Assembly (NCBI GenBank): GCA_010093605.1 | Contig: MU004203.1 | Location: 86,156 to 150,155 of the forward strand | Direction of reading: 5' to 3' | DNA: 64,000 bases | Origin: Lophium mytilinum | Taxonomy: Eukaryota > Ascomycota > Dothideomycetes > Mytilinidiales > Mytilinidiaceae | Shown here: in pieces, positions 1-64,000 of the stretch | Numbering within the stretch: the stretch's first letter is position 1 | How the letters are laid out: each line of letters begins with the position of its first letter | Program-made: the position numbers and the translations under genes | The notes under the pieces: model-generated | What the model was told of the DNA's origin: nothing | The model's input: the letters and a program-made list of their open reading frames with translations, nothing else | Databases searched by the model: none

Positions 1-1617
1 GTGATTGTATAGAAGAAAGTCGTCTTTACCTGGATACTGTCTATGATGTCGCTTTGGGGCCGCAAAGCCCGAGTTGACGAGACAACACCGAGCAGGCTAA
101 CGTGATCGGCCTGAGTCTTGTTTCCATGGGAAAGGCCCGGCATCGCCGGCGACGCAGACCTTCCTGATTATCTTGCAGCTTGCCTGGGAGCAGAAACCTC
201 TCAAGCTATCATTCTTGGGAAGCATCTTCACTGTCCACCGCTCAGAATATGGCCATCATTGGGGTAATAGAGCGGTATGTCTCGTGTAGTCCGTGCCAGG
301 GACCATGCCAAACCTGCTGAGGGAGCTATTGCGCATGCGGCGGGTTGGCGGACTTCATTCGACAGCCGCCAGATGGCCTATAGTGCATATCTCCTCAACT
401 GATGCCACAGTCGACTGCGCAGGATGGCGCCTCAGATGTCGGTATGAGGGCATCAAAGCAACCGGAAGTCTATGAGAGGTCTTATTCAGCATGTTTGAGC
501 GACTCGTACAGCTTGCAGGGCGTGAGATCCGGCTTGAACACCTTGATGTTGCGATAACAAGGCGGGTGTCCTGGGCAGTGTCTTTATAGGTTGGGTATCT
601 AAGGAAAGCATCACTTCGCCTCCAACGAAGGTCCAAGCATCGCGCGGTCGAAGAGGACTTGGGGGGAGGCCCGAGCAGAAGCCTTCATCTGCATGGGAAC
701 TAGACGGGCAGCGGAGAGGGCGAAGGAGGAGGAAAGAATGGTTCTATGGCGGGCGGTCTCGATCCGGCTTGATGTGAAGGGCGGCGTGTAGGAGGGGACG
801 GGCGTGAAGTGATGGAAATGGCACTCCCCGTAACTCATCGCATTCATCCTCCCGGTTTAGTGCGTAGGGTTTTTGGAAAGAGTGACGAGAGGAGTGGCGA
901 ACGGGTTCGTGTAAGCGGTAGAGATGGGCCCGTAGAACGATGGCTGGTTTCATTGTCAGCGAGTCTCTTGTAAATTTGGCGTTGGGGAGGAGAGGACTTT
1001 TGTCAACTATGACCGTTACCATTTGGAATGGGTCGAACGTGATTTCCAGACTTCCGATGCAATCTACCGATGCGCTGTTCGTGATCGCTCCGGAATCATT
1101 GTCTTGGTAGCATCTATATCGAGAGTTTTGTGGATGATGCGCGCTGGTGACATGAGGTAATTCGCGCGAGAATTTGCCCGGGGTTTTGAATTTGGCTGAC
1201 GGAACAACCACCGACAAGAACGTACGGACCCTCATCATCGGAGCGTTCTAGAACTCAAAAGGACACTCTGGGTAGATCGCCAAAGGGAACATACAGATTG
1301 TAGACGAAGTGTCCGCTCTAAGTTCAGCGGCTTCACAAAGAATACCCAGACATCTGGGGAATGGGGGAGACGCTCTTACGTCATTGAGCCTTGTTGCTCA
1401 TGAGATGATCGCCTCAGCCATGGGGCTGGCTCTTTTTTTACAAGTCCTTGAAAAAGCTGAGCCGACATGCGCGACCGTCAGTGACCTGTTCTGAGGGTGA
1501 AGATATGCCGGAGTGTACAACATGTAGTGATTCAGTTTACAATGAAGACTGAACTGCCATCACCATGTGCGAAGCCTAGCAAAAAGAATCTGCGAAAAAT
1601 AAAGGGCTGCCGCTGGC
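1..1617. other. No gene recognised
   Basis: Only short overlapping open frames on both strands. None shows a recognisable motif, a convincing start or a splice pattern. I see no repeat or RNA gene here. Confidence 0.5.
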
Positions 1618-1628
1618 GGGCTCGAACG
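1618..1628 (-). promoter_or_regulatory. Downstream B-box of U6 copy 1
   Basis: On the minus strand this reads CGTTCGAGCCC, close to the RNA polymerase III B-box consensus GGTTCGANTCC. It lies about 24 nt beyond the U6 T-run. A downstream B-box recruiting TFIIIC is known for the S. cerevisiae U6 gene. The second U6 copy has a similar box at a similar distance, which supports a functional role. No tRNA fold surrounds it. Confidence 0.6.
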
Positions 1629-1651
1629 CCAGCTAGTGAAAGAAAAAGGGC

Positions 1652-1806
1652 AAAAAAAATTTTGAAGCTACTCTTTGATAAAGCGTGTCATCCTTAGTGC
1701 AGGGGCCATGCTAATCTGGAAGATGTTAGTTTTGAAGCTGAGTGTTGGGGGGTGGGGTGGTACACCTTCTCTGTGTTGTTTCAAATTGACCAAATGCCCG
1801 AAGGCG
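1652..1806 (-). ncRNA. U6 spliceosomal snRNA, intron-containing (copy 1)
   Basis: U6 snRNA is the catalytic core RNA of the spliceosome. On the minus strand the gene runs from a short 5' stem-loop (GCCTTCGGGC) through CATTTGGTCAATTTGAAAC and the ACAGAGAAG box. A 50-nt interruption (1716-1765) follows, then ATTAGCATGGCCCCTGC, the internal stem-loop segment and AAGGATGACACGC. It ends at an 8-T terminator (1652-1659). The interruption begins GTGTAC, contains the branch sequence ACTAAC and ends in CAG, so it looks like an ordinary spliceosomal intron. Removing it restores the canonical ACAGAGAAG-AUUAGCAUGG sequence. A TATA-like element lies about 25-30 bp upstream. Exact mature ends are inferred. 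U6 introns are known in S. pombe and some other fungi. Confidence 0.9.
1716..1765 (-). other. Spliceosomal intron inside U6 copy 1
   Basis: 50 nt, GTGTAC donor, branch ACTAAC 9 nt before the terminal AG, CAG acceptor. Its first half is C-rich. Its second half is nearly identical to that of the intron in the other U6 copy. Confidence 0.85.
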
Positions 1807-1827
1807 AAGTGCGTTAAATTTATACCA

Positions 1828-1836
1828 AATATATAG
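1828..1836 (-). promoter_or_regulatory. TATA-like element upstream of U6 copy 1
   Basis: An A/T-only stretch reading TATATATTT on the minus strand, about 22-30 bp before the inferred U6 5' end. This is the usual position of the polymerase III TATA element in fungal U6 genes. Confidence 0.5.
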
Positions 1837-2040
1837 GCTCTATTGGCGAAATTGCTTTCACATGTGACCAGCCACCAGCCACCAGCAACTAGACTACTAC
1901 GCCACACCGTCAATGTCACAGTTTCTCCGTATGTTCATCGGCGCTAATGTCTACATTATCGCATACTTGTTGTTCCTCCATCTCACCCAGCTTTTGTTGT
2001 TTCACCTTCTCCCTAAAAATGTCCAGAACAACAATCTCCC

Positions 2041-2640
2041 TTGATTGAAACTCCCCCGCAAAAGTATTTACGCATCGCATCTCCGCGCACAAGTCGACAC
2101 ACATTGGTTGCCATGCTCAGTCAAGGCATGAAAGACAAGATGAAGAAGTGGAAGTTTAATGCCGATCTAATACCGATCTCTCCGCCTCTTCCGAGGCTGA
2201 TGAATAATGAAAGCGCAAAGGCACGGGGTAGTGGTTATGAACTATTCCAGGGAGAACCCCAAGGTCAACGTCGAACCTCCATCGGATCCTTTGTACGTAG
2301 CTCTCAACAACGACACGACACTAACAAGACGGAACGAGTATGAAGTAAGATCACCCACAAGCCAAAGGCGAATGAAAAACGCGAGCACGAGAGCCCATCA
2401 GGAAGCCATCAGTAATTCGCCAGAGCAGTACAATGACTACGCGATGCGGCTAGACAGGGCAAGAGAAGAGATCACCGTGGAACCTGAGCAGTCCTAGACG
2501 TAACACAGAATGTGGTCCTTGATCCTGGCGGCATCCACTCGCGCCACTACGCAGACGGCGTAATCATCGTTGGAAAGAGAAAGCTCACAGGTCTTAGAAA
2601 GGGTGTTATACATGCAGGGAGAAGTTTTCACTTGTGTTGA
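2041..2640 (+). pseudogene. Decayed relic of the GDG/SANT-like family
   Basis: An open stretch at 2207-2497 encodes a charged, low-complexity segment. Just after it, in another frame, the translation gives VVLDPGGIHSRHYADGVII, then VGKRKLTGL. This parallels the core of the family genes (for example FYGDGIVVDSKGIIMG in gene A and GLGDGVMADADGQLVG in gene B): an aromatic or Gly, GDG/ADG, hydrophobics, then a G after a short polar turn. No cysteine cluster or C-terminal domain follows, and frames change, so I read it as a truncated, frameshifted copy. The call rests on about 20 residues and is tentative. It lies 0.25-0.8 kb from U6 copy 1 and 1.3 kb upstream of gene A. Confidence 0.4.
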
Positions 2641-3943
2641 CTCCAAAACCTAGGGCGAAGGTCTCTATGGCTGGTTGCATATACACCTTTCTGGACCTCG
2701 ACAAAATATGATCCCAAAGCGAGTTTGCTTCATTGCATTTCGTCGCAAGGGACACTACTTCTCCTTCGTGATCCGGGCCGGAACTCTGTTCCAAACATGA
2801 ACAGTTCTAGCAATGAGGGTAGTCACGTTGCACCAGGTCGTTGCCTATAGAGGGCCTAAACAGATCAATCGTGAGGGACAAGCTTGGTGATAAAAGATTG
2901 GAGCGATACAGGGGGCCAAGACGATTAGAACGAGGACGATGAGCTCTGGGGATTCGAGACTGCGCGATTTTGGTTCTCCTTCTGTCTACTTGTTCGGTAA
3001 GATTTGTAATGGGTTAATCTATAGGCATATCGGGGGGCGAGCAAACCGCTGATGCCGAGACAAGCTGAGCAATCGACCAGTTTGTAGCAATCTACCTAGT
3101 TTTCCTTTCCAAGACAGAAGTATATATACCACATCTTTTACCGCTCGTTATCGTGATGTAAACCGAGAACCTTCGTCACTATTAATGCATACTTACCAGC
3201 CTGAAGCCTTTCATGCTTCCCTTCCTGTTTTACTGAAGTGCACGGTGTACCCTTTCTTTCCACCAGAGTATTAATAATGTAGTTCAAGCGCACTCATACT
3301 TCTGTATATCCATTCAGTGTTATTCCACAAACCTTAGCAAGGAGCAATTGACCCTGAAAAGGCGAACCGGAAACTGGGTCGTTTTCGAACTGACAGAACA
3401 ACTGTTATATTCTAACATTTTGTCCCCGTTGGGACTTCAATATCCTCAAATTGATATTGAAACATGATCCGCCCACAGTTATACTATATTCATGCTCAAA
3501 AGAACAAGTACAAAGTTCCTAGATCCATTACCTAGATACGCGCACGTGACGCGCCGGTTGAAAGTCACGTCTTCTACACGCCTGACCCGGCCGGCGACCT
3601 CGCCTTAAGCGCTTCTGAAAACCATTCACCATGAAAAGCCCGTCGGCGCTAGCACGCGCCATACATCTGCTGCCCTATTTAGTACCCACCGACCGTGATC
3701 TTCTCCTCGAGTCTCACCACCTTGCTCACACCCAATTTGACCACACCATAGCTTCGCACATTCCGTTCGCATTGGAGACGCCTTGGTTGAGCTTCAAAGT
3801 ATCCTCATTTATGATTAGATTATCAGTTTCCTTTGCTTTGGAATCTCCTCCAACATCCCATCCGCCGCCTCCTTCAATATCAACTCCAATCCAAACATTC
3901 CTTCGCGCGTCCTCTCCTCAATACCAATCACTTAATCTCCACA
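2641..3943. other. Intergenic; upstream region of gene A
   Basis: No gene recognised. The last 100 bp before 3944 are pyrimidine-rich (CT runs), as is common just upstream of fungal start codons. An open frame beginning near 3631 overlaps the gene A start in another frame and has no support. Confidence 0.5.
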
Positions 3944-6900
3944 ATGCGGAACTGTCTCCGAGAGAACCCCAAGAAGCGCCAACTTCAAGGCAGCCTGCCC
4001 AATTCACTCAAGCCAGCGGTCGATATAGAAGCGCCAGCGACGTCTTCCGAAAATATGACCGTACCGACCGAGAGGACCACTGGACGCGCAAAAAAAGCCG
4101 CCGCGAGACAAGAGCCGCCAATACCGCTACTCAATATAGTGCCACTCGCCAACATCTTAGCTAGAGCAGCGGCAGAAGATTCTGCTCCGCTGCCTCTACA
4201 GGTCGGCACAGGAGGAGGCAGCTGTGGAGGAAGCAATTTGCGCGGCGAAGGCATGACGGCCCATGAGATCCGTCAGATGAAAAACGCGCGCCTCTTGAAT
4301 CAAAAGAACCACGCCGTACTACCCAGACTGCTTAGCCTTGGAGAGCAACAGGCACTGGCGAGGTACAATGCAAAAGATGAGGATGAGGCCGAAGATAATG
4401 TAGCGACATTGGAGCGCCAGCGAGAAGCGCGACTTGTAAGTAACTCCATCCTGTGCTGATTTGAAGGCGATGTTGACAATACTAAGGCCCTTGACCCTCT
4501 CAAGCCCCGTGCGACTCCTACCCCCTCATTTCGTCCGGGACAAAACGATACAGCCTACATAAGCAGTATCTATAGAGAACTCATTTTTGGGGAGAGACGC
4601 GTGCAGGATGACTTAGCTGTGGCTTCTAAGTCAGCTATCCCTGACTTTGGTGGATCCTCGTCCAGTACCCCAAAAGTCGCCAACAGTGCCATTCCCACTA
4701 CCGATCAAGACCAAGAACTTCCTCGCGAGAACGAACTCCCAGATCCCGAGGATGTCCTATCAGCCGCGGAGAGAATAGAGCGAAACGAACACTACACTCC
4801 GTGCGGTCGACTCGGCGATGAAGATGGATCCCTTGGTTGGAACTTCGAGCGCGACTGGACTATTGGCAACTACCTCGAGGACGCCTCGTTCATCTCGTAC
4901 ACGTTCGTCAATCTTCTTCATCAAGACGGGAAGCCTGCCAGACCTGCGAGGCCAACACCAGCCTCAGCCCACCCCACTGACACTGGAAACATCTTCGACC
5001 CGACCCTTATACCTGTAATCAACGTCGGTCATGTCGATCCAAGCTTTTACGGAGATGGAATCGTTGTTGATTCCAAGGGGATCATAATGGGTTGCTGGAA
5101 GTGGGAGGAATCTGGGGAGGATCTCTACGTCTGGTGTGACGACTGCAAGTCCAAGGGGGTGCATGATCATTGGTACCAACCGCGGTGTTATTACACCTGT
5201 CCTCATTTCAACGAGCTTGAGGATGCCACCAAAGAGCGCGAGCGTTTCAGGATGGTTTCTCGCCATCACGGTCTCCAAATGCCCTTCGGGTGCAAGATGT
5301 CCAAAGATGTCGCGCGGAGGTTTGGGGTGATCTATGATCATGCCAAAGCTGTCAATGCCAGCAAGAAAGGCAAGATGGCGATGACAAAGATAGATCTTCA
5401 GACACAAGCTCTCGCCCCTCTACGAAAGTATGGGAATCAACCAGTCCCGTATCAAGCCACCGGGTCCGGTTCTACGCAAGAACCCCAGATGGAGGACATC
5501 TTTGTAAAGGTACCGAAGGACCTGAACACCCTCATGCGTACCGACCTTGTTGAGGAGCAAAGAGTCAACTTCGACTATCTTCTCGAGAGCATCAAACATT
5601 TGCAGAAGCTCCTGGTGCCCATTGAGGAGGCTCTGAATGATATGCCTATTCAAGATCGGCCAAAATTCAGAATGCCTCCACATCTGGGTCATCGCAGCTC
5701 GTCTGTTCCGATGATTGGACTGCGTCGGCTCTTCACAAAAGTAACTGGAGACAGTATCTGGGCTGAGCTGTATGCTCGTCCCCACGTGGCAGTTCCCACG
5801 CTCGTCGAGCTTTTGCGGGAAAAGCTAGCAAGCGTGCAGCAGAAGAAGGCGGAGCGAAAGGGGGAGTGGCACATTGCAGAGCGTCAGCTCCGAGAGCTGA
5901 TGAACAAGTGGCGCGAGTATCACAACCGCCAGCTCGCGGCTTCGTTGGCCGCGATTGGCGAGAGTGGTGCGTCGACTAACGACAATGTGCTCGCCATTGA
6001 GGACCCTTCCGATCAGGCCGTGGAGAGTCAGGATATAGGTGCTATTAATACCGTTGCCACGAATGACGGGAACGAAGTAGAAGAAGTTGACACACCCGCC
6101 ATCGAAGGGACAGCAAAGGAGCTCGACGAAGAGGCTACCGAGCTACCTACCAGGTTCGAAAATACCAGTGGGCCGGGAGAACCCCATGACATGGAAGTAG
6201 ATACTGTGGGTACTGGAACCACACCAACAGGCATTAGCCTTGAACCACAACCTATATTCAACTTCGCCAGAGACACAAAGAAGAGCAGGGGGCTCTTGGC
6301 TTCAAGAGTCACCGTGGCGACCGCAGGGTCTGGCATGAAGTCCAGCAAAACCAGCACCGGAAAGACTGCGAATAGCAAGGTCCTTGGCAACCATGTGGTG
6401 AAACAAAAGCTAGCTCCTTCTAGGATGGGCCTCCGGAGTCTAGCAAAAGCTGCACATGCTGCTACAGTCGAGGACCGCAACGCAGTGGGAGAAAATGTCA
6501 GTGAACCCGCCGCTTCTGAAGAAGAAACTGGCGCAGCAGCTGTCACTCTAGCTGAGTCGGAAGACGCGGTTGGTACTGAAACCGACCGTGATGATCGCCC
6601 AGATACTGACACGGGGTCTGCGCGACCTACCCTTATTGTGGTTCTCAAGATAGGCCACAGTACCGTAGCTCAGCAGCTTCTGAGATTGGCCACGGACAGC
6701 GCCGTCAACGTGGACAGCCCAAGGATCGAGGGCCGAGTTCTTCGCAAGAGGAAGAGACACCCGCTCGACGAGGGAGAGGACAATGAGTCTAGCATAAACT
6801 CGGAAAGCATTCACGGAGGTCATGCTAACGATGGCGTCAACGCCCTCTCCGAAAACGGTGGCCAAGGGTCAACAGGAGTGAAGGTTAATGCTTTCAAAGA

Positions 6901-7984
6901 GAAGGCGCCGCCTCGAAAGAAAGCAAAAACCAGTGCTCAGTCAGCTGGGCCGGCTCCGGGCATGGTCAATCCGGTACTTGCTCAGCAAGGCACTACACAA
7001 AATGCGTCAGAAGTCCCCAGGGACAACGCACAGCTGGATATGAACGAAGAAGGCGATACCGCCGAAGACGACAAGGAATGGGAGATTATCACCCCCGGTG
7101 AGGGCAGGTACAAAATCAACGAAGAACGCTCCATGACTCTCCAGCGGCGTCACAAGATTTCTGGAACCGTGCAGTCCATCACCTACACCCATGCCGATGA
7201 CGTAGACTGGGCTTTGAACATGTGGATCACGCGACTGAACGCCTGGCGGCGTCAGTGCATTCGCCGCTTTGGCGGTGAGCACGTAGCGGGTTACGACCGA
7301 CAGAAGTGGTCCAAGGAGGACATCGCTTGGGTCAGGGATGCCATCGCCAAGCAGTTTGATAGGCGAGAGAAGGCAGGGGAGAACGTGAAGAAGAGTCCTC
7401 CTTGGGCCGAGATTTACATGGCATTCGTGGTAGCCCATCCTGGGACTCATCGCACCCAGAGGGCTCTGTCGTGCATGGCTATGCGGCAGATTATGCCGGA
7501 GCTGGTGCTAGCTAAGAAGAACAAGCATGAGGGGGAGGGACAGGCGGATACCGCTGAGGGAGACATAGATTCTGATGAGGGTGAGAGTGACGACGCGGAA
7601 GACGAGGCGGAGGTGGGAGACATCGCGCCGAACAACAATGCCAGGACAACCCCTTTCGTCGCCGTGCGTCGAGAGGGCGATCGAGTGAAGCTCCGCCTTA
7701 CGGGCTTGAGGTCGCTCGCGAACTCTGACAAAGTCGAACGTAGAAACGGAGAACGTTCCTCCAGTCGTGTTCAAATGCAGCTCATTGTAGCAAATGCCAG
7801 GAATGGACCTGTTGGCGGTAAGAAGCGCAAGATCGCAAATCGCGATGATGAGTATATCTCTCCCGCGCGGTCGTCAAAGAGAATAAAGACGGCATCCGCT
7901 AAGGCTGATGACGACGAAGTGATGGAAGATGGTGGAGTCGGAGCGAATGCACACGAGAACGAAGAGGTCGAAGAAGAATTGTAG
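3944..7984 (+). CDS. Family gene A: GDG-core / CxxC / SANT-like nuclear protein, 1329 aa
   Basis: Model: exon 1 3944-4435, intron 4436-4486 (51 nt, GTAAGT donor, phase 0), exon 2 4487-7984. The join keeps the frame, and ATG 3944 is the first in-frame ATG. Function is not recognised. Visible parts: a basic, Ala/Pro-rich N-terminus; residues about 300-450 carry the family core ERDWTIGNYLED, FYGDGIVVDSKGIIMGCWK (about 352), a cysteine cluster WCDDC...CYYTC (380-401) and RMVSRHHGLQMPFG (about 418). A Leu/Glu-rich, probably helical segment (about 510-650) follows, then a long acidic/Ser-Thr linker with basic clusters such as RKKAKTS. The C-terminal Myb/SANT-like block (about 1050-1170) has RRHKISG, VDWALNMWITRLNAWRRQ, WSKEDIAWV and HPGTHRTQRAL. 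The tail is acidic. Basic clusters and the SANT-like block suggest a nuclear, chromatin- or DNA-associated role; that is inference. Closest relative in the window by eye is gene B. Confidence 0.88.
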
Positions 7985-8508
7985 GGCCATATCTTAAGGC
8001 GTGTGACGATATTATCTCTTCAGGTGCAGCAACAAAATCTTAGATATCCTGTGCTGGCGTATAGAGAGCGATGGGTAGAAGTCCTGTCAATTTCTAGCAT
8101 AGTCAGATATCATCACAGTTTCAATATCATCACAGTTTCAATATCATCACTCGCAACCTATGCTTTGCTGTCCACGTTTGGATTGGTTTGTGAAGATGCC
8201 GAGTTTGACAGCATGCTTCTCTGCATAATGGAACTTTGAAAGATGTGAAGCTTCTGAAGGTAGATGTCAACATCGGTTCTCTGAATTAAAAGCAGTACTG
8301 TTCATAGTGTAAAGGTTCCCAAATTCTTGTGAGCACGTCTGAGTACTTCGCGGGACTTCATACAGCGTCACGCAAGTAGCAGAGATAGCGGTACTGATGG
8401 AAGAGACACAACACTTGCATTAACTTTTAACTCGCTGCCTTCCTTTTCCTAGTGGGTCTCGCCCGGGGCAATCAAGGAACTTCATGTTGAGCCTGTGCTC
8501 CAGAACCT
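7985..8508. other. Gene A 3' flank
   Basis: No coding signal seen. It contains the short minisatellite listed separately. Genes A (+) and the RRM chimera (-) converge here. Confidence 0.5.
8108..8150. repeat. 17-bp minisatellite
   Basis: The unit ATATCATCACAGTTTCA is repeated about 2.5 times head to tail in the gene A 3' flank. Confidence 0.8.
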
Positions 8509-9579
8509 TCACCCAGCAGATGCGCTTCTCCTTCGTCTTCGCCTCACTGCCTTCCTTCTCTCGAAGGATCCTTCGGTGACGACCATGTCTCCCTGTTGGA
8601 GCTCAAGTCCGGTGAGCGGAGGGCCATCAAGCTCCCGAAGGATAGCTTGTTTACGTTCTGATGACAAGACGATCCCCCCGTCCTCAGAGCTGGGGGACTC
8701 GTGCTCAGGGTAGGTGAGCGGTGGACCATCAAGCGCCCGAAGTATGGCTTGTTTGCGTTCCGTTGACAACACGATTTCCTCGTCCTCTGGGGTGGGAGAC
8801 TCGTTCTCTGGGTAAAGCTGCCGACCTATAGCTCGAACCTCTTCCATTGACGGGAACAGGTGCTCATCTGGTGCTTGCAATATCGGGGTGTTCGGGTCCG
8901 GAAGCTGAGGGTTCAGGCCAGCTGCTACCTTAGATTGTTAGCATCTCTGCTACGTAATCGTATACTATTGCTCCAATCTGCCGTGCCGCTGGCTGACACC
9001 GACGACAGATGTCGTGAGTCAGGAGCCACGAATGTCGGAGGGGAGGAGCATGATCAAGAACACACATACCTTCCATTGTCCCAAGCACTCCACAAAAGAA
9101 ACGTACATCACACACTGCACCAACATGTTCTGGTCCCCTCAGATTGAGAAGTCCGCCCAGAAAAGCGGTATCCTCGGGCAAGATATCCTGCTCGACGACC
9201 TCTGTCCAGAGAACTTCGGCCTGAGAGCACCGGCTTGCTCGAGCGAGGCAAGATGTCTTCCCCTCACCGCCAACCAGCGAGAGACCGACTTCGGAGTGCG
9301 GAGAGTCCAGAAAGCAATAGGACGGCCGCCAAACTGGGTGAAGCAGCTCTCGAGCTCGGACTGGGTGGTGTCGTGGGGCAGCCTCTTCACTTGCAAAACT
9401 TTGCCTCGCTCTAAGTGAAAAGCGCGGATATCACTCCGAGTGTCCATTGGCTTGGTAAGCATGTCTGGAACTGAAGTGGAAAAAGCTTCCGTGGGAACAG
9501 CAGTTGGATGGTCCTGTGGCGGCTGGAACTTGCAGATCAAACCTCGGCGAACTCTGGCAAGAATGAGAGCTTCCTCCAT
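8509..9579 (-). CDS. Chimeric RRM-fragment gene with duplicated C-terminal module, about 292 aa
   Basis: Model (minus): exon 1 9579-9268, intron 9267-9221 (47 nt), exon 2 9220-9070, intron 9069-8925 (145 nt, branch GCTAAC), exon 3 8924-8509. Both splices restore the frame. Exon 1 carries VPTEAFSTSVPDMLTKPMD, then LQVKRLPHDTTQSELESCF and GGRPIAFWTLRTP. I recognise this as the start of the RNA-recognition motif of the fungal NRP1-like (RRM plus RanBP2-zinc-finger) RNA-binding protein. The RRM stops after its first half and the zinc finger is absent. What follows is unrelated: a unique segment, then two copies of a roughly 31-residue module ([P/S]ED..IVLS[T/S]ERKQAILR followed by LDGPPLT), then an Arg run. 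The first intron has no obvious branch point, so the fusion may instead be a pseudogene. The NRP1 assignment is from memory of the family. Confidence 0.45.
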
Positions 9580-10574
9580 GGCACGTCGCGGTGAGTGAGG
9601 TAGGTGTCGGTGCTCGCGATGTGGCGCACACCATTCTGCGTTGGAGCGGTAGGCATAGAGGCTGAGGCTGAGGCGGTGGGACTGATGGTGGTGATGACGG
9701 AGGTGATGATGAGGACGGTTTGAGGAGAGAGGCAACGCTGCGTTTGAGAAGCGGACTTTCGGAGGACGTTTCGAGCAGCAATGCTGTTTCGTGATGCGAC
9801 GATGTGATTGTTAAGAAGAAGAGTGAAGTGAAGCGAAGAGCAGTGAGACGAGGATGGGTGAGGTGAAGGATAGAAAGGCGAGGCGATAAAAGGAAGACGG
9901 GAGTGAGTAAGGTGCGCTGTGCGTGCCAAGACCGCGATACCCCACCTCCACTTCTTCAATTCCCATCACATGGGGCCGGAGATGCATTACCCACATGATG
10001 GATGCTTTGATGCGGTGTCGATAACCTCCATCGCTCGTGTTCTGGCCCCTGGCTTGCGTGTTTGAGCGGTTTCTCATCCTGAACCCTGACTCGAGTCGCT
10101 TGAGACGCATCTTAGGACGGGCGCAGAGCCAGCACGAACAAGGAACATTGGTACAATACAACGACAACCCGACATACTCAGCCTCGGGTTCATCTCCAAT
10201 ATCACGAGTCTATATAGCTCACGACCCTATGAACTCGAGGATGAAGCTTGTTCTACGAGAGGAACGTGATGTAATGGCTTGAGGGAGGTTCTAAATCTCA
10301 AAGGCCACATATCTTTATAAACTCTACCAGCCGAATCAGATAATATGGGGTCTCGATCGTGATAACAACGCCCGGTGTGGAGAAACGGGCCCCAAAAAGT
10401 GACATAATTGATTAGGCCTAATTAGGTCTAGCTGTCACGTGTAGTCCTGTGCGGCCCACAAAACTCTCGACGCGACTACGAAACTGCTCTTCAGGCCTCT
10501 CCCCTTCAACCACAGCTTCGCATCCTCCTCCAAATCTCACCCCCTCAAACTCCACATTCACCGCAAGTCGTACT
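9580..10574. other. Divergent intergenic region
   Basis: Lies between the minus-strand RRM chimera and the plus-strand small membrane protein. Open frames here are short and overlap on both strands. I see no gene or repeat. Confidence 0.4.
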
Positions 10575-10827
10575 ATGGACGACGCCCTCTTCGTCGACAA
10601 TGGCATTGCCGCCCGCCGCCCGATCACCTTCACCCGCGCCGAAAGGAAGATTTTTTTCGGAGGAATTTTTGTTTCCGGTGCTGCTGGCGTGTTTTTCTTT
10701 TGCTGGTGTAAGTACTTCTACTCCTGTATGGCCTCAGTCGCCTCGCTCAAGCTAACAATGACCAACAGACTTGGCAATGTGCGCTCCGACGCAGGAGTGC
10801 ATTTGGAACCGCGCTCGCAGCCATTGA
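10575..10827 (+). CDS. Small single-pass membrane protein, 63 aa
   Basis: Exon 1 10575-10707 (133 nt), intron 10708-10768 (61 nt; GTAAGT donor, GCTAAC branch, CAG acceptor, phase 1), exon 2 10769-10827. The product starts [20 protein letters not shown]. It has a positively charged stretch (RAERK) and then a hydrophobic segment rich in Phe, Gly and Val at residues 27-48, ending soon after in a short polar tail. No family recognised. The exon-1 length, charge-then-membrane layout and phase-1 splice right after the hydrophobic segment match the gene at 34841-35306. The clean intron is the main evidence; the short length keeps confidence moderate. Confidence 0.5.
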
Positions 10828-10879
10828 GGTTCGTGAAATATCACATAAAGAGATCCTACGCGTACACCCAGCTAACCAG

Positions 10880-11562
10880 GCCAGCTAGTCACAGAAGGAT
10901 GAAGTCTACCTCAAGGCTCGTGCTGGACTTCGTCCCCGAGGCCGTCTACCGCGCCTCCCGGTACTTCAACAAAAGGAAGACTGTAATGCGCCATCCTCGA
11001 GTCAAACTCTATATCTGCGCGCTCTTTCGCTCCCTCACGTACATACACTCACAAGTGTCTGCCCCGGAACGGTCTACTGCGCCTCCCGATGACTTTGTTT
11101 CAACAAGCTGAAGACTGTATGGCGATCCGCGAAGTCAAGCTCTATGTCTACCAGTTGTTCCGTTCCCTCGCGTACATACACTCACAAGTGTGTNNNNNNN
11201 NNNTTCAACAAGCTGAAGACTGTATGGCGATCCGCGAAGTCAAGCTCTATGTCTACCAGTTGTTCCGTTCCCTCGCGTACATACACTCACAAGTGTGTGC
11301 CCTCGACCGTTTACCGCGCCTCCCGAAGATCTTGTTCAACAAGCTGAAGACTGTATGGCGATCCGCGAAGTCAAGCTCTATATCTACCGGTTGTTCCGCT
11401 CCCTCGCGTACATACACTCACATGTGTGCGGCCCCGAAACCGTCTACCGCGCCTCCCGCGGATCGTTCGTCAACAAGCTGAAGACTGTATGTGGATTCTC
11501 GAAGTCAAGCTCTATGTCCACCAGCTGTTCCGCTCCCTCGTGTACATACACTCACATGTCCT
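10880..11562 (+). pseudogene. Tandem array of a GSK3-family kinase exon fragment
   Basis: GSK3 (shaggy/Rim11-type) kinases are serine/threonine kinases. The first unit reads KDEVYL, then after a frame change [18 protein letters not shown] and [17 protein letters not shown]. This matches the conserved GSK3 segment around the hinge and helix E (LVLDYVPETVYR and VKLYMYQLFRSLAYIHS in animals). At least five head-to-tail copies follow, about 131-135 bp apart, most keeping VKLYVYQLFRSLAYIHS. Each stops just before the catalytic HRD loop, and because the unit is not a multiple of three the frame shifts at each junction. There is no ATP-binding lobe start, HRD or DFG, so no kinase can be made. An intron-like end (GCTAAC...CAG) precedes unit 1. 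The parent gene is not in this window. Confidence 0.85.
11194..11203. other. 10-N assembly gap inside the GSK3 array
   Basis: Ten Ns. About 95 bases immediately before and after the gap are identical, so the gap is probably an unmerged contig overlap or an array collapsed or expanded in assembly. Copy number in this array is therefore uncertain. Confidence 0.95.
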
Positions 11563-13848
11563 GGTGGCTTGGAGGAGGGATGGGGTGAGGAGGACGGTTT
11601 GGGTTTTTCTTTTGGATAGTGTTTCGGTTTGGAATAATGGAAAAGGTCTGAGGACCGTTGTTTCTCTGCGCAAGATCATTGCACAGTGCATATGTGGTGA
11701 TTTATAATGAGGTCGTGATACATTGTTGCCGCTGTTTGAAGCGCGTTGATCGCAGTTTGGATCATCTTGAGCTGATGCTTCATTTACTAACGCTGAATCA
11801 GAGCGAAGTATCTAGGATAGGCATTCATACAGGAGCTTTAGCTTGGCTAACTTCAGGTAATGGTATTCGTCGATCACGATTAGTAGTCAGGTTTGAGTTT
11901 GGCGTGAGCGACGAGCCATGGTTGACGTATGGACCGGTCCAACCTAGTATCAACCTCAAGCAAACTGCAACTCGGATAGGGGGAGCGATAAGATTGATAT
12001 GGTTTTCTTTCCTGTATCACCCAAGGCTTAATCATACAACTGTTTCTACGACCCCAAAAGACCGGGACTCGCCAGCCAACTTCGTGATCACCCCGCGAGC
12101 GAATTTCCAATCAACCAAGATCATGATCATCTAGTAATTTAAAACAGGGATAACTGAAGAGCTAACTGTCTCGTCCCCTCTGCCTCGTCCTTTGTCGCTC
12201 GTTTTCTGAACAGCATCCTCATGTACTCCACTCGATCCCACGTCCGCTCCAATCCGCCATCGGCGACCAACACCACTGCGGTAGTTTCCTTACCTTGGTC
12301 GAAACTGTGGATATATACGCAGAAAGGATAGTCGTATCTTCGGACTGCGAAGAGCCTATGAATAGTCCGCGATAGTGGACGAGGTGCCGCTTGGGAAGCA
12401 GCGGAGGCCACCTGAGATGAATTCTCGAACAGACCATCGAGTCAACGCGGTTGAGGTCTGGATGTTGCATCGTCGCAAGCGACGCGTTGAGAAGGTGGGT
12501 AGGTTGGTTAATATACTCGGATGGATGGCAGGGAGCTCACAAGGTACGCTGTCGCTGTTCGAACCGAATCAGCCCTCCTGTTCACCAGACAGTTTTTCCT
12601 TTGCTGAGCGCGATGCCTAGGCTAGTATGCCTGCGTCGTGGTGTTTCCATGACTTTACCGACGACACTGCTCTAACGAACCCTCTCAATCCCTTCTTTAT
12701 GAGCTTCGAGATTACTTAGGTGTTGCCGGAGAACTACAAATCTCAACTTATCGTCGAATTGAGGAGGATAATCGCTGAGTTAGCCTCCATCCATGCCCCT
12801 GGAAAAGATATCTTTGACATGCACCGTACGTAATCGCGCCGACCCCCGACAAGAAGTCTTTCCTCGACTCCCATTACGTGCTCAGCACTACCGGTCCCAT
12901 CATAGTGCGGTGAGGTAGACAGAAATGTGGTTGGAAAAAGGACAAGAAAGAAAGAAGAAAGTAAAAGGATAGTACGCCTGACACATCTCTCGTTAGCTTT
13001 AATTAATCTACCGACGTTGCTTCCTATTGACAAATGCGGTCTCTAAAGGAGCCCTACACATTGATTAGATAGAACAGATGGGCTGAGACTGCCCCCGCAG
13101 ATTGAGAGACGCTCTAGAAAAGCTGAAGCAGAAATGGAGTTTGACGGTACCCAGTGGCAAGTGCGCGATGTTAGTCTTCTATCATAACCTCGACTCATAT
13201 CTAAATAAAGACACTTTCGAAAGCCATGGGAATTAAACGGGTGTGGAGAAGTAGATTGACCCGCCAATTTTTCTACCACAGTCCCAGCTTCCCAACCCTG
13301 GCAAGTCTCAACACACCTGTCCAACATTCCAGTTTTAACCGCCGTCGTCCGACATGACATAGTAGAAATACCGTAAATAGTTGCCTTAGTCATGGCTATC
13401 AGCTGCAAAAGGCTTCACAGGAGGGAAGGTACAGTCCAGTGAGAAGAATAACAGGGAATTGGTATGTTGTTGTGTTGAACGTCGAATTAGCAACGGGGGG
13501 AACTTCTAGCCAGTGCGAGATATTAGTGCGACTTATTCGCTATGCCTGATTCAAGCTTCAATAGTATCTTTATGCTATTGTCATTCTGTATCATGATCAA
13601 TTGCCGTCATCTTGTTGTAAATTGTTACCATTCCTCCGCATCTCCATCACTCGTCCAGGTAATTAGGCAATGGAGGCCTCGCTCAATGCCAGTCGGCATG
13701 TCAGCCGCTTTGCTTTCCCAAACCCCCGATTTTCCGAGCTCTCCCCCACTCGGTGGATCCCCTCTCGCAACATTGGATCATGTCTTATTAGATGAGGGCA
13801 GGGATCAGCGCTTGTGGAGATGGTATCAATGAGGTGTGATTTGCATAC
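11563..13848. other. No firm gene; one weak minus-strand frame
   Basis: No recognisable domain. A minus-strand frame at 12139-12411 (DYPFCVYIHSFDQGKETTA..., 90 codons) looks mildly protein-like and contains a GTAAGG that could be a donor site. I cannot assign it. The rest shows only short overlapping frames. Confidence 0.35.
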
Positions 13849-14025
13849 CCAGTTGTTCCATCCAACAGCGAATCCCATGGCCGGGTCGACGTAACGAGAG
13901 CAGTACTGAGGAACGGCGCCAGGGAGGGGGGGCCAGGTGGCCATCTCGCAGAGACAATGCATCATGGCGCATACGGCGAGACCAGTGATGGTATATCCAC
14001 ATATACAGTCCGCAAACCTCGTAGA
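13849..14025 (-). pseudogene. Amino-acid permease fragment
   Basis: On the minus strand the frame reads GYTITGLAVCAMMHCLCEMA, then TWPPLPGAVPQYCSRYVDP and AMGFAVGWNNW, followed by GTATGC. This matches the second to third membrane-segment region of fungal amino-acid permeases of the APC superfamily, where G(E)MATxLPxPGAxPxF/YxxRYVDxAxGFAVGWNxW is strongly conserved. Such proteins import amino acids across the plasma membrane. Only about 58 residues survive. No convincing N-terminal exon upstream and no further membrane segments downstream were found. The GTATGC after NNW may be an old donor site. Treat as a truncated host-gene remnant. Confidence 0.7.
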
Positions 14026-16437
14026 TAGAGCGAGTACTCTCGGCTATGTCCCGATGACGCTTCCGATGCGTCTCGTACTGGCTTATGCTTGCGGCACATT
14101 GGTAAGATCGGCGTCATGAAAGCCCATCAGCTCTTTTCCGCCCCTTTGCGCCAATGCCGCTATAATTATCCTACTGCAAGCGCAGAGCACTCGGGTTTAC
14201 TCTCCACCGGTAACGAGATTTATGTCTCTCGCTCAATCTTGGTGACTTCATTCGTGGTCGCAGCAAGAATTGTCGGGTATGGATCGATTCAATGGCGGCG
14301 GAAGAGTTGCCTGGTAACCGGGCTCGCAAGGAGCCTGATTGGGATTCGGGAAGTAGTCGGGATCAATGAGGCTGACACCGGAAGAGAGACCGTCGTTGGT
14401 GGAATCTAAGGCAAGACAGGAGGATGGAGAGAGCAAAGAGGTATCTTCCGGTGCCGGCATTGGCTCAAGTAGTGCTCGAAATAGGTGACGGTCGCTGCGG
14501 AACTATAGTTTGTTTCCTGTGTTATCCGTGAGCGAGGAGCACTCGGCCACACCTCGCTGTATGCTGAGCACTTACGGAAATGAAATCTGAGCTGTGGTTA
14601 CGGCGGGTATCACCGAGCGTGAGGCCTAAAGGAGGACCGAATTATAAAGGAAGGCTACGGTGCAGGTATGTTCTGTCGCCGGCGGCGGGAAGGCAAGGAT
14701 TACGACGTTCCGTGGTGTTGAGTTGGGGTGCGAGGGCAGCGGAGAAATCTGTTGTTGATTGAGTCGGATGGACGCAGTCGGTGTGGAGAGCATACCAGTT
14801 TCCAGTATGCACCCCCGCAACCGCGCTCGCTGAAGCTTCACTCCTCCCACAACACCCTTTGGCCACAGCCATTCATTTCCCTGGCTTCAACATTGGTCAT
14901 TTACTCCATAAAAGGGAAGATCTTACTGCTTCTTGCCCCTCTCTGCCCCCACGGCGTGCTCAACAACCGAGACTACTCCAACCAAGCCAGACGGTTGGGC
15001 CACCGGGTCTTCACTCGCTACCTTACCTGCCTCACCCAGCTCACTTATCACCACCACCGACAGCTAGTAGTTGCTCACTCCTCCTTCGCATACGAAGCGT
15101 GCCAAACGCCGGTCTTCTCGTCCTTTTTCGATAGCGCAACGACTCCCAACACTCACTGAACCCCGAGTCAGCCTCCTCCGAGAGACTCTTATAGCCGGGA
15201 ACCCAAGACTTGACGACCTCATTTCCTCTCGGCCATACGGTGGAATATATCTGGCGAAGTACGGGACCTCGACTGATGTTCATACACGCTTTGAGATTTT
15301 GGAGCGGCAGAATGAGGCTTTTGAGAAGCCGGCAAGAAATTCCAGGAACGATATGGAGGAGTGAAGGCCTACGGCAAGGAATGTAAGCAAAGCCCATATC
15401 GTATGCAGCAGGAGTTGGAATGTTTTCTGAATATGGGCAGGTGCCTTTTACCTTGATTTATTTTCTGACATAAGGAAATAGGTCCTGCAACAAATCGACA
15501 ACCTCCTACCCCTGAACCCACACCCCTTTAGTTAAGTTGCGATGCGACCCTATAAATGAAGACATTCCATGGGGCTGATTCATCAGCTACGGTGGCATTA
15601 GCATTCTTCTTGCTTCAAGGGGTACTTTTGGCGGATGAACGGCGAAGATTCCGCCGTACGCACACCACACATGTTACTGAAGAGCAGACGAGGAGTTGAG
15701 AATTTAGGGGGAAAGGAGAAACGTAGAAGAAGGAAAGGCTACATACGAGAGGTACTGGGTCCCTGCCCTTGGTAGCCCTCACCACTCCTCTTTAGCAACA
15801 CTCTAGCACTTACGTAACTCGAGGCACAGCACCGGGCCAGGGACTTCACGAGCTATGGTCCTCCCTTTTTGAAAGCAGCAACAACCTGGAGGCAGAGTAG
15901 GGCTACTCCTAGGTCGCCAAGGATGTTCTTGAATATGTTTCGATATCAAGAGTACTCATTTCCACATGAACAGCGACTTCCCCACCGCCTCAGATCAGAA
16001 CTCGAAGCTTCATTGCATCAATCATGCCGGCCCTGACCAAAGTTCTCAGTATAGCCTTCGTCGCTACTGCTCAACCGGGCCGATATAGGCTCCAAGAAGT
16101 ACCGTTCTCGCCATTTATCAACTCCTTGACCCACCATTGGCGGGAACAGTCACTTCACTACCACGGTCTTTCACAGCGCCGTCCAATTGTCCAGACGTAC
16201 AAGGGAAAGACAAGTGAAAAGAAACGATGGGGAGGGTAAGCTGGATAGGAAGTTTGTGGAAGGGCCGTCATTGAATGAGGAGGAGGTCATTCTGGGCGAC
16301 ATTTTTATAGTCAAATTAGTTTCCATTAGGCAATGAAAATTTCAAGAACCTCAAAACGTTCAACGCTACTATCATGACTTGTTCTAACACGGTGTATACA
16401 GTGTGAAGTTTCTGCGATGTTAATAAAGCGTACTGGC
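14026..16437. other. No firm gene; one weak plus-strand frame
   Basis: A plus-strand frame ending at 15364 (15071-15364; contains PRVSLLRETLIAGNPRLDDL and a polar tail) looks mildly coding but lacks an ATG and a recognisable family. Other frames are short and overlapping. No repeats stand out. Confidence 0.35.
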
Positions 16438-16880
16438 CTTCAGGCCATAGCGCGTGCTTGCTTTTTCATGGCCCATATCTCCTCGAACAATTTCCTCAAA
16501 CTTGCTCCAACCTGTTTCTCCTCCGTCACCCGCACCGCGCTCTACTTTAGCTCTTGCGTGACTACCAACAAATTCTCATCTTAATGATGAGTGCATAGAC
16601 CGTGGCACGTGCTTGCTTCTTCGTCGCCCACAAGTCCTCGAACAACTTCCGAAACCTTGCTCCGACCTTCCTCCTCTCCTTCACCAGCCTCTTATAAGAG
16701 AGGCTTCCAACTCTTCCGCCTCCATCTCTCCTACACTCCACAAATCATCACGCCAAGCGTCTGAAAACAGTTCGCCTGCTCCGTAGCAGGTCGATGCTCC
16801 GAGCCGGACTATAAGACAGGCCTCCGTCTTCCTTCCTCCATCGCTCCTACACTCCACAAATCAGGTAAAAGCCGTTCTGC
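16438..16880 (-). repeat. Tandem duplication of a coding-like segment
   Basis: Two minus-strand copies about 152 bp apart encode VGASLRKLFEEIWAMKKQAR and VGARFRKLFEDLWATKKQAR, a probable helical segment of an unknown protein. Downstream, a second motif (CTCCTACACTCCACAAATCA) is duplicated about 116 bp apart. The conserved reading of the first pair suggests a degraded gene fragment. No parent is present in the window. Confidence 0.6.
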
Positions 16881-17154
16881 TCAGGCTCTTGCACAACTAG
16901 TAGAGCAATTTATCGTCGACGTTGGGTGGTCGTCACGTGTCCGCTTCCTCTGGTTCGTTCCACGGCTCACTGACCGACTTTTCGAACCTTACTTCAACCT
17001 CGCCTTCTTCCTTCGCCACCCCACCCTCTTTCTTCACCACCTCGACCTCTTCCTTTCACGACCGCCTCACGTACCCAGCTTCTTGTCAGTGCTTCCCTTT
17101 CGATCGCCTTGTGGTTGGCCGCCGTCTCTTGGCCGCCGCTCTCGCGAAACCTGC

Positions 17155-17880
17155 GAAACCATGTCCAAACTGTTCATCATGTATGCATCCCACATCTCAG
17201 AAACACAAATTGCGAGCTGACATCATCATAGCAGACTTGCCTGCGGCACCGACGATGCCACCCTCCGCACCAGACTGCAAATTGCTCTGGCAATGAGCGA
17301 AACCCACGAAACCATGTTCAAAATGTCCGCTGGGTACGTACAACTCATCCTTATTTCACCATTGTGCTTATTCTGACGCCTTCAAAGCGACCTTGCCAGG
17401 TCCACCGACGATGCCATCTACTTCGTCAGACTGACAATTACTCGGAACGCCGTGGGAAAGCCCCGAAACCATGTCCAAGCTTGGGGGTTCGTACAGCAAC
17501 TTTCCCTCTCCACATTGGATCTACGCTAACACCATCACCACAGCCTTGCCTGGAACGCCGACGTTGCCACCCTCCGCACCAAGATGGACCAGACAGATCT
17601 TGGTTTGGTTGATGGGTCCCAGCGAGCTGCAGAAGAAGCTCAAGGCGGTTGCCAGTTCAGGCCTCGACTTTGAATACGGCGACTTCGGTCAGAAGAAGAA
17701 GGGCGCATTCGATGTTTTCCAAGATCAGGAGGTGACCTTCGCACGCAGTGGTGGGAGTTTGTGTTGGGATGGGAGAGTTGGGGTGACGATTTCGGGGGTA
17801 TATCCCTGGGGGGCTTCAACCCAGCGGCCAAGAGCCCAAAGCTGCAGAAAAGCGTATACAATTAATGAAAGGACATAGGA
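17155..17880 (+). repeat. Three tandem exon-plus-intron modules of an unknown gene
   Basis: Three head-to-tail units begin near 17155, 17308 and 17465 (period about 155 bp). Each has GAAACCATGTYCAAA, a donor-like GT (GTATGC, GTACGT, GTTCGT), a branch site (GCTGAC, CTGAC, GCTAAC), an AG acceptor, and an exon-like sequence translating near TDDATLRTRLQIALAMSET. After the last unit a frame continues with LQKKLKAVASSGLDFEYGDF. The units look like duplicated exon-intron blocks of one gene. The family is not recognised, and the units have diverged in frame, so a functional product is doubtful. Confidence 0.5.
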
Positions 17881-18409
17881 AATGTCAGTTCACCCTAGTA
17901 AATTAAGCTACCTTCTCTCTTAAGTCCCAATACCGCTTCAACTTCCGCAACATTAATTCCAATGCACTTGCTTAGCTGAAGTGAAAAGCTGTTAAATAAC
18001 AAGCGGCCGTGACGGTGATAATAAGCTGAAGAATTTGCCTATGGAAGTTATGGCTACAGCGAGACTATAGGGCGGACGGAGGTTTCCCACCGCCGAACCT
18101 TACCACTTCAACGTCACTCACCAAGGCAGCAACTCCTTCCTCTCTCTCCACCCCACTCACCTCAACAACACCATCCTGTCAAGCTCCAGCATGACCGCCC
18201 ACTGAGCGCAAGTTCTAGTCTTCTCGCCTTACCAACTCTCACAACTAACACAGAACAGGATGGCTCAGCTGCGCCCTCCAAATCGCTCTCCACAGCGCCT
18301 CACTGGCACCCTTCTAACTGAGTACCTTTCCCTCACCGAGCCCGCCAGATGCAAGAAGTCTGTCTGAGGCGGCCCCGTCAGCGATTCAGTCAAGTCGCGT
18401 GCTGGGGGA

Positions 18410-18640
18410 AATTTTTTGAGGAGGCTACCAAGGCACGTTGGGAGGCCGGGCGGAAAAGGCGGCTACGGCCAGTCTCGACACCTCAGCGGGTAAATGGTCC
18501 ATTGGCTGTTCTCGGGCTTGGAATGGGCTTTTGCGGAGGCTACGGAGGCAGAGAAGACTTGCGCTTTCCGGGCGGAGAGGGTGGCTACGGACAATGGGAT
18601 CAGGATGGCGGGTAGATGGTCCATTGACTGGAGTCGGGCC
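18410..18640 (+). repeat. Two diverged tandem copies, about 123 bp
   Basis: The sequences around GAGGCTACCAAGGCACG and GAGGCTACGGAGGCAGAG are followed at matching spacing by ATGGTCCATTG. The copies look like a coding fragment duplicated once. No parent gene recognised. Confidence 0.55.
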
Positions 18641-19599
18641 TTAGTGGACTTGACTCAACAGTCTCGTATGATGTGAGTGCAGCTCTCCCGGGGTTCTTGG
18701 TCCTTACAACTAATGCACAATAGAGAAGCAAGACTGCGATCTCTCGTAGCCTATTCAAACTTTCTAATACACCCCCCACCTGGCACAATGTTCAAACCTC
18801 GATATCTCAACGACGATGATACCACAAGGCTGTTCGCCGATGGATGTGTGTCCAGTAATCGACCTTCAAGACACTGGACTTCACCTAGTATACTTCCCGC
18901 CCTACAATAACCTATATACCGTGAACGGGGTCTTCTGTGTGGAATGAGACGGCTCGGCACGAAGACGTTACCGCCCGATATACAGTATCGTTGGACATTG
19001 CATCACTCACTGCTGCTTCGGACCAGAAAAGTGTCTGAGCGGAACTTGCTTGACAACCGAGCTGGACTGGCTGGACGTATGACGCGCGACAAAGTCTTCT
19101 TCGAGCACGAAAGATCGTAGCCGGCTCACTGACATCAATACCACCTAGAGCCTTCTTCCTCACCATCCCTATCATTCCAGCCCCCCGAGTCTTAGTCCTT
19201 GGCCTTTCTTACAACGCCATGGAACTCGCGCGAGTCGAGTTAGCATCGTCGACACCATGTTGACAGCATCAGACACAGTTGGGCACGAGCTCTTATACCG
19301 GACCTCTTCGGGAATGTCTCGAGCTGAACCGTCTCTACAATAGTAGATTGCCTTCGTCGCTGCCACGCCCAGGGAAAGCCGCATCTGTGGGATGATGACC
19401 CGTGGTATACGACGTAAGAACGAGGCTCCTCTTTCCCATGATTTACAAAACTGATGTTTCGGAAAACAGCAGTACTCGTTACCATGCCTGTCTGGGAACT
19501 TCAAGCTTCGCGAGACTCTGCTTCAGCCGCGCCCGACCCTGAAGATCACGAAGTCCCATCCCGCCCTCATGCCGTCAGAATTGGCTAACATCGACCTCC

Positions 19600-20235
19600 G
19601 TTCGCAACAGGCCATCAAAGGGAAGGCTTCTTGGTGAAGCCCCTCTGAATTCGAGCGAGCATCCGCAGCTGTTCGAGGACGGGGCCGATGTGGACAGCCG
19701 TTCGAATGAATCAGAGCGCAGGCTCAAACTGCCAGCTTCATATTTGACGATACAAGACTCACCAAGGCGTCGTCGAACACGCCAGTACGCTCTTGTGACA
19801 GGCCTGCGGTACCAAATGCTCGTACTCGGCACCGCACCTCAGCTCAGGCTTCCGGCCTCCTACAGCCCTTGGGGGGCCGCTGGAGACCTATCCTCATCAA
19901 AGCCGAGCCTTCTCGGCGAGCCCCCTCTGGACTCCAGTGGGCTTCCATGACACTTGGAAGATGACAACGACGTCAACAGCAATTCGAACGAGTCGGAGGG
20001 CGACGTCGAGTTATCAGCTTCATATTGGGCAAAACCAGACACAACTGCCGAGCTCGACTGCGCTCTTGCGTCAAGCTGCAGAGCAAAACGGGCGCGCTCG
20101 ACACCGCGCTTCAGCCACATGCTCGCCGCCGTCCTACAATCGCCACAAGACCGCTGGCCCCACTCGAGGCCTATCCTTGACCGAGTTCCTCTCCGCCATG
20201 GAGGAAATGGAAGTCTTGATGGAATACCTCTCTGC
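19600..20235. repeat. Two diverged tandem copies, about 290 bp
   Basis: Both copies contain GGCTTCTTGGTGAAGCCCC or CCTTCTCGGCGAGCCCCC, then a GATGTGGACAGC or GACGTCAACAGC stretch, then TCGAAYGARTC and CAGCTTCATAT. The translation of that part, DVxSxSNESExxxxLxASY, is conserved in both, so the duplicated unit was probably coding. No family recognised. Confidence 0.55.
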
Positions 20236-20446
20236 CTAGAGACGCTACAGCGGGCATGTGGTTGATCTCGGCGCCGGCCTTGACTGCATCTGCCAAGGAA
20301 CAAGGAGCTAGAGGCCATGTACGTGGTCTATTGGATGGTGATAATGTAGGCGAGAAAGAGGGCTAGCGGAGGTTATATACTTGAGGTGACGTGCGCCTGC
20401 TGTAGCCCTCACCGCTACTCCCTGGCAGCATCTCAACGGATACTGG

Positions 20447-20880
20447 CAACATGGACAGTCCGAAGAAGCCCCACTAAACCACCTCGCTCAATTTCGACGA
20501 TCCCTTTGACTCACATTCGAGACGCCACAGCCGACTGCTGATTGCATCTCTAGTGCCCTCTGGGACTGTGAGGTCCCGCACGGTGAAGACCGAGCCGCCT
20601 GTGCCTAGAGCTCCCTCGGGATACCTCAAGGCGCCGAAAAGGGAGAACGACATCGATCAGATTTCATCCGGCCTTCAGCGCGTCAGGTTGAGAATGCCTA
20701 CAAAGAAGCAGCACGATGCAAAGAGAAGCAAGAGAAGAGTGAGAGATCGAAGGCCAGAAATGAGGCACCGGGAATCATGGACAGTCCGAAAAAGCGCCAC
20801 TGGATCACCTCGCTCATTTTCATCGATCCCTTCAACTCATATTCAAGACGCTACAGCCCGTTCGGAAACCGCTGGTGCCG
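20447..20880 (+). repeat. Direct repeat, about 320 bp apart
   Basis: ATGGACAGTCCGAA followed by GCCACT/CCCACT, CACCTCGCTC and CGATCCCTT occurs near 20451 and again near 20778. The intervening frame (KTEPPVPRAPSGYLKAPKRE...) looks protein-like. Probably a duplicated gene fragment. Confidence 0.55.
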
Positions 20881-22189
20881 CTCGTGATATTTCCTTCTAG
20901 ATCAAGACCACGTCCGCTAGCAAAAGAACGGACAACTAGGCAGAAGAACTGCTTGGATATAGTGAACGATGCACCGAGCATAATGTTGGTCCTGTTACAA
21001 GCGGACCAGCGCTCTTCGCCAAAGTGAGAGAGAACGGGTACTCTAGTGAGAAGGAATCGTCGCGTTTCCGCCCGGCGGAGGCAAGTGTTAGATGGTCCAT
21101 TGATCACTGACGCGAGTTCACCCATCCCTATTGGTCATTCCGGAGAGAATATAGAAGGCCATTTGCTCACGGGCGAACTCCAATACTTGAGAGTGGAGAG
21201 CGGGCCTTAGATTGACACCTCTATTTCAAGGGTTGTGGGTATTGGAATGGGACTGTGTTGGACCAGATGAGGCCTGTAGTTGTTGCCAATTGCTAGAACG
21301 TTTTACCTACGAATAGAAAGTTTCTGAGGTTCATTGCCGTTCGTGTCGGAGTTACACCAACCCAGGGCCTTTGTTAATGTAACTACGGAAGTACAAGTAG
21401 AACCCGAGACAAGCGGGAGCAACTGTTCTGTAGTTTTCTTTTTGGCGGGACCTGTTCGGACCTTCAGTCTTCAAATAACAAGTCTGCAACTCTTCCATTC
21501 CGCAGAATTTTTCAGGATGGAAATCTTGTGATGTACGGTACTCCGTTGTCTTGAAGAGCCATGGAGCCAGGGTGCACTTGAGTTCGAGGAGCATCTCGTT
21601 AACGGAATCAATCTTGGGATTCATACAGTCGGACCAATCAAACGCCGCTCATTTTCCCTCGGTCATCGAACACACAAACGCACCGCTCGCTAGTGAATTG
21701 AAAACAGGACTGCGAGCTTCCGCGACTGAGTCCCACGTGAGCCTTGCCTTCGCCAAGTTGCTATCTCAGCACAAGCAGGCCTGTACCCGACCAACAACCC
21801 GTTCGGAAGGCGCCTTCACTTTTCTGATTCCACCAAAACACAAGACACCAACATCATTTCACCGGATGTTCGTGCCTTCTTCACTGATTGCGGTCCCCCA
21901 TCAACTCACCTTAGTACTTCACTAGCCATCGAGGTCGACCGCTCAAACTCAACCTTCGAAACACGACTCATCTGCCAAAGCCCTTGAATCTCCTCTTGAG
22001 ATGAGATGCGAAGTCGAGAGATTTCCTGCAGCAAAGTGATCATCAAGGGCTTCTTCACCAAGGTGAAAGCCGAGCTGCTCCCTAGTGAGGCCTTAGTGCC
22101 ATCTTCCAATCTACTCCCACGACAGCAATTCTTCGAAAAACCCCCAAGGATAGACAGTCCGTCTCTGCCTGTCACCGGACACAGTAACC

Positions 22190-22510
22190 ATAGAGAGTGG
22201 TCGGACGACGTGGTTTTCGTCGCTATGTACATCAAGCACGCATCCTGGGCTACCGGGAAAGCGCAGAATGCAGTCATCGAAGTTGGAATATCAACGCTGG
22301 ACATGCGCCACATCCGCGAAATCCACCCGAGCGTCTCCGGAGTTGCTTGGATCAGGAATATACGGACAACGCTCGACCTTTTTCTTCTTGGTTGCACTCT
22401 GGCTGCCCATCACCGCCAAATCCATCCACGTGAGGCAGTACCGCCGCACCGCCACCCCAAACCGTCTGCCGATTTCTTCGACACCACAAACCCGGAGGGT
22501 GAGTGACCAC
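22190..22510 (+). pseudogene. Possible Gfd2/YDR514C-like exonuclease-fold fragment
   Basis: The plus-strand frame contains DDVVFVAMYIKHASWA followed by VIEVGISTLDMRHI. In the Gfd2/YDR514C family (RNase-H/DEDD fold) the equivalent core is roughly VFVxxDxE...TEVGIxTLDTRDL. Here the expected Asp and Glu of the first motif are replaced (MYIK), so catalysis would be lost. The frame ends about 50 residues later in unrelated sequence. The match rests on about 30 residues and my memory of the family. Confidence 0.35.
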
Positions 22511-22629
22511 GTCACGCGGAGATTGGTGCGGCAGTCAACAAGTCGTGCAAACTGCAGGTGGCCATACCTGCAGCTTGTTACCCGGAACTCCTCTGTTGCG
22601 AGACGATGACGAGCAAGTTCTTTCCATTA

Positions 22630-22985
22630 GTCACTGCTTGAACCGCGAAAGACAACAACCCGTACGCTGCCACCAAAATCCGACAAGACCTGCGAGATGC
22701 TCAATAATATTACACTTCGACCTGCGACGCCTATGTTCGACTCGGGGAATCGTGTGTCTACGCCGACGACTACAACTCGAGCCGCGAAGTGAGGGAGGAA
22801 CCCTAGTTTGAGCCCACCGCGCAGGCAGCCATCGAGGCGAAGCATGAGGCAGATCTGAACGCCATGCTCAACTGCAAGCCTGACCCTGAAGAAAAAAAAC
22901 CTGTACATGACGACTATAGTCTGACAAGACCTGCGAGATGTTTAATATCATTACACTTCAACAACGGTAGACGAGACGACGACCA
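22630..22985 (+). repeat. Direct repeat of a short segment
   Basis: GACAAGACCTGCGAGATG, followed by YTYAATAATATTACACTTC or TTTAATATCATTACACTTC, occurs near 22681 and near 22922, about 241 bp apart. Confidence 0.65.
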
Positions 22986-24035
22986 AGCACAAGTTGTTCT
23001 TGACGAGTCCGAGGAAGCTCCTAGGATTCTTCAAGGTAGCTTCAGACCGAGCACGGCCGAAGCACTGCCCGCCAATACTCCTCTGAAAGCATTAAGGCAT
23101 CTCGCATCCCCTCCTACGAATGAGAGGCTCTGTTCTAAGACGCTGGGGCAAGCAACGCCAAATCTTTTCTTCAAGAGACGTTCGATCAAGTCACAGTCCG
23201 AGAAAGACATGACAGAGTTATTCAAACCCCTTCCGATGAGATCGCGTTATCCCTTCCCGTCGCAGGACATGGCATCAAGATCGGGTTTGATCTCACCGGC
23301 GGCAATGGAAAGACCATCATGAAGCAGATAACCGATAAGGAGGAGGGCGACAGTATTCATATATTCTTGTCAACGGTCTGGGTCAAGAGCAAGTCAGTTG
23401 GTTCGTCGACTATCCCGCCGTGGAAGGTATCACCTTCCCAGCAGTGAGCACGTCGAGGCAGCCTTGATGCAAACTTTACGACACGACATCACGACAGCAC
23501 AGGGTACGGGTGACTGCCACGGAGTTTGGGACATTGATTTTGTGCGATAGGCACAGCGATATGCGGTGCACTTAGGAGACAGGGAAGTTTTGAGCACGGC
23601 CTGGGACTAATCAACGTGGCTTTTGTTGTCGTGTTCTCCAGATAAATTCTTTGTCTATCTAGAACTTTCAGTCCAATCTTGCGCAAGATGCCATCTCATG
23701 CTAGATACCCAATCATTTTTCCCTTTTGCGTAAACTGCTAAGCCACTATAACACCTGTGATGGGTGGCTGGCCGTAGAGAGTTTCCCGACTCCCAACCCA
23801 ACGGTGAGGCTGTTCAACCACACTCCATCACCTATCCTACACCCTAAGCCCGCTCTAAGCTCAAGTGAGTTGCGGCTTCTCTCCCGATAGCGATCAGGTG
23901 AAGCGGATGAGTGAGCTGAAGTGAAGCTCAACATGCGCAGCTCACCGAGGTGAGCGTTAGGACGCTCTGCCGCTCTGGCGTCTTGTCTATAGGCTCTTAT
24001 CCTGGATATTCCAGATTCTTGCAAGTACTATTAGC

Positions 24036-24374
24036 ATGTCGACTTCTACCTCCCGCCCTGACCCAAGTAGGAGATACTTTGACCAGATGCTCGATACGGC
24101 ATATCATCCGGACACTTCCGCTATGTTCACCATAAATGATCATTCATCAAGCTTGAGGTCTAAGGCGTCCTCCACAGGGGAGGCTCCATTCACTTTGAAA
24201 AGCCATACATACCAAATCACTTCCTCAAGGCATCGATCAGGCCCGATCCTGAGTCTCCCGTCGGTTCCAGTCAAAGGAGGCTCTGGGCCAACCTTCGCGG
24301 CGTGTAGCCCTTCAGCAATCTCAGTTCTGGTCTGCGACAGAGACCTGCATTGTCCGCCTCCTCGGTTCCTTTAA
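24036..24374 (+). CDS. Hypothetical small protein, 112 aa
   Basis: An ATG-initiated frame with context AGCATG. The product begins MSTSTSRPDPSRRYFDQMLD and is Ser/Thr-rich, with no membrane segment or known motif. It lies in an area of degraded fragments, so it may be chance or a remnant. No intron evident. Confidence 0.25.
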   Translation: MSTSTSRPDPSRRYFDQMLDTAYHPDTSAMFTINDHSSSLRSKASSTGEAPFTLKSHTYQITSSRHRSGPILSLPSVPVKGGSGPTFAACSPSAISVLVCDRDLHCPPPRFL

Positions 24375-25702
24375 GGGTCGCCTTGTTCTTGCTCCACTGG
24401 ACAAGGCAACCTCGTAAGGTACTCCTGCTGACTTTCTTCTTCCTATAGGTTGCTCATGATGCAAAATTACGCTGGAGGACTTCATAGCATTGTCGAGTAG
24501 GGGCCGGAGTGGTGGAGAGGTCCTTGATCGTTAGAGCGTTTTGAGAGCCGGCTTTCCAAAAGACAAACGGGTCAGAGGGACTCACTGTCTTGAGTCCGAT
24601 GATTACTGCGCTGTCGGTTTTGAAGATCAAGATAGCAAAAGCAAGGAAGCCATAGCTCACGGCATGGTGTACACTTGGAGATTTTGAATTTGACTACCTG
24701 CTCATTCACACTCTCGACAGTCCTTTCTCGCCAGGCATACTGCCAACCCCGATCCTTAGCCCGCTATATGCATGGTCTAGCGAATTGCATCTTTCCTTTC
24801 TTCGCTCGCCTAAGGGTATGGTGCCTTCATGCGATGGGTGCTGTTGCGATGCTTGTATCGTGATTCCATTTCTTCGTCATGGCAAAATCTCCGAGTGCCA
24901 GAACTGGGCACAAAGGACTGCGACGGCAATATGCTTCGCAGTTGTTAGAGCCTGGTTTGTCACTGTATACCTCCTATCTAGATGCCGTACGCACCAAGTT
25001 CATCGGCCTCGCCAGCAGGCAAGTTGCTGCGCGAGTTGGATGGTGAGGCCCGGGCCGATCTGGTGATGCGGGACAGTGAAGTGGCGCGACGGCGCCTAGA
25101 TTGCCGGATCTGAATCTCGTGTTTTTTTCTCGCGCATGGAAAGGTGGGTAGGATATAGGATCGATGTGGAGAAGTGAGGTGGAGGGATCGTTCGTCGCGG
25201 ACTCATTGAATGGAACTTGGGGATAGTGAAGGCGGCTGGATTGTTGCGCAAAACCTGCGGAAAAAGCGCGACTTGGCAATTTAGAGATGGGGGGTAGGAT
25301 AAGATACTCTGAACTTAGACACTCATGCTGGCTTCACTGCGAGTTGGCATCTGTCCCGACCGTCGTGATATAGCGTTGTGCGTGGCGCCAGAAATCGAGG
25401 GAACGGTGAAGAAGGTGAACAATTCCAACACGAGAGCGTGCTGCAAATGAAAGCAAGCAGAAGCTATGGAACTTTGGAAAAGAATCAAAAACGCAATGTT
25501 GGTGCCGTGAGCGTATGTGGATGAGGTGAAATGAACGTGCGACCTGATTCACGTTAAGGGAGCATCAGTCGAGGAGCCTACACAACTATTGCAGCATAAT
25601 CTACAGGCTGCATACCTTGAAAGGCGTGCCAGAGATGCGTGGCGGGGTGCGCGGCTAGTACAATAGTTCGTGGCGTGGCAGCAAACGCGCCCTGTCAAAG
25701 GG
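24375..25702. other. No gene recognised
   Basis: Short overlapping frames only, including minus-strand frames at 24974-25279 and 25334-25794 without recognisable motifs. No repeat seen. Confidence 0.4.
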
Positions 25703-25712
25703 TATATATTTA
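25703..25712 (+). promoter_or_regulatory. TATA-like element upstream of U6 copy 2
   Basis: TATATATTTA about 20-28 bp before the inferred 5' end of the U6 gene, matching the arrangement in copy 1. Confidence 0.6.
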
Positions 25713-25730
25713 CTATAAAATAAGACCCTC

Positions 25731-25886
25731 CGCCTTCGGGCATTTGGTCAATTTGAAACAACACAGAGAAGGTGTGTACCATTCCTCGTAACACTCAGCT
25801 TCAAAACTAATATCTGTCAGATTAGCATGGCCCCTGCACTAAGGATGACACGCTTTATCAAAGAGTAGCTTCAAATAATTTTTTTT
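25731..25886 (+). ncRNA. U6 spliceosomal snRNA, intron-containing (copy 2)
   Basis: Same structure as the copy at 1652-1806. It has the 5' stem-loop GCCTTCGGGC, CATTTGGTCAATTTGAAAC, the ACAGAGAAG box, a 49-nt intron (25772-25820), ATTAGCATGGCCCCTGC, the internal stem-loop with ACTAAGGATGACACGC, a 3' tail, and an 8-T terminator at 25879-25886. All catalytic elements (ACAGAGA, the AGC triad and the stem-loop bulge region) are intact in both copies, so either or both may be active. The spliced exon sequence appears identical between the copies over the conserved core. The mature ends are inferred. Confidence 0.92.
25772..25820 (+). other. Spliceosomal intron inside U6 copy 2
   Basis: 49 nt, GTGTGT donor, ACTAAT branch 9 nt before the terminal AG, CAG acceptor. 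The segment AACACTCAGCTTCAAAACTA is shared with the copy 1 intron, while the 5' halves differ. Confidence 0.85.
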
Positions 25887-25910
25887 AGCTTTTTTAATGT
25901 GCTTAGACCA

Positions 25911-25921
25911 GGTTCGAGCCG
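25911..25921 (+). promoter_or_regulatory. Downstream B-box of U6 copy 2
   Basis: GGTTCGAGCCG, a near-consensus RNA polymerase III B-box, 24 nt past the T-run terminator. Same placement as in copy 1. Confidence 0.65.
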
Positions 25922-26666
25922 CTTGGCGGCCACCTTTTTCTTTTTGCCTGTAAATAGGCGAAGGATATAGGCACCATTATCAGCCCTGTTATTGCCATTC
26001 GCTCCATCCATCAGCCATAACGGGTATGCAACGCGTGAACCTCGCGCAGTGTAGGCAACGCGTTGGTCAGGGTCTGGCTGGAGGTGTTCGAACTGGGATG
26101 GTTCTCCATTTATCTACTCCAACAAGGTAACAGAAAGAAGGGCTCTCTTTCTATCGAGGCCTGCAAAGTACCCAGCCTACAGTATTAACTCTGTAATTGT
26201 TATATTTTATAGTATAGGTAGCTTCTTAGGAGCCTTCACCTAGCGAGGTCGATGACGACTTGGGGCTCCGCATGAGTCTGTAAGGCATTAAAGGAGACCG
26301 ACCGCGCTCTATTTACTGTGGCTCGCGCTTCGATAAAGTGTTGTAAGTAGAATGGTACGTAATAAGACGGACATTACTATATGCACTTGCTATATTGCAT
26401 GTTGATCATTATTGGAGAGTCCTACCTGCATACTGGGAGTACGGCCCTTAACATCAAGATGTGAGACGCAAGGCTCTAGGGTCTGTACATATGGGTCAAC
26501 ACTTTCTCATGCATTGATTGATCTGTCCTTTGCTTATAAGTTATTGATGATTCAATAGATCTTGTAGTCATTCCTATCTCGCTACGGCCTGGCATGCACA
26601 CAGATCGAACATAGCGTCTACATAAGAATATGAGGTGAGATATCCATACCGTCTCACACAAGCTCT
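25922..26666. other. Intergenic between U6 copy 2 and gene B
   Basis: No coding signal. U6 copy 2 (+) and gene B (-) converge on this stretch. Confidence 0.5.
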
Positions 26667-29600
26667 CTAAAGCTCGTCCTCCATGCTTTCGCCATTTCCT
26701 TCATTTGCAGCACTCCAATCTGGCATCTCCTCATCCTCGCCTTCGACATGGCCCGTGGAGGTCCACTCCCGGACCACAAAGATGAAGCGCTCTCCTTCTT
26801 GGCGAACAGTGATTATTGGACAATCAAGGGTGGTGTTCTCTTCAGATTGAGTGGGAGAAACGTTATCGGTAGGCGCAGTAGAGGCTTCACCATTCGTAGG
26901 ATCTCCGACGCTGATGCCTGCGTCAGCACTTGTGGACTCGGAGTTGTCGTTAACATCCGTAAGGTCGACAGTATCCGCTTCCCGTTCCACGTTCTGCTCA
27001 CCTCCCCGGCCGTCATTCCTGAAGACCTTCATGAAGCGGATGCACTTGGTTTCGAACCCTCTCCATGTGCGTGTCTTCTCTCCAAACTTCGCTTGGAAGC
27101 GCTTGAACATTGCCACCCAGCCAGGATAGGCCCTAGACGCCGCTTCACCTCCAGGCATATTCTGAACTTCTCTTCGGAACTCCGTCTCAATCCAATCCAG
27201 CTCCTCCGGACTCCAGAGGCGGCGGTCATAGCCGGCAATGCGACTGCCACCGCAACGGCGGATGTATAGGCGTCGCCAGCTATTGATGATGGTGATCCAA
27301 TCTTGGTTGGACCAATCCACCTCGTCTGCGTGCTTGTATCGCCAGATCACCACTTCCTGGGTGATCTTATGCCTCCGGCGGACAACTATATCTCTTGGTT
27401 GGTCACGCTCGTACGCAGGGCCGTCGGCATCTAGTATCTCCCAGTTCGCCTTGTCCTCGTCTGAAAGTCTCTCATCTTCATCACCCTCATTGGCGAGGAT
27501 TGACAGTGTCGAGACACCTCCGGCGCCAACCGAGCCTTCGTCAAGTGCGTTGGAGGAGACCTGTGCACTACCGGAAGGGCCCGCTTGGGCGGTTTCAGTG
27601 TCCAGTCTAGCCTTTTTGCGGGCCGGCGCCTGAGTATTTCGAGCTGCCCGAGGCCTAAGCACTCTTCCAGTATGTCCTCTATCTTCTGTGCCACCTTGGG
27701 TCACGTCAGATTCGTGACAACCCTCGTTGTTGGGGCCATTGTTTTCAGCTGGCATTCGCTCTTCATCATTCTCGTCGAGGGACAGACCCCTCTTCCGCTT
27801 TCCAAGATTTGTCCTGCTTTCAATCGGCGCGGACGTAGTGGTTGCGTTTTCTGTAAGCCTAGTCGAAGGAGGCTGCAGGTTAGGGTTGGCGATACCAGTA
27901 CTTGTCCCTTGATCAGCTATGTCCATTCGTTCGCCAGCGGCTTCACTTCCTCCTCTGGAAACAACTTCGGCCCCACGAGAAGAACCTCCAGTATTGTTAT
28001 TCGATTGGCTGCTGGTGAGTGACTCGATATGGTGTTCACGAACGGGCATTGAAGAGGTGATGTTATCCAAGTTAGGAACACTCCTGTTGAGTGGGGCTGT
28101 GGGCAAGGTACTCGGCAGTTCCTCAAACGGGTAGAGATGCTTAAACATATCACGAAACCGATCTGCGTAGGCTTTGCCATTTGGCCGGGCCTGAGCTAAG
28201 GCGATCCTGTCCAGAGTCGTGGCGTCCTCAGTGATAAGTGTAGCTTGCGTCTCCTGAATGCGCTCATCTTCCTTAGACAGCACATAATGAATGCTCCTCT
28301 GAAGGTCGGCCGGATTGAAGCCACCTAGGAATGGTATAGGATACACGGCATCGTATAGACTGAGGGCCGCTTGGTTCAGAGACCCGGTGAAATGTTTCAA
28401 GACGGCGGGCATCCTGTCATCCACAAAGCGAGGTCCGGGTCCCCTTTGGTATTCTGTCTCAGTGACCGGAGATTTCCTATTGTGTGATTCTGGAGCCTGT
28501 ATGAACGCTGAGGGTATCTTCTCTTCAGCAGATCGACGGCCACTTCGACGCTGAAATTGGGGAGGCACAGCCATTGGCAATGGCTGGTCGTAGTCTACCC
28601 GCTCCTTGTGAGACTTGACACTCTCCTCAACAATTTTGACCTGTGCAAGCATACGAGCCTCGTCTGCGGCTTTTTGGGTGGTGAATCGACGAGTATTTCT
28701 CGCAATCGCTGCGTTGTCCTGATTTCTAGTCCTCTGAGCCTCTTCATGCTGCCGAGCAAATGTGCTCTCGATACGGTCAAGGTGATCTTGACGCTCCTGG
28801 ATCCAGTCCTGTTTCAAGTCCTGGATTCTTTTCTTGAGGCCCTCTAGCTTATTCTGCATACCCTCAAGCACGATCGGTATCATCAAAACAGGTTGTCGTT
28901 GGATTTCGATCATGAGTTCGTCCCCTGGGTCTTTGCCGTACACGTCGCGGAATACCATTCTAGGCAAAGCCTCGCTGGTCCCCGTGAAGTCTGCGGGAAT
29001 AATCATGAAGCGTCGCTTCTCAGGGGCGGTCTGGTTAATCTGATCATTCACACGCCGGAGAAGTGGTATCATCTTCTCACAGCGGTGCATCGTGATCCAC
29101 ACAAATTCTTCCTCGTCTTGGACCGGATCTCCATCTCTGTGTACTCGGAAGTCTGGATCCGCAACATCTGGCTTGAGCAAATGCGCAGTCTTCTTGAGAT
29201 CCTCGGCCGCACGTCCGTTCCGCACTGCCTCTGTGTGGTTGTACTCGGTTCCAAGCTCACGTAGCTCGTTTGGAGAAATGGCCATCTGCCCGGGCAGCTT
29301 GAGGGCGTCGTGAAAGGACACCGCACGATATTTACCGCTATATACGACAAGGTCCGGCGTTGGATTCTCGTAATACTGACAAGCAAAATGGCATCGCTTG
29401 ACAGTTCGACCGTAGCCCTTGGCAAACTGCTTGTTCTTCCCGTACAGATATCTACATTTCTTACACGGCTTGTACGCTACGGTGAGCGGGCAGTACTTCC
29501 ATGTACCAACAAGCTGGCCGTCGGCATCGGCCATGACGCCGTCTCCTAGACCACCAGGCTGAAGACGGCCGTCATTAACGATGTTTATCTTGGTTTTGTT

Positions 29601-30776
29601 GTCGTTCGACGAACTCGAAGGTTCGCTCGGCATGGGGAGGCCTTCACCGGACTCTGTTATAGGGTCCGTTACTTGGAAGTGCTCCTGCTCGATGAAGGTA
29701 ACGTTCTCCAGGTAGCGTCCAACAGTCCAATCCTTCTCAAAAAGCTTCCCGATCGCTTCCGCCCCTTCAAGCTCTTTCCCAGTCTGTATGGCGTGTCGCA
29801 GAGCGACCGAATACTCGTCAGGGTGAATTGGTAGATCATTAGGCTCTGGCCCATCCGGTGCGGCGACAGTCAGTTGTGGCCAGTTCTGATTTGGCTTGGG
29901 AAGAAAGACTACATCTTCTGCTGTTCCGAGGACACTACGAAGCTGGTGAATGTTAGATGGAACTATGGGAGAGCCACGGAAAGGGCAAACACTTACATCA
30001 GTCGCGTAGGCTATCGCGAGACGAGTCGTCGCAGCATCCTGGGCGCCCTGGACATGGACGTCGTTCCCCACGGCCTCTTTCTGTAAAGCATGCCGGATAT
30101 CTAGTGGTAGTTCGGTTGGCACACTCGCCGCGTCCGCCGCCCATCGCGCCATTCTCCTCTCATCGCGACCTTCCGCGGTATTGGGGTCTGCCATCTCGTC
30201 ATCTTTCCTGGCCTTAGCGGTGGGCTTCCGTTCGCGTCGTGGGCGTAGGTCTGCTTGAACAGCGTCTGCATTGTCCTTCTGATCTGTTCCTTTTTGGTCC
30301 TCCTTCAAGTTCTTTGATTTTGACTTCTTTAGCGCAGCTACATCACCCTTAGTCGTGGTTGCGGCCTTTTCTGGGGACTTGGTGGTGAGTGTCCTGGCGA
30401 TCCTTCTACCGCGCGCAACAGTTTCGATAGCGACGACAGCAGCATCCTCCATGAGGTGATCTTCTCCCACATGGGTGGTAGCAATTTGGTTTTGCGCGAG
30501 AGTGCTAGGTTGCGCGACTCCAGTCGTATGGGTACCAGCGCTTTGGACAGCGCGCGTCGGGTTCTAATTGCGGAGGTCAGCTTCATCTTTGCCATCGCTG
30601 GAAGGGTATTGTGTACTCACCGGAAGCTGGATGGGTCCCGTGTTGCCAACCTTGGCCCTTTTGCTGCCCTTCGCCTTCGGTAATGCTGTCGCATTGTTCT
30701 GCAACATCGGAGGATTGGCTGGCGCATCTTCCTGCGCCTTTCGCTTGCGCAGGCGCGCACCTGTAGTCTCTTCCAT
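26667..30776 (-). CDS. Family gene B: GDG-core / CxxC / SANT-like nuclear protein, 1332 aa
   Basis: Model (minus): exon 1 30776-30621, intron 30620-30564 (57 nt; GTGAGT donor, GCTGAC branch, TAG acceptor), exon 2 30563-29997, intron 29996-29943 (54 nt; GTAAGT, CTAAC branch, CAG), exon 3 29942-26667. Both introns are phase 0. The second has no stop, so the frame also reads through it. Start ATG 30776 gives MEETTGARLRKRKAQEDAPA. Layout: basic N-terminus; family core EKDWTVGRYLENVTFIE, GLGDGVMADADGQLVGTWK (about 372), cysteines PCKKC...CHFAC (about 397-424), RAVSFHDALKLPG; a Gln/Glu-rich probable coiled coil (about 600-720); a disordered linker; a C-terminal SANT-like block (about 1090-1215) with RRRHKITQ, VDWSNQDWITIINSWRRLYI, GYDRRLWSPEELDWIE; an acidic end. 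Function unknown; nuclear by composition. Confidence 0.9.
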
Positions 30777-32532
30777 CCTGCACAAATATGGTTGTGGTTC
30801 GAGGAGTATGGCGAAGTTTATTGGTGTTGCCAGGTACTTCTCTGTGGGGGTGATGGAAGGTGCTCTGGTGGAGGAAGCTGTAGGGAAATGGAGCTTAAAC
30901 AGAGAAATGATGCTAGAAGTATGGTAATGCGCCGAGAATAACGCCGACACTATATCCACGGTGAATGATCTCCTACGAGCGACTCGAGAGGTCATTCACT
31001 AACCACCTCGAACGCGTAAACATCGCGTCGATCTGAGCAACGCGAAAATCTACGCGCAGAGAGTCTTGCAGCTATATATCTCTCTGTATGATAGAAATCT
31101 AGACATTTAAATAGGTGTTTTGGCGGTATAGATACGCCCCTGAAGTCCGAACGTAGTTGGAACACTTGCGTCAAACCTACCTGTACTTATAGGCAGTTTC
31201 AACGCACCGCAGATCAGACGACTAGTTTTCCGCGTGACGCTGGAAACTGCTTGGGTTAACCATCTGAGCCTGCTTGATCGAATGAGGTTTGGCGCAGTTT
31301 GATAGCGATCCTGGCGCTCCGGAACATACTATCAGTTTAGTGCATAGACATCTGCCCAACTCCTTCCCCGACGGCCTTTGCATCCTACTTGGCATTGAAA
31401 TGACAAGCTAGGGGACTTCGTACGGCAGCATCTGGGTGGAAGATCGTTCGTTGTAAAGCATCTAATCTAGACGCTAATATTTCTTACATCCTGTTTGGCA
31501 CCTTGATCCCGTCTTAGAGGACCTTAGGCGCCGGCATAGACTTGGAAAAGGGAAGCGCAAAGGCATGCCTTTTTCCTAGGGTGTCGCTCCCTAGATCCTA
31601 TTACCGCCTTGAAAAATTTGGTAAGGCACTCCTGACATTGTTAAGTTGGCGGAAAATATGTAGATTTAGCGGCATTCTCATTTGAAGCGTAAAGAACGTT
31701 ACATGCTATCCGAGTTTTCACGACGTAGCAGAGGACTCTTGCTACTGCTTGAACGTGGAAAATGGGTACTTTCAACCCCTGTGTAATTTTATGGTTTTGG
31801 AATAGTACATCCAGTTGAATCTTTTACGATACGCCGGAGATCTCGTGACGCTGCTTTCAAGCGGTAAGAGGATGTGGAAAGTGTACCAGTAATACTTGAT
31901 CTTTTAATCGCCTTGGATGGTACATTTATCTCGAGTTTATATAGTCCGTTTGAGGACTTCCAATACCGCTGGCAGTGTGAAAAGTGCTGGAGTCAGCCAC
32001 TTAATGGTCTGAAGAGGGTTGAACTGTAAACGTAACATCCGGTGTGAGAATTAATTGCATGTTGGCCCGCCTTATACTGCGGTAGCTGGAAAGCCAATCG
32101 GTGAAGATGACAGGAAAAAAAGGATGCCGAGAGATAGAAAAGCTCATGAGTGAAAGCACAAGAACAAAGGAACGAAGAGGGTATGGGAGAAGATTGTGGC
32201 GTGTCAGGATATATTTTTGCACAATAGCCAGGCAACGTAAGCGATATTGAGAGAACTTGTATTGTTATGACCGAAAGAAACTACTTTACAAGACAAAATA
32301 AACGCAGAAGGGCATGCCCACTACGGGCACAACAAGTCCAACTACGATCAATACCCTTAATTTCCTCCCTCTTCGTCCCCTTCCTGGGCCCCCCTTCTAT
32401 GTGTTCGTCCTTTGTCTCCGCTCGAACCTCATCGCCGTACCCACTCCGAGTAAGCAATCTCACCAAAGACGAACTACTCCGTGCCTCCCTACCGGGACTC
32501 TTGAGTTGTGGGAGAAGTTCTATTGAGAGCAC
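30777..32532. other. Intergenic between genes B and C
   Basis: No recognised gene. A minus-strand frame at 32281-32532 just past the gene C stop (GGPRKGTKREEIKGI) is charged and may be 3' remnant sequence. I cannot join it to C by a clear splice. Confidence 0.45.
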
Positions 32533-33276
32533 CTACTCTGACTGATCGTCGTCGGCATTTTGAGCGTCTTCTTCTGCCTCGGAGGTTGGGAGAGAGGACA
32601 GAGAACTGCTCGTCGTGCTCTGGGTGTGGCTGGGGGGCTCGAAGCCGAACATTCTTCTCAGGTTGTTAGCCCTAATGCGGTCCTCTTCGTGGACGTGTCT
32701 CAACACAGCTTGGGCGGTCGGATCGTTCTCCCAAGTTAAGGCATGGGTAGCGTTGGATTCATTGGCGCGAGGCTTCAGCTTGCGTGCGTTCCGGGCCTGT
32801 CTGGCCTGCTCTTCGATGTATGTTGGACCAAAGCCCTCGAGAATGTCTGTGCGGATGGAGAAGCCGTAGGGGTTCTGAAGGGCATTGTGAAGGGCGACCT
32901 CTCGGGGCTGGTACTGGATGGAGTCCGCGCGTCCCTTTTCTTTCAGTTCTGGGCCAACAAGATGCTCTTTGCGCCAGCATCCAATGATCTCTCCTGTCAA
33001 GTCTGCAATCACGCCGTGTCCGAAGTTCCGCTGATCGAGACCGCCGGTGTTGTATATCGTCAAGCATGTAGTTGCTGTTGCTTGGGTTGAGAGGGGAGTA
33101 GGCCCCTGGGCGGGAATGATGGCGATTTGATCAAGAGGGATAAATGTGGCACCCTCAAGCTTCGTAGCATCTTCTTGATGGACGGCTACATCTTGACACC
33201 AGTTTGTTCCCACAGCCTGAGGTGCCGATATGACTGCAGATGGCCCAATCCCCGTAGTTTTCGATGTTAAGTCCAT
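32533..33276 (-). CDS. Family gene C: short core-only member, 247 aa
   Basis: Single-exon frame; ATG 33276 gives MDLTSKTTGIGPSAV. An in-frame extension to 33327 lacks an ATG. The family core is clear: RNFGHGVIADLTGEIIGCW at about 83-101, and PREVALHNALQNPYGF at about 124-139, equivalent to RMVSRHHGLQMPFG in gene A and SRLVALHNNL in gene E. The GDG is GHG here. The cysteine cluster found in A, B and E between these two blocks is missing, as are the helical middle and the SANT-like domain. It ends in a Ser-rich then acidic tail. It could act as a core-only partner or competitor of the long paralogs, or be a shortened non-functional copy. The frame is intact with no break, which favours a working gene. 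Confidence 0.8.
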   Translation of the reverse strand: MDLTSKTTGIGPSAVISAPQAVGTNWCQDVAVHQEDATKLEGATFIPLDQIAIIPAQGPTPLSTQATATTCLTIYNTGGLDQRNFGHGVIADLTGEIIGCWRKEHLVGPELKEKGRADSIQYQPREVALHNALQNPYGFSIRTDILEGFGPTYIEEQARQARNARKLKPRANESNATHALTWENDPTAQAVLRHVHEEDRIRANNLRRMFGFEPPSHTQSTTSSSLSSLPTSEAEEDAQNADDDQSE

Positions 33277-34840
33277 TTTTCGCTGTTGGAAGTGTTTTGG
33301 CTGGGCAGTGTTGAGTGTACAGAGCACGCTGAGATCGGTGGGGTTTCAGAAGCGTGGGATGGATGAAAGGGGTCGATTGAAGTCGCCGATCAAGGATGTG
33401 AGGCGTTTGAAGGTTGGTGGAGTTCTATGAGGTTGAACACGAGAGTGGTAGAAGATTGAAGTTCTTGCGGTTAAGCTGTGAGGCGCACTAGGGTTGACAC
33501 ACCGTGGAGAGCTTGGTAGTCGATAAAGAAGAGCCTGTGGATGGATGACAAGCGCTGGGATATGACCATTGGAGTCGCTGAAGGAGAGGAAGATAGATGA
33601 GGAGTCTTGAGGGCTGGCTACAGAATGTGTCGTCGCAGGTACATGTGAATGATGTGTGGGCGTCCGTGCGCTCTTGTTCTTTGATTGTCATCGTAAGGTT
33701 GATGCAGGGCGCCTACAATCTACTCTTTTCGCGGCCATCGCAGAGTAGCTGATAGCTCCATCTGAATAGTACATAAAGCTTCCATATCAGTTAAAATAAG
33801 CCCGGTACCATTTGATCTATACTTCAGTCCTGGCCAAAAGCACTTGAAACAGTTGCTCGTCAGTGAAATTTATCTCCCACCCCTGGATCAGCAACAACTT
33901 TGAATTGGGGACATATGAACCGACGTTGGGTATCATGTCTATGACAACTGCGAAGGGGAGGCTTATATCCGCATTTAATTATATCGTATATGTTGCATAA
34001 TGATTGGATTAAGAAGATGAGCCCTTGTGCCACTCTACTTCAGGCACTATATCTCAAATTATAGCGCGTAAATGCGGTCTTATTTCAACTGAACTATACC
34101 TCACATACGCGCAATACCATACCTGTCCATATGCCTGTGTCCCTGCCTACTGCCCAAGCTCTGGAAAGCCAGTCCTCCTTCGGCCGCAGTGACGACGCAT
34201 CCCAATATCCCATTTCTTGCCTCCCTATCTTTTCTCTCCGAGATGTTGCCTGAGCACATAGCTTGTACAGATTGGAAGCCGGCTAGAATAATCCCTTTAG
34301 TCGGAAAAGGAAGGCCGCTCGAATCCGCGCAGCAAAATCACGAAGGGGTATAGCGGAGACCGGTAGTGGAAAGGGGTTCAGGAGGAGGATTAGAAGGGAG
34401 GCCCGAGGGCATCGAGGATACCGGTGGAAGAGCTTGATGGCCGAAGCAGAATGCCGAGATGGAAGGAATCTGGAGTTTTGGTCGATGAATATAAAGGCTA
34501 TGTCTGACTGAACTATTATATCTCTATTCTAGCACCTCGGAATTGAAAGAGTAGCACATTCATCCCAGAATCAATGTACATGCATGGATGCCACTGCCTG
34601 AAATTATTCAATGTGTTTCCAGAAAAATGCGTCGATACGTTCCGACAGACTTGAAAACTCGCTAGAGGACTCCAAGTGGCATACAGGTGTAGACATACGG
34701 GATTAGGGTGCCACTTTTATACTTCTAATATGCCCGGCTTGCCACTTCACCCGCGCCATCAGCTTACCGCATTCGCAGTCCTTGACTGTGCAGACCGCAA
34801 CCACGCACAATTCCTTCCTGATCTCGAGAAGCCGTCGAAA
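33277..34840. other. Intergenic; divergent promoters of gene C and the membrane-protein gene
   Basis: No coding signal, RNA gene or repeat recognised. Confidence 0.45.
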
Positions 34841-35306
34841 ATGAATCCGTACGCTGCTGACTCTGCTCACACCAACAACCCCCCGTCGCCCAGAGGTATT
34901 GCTTCAGACAGATAGTTTCACAATTTTTGACTTTGAAGCTGACAGTGAGCCACGCAGAGACCTCCTACTCGCTCTTTCCTACCATCGAATTGTCGCCAAT
35001 GCCGTCTGCGAGCATTCCCTCTACCACAACCAATTCTCCCTCGAAGCAAAGCCAACAACCTCTCCGCACCACAATGGCCGAAGTCAGCGAAAACCTCGCC
35101 GACTCCCGCACCAGGGCGATGAGATTCGCTAGGAGGAACCTAGCATACATCATCCTCGGCGTCTTCATAGTCGCTTGCATCCCAGCGGTCGTCGCCCTCT
35201 TCGTCTGTAAGTGCGGCCTGTCATTTAGCGCTTTGTTAACGAGCATTTGTGTTAATAAATAATAGTTGGCCGGAACTACTTCAACTCAAACCCAAGTACG
35301 GACTAG
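34841..35306 (+). CDS. Single-pass membrane protein, 118 aa
   Basis: Exon 1 34841-34895, intron 34896-34945 (50 nt), exon 2 34946-35206, intron 35207-35265 (59 nt; GTAAGT donor, TAG acceptor), exon 3 35266-35306. Both junctions are phase 1 and keep the frame. The product begins MNPYAADSAHTNNPPSPR and has a Ser/Thr/Pro-rich N-terminal part. A basic cluster (RTRAMRFARRN) precedes a hydrophobic segment at about 84-106 (YIILGVFIVACIPAVVALFV), with a short polar tail after it. Basic-before-membrane suggests an N-in orientation with a short exposed tail. An internal ATG at 35074 would give a 57-aa form starting 133 nt before the last splice site, exactly as in the gene at 10575. No family recognised. 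Confidence 0.6.
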
Positions 35307-35819
35307 AGCTAATTCCTCTTTCCGCACAGCTCGATCACAACTGCGGTCATGTAATGGCGTTTGCGGGTTGCACTTCTCGAAATACGATGATATCCCTGGC
35401 TAGTCATGTACACAGAGACGATACAAGTGTTACTTCAATTGAGCTGCAAACACAACGCGGCTTCAAGACAAACTTCATCTTCTTCTGATTTTGGGACCTG
35501 ACTTTGATGTGGTTCTACTAAGCCTGTAGAGCTCTGGCCATACTACAGAAGAAACTGTTGTGCAACGTTCTACAGGTTGTGAATGTGACCGTGTATGCGA
35601 TGGATTACGCACCTTTCTAGCACCGTCTGAGGTGGTCTGGTATGCTCTCAAAACTCCCAAGAGGATGGTTTGACAAGGCTAATAGTCCTCCGGTCCACCC
35701 CAAACGGTATTGGACTGCTCTAAGCTGCCTGCCCCAGCTGGAAACAAAGCGGCATATCAAAGGCACTAACGCTTTCAAGATCATCTTATGCTTGCAATGT
35801 AGACACTTCCTATGCATGA

Positions 35820-36880
35820 TGGCTCTAGCTCATTACCGTTTGAGGTCCCCCAATGCGTCATCAAAAATAATAAATATATAGTCTTAACAAGTGTAGTAGC
35901 CTGCCTTGCCATCTCTAACGGTGCTGGGCTGCTGCTATGTTCTCAACATAGCCCTAATTTTCCCCTGAATCGTCGCCAGCTATGTTGTCCTAAAGTGTCT
36001 CAGGAAACTAACTTGCCATGCTCCACGCTTAAGCTCGCATGTGAGACCAACCTTTTCCATATTCTTCTTCCATGTGTTCACCGCCGTCTGTAGTATCTTA
36101 AAGTGTCTTAAGAAACGATTTCGCAATGTTAATTGCTTAGGCTTGTGAAATATACTAGGCTTTTCTATACTCTTTTTCATATACTTACCGCCGTTGGTGG
36201 TGTCCTAAAGCGTGCTAGAAACCCACCTTGCAATGCTGTACACCTGTGCTCTCACCGCCGTCTGTGGTGCCGTGAGAAGTCCGAGGAAACCCGATAAGCT
36301 CATTTCTTGAGGCCTGAAGATCAGACCTTCTCTGTCGATGCTAGTTCTCTCTGCCCATTTTTCTTACCGGGCTAGACTACAGGGGGATTGAACATGTTCC
36401 CGCTTGGGAATCCTGCTAGCTTGCCACCGTTCGAGGTACCTCAGATACGTCATTAGAAGCTTAGAACTACTTGTGCTTCAAGGCAGTAGTGCAGGTCGTT
36501 GTCTTTCTTGTACGACTCCCCCATGTCTTTCCCTTGTCAAGATGGCGTCTTATTATATTGGAGATGATCCCTCTACGGATTTCCGCTCCTTCGCCGCCGT
36601 TAGAGGCGCTTGGATGCTTCATTACGAATCTACAAGAGATGGTATGGTCTGGAAAAGAGATACGAGACTACTAGCAAACTACAATACTCTAACAAAAAGA
36701 ACCTTTCAGAGCGTCCTGCCATAGTTTTGAAAGTCTAGAGACAGGGATGCACAAATTAGAGCCTCGAAACTAGATCTTCATTATTTACACTGCTCTGTGC
36801 TCCTCTTCTAGCTTAACTGGGGCTTACGTGATTGTAGATTTTCGCGGGTTTGCCGCTGTTTGAGGCATTTCGGTAGATAT
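35820..36880 (+). repeat. Degenerate repeats with a CACCGCCGT core
   Basis: At least four units around 35968, 36080, 36187 and 36256 contain ACCGCCGTYTGTRGT, then CTWAAGTGTCTYARGAAAC-like sequence (period about 70-115 bp). Four looser units (near 35838, 36425, 36590, 36850) carry CGTTYGAGGYxCYTxxGATxCGTCATT. The arrays are heavily diverged. No coding content is supported, though short frames cross them. Confidence 0.55.
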
Positions 36881-37359
36881 TTACACAACATGTCTGCTTG
36901 TGGACAAATGATTTGAAACCGCAGTCGAACCATAACAGTTCCAATACTGAAGAATGGTGATCTATCTTACTATATTATCAGGAGTCGGCAGAAAGATGAT
37001 TTCGAAGCCAGTAATTTAGACCTTCTCTTCCTGTACAACATTCACGCTTCCTTGCCAGCGTTTGACTGGCGTCGTCATATCACAGAAGGCTATCGCAGGG
37101 TATAAAAGTCCGAGCAATACAGTCTTGAGAGCGTTGTTCTAGCGGGATTGATTACGGGCAATTGCCCTCCCACAACTCCAAAGCTCTCTTCTTGGCTTCC
37201 ATACCCATGCACATCTGTTATGGCTCCGCTTCGCTTCAATCGCTCTCTCGTTATGATGGAGTATGGAAGTAGCGAAGGTGCCGGAGGAGGTGTTAAGAAG
37301 TCGCCACACCGCAGTTTGGTGGGGGCCATAGTATGGGGGGGGCGAGCAGCTCGCCGTTT
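36881..37359. other. Spacer between repeat clusters
   Basis: Nothing recognised. Confidence 0.4.
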
Positions 37360-37860
37360 CTGCACCATGTTAACCGCCTTTCATCAACGTTTGGAGTTTT
37401 TGAGCACCTTGAGAAAAAAATAAGATCGATGTCACGCTCATGACCCTTCAACTTTCAAACCCTATTTTCGCCCCGTGTTGAACGCCTTTCATCGACGTTT
37501 AGAGTCCTCTGGCGCCCCGAGAAAGATCAGTCCGGATGTCCGTTTCGCAACTCTGCAGCTTGCGCGACCAATTTCCGCACTGCTTTGGCTGCTCTTTACC
37601 GATGTTCAGGCCCCCCAAGCAGCATTAGAAGAGTCCAGGGAAATGTTATGGCTACTCTTCTCAAGTCTTACACCCCATCCCCGAATCGTTTTGATCGCCT
37701 TTTGCCGACTTTAGGGGCCCTCAAGCCAGCACGAGAAAGTCTTGCGAGAATTTCACGTATCTATCTCTTCTAACCTCGACGTGCCTTTTGACGCCGGTTT
37801 AATCCGTCTTGAACAACGTTTGAGGTGCCCTGGCAGCTTCGGGAATCGAAGCAGAAGGGA
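37360..37860 (+). repeat. Degenerate repeats, about 100-bp unit
   Basis: Four to five units contain GAACGCCTTTCATCGACGTT followed by TRGAGTxCTCTGGCGCCCCGAG-like sequence (near 37370, 37480, 37600, 37700, 37810). The core CGxTTxAGGxxCCCxxxGCAGC resembles the cores of the arrays further right. Confidence 0.5.
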
Positions 37861-38299
37861 AAGAAAGAGGATGTGAGAATACAAAGCTAGTCGTGAGGGA
37901 GCCTGGATGGTGATAGTTGCCTAGGGAGCTCTGGTGTTAGCTCTTGGAAGTTTTGTTCGTTTCGACAATAGATTAGTACATCTGAGCCACCTTTGGGGGT
38001 TGTAGGTGTATATGGGCAGGTGTGTGGGGGGCAGGTGTGTGGGGGTATGAGAGTAGAGATCTGGCTGTACGATAGTAGGAACTATACGCAGAGCCATGGG
38101 AGGCGCTTTCTTGCCTCCGGCTTCAAGTCCGGCTGGGTATCGATCACTGTCAGCAAGTCACGTGAGTGCCAAGACACTAAGACAAGAGCCGAGTTTCCTG
38201 CTGCTCTGTCCTCGGTTTCAACCACAACAAGTCAACCTCCTCATCTCGTGCTGCTGCCCGCCAAATGCTCTGGCCTCCTTATATATCCTCCGGCTAGTT

Positions 38300-39030
38300 T
38301 TTTGGTCATGGAGACCAACGTGGAGCTCTCGTCGCAAGCTGCTACCCCTCGACCCTCGGTTTACCTACCTTCGAAACAGAAATGCGAAGACTCTGGTGGC
38401 AAGTTGCTGGATAACCAAGGGCAGGAACACTTCTCTTCCCGTCGACGTTCTCCGCATTGAGGTGAACCAGCGCTACAGCTCTAAGCTGGACGAGGGACAG
38501 ACATCCAACATGATCAAATTTGCTGTTACCTACCCCAAGGAGTGCTGGGCTACTGTTGAAGCCGGGCACTATGGCTGCGCCGAGAAACTTGCCAGGACCG
38601 CGCCGAGCCGTGTCTACGTTTTCATCAGCTCATGTTCATGCCTGGTATGTTCTAGATGCTGCCTCTCTGATCTTTCCGCTGGGCTGACACCGTCATGAGG
38701 CCGATCCCATCAATGGGAGGCGTGCATAAGCTAGGATGAGACGCATCTGAAGCGCCATCACAGGCACAGTTATGAACATCGGCGACCCTATATTGTCCTC
38801 GACTCTCGGTTTACTTGCGTTCGACACAGAAATGCGAAGAAGACTCTGATGAGAAATTGTTGAACAGGATGGCTACGCCAAGAAACTTGATGGGACAAGC
38901 ACCGTCATGACTACCGGTGATACAAGAGTGCGAAGCAAACTCCAGTGGCAGATTTCTCGACAGGATGGCTACGCCGAAAAACTTGATGAGATAAGCACCG
39001 TCATGAATATCGGCGATACTAAAACGCTAT
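38300..39030 (+). repeat. Nested duplications of a coding-like segment
   Basis: CCTCGACYCTCGGTTTAC followed by ACAGAAATGCGAAGA occurs near 38345 and 38797 (about 452 bp apart). Within this, CAGGATGGCTACGCC followed by AAACTTGATG and a GCACCGTCATGA stretch is duplicated about 93 bp apart (near 38868 and 38961). One frame between reads LRIEVNQRYSSKLDEG and FAVTYPKECWATVEAGHYGC, which looks protein-like but matches nothing I know. Confidence 0.5.
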
Positions 39031-39390
39031 CGAGCCTGGGGGAAGCGGCATTTACGCTCATGGTAAGCGCCAAGCTAGGTAGGCTTCACAGCGAGACGAA
39101 TAGCTTCTCAGCCGTTCATGTGTCGAAACAGAGAAGTCCCTCATATTCGAGCGGTCGGGGCCAACGGGTGGGTGAAACAAAAGAAGTCATAGGTCCGCGG
39201 TGTGGGCTTGGGGTTCCAAGAAGAGGGCCAATGCAATGGTAAGTTCTGTTTCTTCGAGTGGAGTGATCTTGGACACGCTAACGTCTTACAAACCAGACTA
39301 CGTCCGCTCTGTAGAGATATGCTTTCGCAGCATTCATGAAGGGCAGCACACGCGCCCAAAACGCAAGATGTTTCCCCCAAGACATGTTGA

Positions 39391-39696
39391 GTGAGCTCGT
39401 GTTGTCTCAAGCGACCGACCTTCAACATGTCGCACGCGTACCAAAAGCCCACCCAGTCGTTTCCTAGCATTGCTGGAGCAAAACCCGACAAGCGAGCTCG
39501 TGTGGTCTCCAGTGACCAACCTTCAACATGTCACACGCGTACAAAAAGCCCACACAGTCGATTCCTAGCATTGCTGGAGCAAAATCCGACAAGCGAGCTC
39601 GGGTGGTCTCGAGCGACCAACCTTCAATATGTCGCACGCGAACAAAAAGCCCATCCAGTCATTTCCTAGCATTGCTGGAGCAAAATCCGACAAGCA
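39391..39696 (+). repeat. Three near-identical 101-bp tandem repeats
   Basis: Units starting TTCAACATGTCGCACGCG at 39421, 39522 and 39623 are spaced exactly 101 bp and are over 90% alike. Because 101 is not a multiple of three, the same protein-like reading (MSHAYQKPTQSFPSIAGAK) appears in a different frame in each copy. The low divergence marks a recent amplification compared with the surrounding arrays. The last unit runs into an open frame ending at 39838. Confidence 0.9.
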
Positions 39697-40484
39697 ACAG
39701 GCTCGCCGTCTGACTCCAGACTCGGAAATGCTCGAGTCTTGTGGACTGCTAGATGTCGTAGCTACCGGACAAGACCAGGCGAGGGAAAGCGGGGAAATTC
39801 GTCAAGCTATTGATCACTATTATACGAACAGGGAATGACGCTTGCTCCTAATCCTCGTAGTGTACCTGTCTTCCATAGTTCTTTCTTGAAACTCAGCCCT
39901 AGCCGTCGTATCTGCTCCCTCTTCCAGCGCGGCTTTATCTCTAGCATCTTTCTCATTCTTACTATTAGTAGGCTATATCTCTCTCTGTGCCTCTGCTCGA
40001 TGTGATGCTTACTACCGTGTCTGTGCTCTGCTAACTCTTGCGAGTGATTGTTTTTCGGTCACTCCTACACTCCACTTTTTTGGGGCCTGCTGAAGTCTGA
40101 TTGATCAATTGAGACTGACCTCAGGGGGCTCGCAGACTTCGGCATGGAACGACGGGCACCAGATGCGAGATAATCTGCTATGAGTTTGACGTCAATGCTG
40201 CTCCCTTCACCCGTCGCCAGGTAACCCCAGCATCCCAACTTCACCCCACAACTCGAGTCCCGTGACCTATCAATCGTCGCTTAGCTTCTTCAACCTTCAT
40301 CTACAGCTGCTCGTCGCGCTCCTCTTTCTCTCGTCAGTCTCAGCACATCACAATCTGAGAGCCCGGCGTCTAGCTTTTGCCTTCCTGATACCGCTGTTAA
40401 GCACGCCTCAACGACCTCCACAACTTCGCAGAACCCTCCCACTTCCTCTCCAATTCCCGCACCACCGCCGCTTCTCTCCCCACC
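39697..40484. other. Intergenic; upstream region of gene D
   Basis: An open frame ends at 39838, then a pyrimidine-rich stretch leads to the gene D start. No other feature seen. Confidence 0.45.
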
Positions 40485-41570
40485 ATGCCCCCAAAACGCA
40501 GCTCCCGCGGCAAAGCCCGCGCCGAACCCTCCAATCCCGCTCCTGTAAGCCTCCCCTTTGCTATCATCTTAACTAGAGCTGACTAGCCTCAGCCCCGCGT
40601 CCGACCAGGAATTCTGCCCCGTCACCGGGGCCGCGCGTATTTCACCGACGAATTGCTGCCCTACGACCCCGACGCCACGCGCTACATCTATAGAAACTTT
40701 GGACGGTACCCGGAGGCGGAGTGGCGCGCTGAGGAGGTGGCGTCTTCGCGCCAAAGAGACGTAATGGGCGATATGTTGGCTTCTGTGGGGTTTGAGGCTA
40801 CGATGGCTGAAGGGTTGCACTATTTGAACACTTTGCCCGCAACTCACGCACGCGTTGTGCCTAGCCGCGCACGCCCTGGCCGCCTTGTCGTGCCTGTTGT
40901 TCCTGTTGTCGCTGCCGTAGAGGAGGAAGAGGGTGGAGAAATGGTGGAAGAAGAAGCGGAAGAGGCCGTAGAAGAAGCAGAGAAAGCTGAAGAAGAGGAG
41001 AAAGAGGAGTTAGAAGAAGCGGAACAAGAGGAGGGAGAGGAAGAGAACGATGACGACGAAGAGGACGAAGACACCACCACCGCCGGCCCCAGCACGTCCA
41101 AGAAGTTCTGCCCTAGTGAACAAAACCGCGACTTCAAGCAGAACCCCCTGGTACCCGGCGTTCCTGATCCGGCCCTCTTCGTAGTACGAGGGACCTTCAA
41201 GGGCGTTGATACCACCAGAACCTACCCCGGCGTGGCGAACTTCGACTGGAACAACAAGAAGTCGGTCAAGACGCTGCTTAACTGGCGTAGCCAGATCTAC
41301 CTACGCGCTGGGGCCTCTAATAAGAAGGTGAGGTTCTTCTCCGCTGCCGAGACCCAGTGGTTGGAACACTACTGGACTCAAGTCCTCAGCGACGTGCGCA
41401 GCGACCCGGCGGCTGGATTGCCATCCCAGGCCGATATCACTGCCGCCTTCAACGCGGCCTTTCCGGCCTCCCACCGCACCCAAGCGTCGGTCAGCAGTGC
41501 GATCAGTCGGCCCGGATCTAAGTGCAGGGGTCTGAAGGAAGAGGCGGAGAGGGTGATTCGGGACCGTTGA
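40485..41570 (+). CDS. Family gene D: short SANT-like-only member, 345 aa
   Basis: Exon 1 40485-40544 (MPPKRSSRGKARAEPSNPAP), intron 40545-40592 (48 nt; GTAAGC donor, GCTGAC branch, CAG acceptor, phase 0), exon 2 40593-41570. The N-terminus is basic, like gene E's MAPRKRKQ. Residues about 115-175 are an almost pure Glu/Ala/Asp run. The C-terminal block (about 235-330) has VANFDWNNKKSVKTLLNWRS, FSAAETQWLEHYW and ASHRTQASVSSAISRPGSK. It aligns with VDWALNMWITRLNAWRRQ, WSKEDIAWV and HPGTHRTQRALSCMAMR of gene A. The GDG core and cysteine cluster are absent, so D is the complement of C, which has only the core. By analogy with SANT/Myb domains the block may bind DNA or histone tails; that is inference. 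Confidence 0.82.
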
Positions 41571-42667
41571 GGGGAGTGGCGAGAGGGGGGCTTGATATCG
41601 GGGATGGTGCGGAGAGGTTTTTGGGGAGTAGATAGTCATTTGGAGGTCCCTGGACGGTGCGGAGTGTCTGGCTGTGTGCCTGTCTCCTTGGTCCGATTCT
41701 GGTGGGTTTGGAGCTGTGCGGCGGTATAAGCCTGGCAATCGAAACTGTTTGCGCTGGCTCTGAGCCGACTGTCTGATGTAGCTACCTTGGACTGATATTT
41801 TTGGGAATCTGTGAATGATACGAAGATATATGAAACCACGCACAATGTAGTTCGCTAACCCATTAAGTATCACAACAGACGTTCAGCAGGCGCACGGCAA
41901 TGGGTACTTTACAGATATGAGAGTCATTCAAGCGTCTACTTGCCCCGGATCTGGGTTGGAGCAAAGGAACTTCTTTTGGAATATTAAGGATCAGGATTGA
42001 GAAATGCTTGACCCAGTTGCCGGAAGCATGATGTTCATTGTCTCCCGCTTTTGGGACGACGTAGGATATAGGTGGAAAAGGCAGTCTCCGAAATCGAAAG
42101 TACGCCAATGAGAATCTATGGTTGTCTGCTTAGGTACAAACCTTTATATCTTTGCCTCTGCTACTGTATAGTACCAGGTCATGAGTTTGGGCACCTGGGT
42201 ATACCAGGACTTTGGCTTCACTCTTGCTCCATTGACACCACTGTAAGGAGCGCCTCAGGCAACATGACCTTGACCAGTCAAAGAGCGGTCTAGTTTCCAC
42301 TGGGTCGAATTCTATATTGCATCTCGAGTTCCACACCCATTATTCATCCTTCCAGCCCCGTTCTTTGATCTTTCTCATCTGCAGGATTGCTCCCCGGTTA
42401 AAAACCACTTCCAGGGCGGAGGGTCCAGCGCAGCTACTAGTCATTGAGTATATGTTGGTGGTGGACGAGGAGGAGGAGGAGGAGGCATCACTCGCTATGA
42501 GCAAATCCATGGCGAGATAGATGATGAAGGAAGGAGCGGAGCTAAGAGGGAGGCACGATAACTCTCATGAGTGCGGTACAGTGATCTACTGATAAATTAA
42601 CTAGGGGAATTCGTTTTGAATGCCGTAAGAATCGAATCAAGGTGAATTGAAATTCAACCATGCCTGA
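41571..42667. other. Gene D 3' flank
   Basis: Only short overlapping frames. No repeat or RNA gene recognised. Confidence 0.4.
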
Positions 42668-43387
42668 TCAGACTGGTACGAACGCATAGGCGGAGTCCCT
42701 ATCTTTGTGTATTCCAGCAAGGTCGAGAAGCAGGACTCGGTCCTCGGTAGTTATCAAACCAAGAGGTTCCCGTTTGCCGGTTGTGAGCAGTCTGGAGTTC
42801 GAGTGCGGAGTTGAGCGCCCCTCGATTGTCTTTCGTCTCACAATCTCATTGGCGTCGATTGTGTTTTGGGCCTGTGATGGTATTTTTGATATTCCAATAT
42901 CTTCTGTAGCGTTCGCCGGCGTCTTCGAGTCTAGAGTCGTCTTGCCCTACGTATTGAAATTGAGAGGGAGCCCGAATGCCTTTTCTGAGGCCCGGCGTGA
43001 GGCTGTCAGTTGCGCAAAAGCTTTCCTAAGCCAGAGATTCAACCCTTCAGCTTGTCTTGAGAATGACCCGTCCAGCCAAATAACATCTTTGGTAGGCCCC
43101 ATCATCTGCTCGTCTTTGTCTGATGCCTCGTTCACTTCCCAGGCAAGGCCACGCGCGATTGCCCGTGGGGCCGTGGCCAGGAAGAGTGTCGTCATATGTG
43201 ATCCGCAGAGGTATGGGTGATGCTCAAGCATCTCTAGAAGGACGGTGACATACCTGTAGTCGGTAAATTTACAGGGCTCAGCCGCGGAGAGAAGCATTGG
43301 TCGCCGATATTTTGAAAGCAGAGGGCGGCTGAGAGGTCGAGGAATGCGCCTGGGGCAGAACTTTTGGGGGTACCACATGATGAGCAA
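42668..43387 (-). pseudogene. Possible unknown gene interrupted by one in-frame stop
   Basis: The minus-strand frame from 43387 gives FTDYRYVTVLLEMLEHHPYL, FLATAPRAIARGLAWEVNEA and DVIWLDGSFSRQAEGLNLWL. After a single TAG the same frame continues for about 93 codons (KTTLDSKTPANATEDIG... ITTEDRVLLLDLAGIHKDRD). Long readability on both sides of one stop suggests either a recently broken gene or an unrecognised intron covering the stop; I found no good donor-acceptor pair. Domain not recognised. A plus-strand frame over the same bases (42705-43220) has no better support. Confidence 0.35.
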
Positions 43388-45811
43388 TTATATCATTTTG
43401 CGATGTAGTTCGTGATTTACTCTTCTTGCTAGGTCGTATGTATCGTCTCAAAGTCTTTGCGTACACATCATTTTCCGCCTTTACGTCATTGCTTTACGAA
43501 GTGAATTTCCAAAATAGGGAACTAGGTTTTCCACATGTATCATAAGCGTACAATGCGTATTTTTCTCACTCGACCATTATCCTTCGAAGGTCTAAATATA
43601 CTTGAAATCTCGATGTTGGGTGTAAGATCTCCAATAACTCGGGATGCCCAATTATAGTAATTTTTTTAGTTTAGTACTTACTGTTTTCTTTTTATCATAC
43701 TGCCCTGAATAACGCCGCAAACTTGAGTGCTCGGCCTGACTATCATCGTCTTCATGCCATCCAGCGTTAGCGGTGGCCTCTCACAAATCCAGCTTGCAGT
43801 CACTTGAACCGCGTGTTCCTTGAATCAGGTCACGCGTCCAAAGTGAAGACAAATGATATCCCATGTGGAGATCCTTGCCAGAAGGGTACAGCCTGGCAAC
43901 TAATTTCTTGCCGCATCCACGATAAGCAAACAAGACTATGCCCAATTTCATGGAGCTCTTCCGCCCAGTTGTCTCAACAATGGTGGCGGAAGGTTTCGAT
44001 GTGGGATTGAGCCTTCGGGAAGTACCGTCCATGGTGCATGAAGCCACGCCATTCGTATCTGGCCGGTGGAAGCCGTTAGCACGAAGATTGACGCAAGGAA
44101 GCGGAGGAAACTCAAGATGCTGAAGGAAGGAGATTCAACGGAAGAAGAGCAAGCCGCGAGAGGAAGCCGAAGTAAATGCAGAGGGGGAGCCGGAAGAGGC
44201 AGAAGTCCTGCTGGGAAGGACACTCTGACTTTACCAGATCTCCTTTGCTATAAGCCCCTTTCGCCTTCACTCGTCTCTCCTCTCAGCTGGCAAATCTCGA
44301 GCCTGCCTTCGTGGTTGTGTGAATGTCCTTCCTTCATATACTTGCCTAGGGACATCACCACAAAGCCTTCTCCATACGCCTTTCCATCACGGAGATCGGT
44401 TGTTGGGCTCCGTTGAGGTGCTTCTTTCTTTCCAGGAAGCAGCCTTCCATCTTTAGGAGAGGGCCAAAAGCCGACGCCGACCTATACCATGGATCGCTTC
44501 TTCCAAGGCAAGTCAGACAGTCAACTACTTGATGGGCGACCCTGTCTCCCGTGAGCGGAATCCTTTAAATCAACTCTAGCAGATTGTTCCTCGAACAAAT
44601 CAGCAGGGCAGCCAGCAACCCCAGAATCGGTGCGCGTTCCTCCTCTCATCAAGGATCTCTTGTTTCTCCTGCCAACGGATTCGAACAATGAACCATCCTC
44701 CAATATGTAGAACAGCTCCTTGAAAGTGTTTTGTGATATAATGGCTTTCGGGCAGCGGCGAGGAGGACGAAGGCGGAGGAATAGGAATGGTTCGACGGCC
44801 ATCCGGGCTCTTGTTGATCAAAGGGATGTAGTTGTGGGGCTAAGGATTTAGGTGGGCTCGAAGGATGTGCGGGTTTCGGGTTGTTCTGGAATCGTCAAAG
44901 CCATTCGAGAACAAACAATATACTTCTCTTGCCAAAAAAGATGTGTATGCGGAGTGACACCGTGATGTGCGAGGGCTTGGGCTGGGTTCGCGTCATTCTG
45001 TTTTCCATTCGCTCAATCATGGAAGTGACGAGATAGAGATGGACCCAGCGCTGTCAAAACGTGCGTTCCGTAATCCTTGGATGCGCGCCACGCTCAGTGA
45101 AGTTGAATAGGGGCAATACCTGACAGATGCTTCTAGGGCTTTCAGATTTTGATGCCGGAGGTGCCGCCGCTGCCTAAGACTGAGGACAATGGTCGGGAGG
45201 AGGCGGGAGAGGTCGCGATTGGCTTCAGGTCAAGGACTTCTCGCCGCTGAGAAGATTTGAGACAGAAGAAAGCCGTAAGACGAGGATAACGCACCCGCGG
45301 AGGTCCAAATGATGTGGTCACGGTGGTGTTGTTGTTGCTGCGTGATCGCCGCGTGTTCACTGAGGCGATGCTGCTCAAGTCCTCACGATTGGCCTACAGC
45401 ACAACAAAAAGCGGTAGAAAGCCTTTGAATTAGCTGCAAGAGGGTACGAGGCCGTATTCTTAGACATTAGATACGTGAAGCAGGCCGATCGGCTCGAGCG
45501 TGGTGTTGCGCCAGTTCGCTGTTGCGGCCTACAGCCAACGAAACAAAATCGAAAAAAATGAACGAAAAGTGCAAAAAGATTCGCCCGAAAAGCCTCATTT
45601 CACCACCTTTTTGGCGACCAGCAACACCAAAAGAAAGGGAAATCAACCCAGAAGCCCGTATATGAAGCCTTTATAAAGTGCAAAAAAAATGCAAAAGAGT
45701 TGCAGCCACCAAGGAAGACTATGAGGAAGTCAACCTGGAGACTCAGTCTCTATATCACCAGTCGCCGTGCCGCGCGTCGAACACAAGTACAACAAAGGGA
45801 CGTACCTTGAT
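43388..45811. other. No firm gene
   Basis: Several short frames on both strands (for example 44521-44802 minus, with IISQNTFKELFYILEDGSLF) look mildly protein-like without a recognised family. The stretch 45530-45700 is A-rich. Confidence 0.35.
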
Positions 45812-45849
45812 GAGCAGTGGTAAGGAGTCGAACCTTTCGCCACTGTGCC
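45812..45849 (-). other. tRNA acceptor/T-arm-like hairpin
   Basis: On the minus strand CAGTGG and CCACTG flank AAGG-TTCGACT-CCTT. This is a perfect B-box (GGTTCGACTCC) and seven-base T-loop stacked on a six-pair stem, like the acceptor plus T-arm half of a tRNA with the D and anticodon arms missing. A full tRNA cannot be folded here. It may be a tRNA-derived relic or chance. Confidence 0.35.
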
Positions 45850-46562
45850 ATTTAAGGCGAAGGGAGGCCAGAATATTAAGGTTTATAACCATAGGTTCAG
45901 GTCAGATCTCTTTACTTAGTATTATGGGTTGGGGATCTCGCTGCGAGTAGTGCACCCCCACTCAATCAGCCCACGCTCGCCGCACGCCTCCACGGCAACC
46001 ATCTATGCAACCACCGACTCGCCGCCCTACCTAGGCTGGCTCATTATCGGCCTCCACAACGCGACTTGTGTAATTACTATGCGGCGGCACATCAACCACG
46101 AGTCTTACAGTCCATCTCGTCCTTTCTCCTGCAGACAGTGAGCAAGAAGTCCTCCACTCATTTTAAGAATCGGATGCCCCCTAATAGTACCCACGACGCC
46201 GGCAAACATAGTCCCGACAGCAGCAGCTGCCCCGTGCGCATGGTGTTTTGTCGCCAGCTGCCCCTCCTCTGACCCCGACGCCGCCACCACCCGCCCTCAC
46301 TGAACAGCACGAGGCCATCGCAGCCCCTGAGCAGCATGGTAAGCTCATCTCCCTATAGCGACAGCGACCATCAACTTACAGACGTCCAAGAGACAGGTGA
46401 GCGGCACCCCGAGGCGCGTTTTCGCAGCGTCTGCCGCATTGTGCGGGCAAAACCCTCTCCCCCGAGTTCTCCGCCGCATCGCATCTTTGACTCCACAACG
46501 ACCAAGCCCGCGCACTTCGCGGCATCTACCATCCCTTTTGACTGGATGGATACCTGCTAGCT
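45850..46562. other. No gene recognised
   Basis: Only short frames. No repeat recognised. Confidence 0.4.
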
Positions 46563-47690
46563 AGGCTACCCTTCCAGGTGATGTTGAGTGATCAAGATGG
46601 GAACCCGAGGGATTCCATATTCGGGTGCCTGAACCTTTGTCCTGGTAATGTACAGCCATTGTTTGTCCTACGGTCGATACCGCTGAAATCACCCTACCTT
46701 TTGGCTAGGGGGACACCTGCTGGCTGGGCCACCTTCCACGATGGTATCGATCGATCAAGAGTAAAACCCCTAGCTGAACACCTGCTAGCTAGGGCACCCT
46801 TTACAGTGACGTCAAGCGATCAAGAATGGACACGGAGGAGTCCTATGTCCGACTGTCCACACTAGCGTCCTGGTACTGCAGCAGACAAAACAATGCAAAT
46901 GTCGGCCCAGTGAACGCTGGGCTGCCTTTTGCCTGGCTGAACTGCTGCTGGCTGGAACACCCTCTACGGTGGCATAGATCGATTAAGAAGGAAAGCCGGG
47001 GAGTCCTATATTCGGGTGCTGAAGTCAGTGTGCTGGTAATTCAGCAAAGGCTAGAACGCAAAGATCGATGCAATGGAAGGAGGCTGCCTTTTGACTGGTG
47101 AACACCTGCTGGCTGAGCCGCCCTCTACGGTGGTATCAATTGATCAAGAAGGAAAGCTGGAGAGTTCATATCATGGTGCCTATACTTGCGTTCCGGTACT
47201 GTATGCAAAGGCTAATGCAGTGGAAATTAGGTTGACCTATGACTGGCTAAGTACCTGCTGGCTGAGCTACCCTTTACGGTGGTGTCGATCGATCAACATT
47301 GGTGGCCGATAAGTCCAATATTCAGGTGCCCAAGCTTGTGCCCTGGTATTGCATAGCTATTGTGCCTCCGCCGAAGGCGTGTGAGCAGGGCGCAAAACCC
47401 TTTCTCTTCTGTTAGTTGATGCTTTTCCGTAAGTGCAAGCATGCTGTCTCTTCCCCGGGCTTCGCCGCCCTCTAGACCCTCCTTCGCGAGTCTCGAGGTC
47501 AGGCTGCTGATGACAGGCCATAAGTCTAGGCACATTGCTTGGGGGATCTCTTGGGTTTCGACGGTCTAAACGCAATGTCGAGGCTCATGAAGTGCAGATC
47601 GAACTGTCGCTTGACCGATTAGCTGCTTAGCAGCTATGCTACCCCCTACAGTGGTGTGGAGTGAGTAATATTAAAGCGCGGCAGTGACAG
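46563..47690 (-). repeat. Degenerate tandem array, about 150-160 bp unit (reverse orientation)
   Basis: About six units (near 46563, 46735, 46950, 47110, 47261, 47630) with the plus-strand pattern ACACCTGCTGGCTGRRCxACC followed by CTCTACGGTGGTATCGATCGA. The reverse complement gives CCACCGTAGAG, then CCAGCCAGCAG and the GCCAGGCAAAAGGCAGCC core. This matches the core of the arrays at 55-61.7 kb, so it is the same family in opposite orientation. Confidence 0.65.
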
Positions 47691-48119
47691 ATCCATGTGA
47701 TTAGACTTACGAGTATAGTGTTATAAATAGAAACACCAACACTTTCAATAATCCTCATTCGCCTTCAGGGCAGTCTCTCTCATATTTGCTTGTTACTCTT
47801 TTTCTTCGCTGAACTTCCCCGCCATGAAGGCAAAGCCTGCCCAACTCTCCGCAGCATTGTGCAACCATAGAAATGGTGAACAAAGTGATTTTGCAGAACC
47901 AGCTGCCCCCGGGGAGCTTCCTAGACATCATAACACCACCATCTGTGAATCAGGAGGTGTTGCCCGGCCAGGAGGCCGGAAGGGAGTTCACTGCCAGACA
48001 GCTCCTGCTAGCGTATTTTAGGCACTTTTGCCCCCACCCGCAAGACCTCCGCCTTCTTTACGTCTTCCACGAATATCTACACACTACTGACATTTCTGTG
48101 CTTCTAGAATTGTTTTGTA
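47691..48119. other. Spacer between two arrays
   Basis: A short frame crosses it; no recognised gene. Confidence 0.35.
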
Positions 48120-49125
48120 TTGTCGTGTTTGCTTGTGGAATATCCCCTGGCGTTCGTAACTCAGGTTTGTCCCGAAAACGTGTCCTGATATCAAACGAGG
48201 AGATTCGAACGCCCTCGAAACTACAGAATCTCATCTTTCTTCTCGCAATAGCCACTAGACACTCAAGGCTATATCGCGGTGGTCAAAGAGCTTACGCGCG
48301 CCTCCTGATATCGACTCCGCCGCCATTTTCCGCCTCCAAACACGAGTCCATCCCGACATCGCGATTTGAACGCTCTTGACTCTGCGGAAACGTACCTGTC
48401 TACTCGCAATAGCAGGTAGACACTTACGGCTATATCAGAGTGTTCAAAGAGCTGCCTCTGCTCTCCTGATATTGACTCCACCTCGATTTCAACCTCCAAA
48501 ACGCATCTCTATATCCAATAACGTGAATTGAATACCTTCGACACTGCAGATTTATGCCTCTCTACTCAAAACAGCAGGTAGACACTTGGTCATATATCAG
48601 AGTGTTCATAGAGCTACCTGTCGCCTCCTAATATTGGCTCCACCTGAATTTCCGCCTCCTAAACGTGTCTCCATACCAGCGACGTGCTTTGAACACCCTC
48701 GATACTGCAGAATCGCACCTGTCCGCTCCCAACTGTATGTAGGGTCTCCCACTTATATCAGGGGGTCCAAAGAGCTGACCCTTGCATCCTAGTTTCAACC
48801 CCACCTCGATCCTCCCCTCAAAACGCATCTCCACATTAACGACGCGATTTCAATACGCCCGACACTGCACAATCGCATCTATCCTCTCGGAACAGTGTGC
48901 AGCGTTTTACGCCTATATTAGGACGTCCAAAAGGCAGACGATTGCCTCCTTGTTTCAACTCCCACTCCATCCTGCTCCGAAAACACGTCTCTATACCAAC
49001 GACGCGATTCTTACACCCTCAACACCGCAGAACGGCATCTGTCCGTTCGCAACCACAGGTAGGGTCTCCCCCCTATATTAGGGCCTTCAGAGAGCTGACG
49101 ATCGCCTCCTAGTTTCAAATTCCTC
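48120..49125 (+). repeat. Tandem array, about 160-bp unit, upstream of gene E
   Basis: Six to seven units (acceptor landmarks near 48297, 48461, 48615, 48782, 48941, 49103). Each has GCCTCCTRATATYGACTCC or a variant, then CCTCGAYACTGCAGAATCGC, then a TATATCAG/TATATTAG element and AAAGAGCTGAC. The unit core differs from the flanking arrays. The array stops about 360 bp before the gene E start codon. Confidence 0.7.
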
Positions 49126-49485
49126 TCCAAATCCCTTCCAAACACCTCAACTTCGTAAGTTCACATCCCCTCTTCGTCGCCGCCCTCTACACATTGTAAA
49201 ACCACACTATACCCCTCCCCCTACCTTCATCTTGTGAATTCACCATCCAGAGGTCCAAATCTAGGCAGCAGAGGCCTGGGCGCGAATTATCTCGCCCTCA
49301 GAGTATTCACTACGAGGCAGCACAACCCAGGTCTTCCAAATACCTCGACCTCCCACCTACAGCTTCTCGTGGGATTTTCATTCATCATCTCCCCACCCAC
49401 CACACCACACCACCTAGCAAACTTTGCAATTGCATCACAACTTCACTCACAATACTGACACGGCTTCAGCCTGTCTTGATAGAAC
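49126..49485 (+). promoter_or_regulatory. Presumed promoter/leader of gene E
   Basis: C- and CT-rich stretches lead to the start context AGAACATGGCC. No defined element beyond pyrimidine tracts. Confidence 0.35.
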
Positions 49486-52400
49486 ATGGCCCCCCGCAAG
49501 CGCAAGCAAGCGGAGGTCGAAGACGAAATCGAGAAGCCCGGCGAGACCACTCAGACTGGAAGGCGTACGAAGAAGGCGAAGACTAGGGATGAAAGGGCGA
49601 CAGCTGAGGTACGAAAGGGTCGCCACTCCGTCAACATCAGCGGACAAGCTAACAACAGCCAACAGGCTGATCCAACCAAGACCGGCCCTGTCGCTGCTGG
49701 TGGAGTTACCAAGTCCTCCTTGATAGTCAAGCTTCCTGCGAAAACCTCCTCGACACGCCCCCTTCCTCCACAAGCTCTTCCAATCGTCATTTCCGACGAG
49801 GAAGAAGACGTAGATATGCTAGGCACGCAGCCTCCCCCTCCTCCCCCTCAACAGCGCGTGACTCGCGCGCGAGCGCGCGCGGCGTCTGAAACACCAGACA
49901 TCATGGCACCAGAAGCACCTACCATCATGGCATCACAAGCACCAGCCATCGTGGCACCTCCAGCACCGCCTGTTGTCGAGCCAGTGACTTCCATAAGGCC
50001 TCCTCCAGCACGGCCTATCATCTCACCAATGGGACCCCCAGAGCCTGCTCCAACTCGCGTGCTCCGGGACCGAAAGGCCAAACAGCCCCCCAAAACACTC
50101 CCCCAATCCGCCACCCCTGATGTAGACCAACACTTCGTCGCCGTCGTGGCAACCATCGACGCCGCAACACAGAGCTCCGGTGATGATGAACGCGCAATAC
50201 CCCCAGATGCTGCCCTAACTGGCAAGTCTCTGGGTGGAAAGGCGAAAGTAGCCTCCAAGCCATCCCCCCAATCCACTACCCATGGCGTAGAGCCAGACTG
50301 GGCCGCACGTCTAGCTGCCAATAGGGCAAAGTTACAAGCCTCCGGTGAAGCAGGCCTCATAATAGCCCCAGGCGCCCCCGCACAATCTTCACTCGCAGCC
50401 GCGCGGGGCGCACAGTCCACCAAATTCCCATCACTCGCGAAAGTGGCCGCTGAGTCAGCCCTTAGCGAGGCGTCTTCCGCACCAACCCCAACACAGCGCG
50501 CTCCTCGCATCACCCGAGCTGCAAACAAACGCGCCATCATGGACCCCAAAGTCCGAGCCGCGGAGGCGGAGCAGCAGAAGGCGCTGAGGCAGCGGAACAC
50601 GCAGCGTCTGGGTCGCGTCGAGACCCACCTCAAGAACTTGGCGGGCAGTGGGGTCATGGACCCAGCAGAGCTCCCGGAAGGGCCTCGCGGTAGGGCGAGG
50701 AAGACGAAGAGACCGCCGAAGGATCTCCCCAAGGAGACCGTGCAGGCGCTGGCGAAGACGCAGCCTGCTGGGAAGGCGGAGAAGGTCCGCGAGGACGCTG
50801 TTGCGGCTGCGACAGATGTAAGTATCTCTGTTTTTTCCCCTCTTTATCATGTTGATCATAGTGCTAACAAGACGCAGATGGCAGGAGTCCGAGCTGTTGG
50901 GGTGACACCCACAGCGAGAGTGGCCTTCCTGCCTATCCCCACCGCTGACGACCCCGTCCTTTTTGGGCCAACGAAAGACGGTCCCCAGCCTCTACCCGCC
51001 TCCAAAGATCCTCTGAATTGGACGGCAGCGCGACGACGAGCGGAGAAGATTGGAGAAGAGTCACTGGACCGCAAACTTCGCCTGGGCCTGAGGGCCGAAA
51101 TCGGACTGGCTAGCTACACCACGGTCCACTCCATCGCCCACCTCCTCGACAGCGTCATTTTCATCAAGCATGAAAACCTTGTCGGCATTCACCTCGGCAC
51201 CAAGGCCACGGCATCACAGCGCGGGGATGATTCTCATATCCCTGTTGGAGACGAGGGCCGCCTAGACACCGCGGCGCTTGGAGACGGCATCGTCGTCGAC
51301 AAGAACGGCATGATTGTGGGAACGTACAAGGACATCCAGCTGTGGAACGAGAAGTACAAACCCAGCTGCGACAGCTGCACCGCCAAAGGGAAAGAAGTGT
51401 GTACTTACCATTGCCCGGGCTTCTACGCCGAACCGCTGTTGAAGTACCCAACAACTCCGTCCCGCCTCGTTGCACTCCACAACAACTTGGTAGCATACGG
51501 CATCGACAACCGCATTCATCCGTACGGACTGGAAAAGCTCGGCGAGACATACGACCACGAAGAAACCCTCCGCATCGCGCGCGAACCGATGACGGAGTGG
51601 GTAGAGAACCGGAAGAAGATGACAGCCGGCGAGAGAAAGATCGCCGACGAGAACGACTACAGCAGCTACGGCTATTTCGGTGCTCCCAACTGGGCTGATG
51701 AGGAGCGGATCAGCCTTCAGATCAAAGAGGAAGCATGCAGGTCGATGATCGAACGCCTCCGAAACATGCAGCGCCAGATCGATCTCCTACCGCCAGATCA
51801 GCGACCGAACTTCGTCCCTCCCCCGAACTTCGGCGAAGACCTGTCCGGCGGTCAGAGTGAGCATACCCCCAAACTCGCTCTCCGCAACGCCTGTGGCCGC
51901 GAGTCCGGCAACAAGATGTACAGCGAGCTCCTCGCGCGAGCCTCGGTTGCTGTTCCTCTCGTGCTGGCTAAGCTCAAGGAGTACTGGGAGTTTCTCAAGG
52001 AATACGACCTCAAATATGTTGAGGCGAGGTTGAGGGCAGACCGAGACTACCGCGCCATGCAGGCATACTGGGCTCTGCATGAAACAGAATCCGCGTACAG
52101 CGTGAGGACCAAGGCACGAAATCTTCGAGCGGCGGATCTCGAGGAGGCTCGAAACGAAGCAGCCGCCAGAACTCCCGAGGAACAAGTAGAATGGGATGAG
52201 GACAACCGTCGCCGAGAACTCCTAGAGGCTCGAGTCCAGGCCGAGAATCGTGGTTTCTCCGTGGAAGAAATGGCACGAGGCTCTCGCATCGACGAGGAAG
52301 CCTTCAACAAGAAAGATGTTGAGCAGTGGGAGATCAGCGCAGCCCACTGTGCCACCAAACTCAGGCTAGAGGGCATGGAGAACCGCAACGGCGCCTTCGC

Positions 52401-55191
52401 TCCGCCAACCGTGGACGACAGCCGCGTAGAATCTCGCCGGCAGTATGAGACATCCTCAGTCCGCTTCGACATGCCCACATTCGGACCTCCGAGCTTTGAC
52501 GACCCCATTCGTTCCGCTTCCGTTCCTTCTGATAAGGACATCGGCTTGTGGGCTAGAACAGACATGCCGATCACCCAAGAGATGGTAAAAGGCCTCCAAA
52601 AGCGTGCGCAAGCTGCCTCAGATGTCGCTAAGGCGCTGAATGCTCTGGATACTCCTCCTCCCCAGCCCGTGCAGCGAGAGACTAACGCGGAGAGAGTTGC
52701 CCGTCTGAAGCGAGAATATGAGGCGCGCCAGGCGGACATCAAGAAGTTCGAGGCTAATGCTCAGGTTTCCGACCTTCGCGGAACCGAGCCAGAGAGCGAC
52801 GCGCAAACACCAAACATCGACCTCATCAAGACGACGGCCTCTTCATCAAAAGAGACCCCGCAAGAGTTGAAGGCCCGTCTGAAGCGCGAATATGAAGCGC
52901 GCCAGGCTGAGATCAAGAGCTACGAGGCGAATCCTACACAGTCCGACGTCCGTGGTGATGCTTCCACTGCCTCTGGAGCTCCCAACGTGCACATCACTGG
53001 AACCGGAACCTCCAACGCCATTGTCATCAACGAGGATGATACCCTAAACACTCCCACCGTCACCGGCGAAGACCCAAACACCCCCACCATCACGACCTTC
53101 CCCCGTTCGAAACCAGAGTGGCGAGAGGCCAAGACTGGAGCCAAAACTCGCTCCGGCAAGACGTTGGGCAGCCGAGTCCGAGAGAGCATCGAATACCTTC
53201 CAGACATGCTCAAGAGGCACCATGAACGAGATCACAGCCTCGACACCGCGATCGTCGATTCCACAGACGCTTCCACAGATTCCAGAGACGCTTCTACAGA
53301 TGCTAGAGACGCTTCTACAGATTCCCGAATGCCCGATAACTCGGAGAAGACTCGCTTGGTTACTGTGCCTGTACCAGCGATTGATGCTACCCCGCTCGCC
53401 ACGTCTGCTGAGCAAGGAAATGGCGGTGAGACTCCAGAGGATGTTGTTCAGCAGGCCTTCCCCGAATTGGATGTGGCCATGAGCGATACCCCAGAATTCG
53501 CTGCCATCGATGCGCCGACGCCGACTTCATTAGATCTTGTGAAGGCTATGGATACGCAACTCGAGAAGGCTCCAGCAGTTTCGAAGGCTATAGAGACGGC
53601 ACTCAAGAAGCTCCCAGCGGCTGCCATCGAGAAACCAAAGGCCCTTCCAAAGATGAGCAATGGAGGCGCCATGGCAATGCCATCCGGTTTGGTGATGTTC
53701 CGTCGTTCCACTCCTGCTCTACTTAGCGGAGATGGCTCACTCCAGACTGATGAGTCCGAGAATGTCGAGATGGGAGGTACCGAAGATGCCCTGCCCACCA
53801 AAGCGAAAGGAAAAGCGAAGGGAAAGGAGCCAGCACATTTCGCACCCGTCAGCGCCACCGCCTCATCAAGCAAGATCGAGACCGGCGAGTCCAGCAAGGC
53901 CGGTGCAAGCGGCGCATCCCACAAGCCAGTTGAGACCAACCCAGCGAACATGACCGAAGCCGAGAGAGTTCTCCATGCGTTGAATGAGGGCGCGCTGCAG
54001 AAAGCGATCCAGGACAGCATGAAGGCATCCCATCCGGCCGCGACGACGCTCCAGATTGCAGGCTGGACTCCCGTAAATCCCCCAACTCCTGGCGCTGCCG
54101 GAGTGGAGCAGGATGAAATGGAAGACTACCTGTACGGCGCAGAGAACCTGGAAGAGGATGGCGAGATTTATGTGCCGGACTCAGATCCCGAAGACGACGA
54201 CGACGAGATGAAGGACGACGACGACGAACTAGACTCCCACCACTCCGACTCCGATTTCGACAGCGACAACGACTCCGGTCCCCCCAAGGGCGGCGCCGCG
54301 CTGAACAAAGGCAAGGGAAAAGCTCCAGCCCCAGCCCCCGCGAAACCCAAGCCCACCTACACAGGCAAAGGCAAAGGCAAAGCCGAAGACCCCCCGTCCG
54401 ACGACGACGACGACCTGGACGACCCCGCCCCCGGCAAGAAGCCCAAAGGCCCCTACAAGTTCCTCGCCATCGACCCGCACGAGTACGACGAGCAGGGCGT
54501 GCGCCGCACCAACCCCGACGGCAGCGCCATCCCCTACTTCCGCTTCACGCCCAACGTCGACGACACCGCGCGCCTGACGATCCGCAAGAAGCACCGCAAG
54601 ACGCTGCGGGAGGAGCCGCCGTACGTGTACAAGCACCTCGCGACCATGGACTTCGCGAACAACCAGCACGTCGTGGACGCGAACAAATGGCGGCGCCAGA
54701 TAATGCGGCGCTCGTACCCGGAAGATCGCGTATATGAAATACGCGACGGGTACGAGGCCGAAGAGCGGGAGTTCATGCGGCAGTACGTCCGCGCAGACAT
54801 CGCGGCGCGTGGCGCGGAGACGGTGCGGCGGCGGCCGTTGTGGGAGAACTTGTTCCAAGCGTTCTGCCGCCACTACGTCGGTAATACGCGTAGCAAGCCG
54901 GGGTTGACGTCGTGGTGTGGCCGTGACCAGCAGATCGCGGACATGAAGGGCCTGCCGGTCAAGAAGGCCGGTGTTTCGGCCAAGCAGGCTAAGCTGAACC
55001 TGCTTGCGGCGGTTAAGGCGGAGGGGGAGGGACAGGACGCCGAGGCCCCTCCGCCGCCGCCGAAGCAGGGGATGAAGAGGAAGAAGGAGGAGGATGAGGA
55101 GGATAAGGACGACGACGACGACGACTCTTTCCATCCGGGGAAGAAGGGGAAGAAGGCGAGGAAGGGGAAGAAGCGGGCGAAGAAGGAGTAG
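49486..55191 (+). CDS. Family gene E: largest GDG-core / CxxC / SANT-like protein, 1862 aa
   Basis: Model: exon 1 49486-49608, intron 49609-49665 (57 nt; GTACGA, GCTAAC branch, CAG), exon 2 49666-50817, intron 50818-50877 (60 nt; GTAAGT, GCTAAC branch, CAG), exon 3 50878-55191. Both introns are phase 0 and stop-free, so the unspliced frame also stays open (1901 aa). The second sits after ...AATD, the same place as gene B's second intron (...YATD). Layout: basic start MAPRKRKQAEVEDE; Pro/Ala-rich disorder; core LGDGIVVDKNGMIVGTYKD (about 557), cysteines SCDSC...CTYHC (about 587-607), RLVALHNNL; helical region to about 900. Two copies of KREYEARQA[D/E]IK follow, then ASTDSRDASTD repeats, acidic and KGKGK tracts, and the C-terminal block (about 1645-1780) with IRKKHRKTLREEPPYVYKHL and NKWRRQIMRRS. 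The tail is Lys/Asp-rich. The SANT-like block is more diverged than in A and B. Confidence 0.9.
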   Translation: MAPRKRKQAEVEDEIEKPGETTQTGRRTKKAKTRDERATAEVRKGRHSVNISGQANNSQQADPTKTGPVAAGGVTKSSLIVKLPAKTSSTRPLPPQALPIVISDEEEDVDMLGTQPPPPPPQQRVTRARARAASETPDIMAPEAPTIMASQAPAIVAPPAPPVVEPVTSIRPPPARPIISPMGPPEPAPTRVLRDRKAKQPPKTLPQSATPDVDQHFVAVVATIDAATQSSGDDERAIPPDAALTGKSLGGKAKVASKPSPQSTTHGVEPDWAARLAANRAKLQASGEAGLIIAPGAPAQSSLAAARGAQSTKFPSLAKVAAESALSEASSAPTPTQRAPRITRAANKRAIMDPKVRAAEAEQQKALRQRNTQRLGRVETHLKNLAGSGVMDPAELPEGPRGRARKTKRPPKDLPKETVQALAKTQPAGKAEKVREDAVAAATDVSISVFSPLYHVDHSANKTQMAGVRAVGVTPTARVAFLPIPTADDPVLFGPTKDGPQPLPASKDPLNWTAARRRAEKIGEESLDRKLRLGLRAEIGLASYTTVHSIAHLLDSVIFIKHENLVGIHLGTKATASQRGDDSHIPVGDEGRLDTAALGDGIVVDKNGMIVGTYKDIQLWNEKYKPSCDSCTAKGKEVCTYHCPGFYAEPLLKYPTTPSRLVALHNNLVAYGIDNRIHPYGLEKLGETYDHEETLRIAREPMTEWVENRKKMTAGERKIADENDYSSYGYFGAPNWADEERISLQIKEEACRSMIERLRNMQRQIDLLPPDQRPNFVPPPNFGEDLSGGQSEHTPKLALRNACGRESGNKMYSELLARASVAVPLVLAKLKEYWEFLKEYDLKYVEARLRADRDYRAMQAYWALHETESAYSVRTKARNLRAADLEEARNEAAARTPEEQVEWDEDNRRRELLEARVQAENRGFSVEEMARGSRIDEEAFNKKDVEQWEISAAHCATKLRLEGMENRNGAFAPPTVDDSRVESRRQYETSSVRFDMPTFGPPSFDDPIRSASVPSDKDIGLWARTDMPITQEMVKGLQKRAQAASDVAKALNALDTPPPQPVQRETNAERVARLKREYEARQADIKKFEANAQVSDLRGTEPESDAQTPNIDLIKTTASSSKETPQELKARLKREYEARQAEIKSYEANPTQSDVRGDASTASGAPNVHITGTGTSNAIVINEDDTLNTPTVTGEDPNTPTITTFPRSKPEWREAKTGAKTRSGKTLGSRVRESIEYLPDMLKRHHERDHSLDTAIVDSTDASTDSRDASTDARDASTDSRMPDNSEKTRLVTVPVPAIDATPLATSAEQGNGGETPEDVVQQAFPELDVAMSDTPEFAAIDAPTPTSLDLVKAMDTQLEKAPAVSKAIETALKKLPAAAIEKPKALPKMSNGGAMAMPSGLVMFRRSTPALLSGDGSLQTDESENVEMGGTEDALPTKAKGKAKGKEPAHFAPVSATASSSKIETGESSKAGASGASHKPVETNPANMTEAERVLHALNEGALQKAIQDSMKASHPAATTLQIAGWTPVNPPTPGAAGVEQDEMEDYLYGAENLEEDGEIYVPDSDPEDDDDEMKDDDDELDSHHSDSDFDSDNDSGPPKGGAALNKGKGKAPAPAPAKPKPTYTGKGKGKAEDPPSDDDDDLDDPAPGKKPKGPYKFLAIDPHEYDEQGVRRTNPDGSAIPYFRFTPNVDDTARLTIRKKHRKTLREEPPYVYKHLATMDFANNQHVVDANKWRRQIMRRSYPEDRVYEIRDGYEAEEREFMRQYVRADIAARGAETVRRRPLWENLFQAFCRHYVGNTRSKPGLTSWCGRDQQIADMKGLPVKKAGVSAKQAKLNLLAAVKAEGEGQDAEAPPPPPKQGMKRKKEEDEEDKDDDDDDSFHPGKKGKKARKGKKRAKKE

Positions 55192-55261
55192 GCCCCAGGC
55201 GGGGGGGCGGGTGGTGTAAGGCGAGTTTGAGGTAGTACAGAAATGAAACGTTAATATGATT

Positions 55262-57515
55262 ATCACATACCTCACTATCTGCGCACTGGATGCCGCTGTT
55301 AGGAGTACCCTGTGAAGCTACTAGCTCATCCGTCAAAAGGTAGTCCGGATGACAGCGTATTGACTTTGACATCATTTCTAGGGGTCCAAAACGCAGGAAG
55401 CTGTGTTTCAATCTATCTTAGGCTTCGTTTTGCACACTTGATGCTACCGTACGGAGTATCCTGAAGAGCTAGTAAGTGGTCCGTCAAAAGGTAGTCCGGA
55501 TGACAGTGTATTGACTTTGACATTATATTTAGGAATATGAAAAGCCGGAGGATGTGATTTACTTCTACTTAGGCTTCATTTTGCGCACTTGATGCCACCG
55601 TAAGGAGTATCCTGAAGCGCTAGTAAGTGGTCCGTCAAAAGGTTGTCTAGATTGCAATGTACCGATTCTGACATCGTGTTTAGGGCATGAATGGCCGGAA
55701 GCAGTGATTCACTGTGGCTAAGGGTTCATTTTGCGCATGTGATGCCGCTGTTAGGAGTATCTCGTGGAGCTCGTAGGTGGTCCGTCAAAACGCTGTCCAG
55801 ATTCCGCTGTACTAACTTTAACATCGTATTTAGGATACAGATAGCCGGAAGCTCTGATTTATCCTACGTTAGGCTTCATTCTGCGCACTCGATGCCGCCG
55901 TAAGGAGTTCCCCGTAAGGTTAGTAGGTGATCCGTCAAAAGGCTGTTCAGATTCCAACGTATTGACTTTAACATCCTGTCGGAGGGTCCAAAGGACGGAA
56001 CCTGTAATTAGCCCCGATATAGCCTTTGGTTTGATTATTCAACACCACTGGAAGGAAGACCCTGAGGAGCTAGTAGGTAATCCATCAAAACGCTGTCTAG
56101 ATTGAAACTTACTAACTTTAACATTATATCTTAGGGTCCAAAAGGCTCGCAGCTGCGAATAACCCCGATAAAGGCTTTATTTTGATTGTTCGACGCCACT
56201 AGAAGGAGGACCTTGAATAGCTGGTAAGTGATTCGTCAAAACAATGTTTGGATTGAAGCGTACTAACTTTGACACTGTATCTCGGGGTCTAAATGTCCAC
56301 CAGCTGCGAATAGCCCCGAACAGGCTTCGTTTTGATTGTTCAACACCACTGGAAGGAGGACCCTAAATAGCTCGTAGGCGATTCGTCAAAATGCTATCAA
56401 GATTGCAACGTACTGACCTTGACATCGCGTGTAGGGGTTTATAGGGCTGGAAGCCGCAATTCAACTCGGTTTCGGCTTTGTTTTGATCGCTGAACGCTAC
56501 TGTAGGGGATGGCCGAGCAGATACGCTATGAGTTAGCCAAGAGGGAGTTCAATTTCTATAGCACTAACTTTAACATTCTAACTAGGGGTTTAAAATGCCG
56601 CAAGCCGCATTTTACTCTATCTTATTCGTTGTTTTGATCGCTCGACGTCACTGTATGAGATGGCCTGCCTGCTAAGCTGTAAGTGAGCCAAAAGAAAGTC
56701 TAGTATCGAGGTGCTAACTTTTACGTTATGCCTAGGGGCTTCGAAACGCCGGATGCCGCAATTCACTCCATTTTTAGCGTCGTTTTGGCCGTTCAACGTC
56801 ACTGTATGGGGTGGCCTGCCTGCTAAGCAGTAAATAAGCCAAAATGAAGTCTAGTATTGAGGTATTAACTGTAACGTCCTATCTAGGGGGTTCGAAATGC
56901 TGGAAGCCGCAACTTACCTTGCTTTACGGTTTGTTTTGATCTCTAAACACCACCGTATAGGGTGGCCTGCCGCAATTTACTCTCTATTATAGGCGTCTTT
57001 TTGACCTCTTGACACCACTGTAAGGAGCGGTCTAGCTGCTAAATAGCGAGCGAGGCAAAAGGAAGTCTGATTCCAAGGTATCATCTTTAACATCCTGTCC
57101 GGGAGGTTGGAAACGCCGGATGCCGCAATTCACCACGACTTGGGCATCGTTTTGATCGCTCAACGCCACCGTATAGGGTAGCCTGCCTGCTAAGCTATCC
57201 GTCAGGCAAAGTCATTCCAAATTTCAAGGTGTTGATTTTAACATCCTGTCTGAGGGGCATCAAGACCTTGGAGCAGCGATTCACCCTAAGTTCGGCCTTG
57301 TTTGGACCGCTCAACAACACCGTAGGGGGCAGCCTGTCCGCTAGGCAGTCCATCAGGCAAAGGCACTCCAGATTCCACGGTATTGGTTTTGATATCCTGT
57401 CTGAGGGGTATCAAGAGCCGGGAGCAGCGATTCACCCCAATTTAAGCTTCATTTTGACCGTTCAACACCACTGTAGGGAGTAGCCTGTCTGCTAAGCAGC
57501 AAGTAGGGCTAGACG
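55262..57515 (+). repeat. Degenerate tandem array A, about 150-bp unit
   Basis: About 16 units with landmarks near 55291, 55447, 55600, 55744, 55900, 56043 and onward to 57465. Consensus pieces: GCTTCRTTTTGxGCxCTxGATG, CCACYGTAAGGAGTATCCTGA, GCTAGTARGTGGTCCGTCAA, AAGGxxGTCYRGATTxxAxxG, then ACTTTGACATC and a TAGGG motif. Divergence rises from left to right. No protein-coding content is supported. Confidence 0.8.
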
Positions 57516-58020
57516 TAGTCCAATCTGCGCTGCTCGAAACGGAACATCGTCCTTAGATCCTCGGAATTATGTGGGCGGACCCCAAGCAGCGGCGGACTAG
57601 CGTGCCCAAGCGGCAACAGCATCGTACGATCCATCGCTAGAATCCGCGCTATTCGTGAGGTGCTAATCAAAACGCATGAGGAGTGGCTCAAAAAGTTGAG
57701 TAGCTTTGCTAGTCAGATCGAGTCCCGATTGCCCGCCCGAAGCATTCCCAATACGTCGTCCGATACGGATATCACACCTAGGCCCAACGCTACCGCTTTC
57801 AAAGTAAACAGAACCCGAAACCTACCTCCCTCCAATTCTAACGTGGACGATACCGGCAATTCGCTTGTGGACGAGTCGGTCGGCAGTCCGCTTGCAGACC
57901 ATCCGAAGAAGCAGGGGGCCAAAACTGGCAAGCCTCGCAAGAACAAAAACCAGATACCACCTACCACCACGGGGCCGTGGTTACTGCTAACCACTGATAG
58001 ATAAGACTTTAGAGTGTGAC
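57516..58020 (+). other. Unique block with an open frame between arrays
   Basis: A plus-strand frame is open from about 57520 to 58004 (about 160 codons, no ATG start). It includes NSIVRSIARIRAIREVLIKT, then HEEWLKKLSSFASQIESRL and a polar Pro/Asn/Ser-rich end. The frame is embedded in repeats and has no repeat similarity itself. It may be an exon fragment captured by the array. Family not recognised. Confidence 0.35.
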
Positions 58021-58049
58021 ATTGACAGCGTTGAAATGCTTCGGGATTG

Positions 58050-59620
58050 CTTACGCTTTTCCTCGCACGATACCACTGTAAGGAAGGCTTTAGTCAGCTC
58101 GCCCTCGACTGGTGAAAAGGTAACCCAATCTCCGTTGCGGCCCTTGTCCCTTTGCTTTTCAAGCTTTTCTCTACTTCACATCACCGTTAGGAAGGCCTCA
58201 GCCAGCAGGTATCCAATCAGCCAAAGGGTAGCCTGATTTCCGCTGCAACTCTTTCCCTTTGCTTCTCACGCTTTTGCTTTCTTCACGCTGCCGTCGAGAA
58301 GGCCGAAGCTAGCACGTATTCGACTACCCAAAAGGTAACTTGATCTTCGCTGCAGCCCCTTCGCTTTGCTTTTCACGCTTTTTCCTGCTTCACACCACCG
58401 TTAGGAAGACCTCAGGTAGCAGGTACCCCAACAGCTAAAAGGAGGTCTAGATTCCGCTACAGCCCCTTTCGCTTTAATTTTTACGCGTTTTCCTGCTTTA
58501 CACTACCTTTTAGAAGAGCCCAGCATGCATGTACTCGGCCGGCTAAAAGGTAGCCTGATTTCCGCTGCAAGGCCTTCAGTTTCACTTCTTATAAGTTTTC
58601 TTCTTTCACACCACCGTTAGGAAGGCCTCAGCTCGCGAGTCCTCGGCCGGCTAAAAGGTGACCCGGTTTCAGCTGCAACTCCTTTAGCTTAGATCCTCAC
58701 GCTCTTACTTCCTTTACACCACCGTCAGGAAGACCTCAGGTAGCATGTTCTCGACTCGCTAAAAGGTAGCTTAGTTTCCGCTGCAACGCCTTTAGCTTTG
58801 CTTTCTGTACAGCATTCTTCGGGGCACGGATATGCCTCCGTAGAGGTGTAGATCTGGTCGCTCGGTACCACCGTTGGGAAGGCCTCAGCGAGCAGATGCT
58901 TGACCAGCTAAAAGAAAGGCTAGTTTCCACTACAGCCCCTTTACTTCACTTTTTACGCTTTTGTTTCTGATATAGCACCGTTAGGAAGGCCTCGGCCAGC
59001 AGGTGCTGACCAGCCAAAAGCTAGCCCGGTTTCCACCGCAACCTCTTTAGCTTTGCCTTCTGTACAGCAATCCTTCGGTACACGGATATATCTCCACAGA
59101 GGGTCTAGTCTTGCGCGCTCCACGCCACCGTGTGGAAGGCCTCAACTAGCACGTCTTCGGCCGGCCAAAAGATATCCAGGTCTCAACTGTAGCCCTTTAG
59201 CTTTGCTGCTCATGAGTTAATCCTCCAAGACGAGGATATAACTCCGCGGCATTTCCAACCTTGCTCGCTTAACGCCGCCGTTAGGAAGACTTCAACCCGC
59301 ACGTGCTCGACCGGCCAAAAGGCACCCCAACTCCAGCGTACCAGCCTTAATGTTGGGTTCCTATGCATAATTTCTTCGGGACACGGATATACCTCCGCAG
59401 AATTTCCTGTCTTGCTCGCTCAACGCCGCCGTTAGGAAGACCTCAACCAGCACGTCCTCGACCGGCCAAACGGCAAGCCAATTCTAGCATACCAGCCTTA
59501 TAGTTGGTTTCCTAAGCAAGAATCCTCCGGGACACGGATATACCACCGTAGAGGTTCTAGCTTTGCTCGCTCAACGCCGCCGTCAGGCAGACCTCAACCA
59601 GATCCCATCGCTACCGGTAA
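58050..59620 (+). repeat. Degenerate tandem array B, about 107- or 150-bp unit
   Basis: About 13 units (near 58072, 58180, 58290, 58397, 58501, 58612, 58718, 58868, 58974, 59125, 59273, 59427, 59576). Core: CACCACCGTTAGGAAGGCCT, CAGCCAGCAGGTACTCGACC, GGCTAAAAGGTAGCCTGATT, TCCGCTGCAACxCCTTTAGC. Later units gain about 40 bp (TTCGGGRCACGGATATRCCT), raising the period to about 150 bp. Confidence 0.85.
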
Positions 59621-59880
59621 AACATCGCTATCATGGCAGCGACATCACCTCAGCAGTCTGTGCTACCAATCACGGATCTTCTCGAACGTCAGCGAGGAAG
59701 ACGCTGTACCCGGCGACGACACTAGCGAGGTCCATACGATGAGAGCTCAGGCCTCTATCGCCATTCCTTTTCGTCTCCGGTCTGCGAAAGTTCGTAGTTC
59801 CCAGTGTGCCATCCTTGCGGTTTGTTTTCTGTGCTTTAAGCTTATAGCACGCATATTTCTCTGTACAGGTTCCACGGCTG
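59621..59880. other. Non-repeat insert between arrays B and C
   Basis: Unique sequence with short frames. No recognised function. Confidence 0.4.
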
Positions 59881-60389
59881 CTCGTTCAGTAGCACCGTCA
59901 GGCAGGCCTCAACTGGCACCTACCCGACCGGCCAAAAGGAGATCGAATATCAAGAGTGTAGACCCAAGCTTCATCTCCTTATGCCTCAAGTTGACCCCCA
60001 TTGTAGGGCAAAGGTGTTCCTTTCTCTCCGGCTCCCACTATTTCTCGCGCAACACCACCGTTAGACACGCCTCGACTAGCGTGTCCTCAACCGGCCAAAT
60101 GGTATCCTGATATCGAGGGTATAGAGCTAAGCTTCATTCCCTTCTACTTCAGGTCTTAAGACATAGGTATCTCTCCACCTGGCTCTTTCTCTTGCTGCCG
60201 CGCCACCACTACGCGGAGGGCTCTGGCCAACAGGTAGTCTAGCGGCCAAGAGGTATCTTGATATCAAGGGTGTAAACCCAACCTTCATCCCCTTATACCC
60301 CAAGTTGACGTCAAGTTGCAGGGCATAGATAATTCTCTCTCCCAAGCTCCCACAACAAGGCTGAGCGGGAACCCCCTCATCACTCGCGT

Positions 60390-60690
60390 CCATTCAAAGA
60401 CATCTGCCAGAAACTTCGGAAGCCGGTCATGGAGGATGCTGTAATAGTGAGCGCCACGGCGATCATGTCGGCCAAAGTTCGACGATTCGGGTTCGACGCG
60501 AGCTTGATCGTGTTGGATGAAGCCTCGCAAATTTCGAATGCGGATACGGCTCTCAATATGACCTCTCGAGATGCGGAACGCTTGGTAGTGGCGGGCGATC
60601 CGAACCAACTCTCCCCGACCGTCACCAACATGCATGGCAGCCCTTTGACGTCTTTATTGACGGGGTCCACTCTCGAGCATCTCATCTCCA
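60390..60690 (+). pseudogene. Superfamily-1 (UPF1/SEN1-like) helicase fragment
   Basis: The frame reads KPVMEDAVIVSATAIMSAKV, RRFGFDASLIVLDEASQISN and RLVVAGDPNQLSPTV. LIVLDEASQ is motif II (Walker B, DEAS) and VVAGDPNQLSPTV is motif III of UPF1/SEN1/NFX1-type helicases, with the usual spacing. About 85-100 residues survive. Motifs I and Ia are absent upstream, and motifs IV-VI are absent downstream, where the repeat array resumes directly at TCTCCACCTGGCTCT. A host helicase exon fragment has been caught inside a repeat unit. The frame of the fragment is clean, so capture may be fairly recent. Confidence 0.75.
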
Positions 60691-60858
60691 CCTGGCTCTT
60701 ACTCTTGTGCCGCGCCGCCACTGTACGGAGGACCCCAGCTATCAGGCAGCCTATCGGTCAAGAGGTATCCTTATCCGTAATGCGTCAAGCCTAACGTTGG
60801 TTTCCTATGCTTCGGGTTCCAGGGCATGTGTATTACTCTATACTGGCTCCCACTCCAG

Positions 60859-61099
60859 AGATCTATTTGGACTGGGGTCCTTTAGAGATGGACTAGACGG
60901 AAGCACTCGAAAAAGTTCTGGAGCTCCACATCTTTCCCAGAAAATCCAGTTGGATTCGGAAGACGTGACCAGATCTCGTGGTAAAATGTGCTTATTAAGC
61001 GGCGCTAGCCCGTAGTAGACGTCACGTTATGTCTGGAGCTCCACAGCGTCTTCGGTAGACTGGAGTGGATTTGAGGCAAAATCCACTCCAAATAGATCA
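60859..61099. mobile_element. Short inverted-repeat element (MITE-like), about 240 bp
   Basis: The left end GATCTATTTGGACTGG and the inverted right end (CCACTCCAAATAGATC) match at all but one position. It interrupts an array C unit. Near the right end TGGAGTGGATTT and AAATCCACTCCA form a perfect 12-bp stem with a six-base loop (61061-61090). TCTGGAGCTCCACA occurs twice inside. No coding capacity and no clear target-site duplication, so the class is unknown. Confidence 0.45.
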
Positions 61100-61660
61100 C
61101 TGCTTACTCTTGCTGGCACAACATCACCAGAGGGAGGATGCTAGCCAGTAAGTACCCAACCAGGGAAAAGGTAACCCGGTTGCCAGTGTATAGACCTGAG
61201 GCTCATTCCTTACGCGTCGAGGTTGATTGCTCGAGTTCAAGGCATGGATGTTGCTCAACCTCGCTCTTACTCTTGTTGGAGCGACACCACTACACGGACG
61301 ACCCCAGCCAGCAGGTACTCAACCAGACAAAAGGTAACCCAGTTGCCAGTGTATAGACTGGAGGTTCATCTCTTACGCGTCGAGCTTAAAGGCTCGAGTT
61401 TCAAGGCATGGGTATCTCTTTACCTAACTCACACTCTTGCTAACGCAGTGTCACCGTGAAGAGGACTCCAACCAGCAGGTACTCGACCAGCCAAAAGGTA
61501 ACCCAGATGCCAACGTAAAAAACCTGGGGATCCTTACTTACGCGTCGAGTTTGAAAGCTCGAGGTTCAAAGCTGTGTATTACCCTACCCGGCTCCTACTA
61601 TTGCGAGCGCGACACCACTGTACGGAGGACTACAGCCAGCAGTACTCGAGCAGCCGAAAG

Positions 61661-64000
61661 GTTGAGCAGAAATGGACTGACAGTTAGGAAACTGACATAT
61701 GAAAGACGGGATCACGTGTGAAGAACCAAGTTATGAAAAGGCCCATGGACCACCGGAGTTTGGAAAGAGTGACATTCTTGGAGAATGCGTACTAAGAAAG
61801 GGCACCACCCCTACGGAGACGAACTCACATTTTTGACTGACGAAGCCCTTGACTTGGAACGGATGTCACACCTGACTTTGGAGACTTTGAGAATTACAAG
61901 CTGAAGAAGAGCAGAAAGCCCGACCAGGAAGGAAATCGAACCTCCGAAAAGACTACTACCAAGGACGGCGTTGATTTGAGATTTGACATTGAGAAAAGGT
62001 CCGGAAAAGACAGTGCCGAGAAAGAGCCGCAGGCCACGATCACGTTGTGAGGGAAGCAGATCGCCTACCGTGCCTACCTCATTACGCGATACCAACCTCC
62101 GCCCTACGCGAAAGACCTACCTAGTTGTCGATGAGCTTCCGGAGTGTACTTTTACTTCTGATTTTACGCGCTGTCATTGTCTTGTTTGATGTACAACGAG
62201 AAGATCTGGGACACGCGAAAGGGTCTCTCTTCAGGGCTCGCACCCACGATGCCGCGAAGCGTGGCGCATGTCGCAGTATAGAAACAACGTCGCCAAATAA
62301 TTTGTGAGCGGGCGAGGTTCACTGGTTGAAGGTTAGTAAGTATCCCGTCCTGCGAGGTGCATAGCCGTAGCTGACATACCTTTCCATACTGGCAAGAAAG
62401 AAACCATATACCAAATAAACACGACCGGTATCCAAGATCAAACCGTAACACACCCAGGTTCAAGCTCCAAATATCCAGAACCGCCATCTGGAACTAGGGG
62501 TAACGATCCAGACTCGTATACGAACGACTAATATGGATCAACGCCAACTCCATCATGGGCTGGAACATCTTGAAACATCTGGCCTAGCGTATCAGACCCT
62601 TATGCGACGCGACGGAGTATGTCGTCGAGCACCCGCCGCTAGTAGCTGAGATCGCTTTGGCGCCGAGTCAATCCCAGCAATTGCAGCCTTCTGCGCTCTC
62701 GCGACCGATGATATGGCCTAGCTCTGCCTCCATTATAGGCCGAAGGATCTTACGCAGCCTTTCGGAAGATCTTATACGAAGCGAAGAAGGGGTATATGGT
62801 CGGACATCCGGCGCCCGCTGGGATCGATTACTATCAAGTCGACCCCAGCAAAGGCAGCCTCCTGCGCTCTCGCGACAAGATGTACTCAGCCCAGAGATAT
62901 CGCATTTCCCGAGGATCATAAGCTATCGTCGTTGTCTTCGGCTGTTATACTGGTCGGCATCTGTCTGGGAAAGGAAGCCGTGACGTGTCTTCGTGACGCT
63001 ATGGAGCGCGAGAAGGTGCTGACGTGTTGGCCGGCCCTGGACGTTGTTCATGCGACGGAGAATATGCTGGAAAGACCTAACAAGAGTTAGCATCACGACT
63101 CCGATCCCATGGATGAGTATTGCGAAGGCCCGATGGAATGCGCATCCCCGCGCATGGAGTGCCGCTTGGGATGAGTCGAATGGGAAGCAGCAACGGCTCA
63201 AGAATACTCTCTCTCAGCAAGTGAGGAGATGCTTGATTAGGAAGAGATGACTTACTTCTTCGCGGCCTCTATTTCGCGAGGGCTCGTCCTCCCATGGATG
63301 CATGCCGAGGGGGGATGTTGGGAGGCCAAGTTGCCGCGACGGGATCTCCAGACGAAGCCGGACATTCTGGGTTAGGCTTTCGGGAGACTCTGCATCTCTG
63401 GTCCAATTTTGAGGAGTGCGCGCGCCTTTTACGTCCTGGATTGCCGGAATGCCCGCTGCGACTGAGGAGCAGGCTCTGATCAACGCGGTCAGCATGGGGA
63501 GCAGCGGACGAAGCCGGCTCGATCGAAGGAAAGCTTACCATAGAGGTTATCCAAGGGATTCCGGAGCCGCTATACCTGGCTAGACTCTCGCTGCCCCCTA
63601 GGAGGATCTCGTGCGAGGATGTCGCCGTCGTCGTCGTGCGGTGTCGCAGACAGCTCCCGCGGGGATCCAGGGGGGATAGATCTGACCAGCTCATATTGCT
63701 GGAGCTCCTGCTCCGTTATGCGGTCCGTTGCTGCCATGGACGAGTATGCCTGGCCGATGTTGTAGGAGGGATGGTTGTGGGCGGGACGAAGCGACCCAAA
63801 GGTCCAAGCGGGTCATCGATGGCCGGCGCCCTGTGAGAGGCTGCGGAGCCCCGGAGTAGCCACGAACCCGCTCTATTCGAGCTGTAAGAAGATGAGGAGC
63901 TGTAGATGGAGTCCAGAGTCGGTCTTGGGCAAGGCCGAAGCCCGAAAGATGGATGGGTGGGTCTTACCTTGGTGTTGAGGGTCGTGCCTGCCCGGGATCG
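61661..64000. other. No gene recognised at right end
   Basis: Short frames only. A minus-strand frame at 63214-63495 ends at a GTAAGT and could be an exon, but no following exon or family was identified. Confidence 0.4.
62664..62875 (+). repeat. Direct repeat, 172 bp apart
   Basis: CAGCCTTCTGCGCTCTCGCG and its flank (62664-62703) recur with few changes at 62836-62875. Confidence 0.7.

Follow-up and report, generated by a model that had tools for sequence, protein, structure and literature searches.

A candidate Sin3-type HDAC-interaction domain in a family of predicted non-Sin3 proteins of the fungus Lophium mytilinum

The window analysed here, a stretch of 64,000 nucleotides from the dothideomycete Lophium mytilinum (contig MU004203.1 of GenBank assembly GCA_010093605.1, positions 86,156 to 150,155; GC content 52%), carries five related genes, designated A to E, whose features are collected in Table 1. 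The predicted introns of A, B and D, which are 48-57 nt long, were placed from GT..AG signals and the reading frame, and not from RNA. A preliminary description had presented all five genes as intact members of one family; our comparisons instead recognise three complete members (A, B and E) and two of half length (C and D). The product of D consists of an acidic tract followed by the C-terminal block, and C and D, which lie on opposite strands and each have their own start and stop, complement each other as two halves of the full-length architecture. Gene E contains a charged unit (LKREYEARQA..) that occurs twice at 52699-52955 (+), with a spacing of 174 nt and a DNA identity of 78%.

Table 1. 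Coordinates of the five genes and of their domains and acidic pairs within the window
Feature	Position	Strand	Details
Gene A	3944..7984	+	1329 aa; exons 3944-4435, 4487-7984; predicted 51-nt intron 4436-4486
A GDG core	4844..5404	+	residues 284-470; family alignments, profile
A CxxC...CxxxC cluster	5135..5200	+	residues 381-402, inside core
A Sin3 HID-like domain	5540..5899	+	residues 516-635; phmmer to yeast SIN3, profile, Foldseek
A Glu520-Glu521	5552..5557	+	aligned on yeast Sin3 Glu811-Glu812 (pairwise alignment, A versus yeast SIN3)
A C-terminal block	7115..7486	+	residues 1041-1164; predicted beta-hairpin (low confidence) and helices
Gene B	26667..30776	-	1350 aa; exons 30776-30621, 30563-26667; predicted 57-nt intron 30564-30620
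B GDG core	29175..29741	-	CxxC...CxxxC at 29379-29465
B Sin3 HID-like domain	28770..29129	-	residues 531-650; phmmer to SIN3B, profile
B Asp535-Glu536	29112..29117	-	acidic pair in A/B/E HID alignment; register uncertain by one residue
B C-terminal block	27024..27404	-	family alignment, profile
Gene C	32533..33276	-	247 aa; core only, core 32761-33180
Gene D	40485..41570	+	345 aa; exons 40485-40544, 40593-41570; predicted 48-nt intron 40545-40592
D C-terminal block	41220..41519	+	residues 230-329; family alignment, profile
Gene E	49486..55191	+	1901 aa; intronless
E GDG core	51112..51630	+	CxxC...CxxxC at 51367-51414
E Sin3 HID-like domain	51688..52065	+	residues 735-860; family profile, shuffle test versus yeast HID
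E Asp738-Glu739	51697..51702	+	acidic pair in A/B/E HID alignment
E C-terminal block	54559..54936	+	family alignment, profile

Several other features share the window with these genes. Two U6 snRNA genes, at 1656-1805 (-) and 25732-25880 (+), stand in opposite orientation and are more than 90% alike; in both, ACAGAGAAG is followed immediately by some 50 nt of inserted sequence that resembles a spliceosomal intron interrupting U6. Tandem arrays, all degenerate and with repeat periods near 108, 150 and 161-164 nt, occupy 46545-47298, 48192-49129 and 55235-57498, with further pieces between 58051 and 61662, and a 70-nt word recurs at 17 places (16 in 58.0-61.5 kb and one at 42.2 kb) with 60-89% identity to the reference copy. 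The relic of an AAA_11-type helicase is recognisable at 60333-60791 (+; Pfam E 3.2e-10), and an amino acid permease is represented at 13666-14043 (-; Pfam E 5e-10) by a relic or an exon.

Comparison of the predicted proteins with phmmer, in a database of the five sequences, recovered homology across the core, middle and C-terminus of A, B and E (E-values of 5.2e-56 for A-B, 2.4e-22 for A-E and 2.8e-32 for B-E), with identities among the three of 21-32% across the core, the domain that follows it and the C-terminal block. The two half-length members were linked to them by profiles from which each had been left out: among the 2020 ORF fragments of the window, C was found by the core profile (E 5.5e-15; 52.8 bits, the best of 2000 shuffles reaching 6.6) and D by the C-terminal profile (E 1.9e-8; 31.1 bits, with 9.1 as the highest score among 2000 shuffles). 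The latter result bears out the relationship proposed earlier between the C-terminal blocks of D and E and those of A and B. The set of blocks originally ascribed to all five proteins holds as a whole for A, B and E, which share the core, the cysteine cluster and the C-terminal block, but not for C, which has the core only, or D, which has the C-terminal block only: in C the CxxC/CxxxC cluster and any C-terminal match are absent and GHG takes the place of GDG, and no core match was found in D. A further relic of the family that had been suspected near 2.5 kb is not supported, the fragment at 2488-2637 scoring within chance (the core profile of A, B and E gave E 1.3, and the profile that also included C gave 0.22). 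Outside the window, scans of viral contigs with the family alignments A1, A2 and A3 yielded 52, 29 and 138 pattern matches respectively, and a scan of prokaryotic and viral genome contigs with alignment A4 yielded 306, none of which was confirmed by tblastn. When the upstream 700 bp of the five genes were searched for shared promoter motifs, D-E was the only one of the 10 pairs to rise above the null (13 versus 12).

To judge from the sequence comparisons, A, B and E are true, full-length and anciently diverged homologues. In each of the 15 pairwise comparisons of blocks, 60-75% of the aligned third codon positions differ, and change at first and second positions is lower in every case, by a margin of just 0.01 for A-E in the C-terminal block; hence the duplications look old and the proteins constrained, and the copies look like old paralogues rather than the product of a recent local burst. 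That the genes might be decaying pseudogenes devoid of present function, a suggestion prompted by the shortness of C and D and by the relics in the region, is most improbable given the open frames of 1329, 1350 and 1901 codons and this unequal divergence of the codon positions. It is also very unlikely, if not to the same degree, that they are selfish or mobile-element genes, spread by transposition and recruiting HDACs for their own ends: the region is repeat-rich, relics of other genes adjoin, and certain Nuwa DNA transposon families are described as encoding a Myb/SANT protein next to the transposase (PMC12730594), but inverted repeats within 1.5 kb of the five genes do not exceed those of shuffled sequence, neither the five proteins nor 20 ORFs chosen from the 185 listed have a transposase among their Pfam matches, and the divergence of the copies is too great for a recent spread. 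A transposon origin was rejected for now on the count of flanking inverted repeats.

The GDG core is predicted by AlphaFold as a mixed beta/alpha structure, in which seven blocks of 10 residues reach a pLDDT of 74-83 and the rest lies lower; the four cysteines of the cluster, which could serve as zinc ligands, are invariant in A, B and E and missing from C. Nothing firm was returned for it in the Pfam, NCBIfam and PDB profile searches or in Foldseek searches of PDB and viral structures. The best NCBIfam score, E 0.0047, is a weak match of one of the four core members to a RiPP repeat model. The sole CBS-type PDB match of the core profile, to the CBS-domain protein 3fhm_A, is the best lead for this domain but is likewise weak (E 0.004 over 111 positions, and 0.16 with a longer profile), and there was no CBS domain among the Pfam matches of the core or in the best 50 of 146 Foldseek rows. 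A TET/JBP-like dioxygenase was also considered for the core and set aside, no supporting evidence having been found.

The conserved C-terminal block displays a pattern of aromatic and arginine residues that is Myb/SANT-like by eye, and had been named in the preliminary description as a SANT/Myb-like domain. The AlphaFold model of this block (overall pLDDT 65.8, pTM 0.49) ends in three well-predicted helices, at 88-107, 118-128 and 136-155, with 10-residue blocks scoring 67 and then 75-92 pLDDT. However, no Myb/SANT domain was detected in Pfam at E <= 10 for any of the four members that carry the block, in the PDB profile searches, or in the best 50 of 709 Foldseek matches, none of the 709 having E <= 0.001; the best NCBIfam score was a weak 0.12. 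The assignment is thus not confirmed, in spite of the three predicted helices.

The family had been described as unrecognised, and for the core and the C-terminus this still holds, in that neither has a credible Pfam match and those in NCBIfam are weak; the region just after the core, in contrast, corresponds to a known domain. In A, B and E the core is separated from the middle by a segment of about 110 residues, whose sequence and predicted fold show it to be a homologue of the HDAC-interaction domain (HID, or "four-helix finger") of Sin3, the feature that lies at about 811-919 of yeast Sin3. A profile of this segment from the three proteins, run against 177,635 distinct PDB sequences, matched 13 at E <= 10, of which nine are Sin3 proteins, namely yeast SIN3 (five versions), Sin3a, Sin3b and the Pst1 and Pst2 of Schizosaccharomyces pombe; these nine have E-values of 5.5e-13 to 1.1e-10 and the other four of 0.31 or above. 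A longer profile of the core and the following region gave 34 PDB sequences at E <= 10, with the same nine at 1.5e-12 to 1.5e-9 and the best match outside Sin3 at 0.16. Single sequences were less uniform in phmmer searches of the PDB: A on its own found yeast SIN3 with E 1e-8, two LC3 fusions (E 0.029 and 0.035) outranking its weakest Sin3 row (Pst1, 0.077), and B on its own found SIN3B with E 2.1e-5 and all nine Sin3 sequences at E <= 0.0027, while E on its own gave no Sin3 match in the whole PDB. Against the yeast HID segment, nonetheless, each real sequence scored above the best of its 5000 shuffles (41.4 versus 8.4 bits for A, 28.3 versus 9.8 for B and 16.3 versus 9.6 for E). Equivalent searches of C and D gave E-values of 180 and 52, that is, no HID.

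Structure prediction pointed in the same direction. An AlphaFold model of the core and HID of A, computed from a four-sequence alignment, has a mean pLDDT of 59.7 and a pTM of 0.39, and its HID blocks, from residue 251 to 360, score 58-89, dropping to 49 and 57 at the edges. In a Foldseek search with this model, rows 1-23 of the best 50 of 146 are all entries of Sin3/HDAC complexes, the best with E 3.6e-6, and each of the 18 matches at E <= 0.001 falls among them. The TM-score to the Sin3A HID of 2n2h is 0.68 when normalised to the target; the rows have TM-scores of 0.22-0.28 when normalised to the query, which is the longer of the two, and several have a large rmsd, in a range of 3.4 to 24.9. 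Pfam registered the domain in one of the three members (A), where PF08295, a model of 98 positions, matched in its positions 63-95 only, with E 0.094. The HID-like domain seems to be missed by Pfam because PF08295 apparently stops when some 30 residues of the first helix have been covered. The link to chromatin that had been proposed for the family is upheld, and on firmer ground than was first offered for it, namely that A, B and E have an HDAC-interaction domain of the Sin3 type.

Examination of individual residues and of the remaining Sin3 features gave a mixed picture. The two "Glu fingers" of the first HID helix (yeast Glu811 and Glu812) have counterparts in A (Glu-Glu) and E (Asp-Glu). 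In B the pair reads Asp-Glu in the A/B/E HID alignment and Gln-Asp in a second alignment, and it is less certain because the register moves by one residue between the two. Pst1 Glu657 and SIN3B Asp457 fall on an invariant Glu, as mapped from profile match coordinates only, and by the HID alignment and match coordinates the third acid of the SIN3B triad (Glu461) has no acidic counterpart, the aligned position being Asn in A, a gap in B and Ser in E. Pfam scans of the five proteins at E <= 1, which for PAH included separate runs on the first exon of each of A, B and D, detected neither PAH domains (PF02671) nor the Sin3 C-terminal region (Sin3a_C/HCR, PF16879). For the N-terminal half of the HID, patterns for its RDxLCxE[IV]LND-type motif matched none of the five proteins, and positions 1-62 of PF08295 are unmatched in A, B and E; nor did inspection of the alignment by eye reveal a gate-loop counterpart conserved among the three. 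On these sequence criteria A, B and E are not Sin3, since the searches recovered no PAH domain, no N-terminal half of the HID and no Sin3 C-terminal region, yet they carry one of the defining modules of Sin3.

The significance of what is kept and what is absent can be gauged from characterised Sin3 complexes. In yeast, Glu811 and Glu812 are described as entering the inositol-phosphate pocket of Rpd3 (PMC10432269). The corresponding acidic role is attributed in human SIN3B to Glu456, Asp457 and Glu461, a charge swap of which compromises HDAC activity (PMC10156912), and in Pst1 to Glu657, the N-terminal HID half of Pst1 also gripping the enzyme through Arg615, Leu618, Ile622, Leu623 and Asp625 (PMC10115800). 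The HID fragment of Sin3A (601-742) is reported to be a helical bundle that binds Suds3, recruitment of HDAC1 to the HID being independent of Suds3 (PMC6295471).

We propose, with a probability of about 0.6, that A, B and E are nuclear corepressor-like proteins other than Sin3 that use the HDAC-docking module of Sin3 to dock a class I HDAC or an Sds3-like partner. By analogy with Sin3, the long first helix would cover the basic patch on a class I deacetylase (orthologous to Rpd3/Clr6/HDAC1), the acidic pair would stand in for inositol phosphate, and an Sds3/Dep1-like helix could be accommodated by the head of the domain. Targeting of the enzyme to DNA, histones or partner proteins may then fall to the GDG core, with its cysteine cluster, and to the helical block at the C-terminus, in place of the PAH domains, while C and D, as half-proteins with the core and the C-terminal block respectively, might have partners in common with the full-length proteins, or compete with them for these, but would not recruit an HDAC. 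Of the roles that we can envisage a corepressor-like tether is the likeliest; docking, activation and targeting are its inferred components.

A doubt as to whether an HID deprived of its N-terminal half can hold the enzyme leaves room for two other roles. In the first, the domain would bind an Sds3/Dep1/PHF12-type helix and not the deacetylase, and the proteins would be adaptors or competitors that tap into Sin3 complexes or disassemble them. The same HID surface is indeed described as holding Sds3 or Dep1 in yeast Rpd3L (PMC10224958) and PHF12 or SDS3 in mammals (PMC10156912), and neither the enzyme-gripping N-terminal half nor the third acidic residue was found; the retention of the enzyme-facing acidic pair in A and E argues to the contrary, and we regard this reading as rather doubtful. 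Less probable still, and in our judgement unlikely, is that the proteins are natural dominant negatives, whose HID docks the HDAC and, without the gate loop, the N-terminal half and the C-terminal region, blocks or mislocalises the enzyme instead of activating it. Here one may point to the SIN3B gate-loop substitution E436A/D437A, which is reported to abolish deacetylation of nucleosomal H3K27 with activity on a small substrate kept (PMC10156912), and to the lack, by eye, of a conserved gate-loop counterpart; however, large conserved extra domains such as the core and the C-terminal block suggest targeting over simple blocking.

Set beside known systems, the corepressor-like proteins proposed here resemble Sin3 itself (yeast Sin3, Pst1/2 of S. 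pombe, SIN3A and SIN3B) in the homologous four-helix finger and in the acidic pair that starts its first helix, which is clear in A and E. They differ from it in that no PAH domain, PF08295 N-terminal half or Sin3a_C/HCR was found in them, and in the addition of the GDG/cysteine core before the HID and of the conserved helical block near the C-terminus. With SMRT, MTA1 and MIDEAS, the SANT-type corepressors that engage class I HDACs via inositol phosphate, they would have in common the recruitment and activation of an HDAC and possibly a SANT-like domain, whereas the contact with the enzyme is predicted to be made by a Sin3-type HID that replaces inositol phosphate and not by SANT plus inositol phosphate (compare the accounts in PMC10156912 and PMC10115800). 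GON4L, compared by description, also combines a Sin3-kind module with a SANT-type domain in a nuclear protein, but the module in GON4L is the PAH domain and that in A, B and E the HID (PMC13212936). The literature examined treats the HID as part of Sin3 itself, and the titles and abstract openings of open-licence papers, in a search that makes for a weak negative, mention neither an HID outside Sin3 nor a family like A, B and E.

A more far-reaching version of the proposal, which we offer tentatively and as a possibility only, is that these genes represent a fungal family whose products recruit HDACs directly, bypassing Sin3. In such a history the four-helix finger would have been taken out of Sin3 and joined to a core with cysteines and to a C-terminus that binds chromatin or DNA, both of them new, with duplication then giving rise to the long-diverged silencers A, B and E and to the split half-proteins C and D as possible antagonists, perhaps a fungal counterpart to an expanding repressor family.

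As they carry the part of Sin3 that grips the deacetylase, A, B and E may be able to silence genes without Sin3. If the HID does sit in a protein devoid of PAH domains, HDAC docking would be a transferable module, and these proteins would be a natural experiment on what share of Sin3 the enzyme requires in order to be bound and activated in the absence of inositol phosphate. The finding would also point to a hidden set of chromatin regulators, which Pfam misses as its Sin3 model seems to stop just inside the helix.
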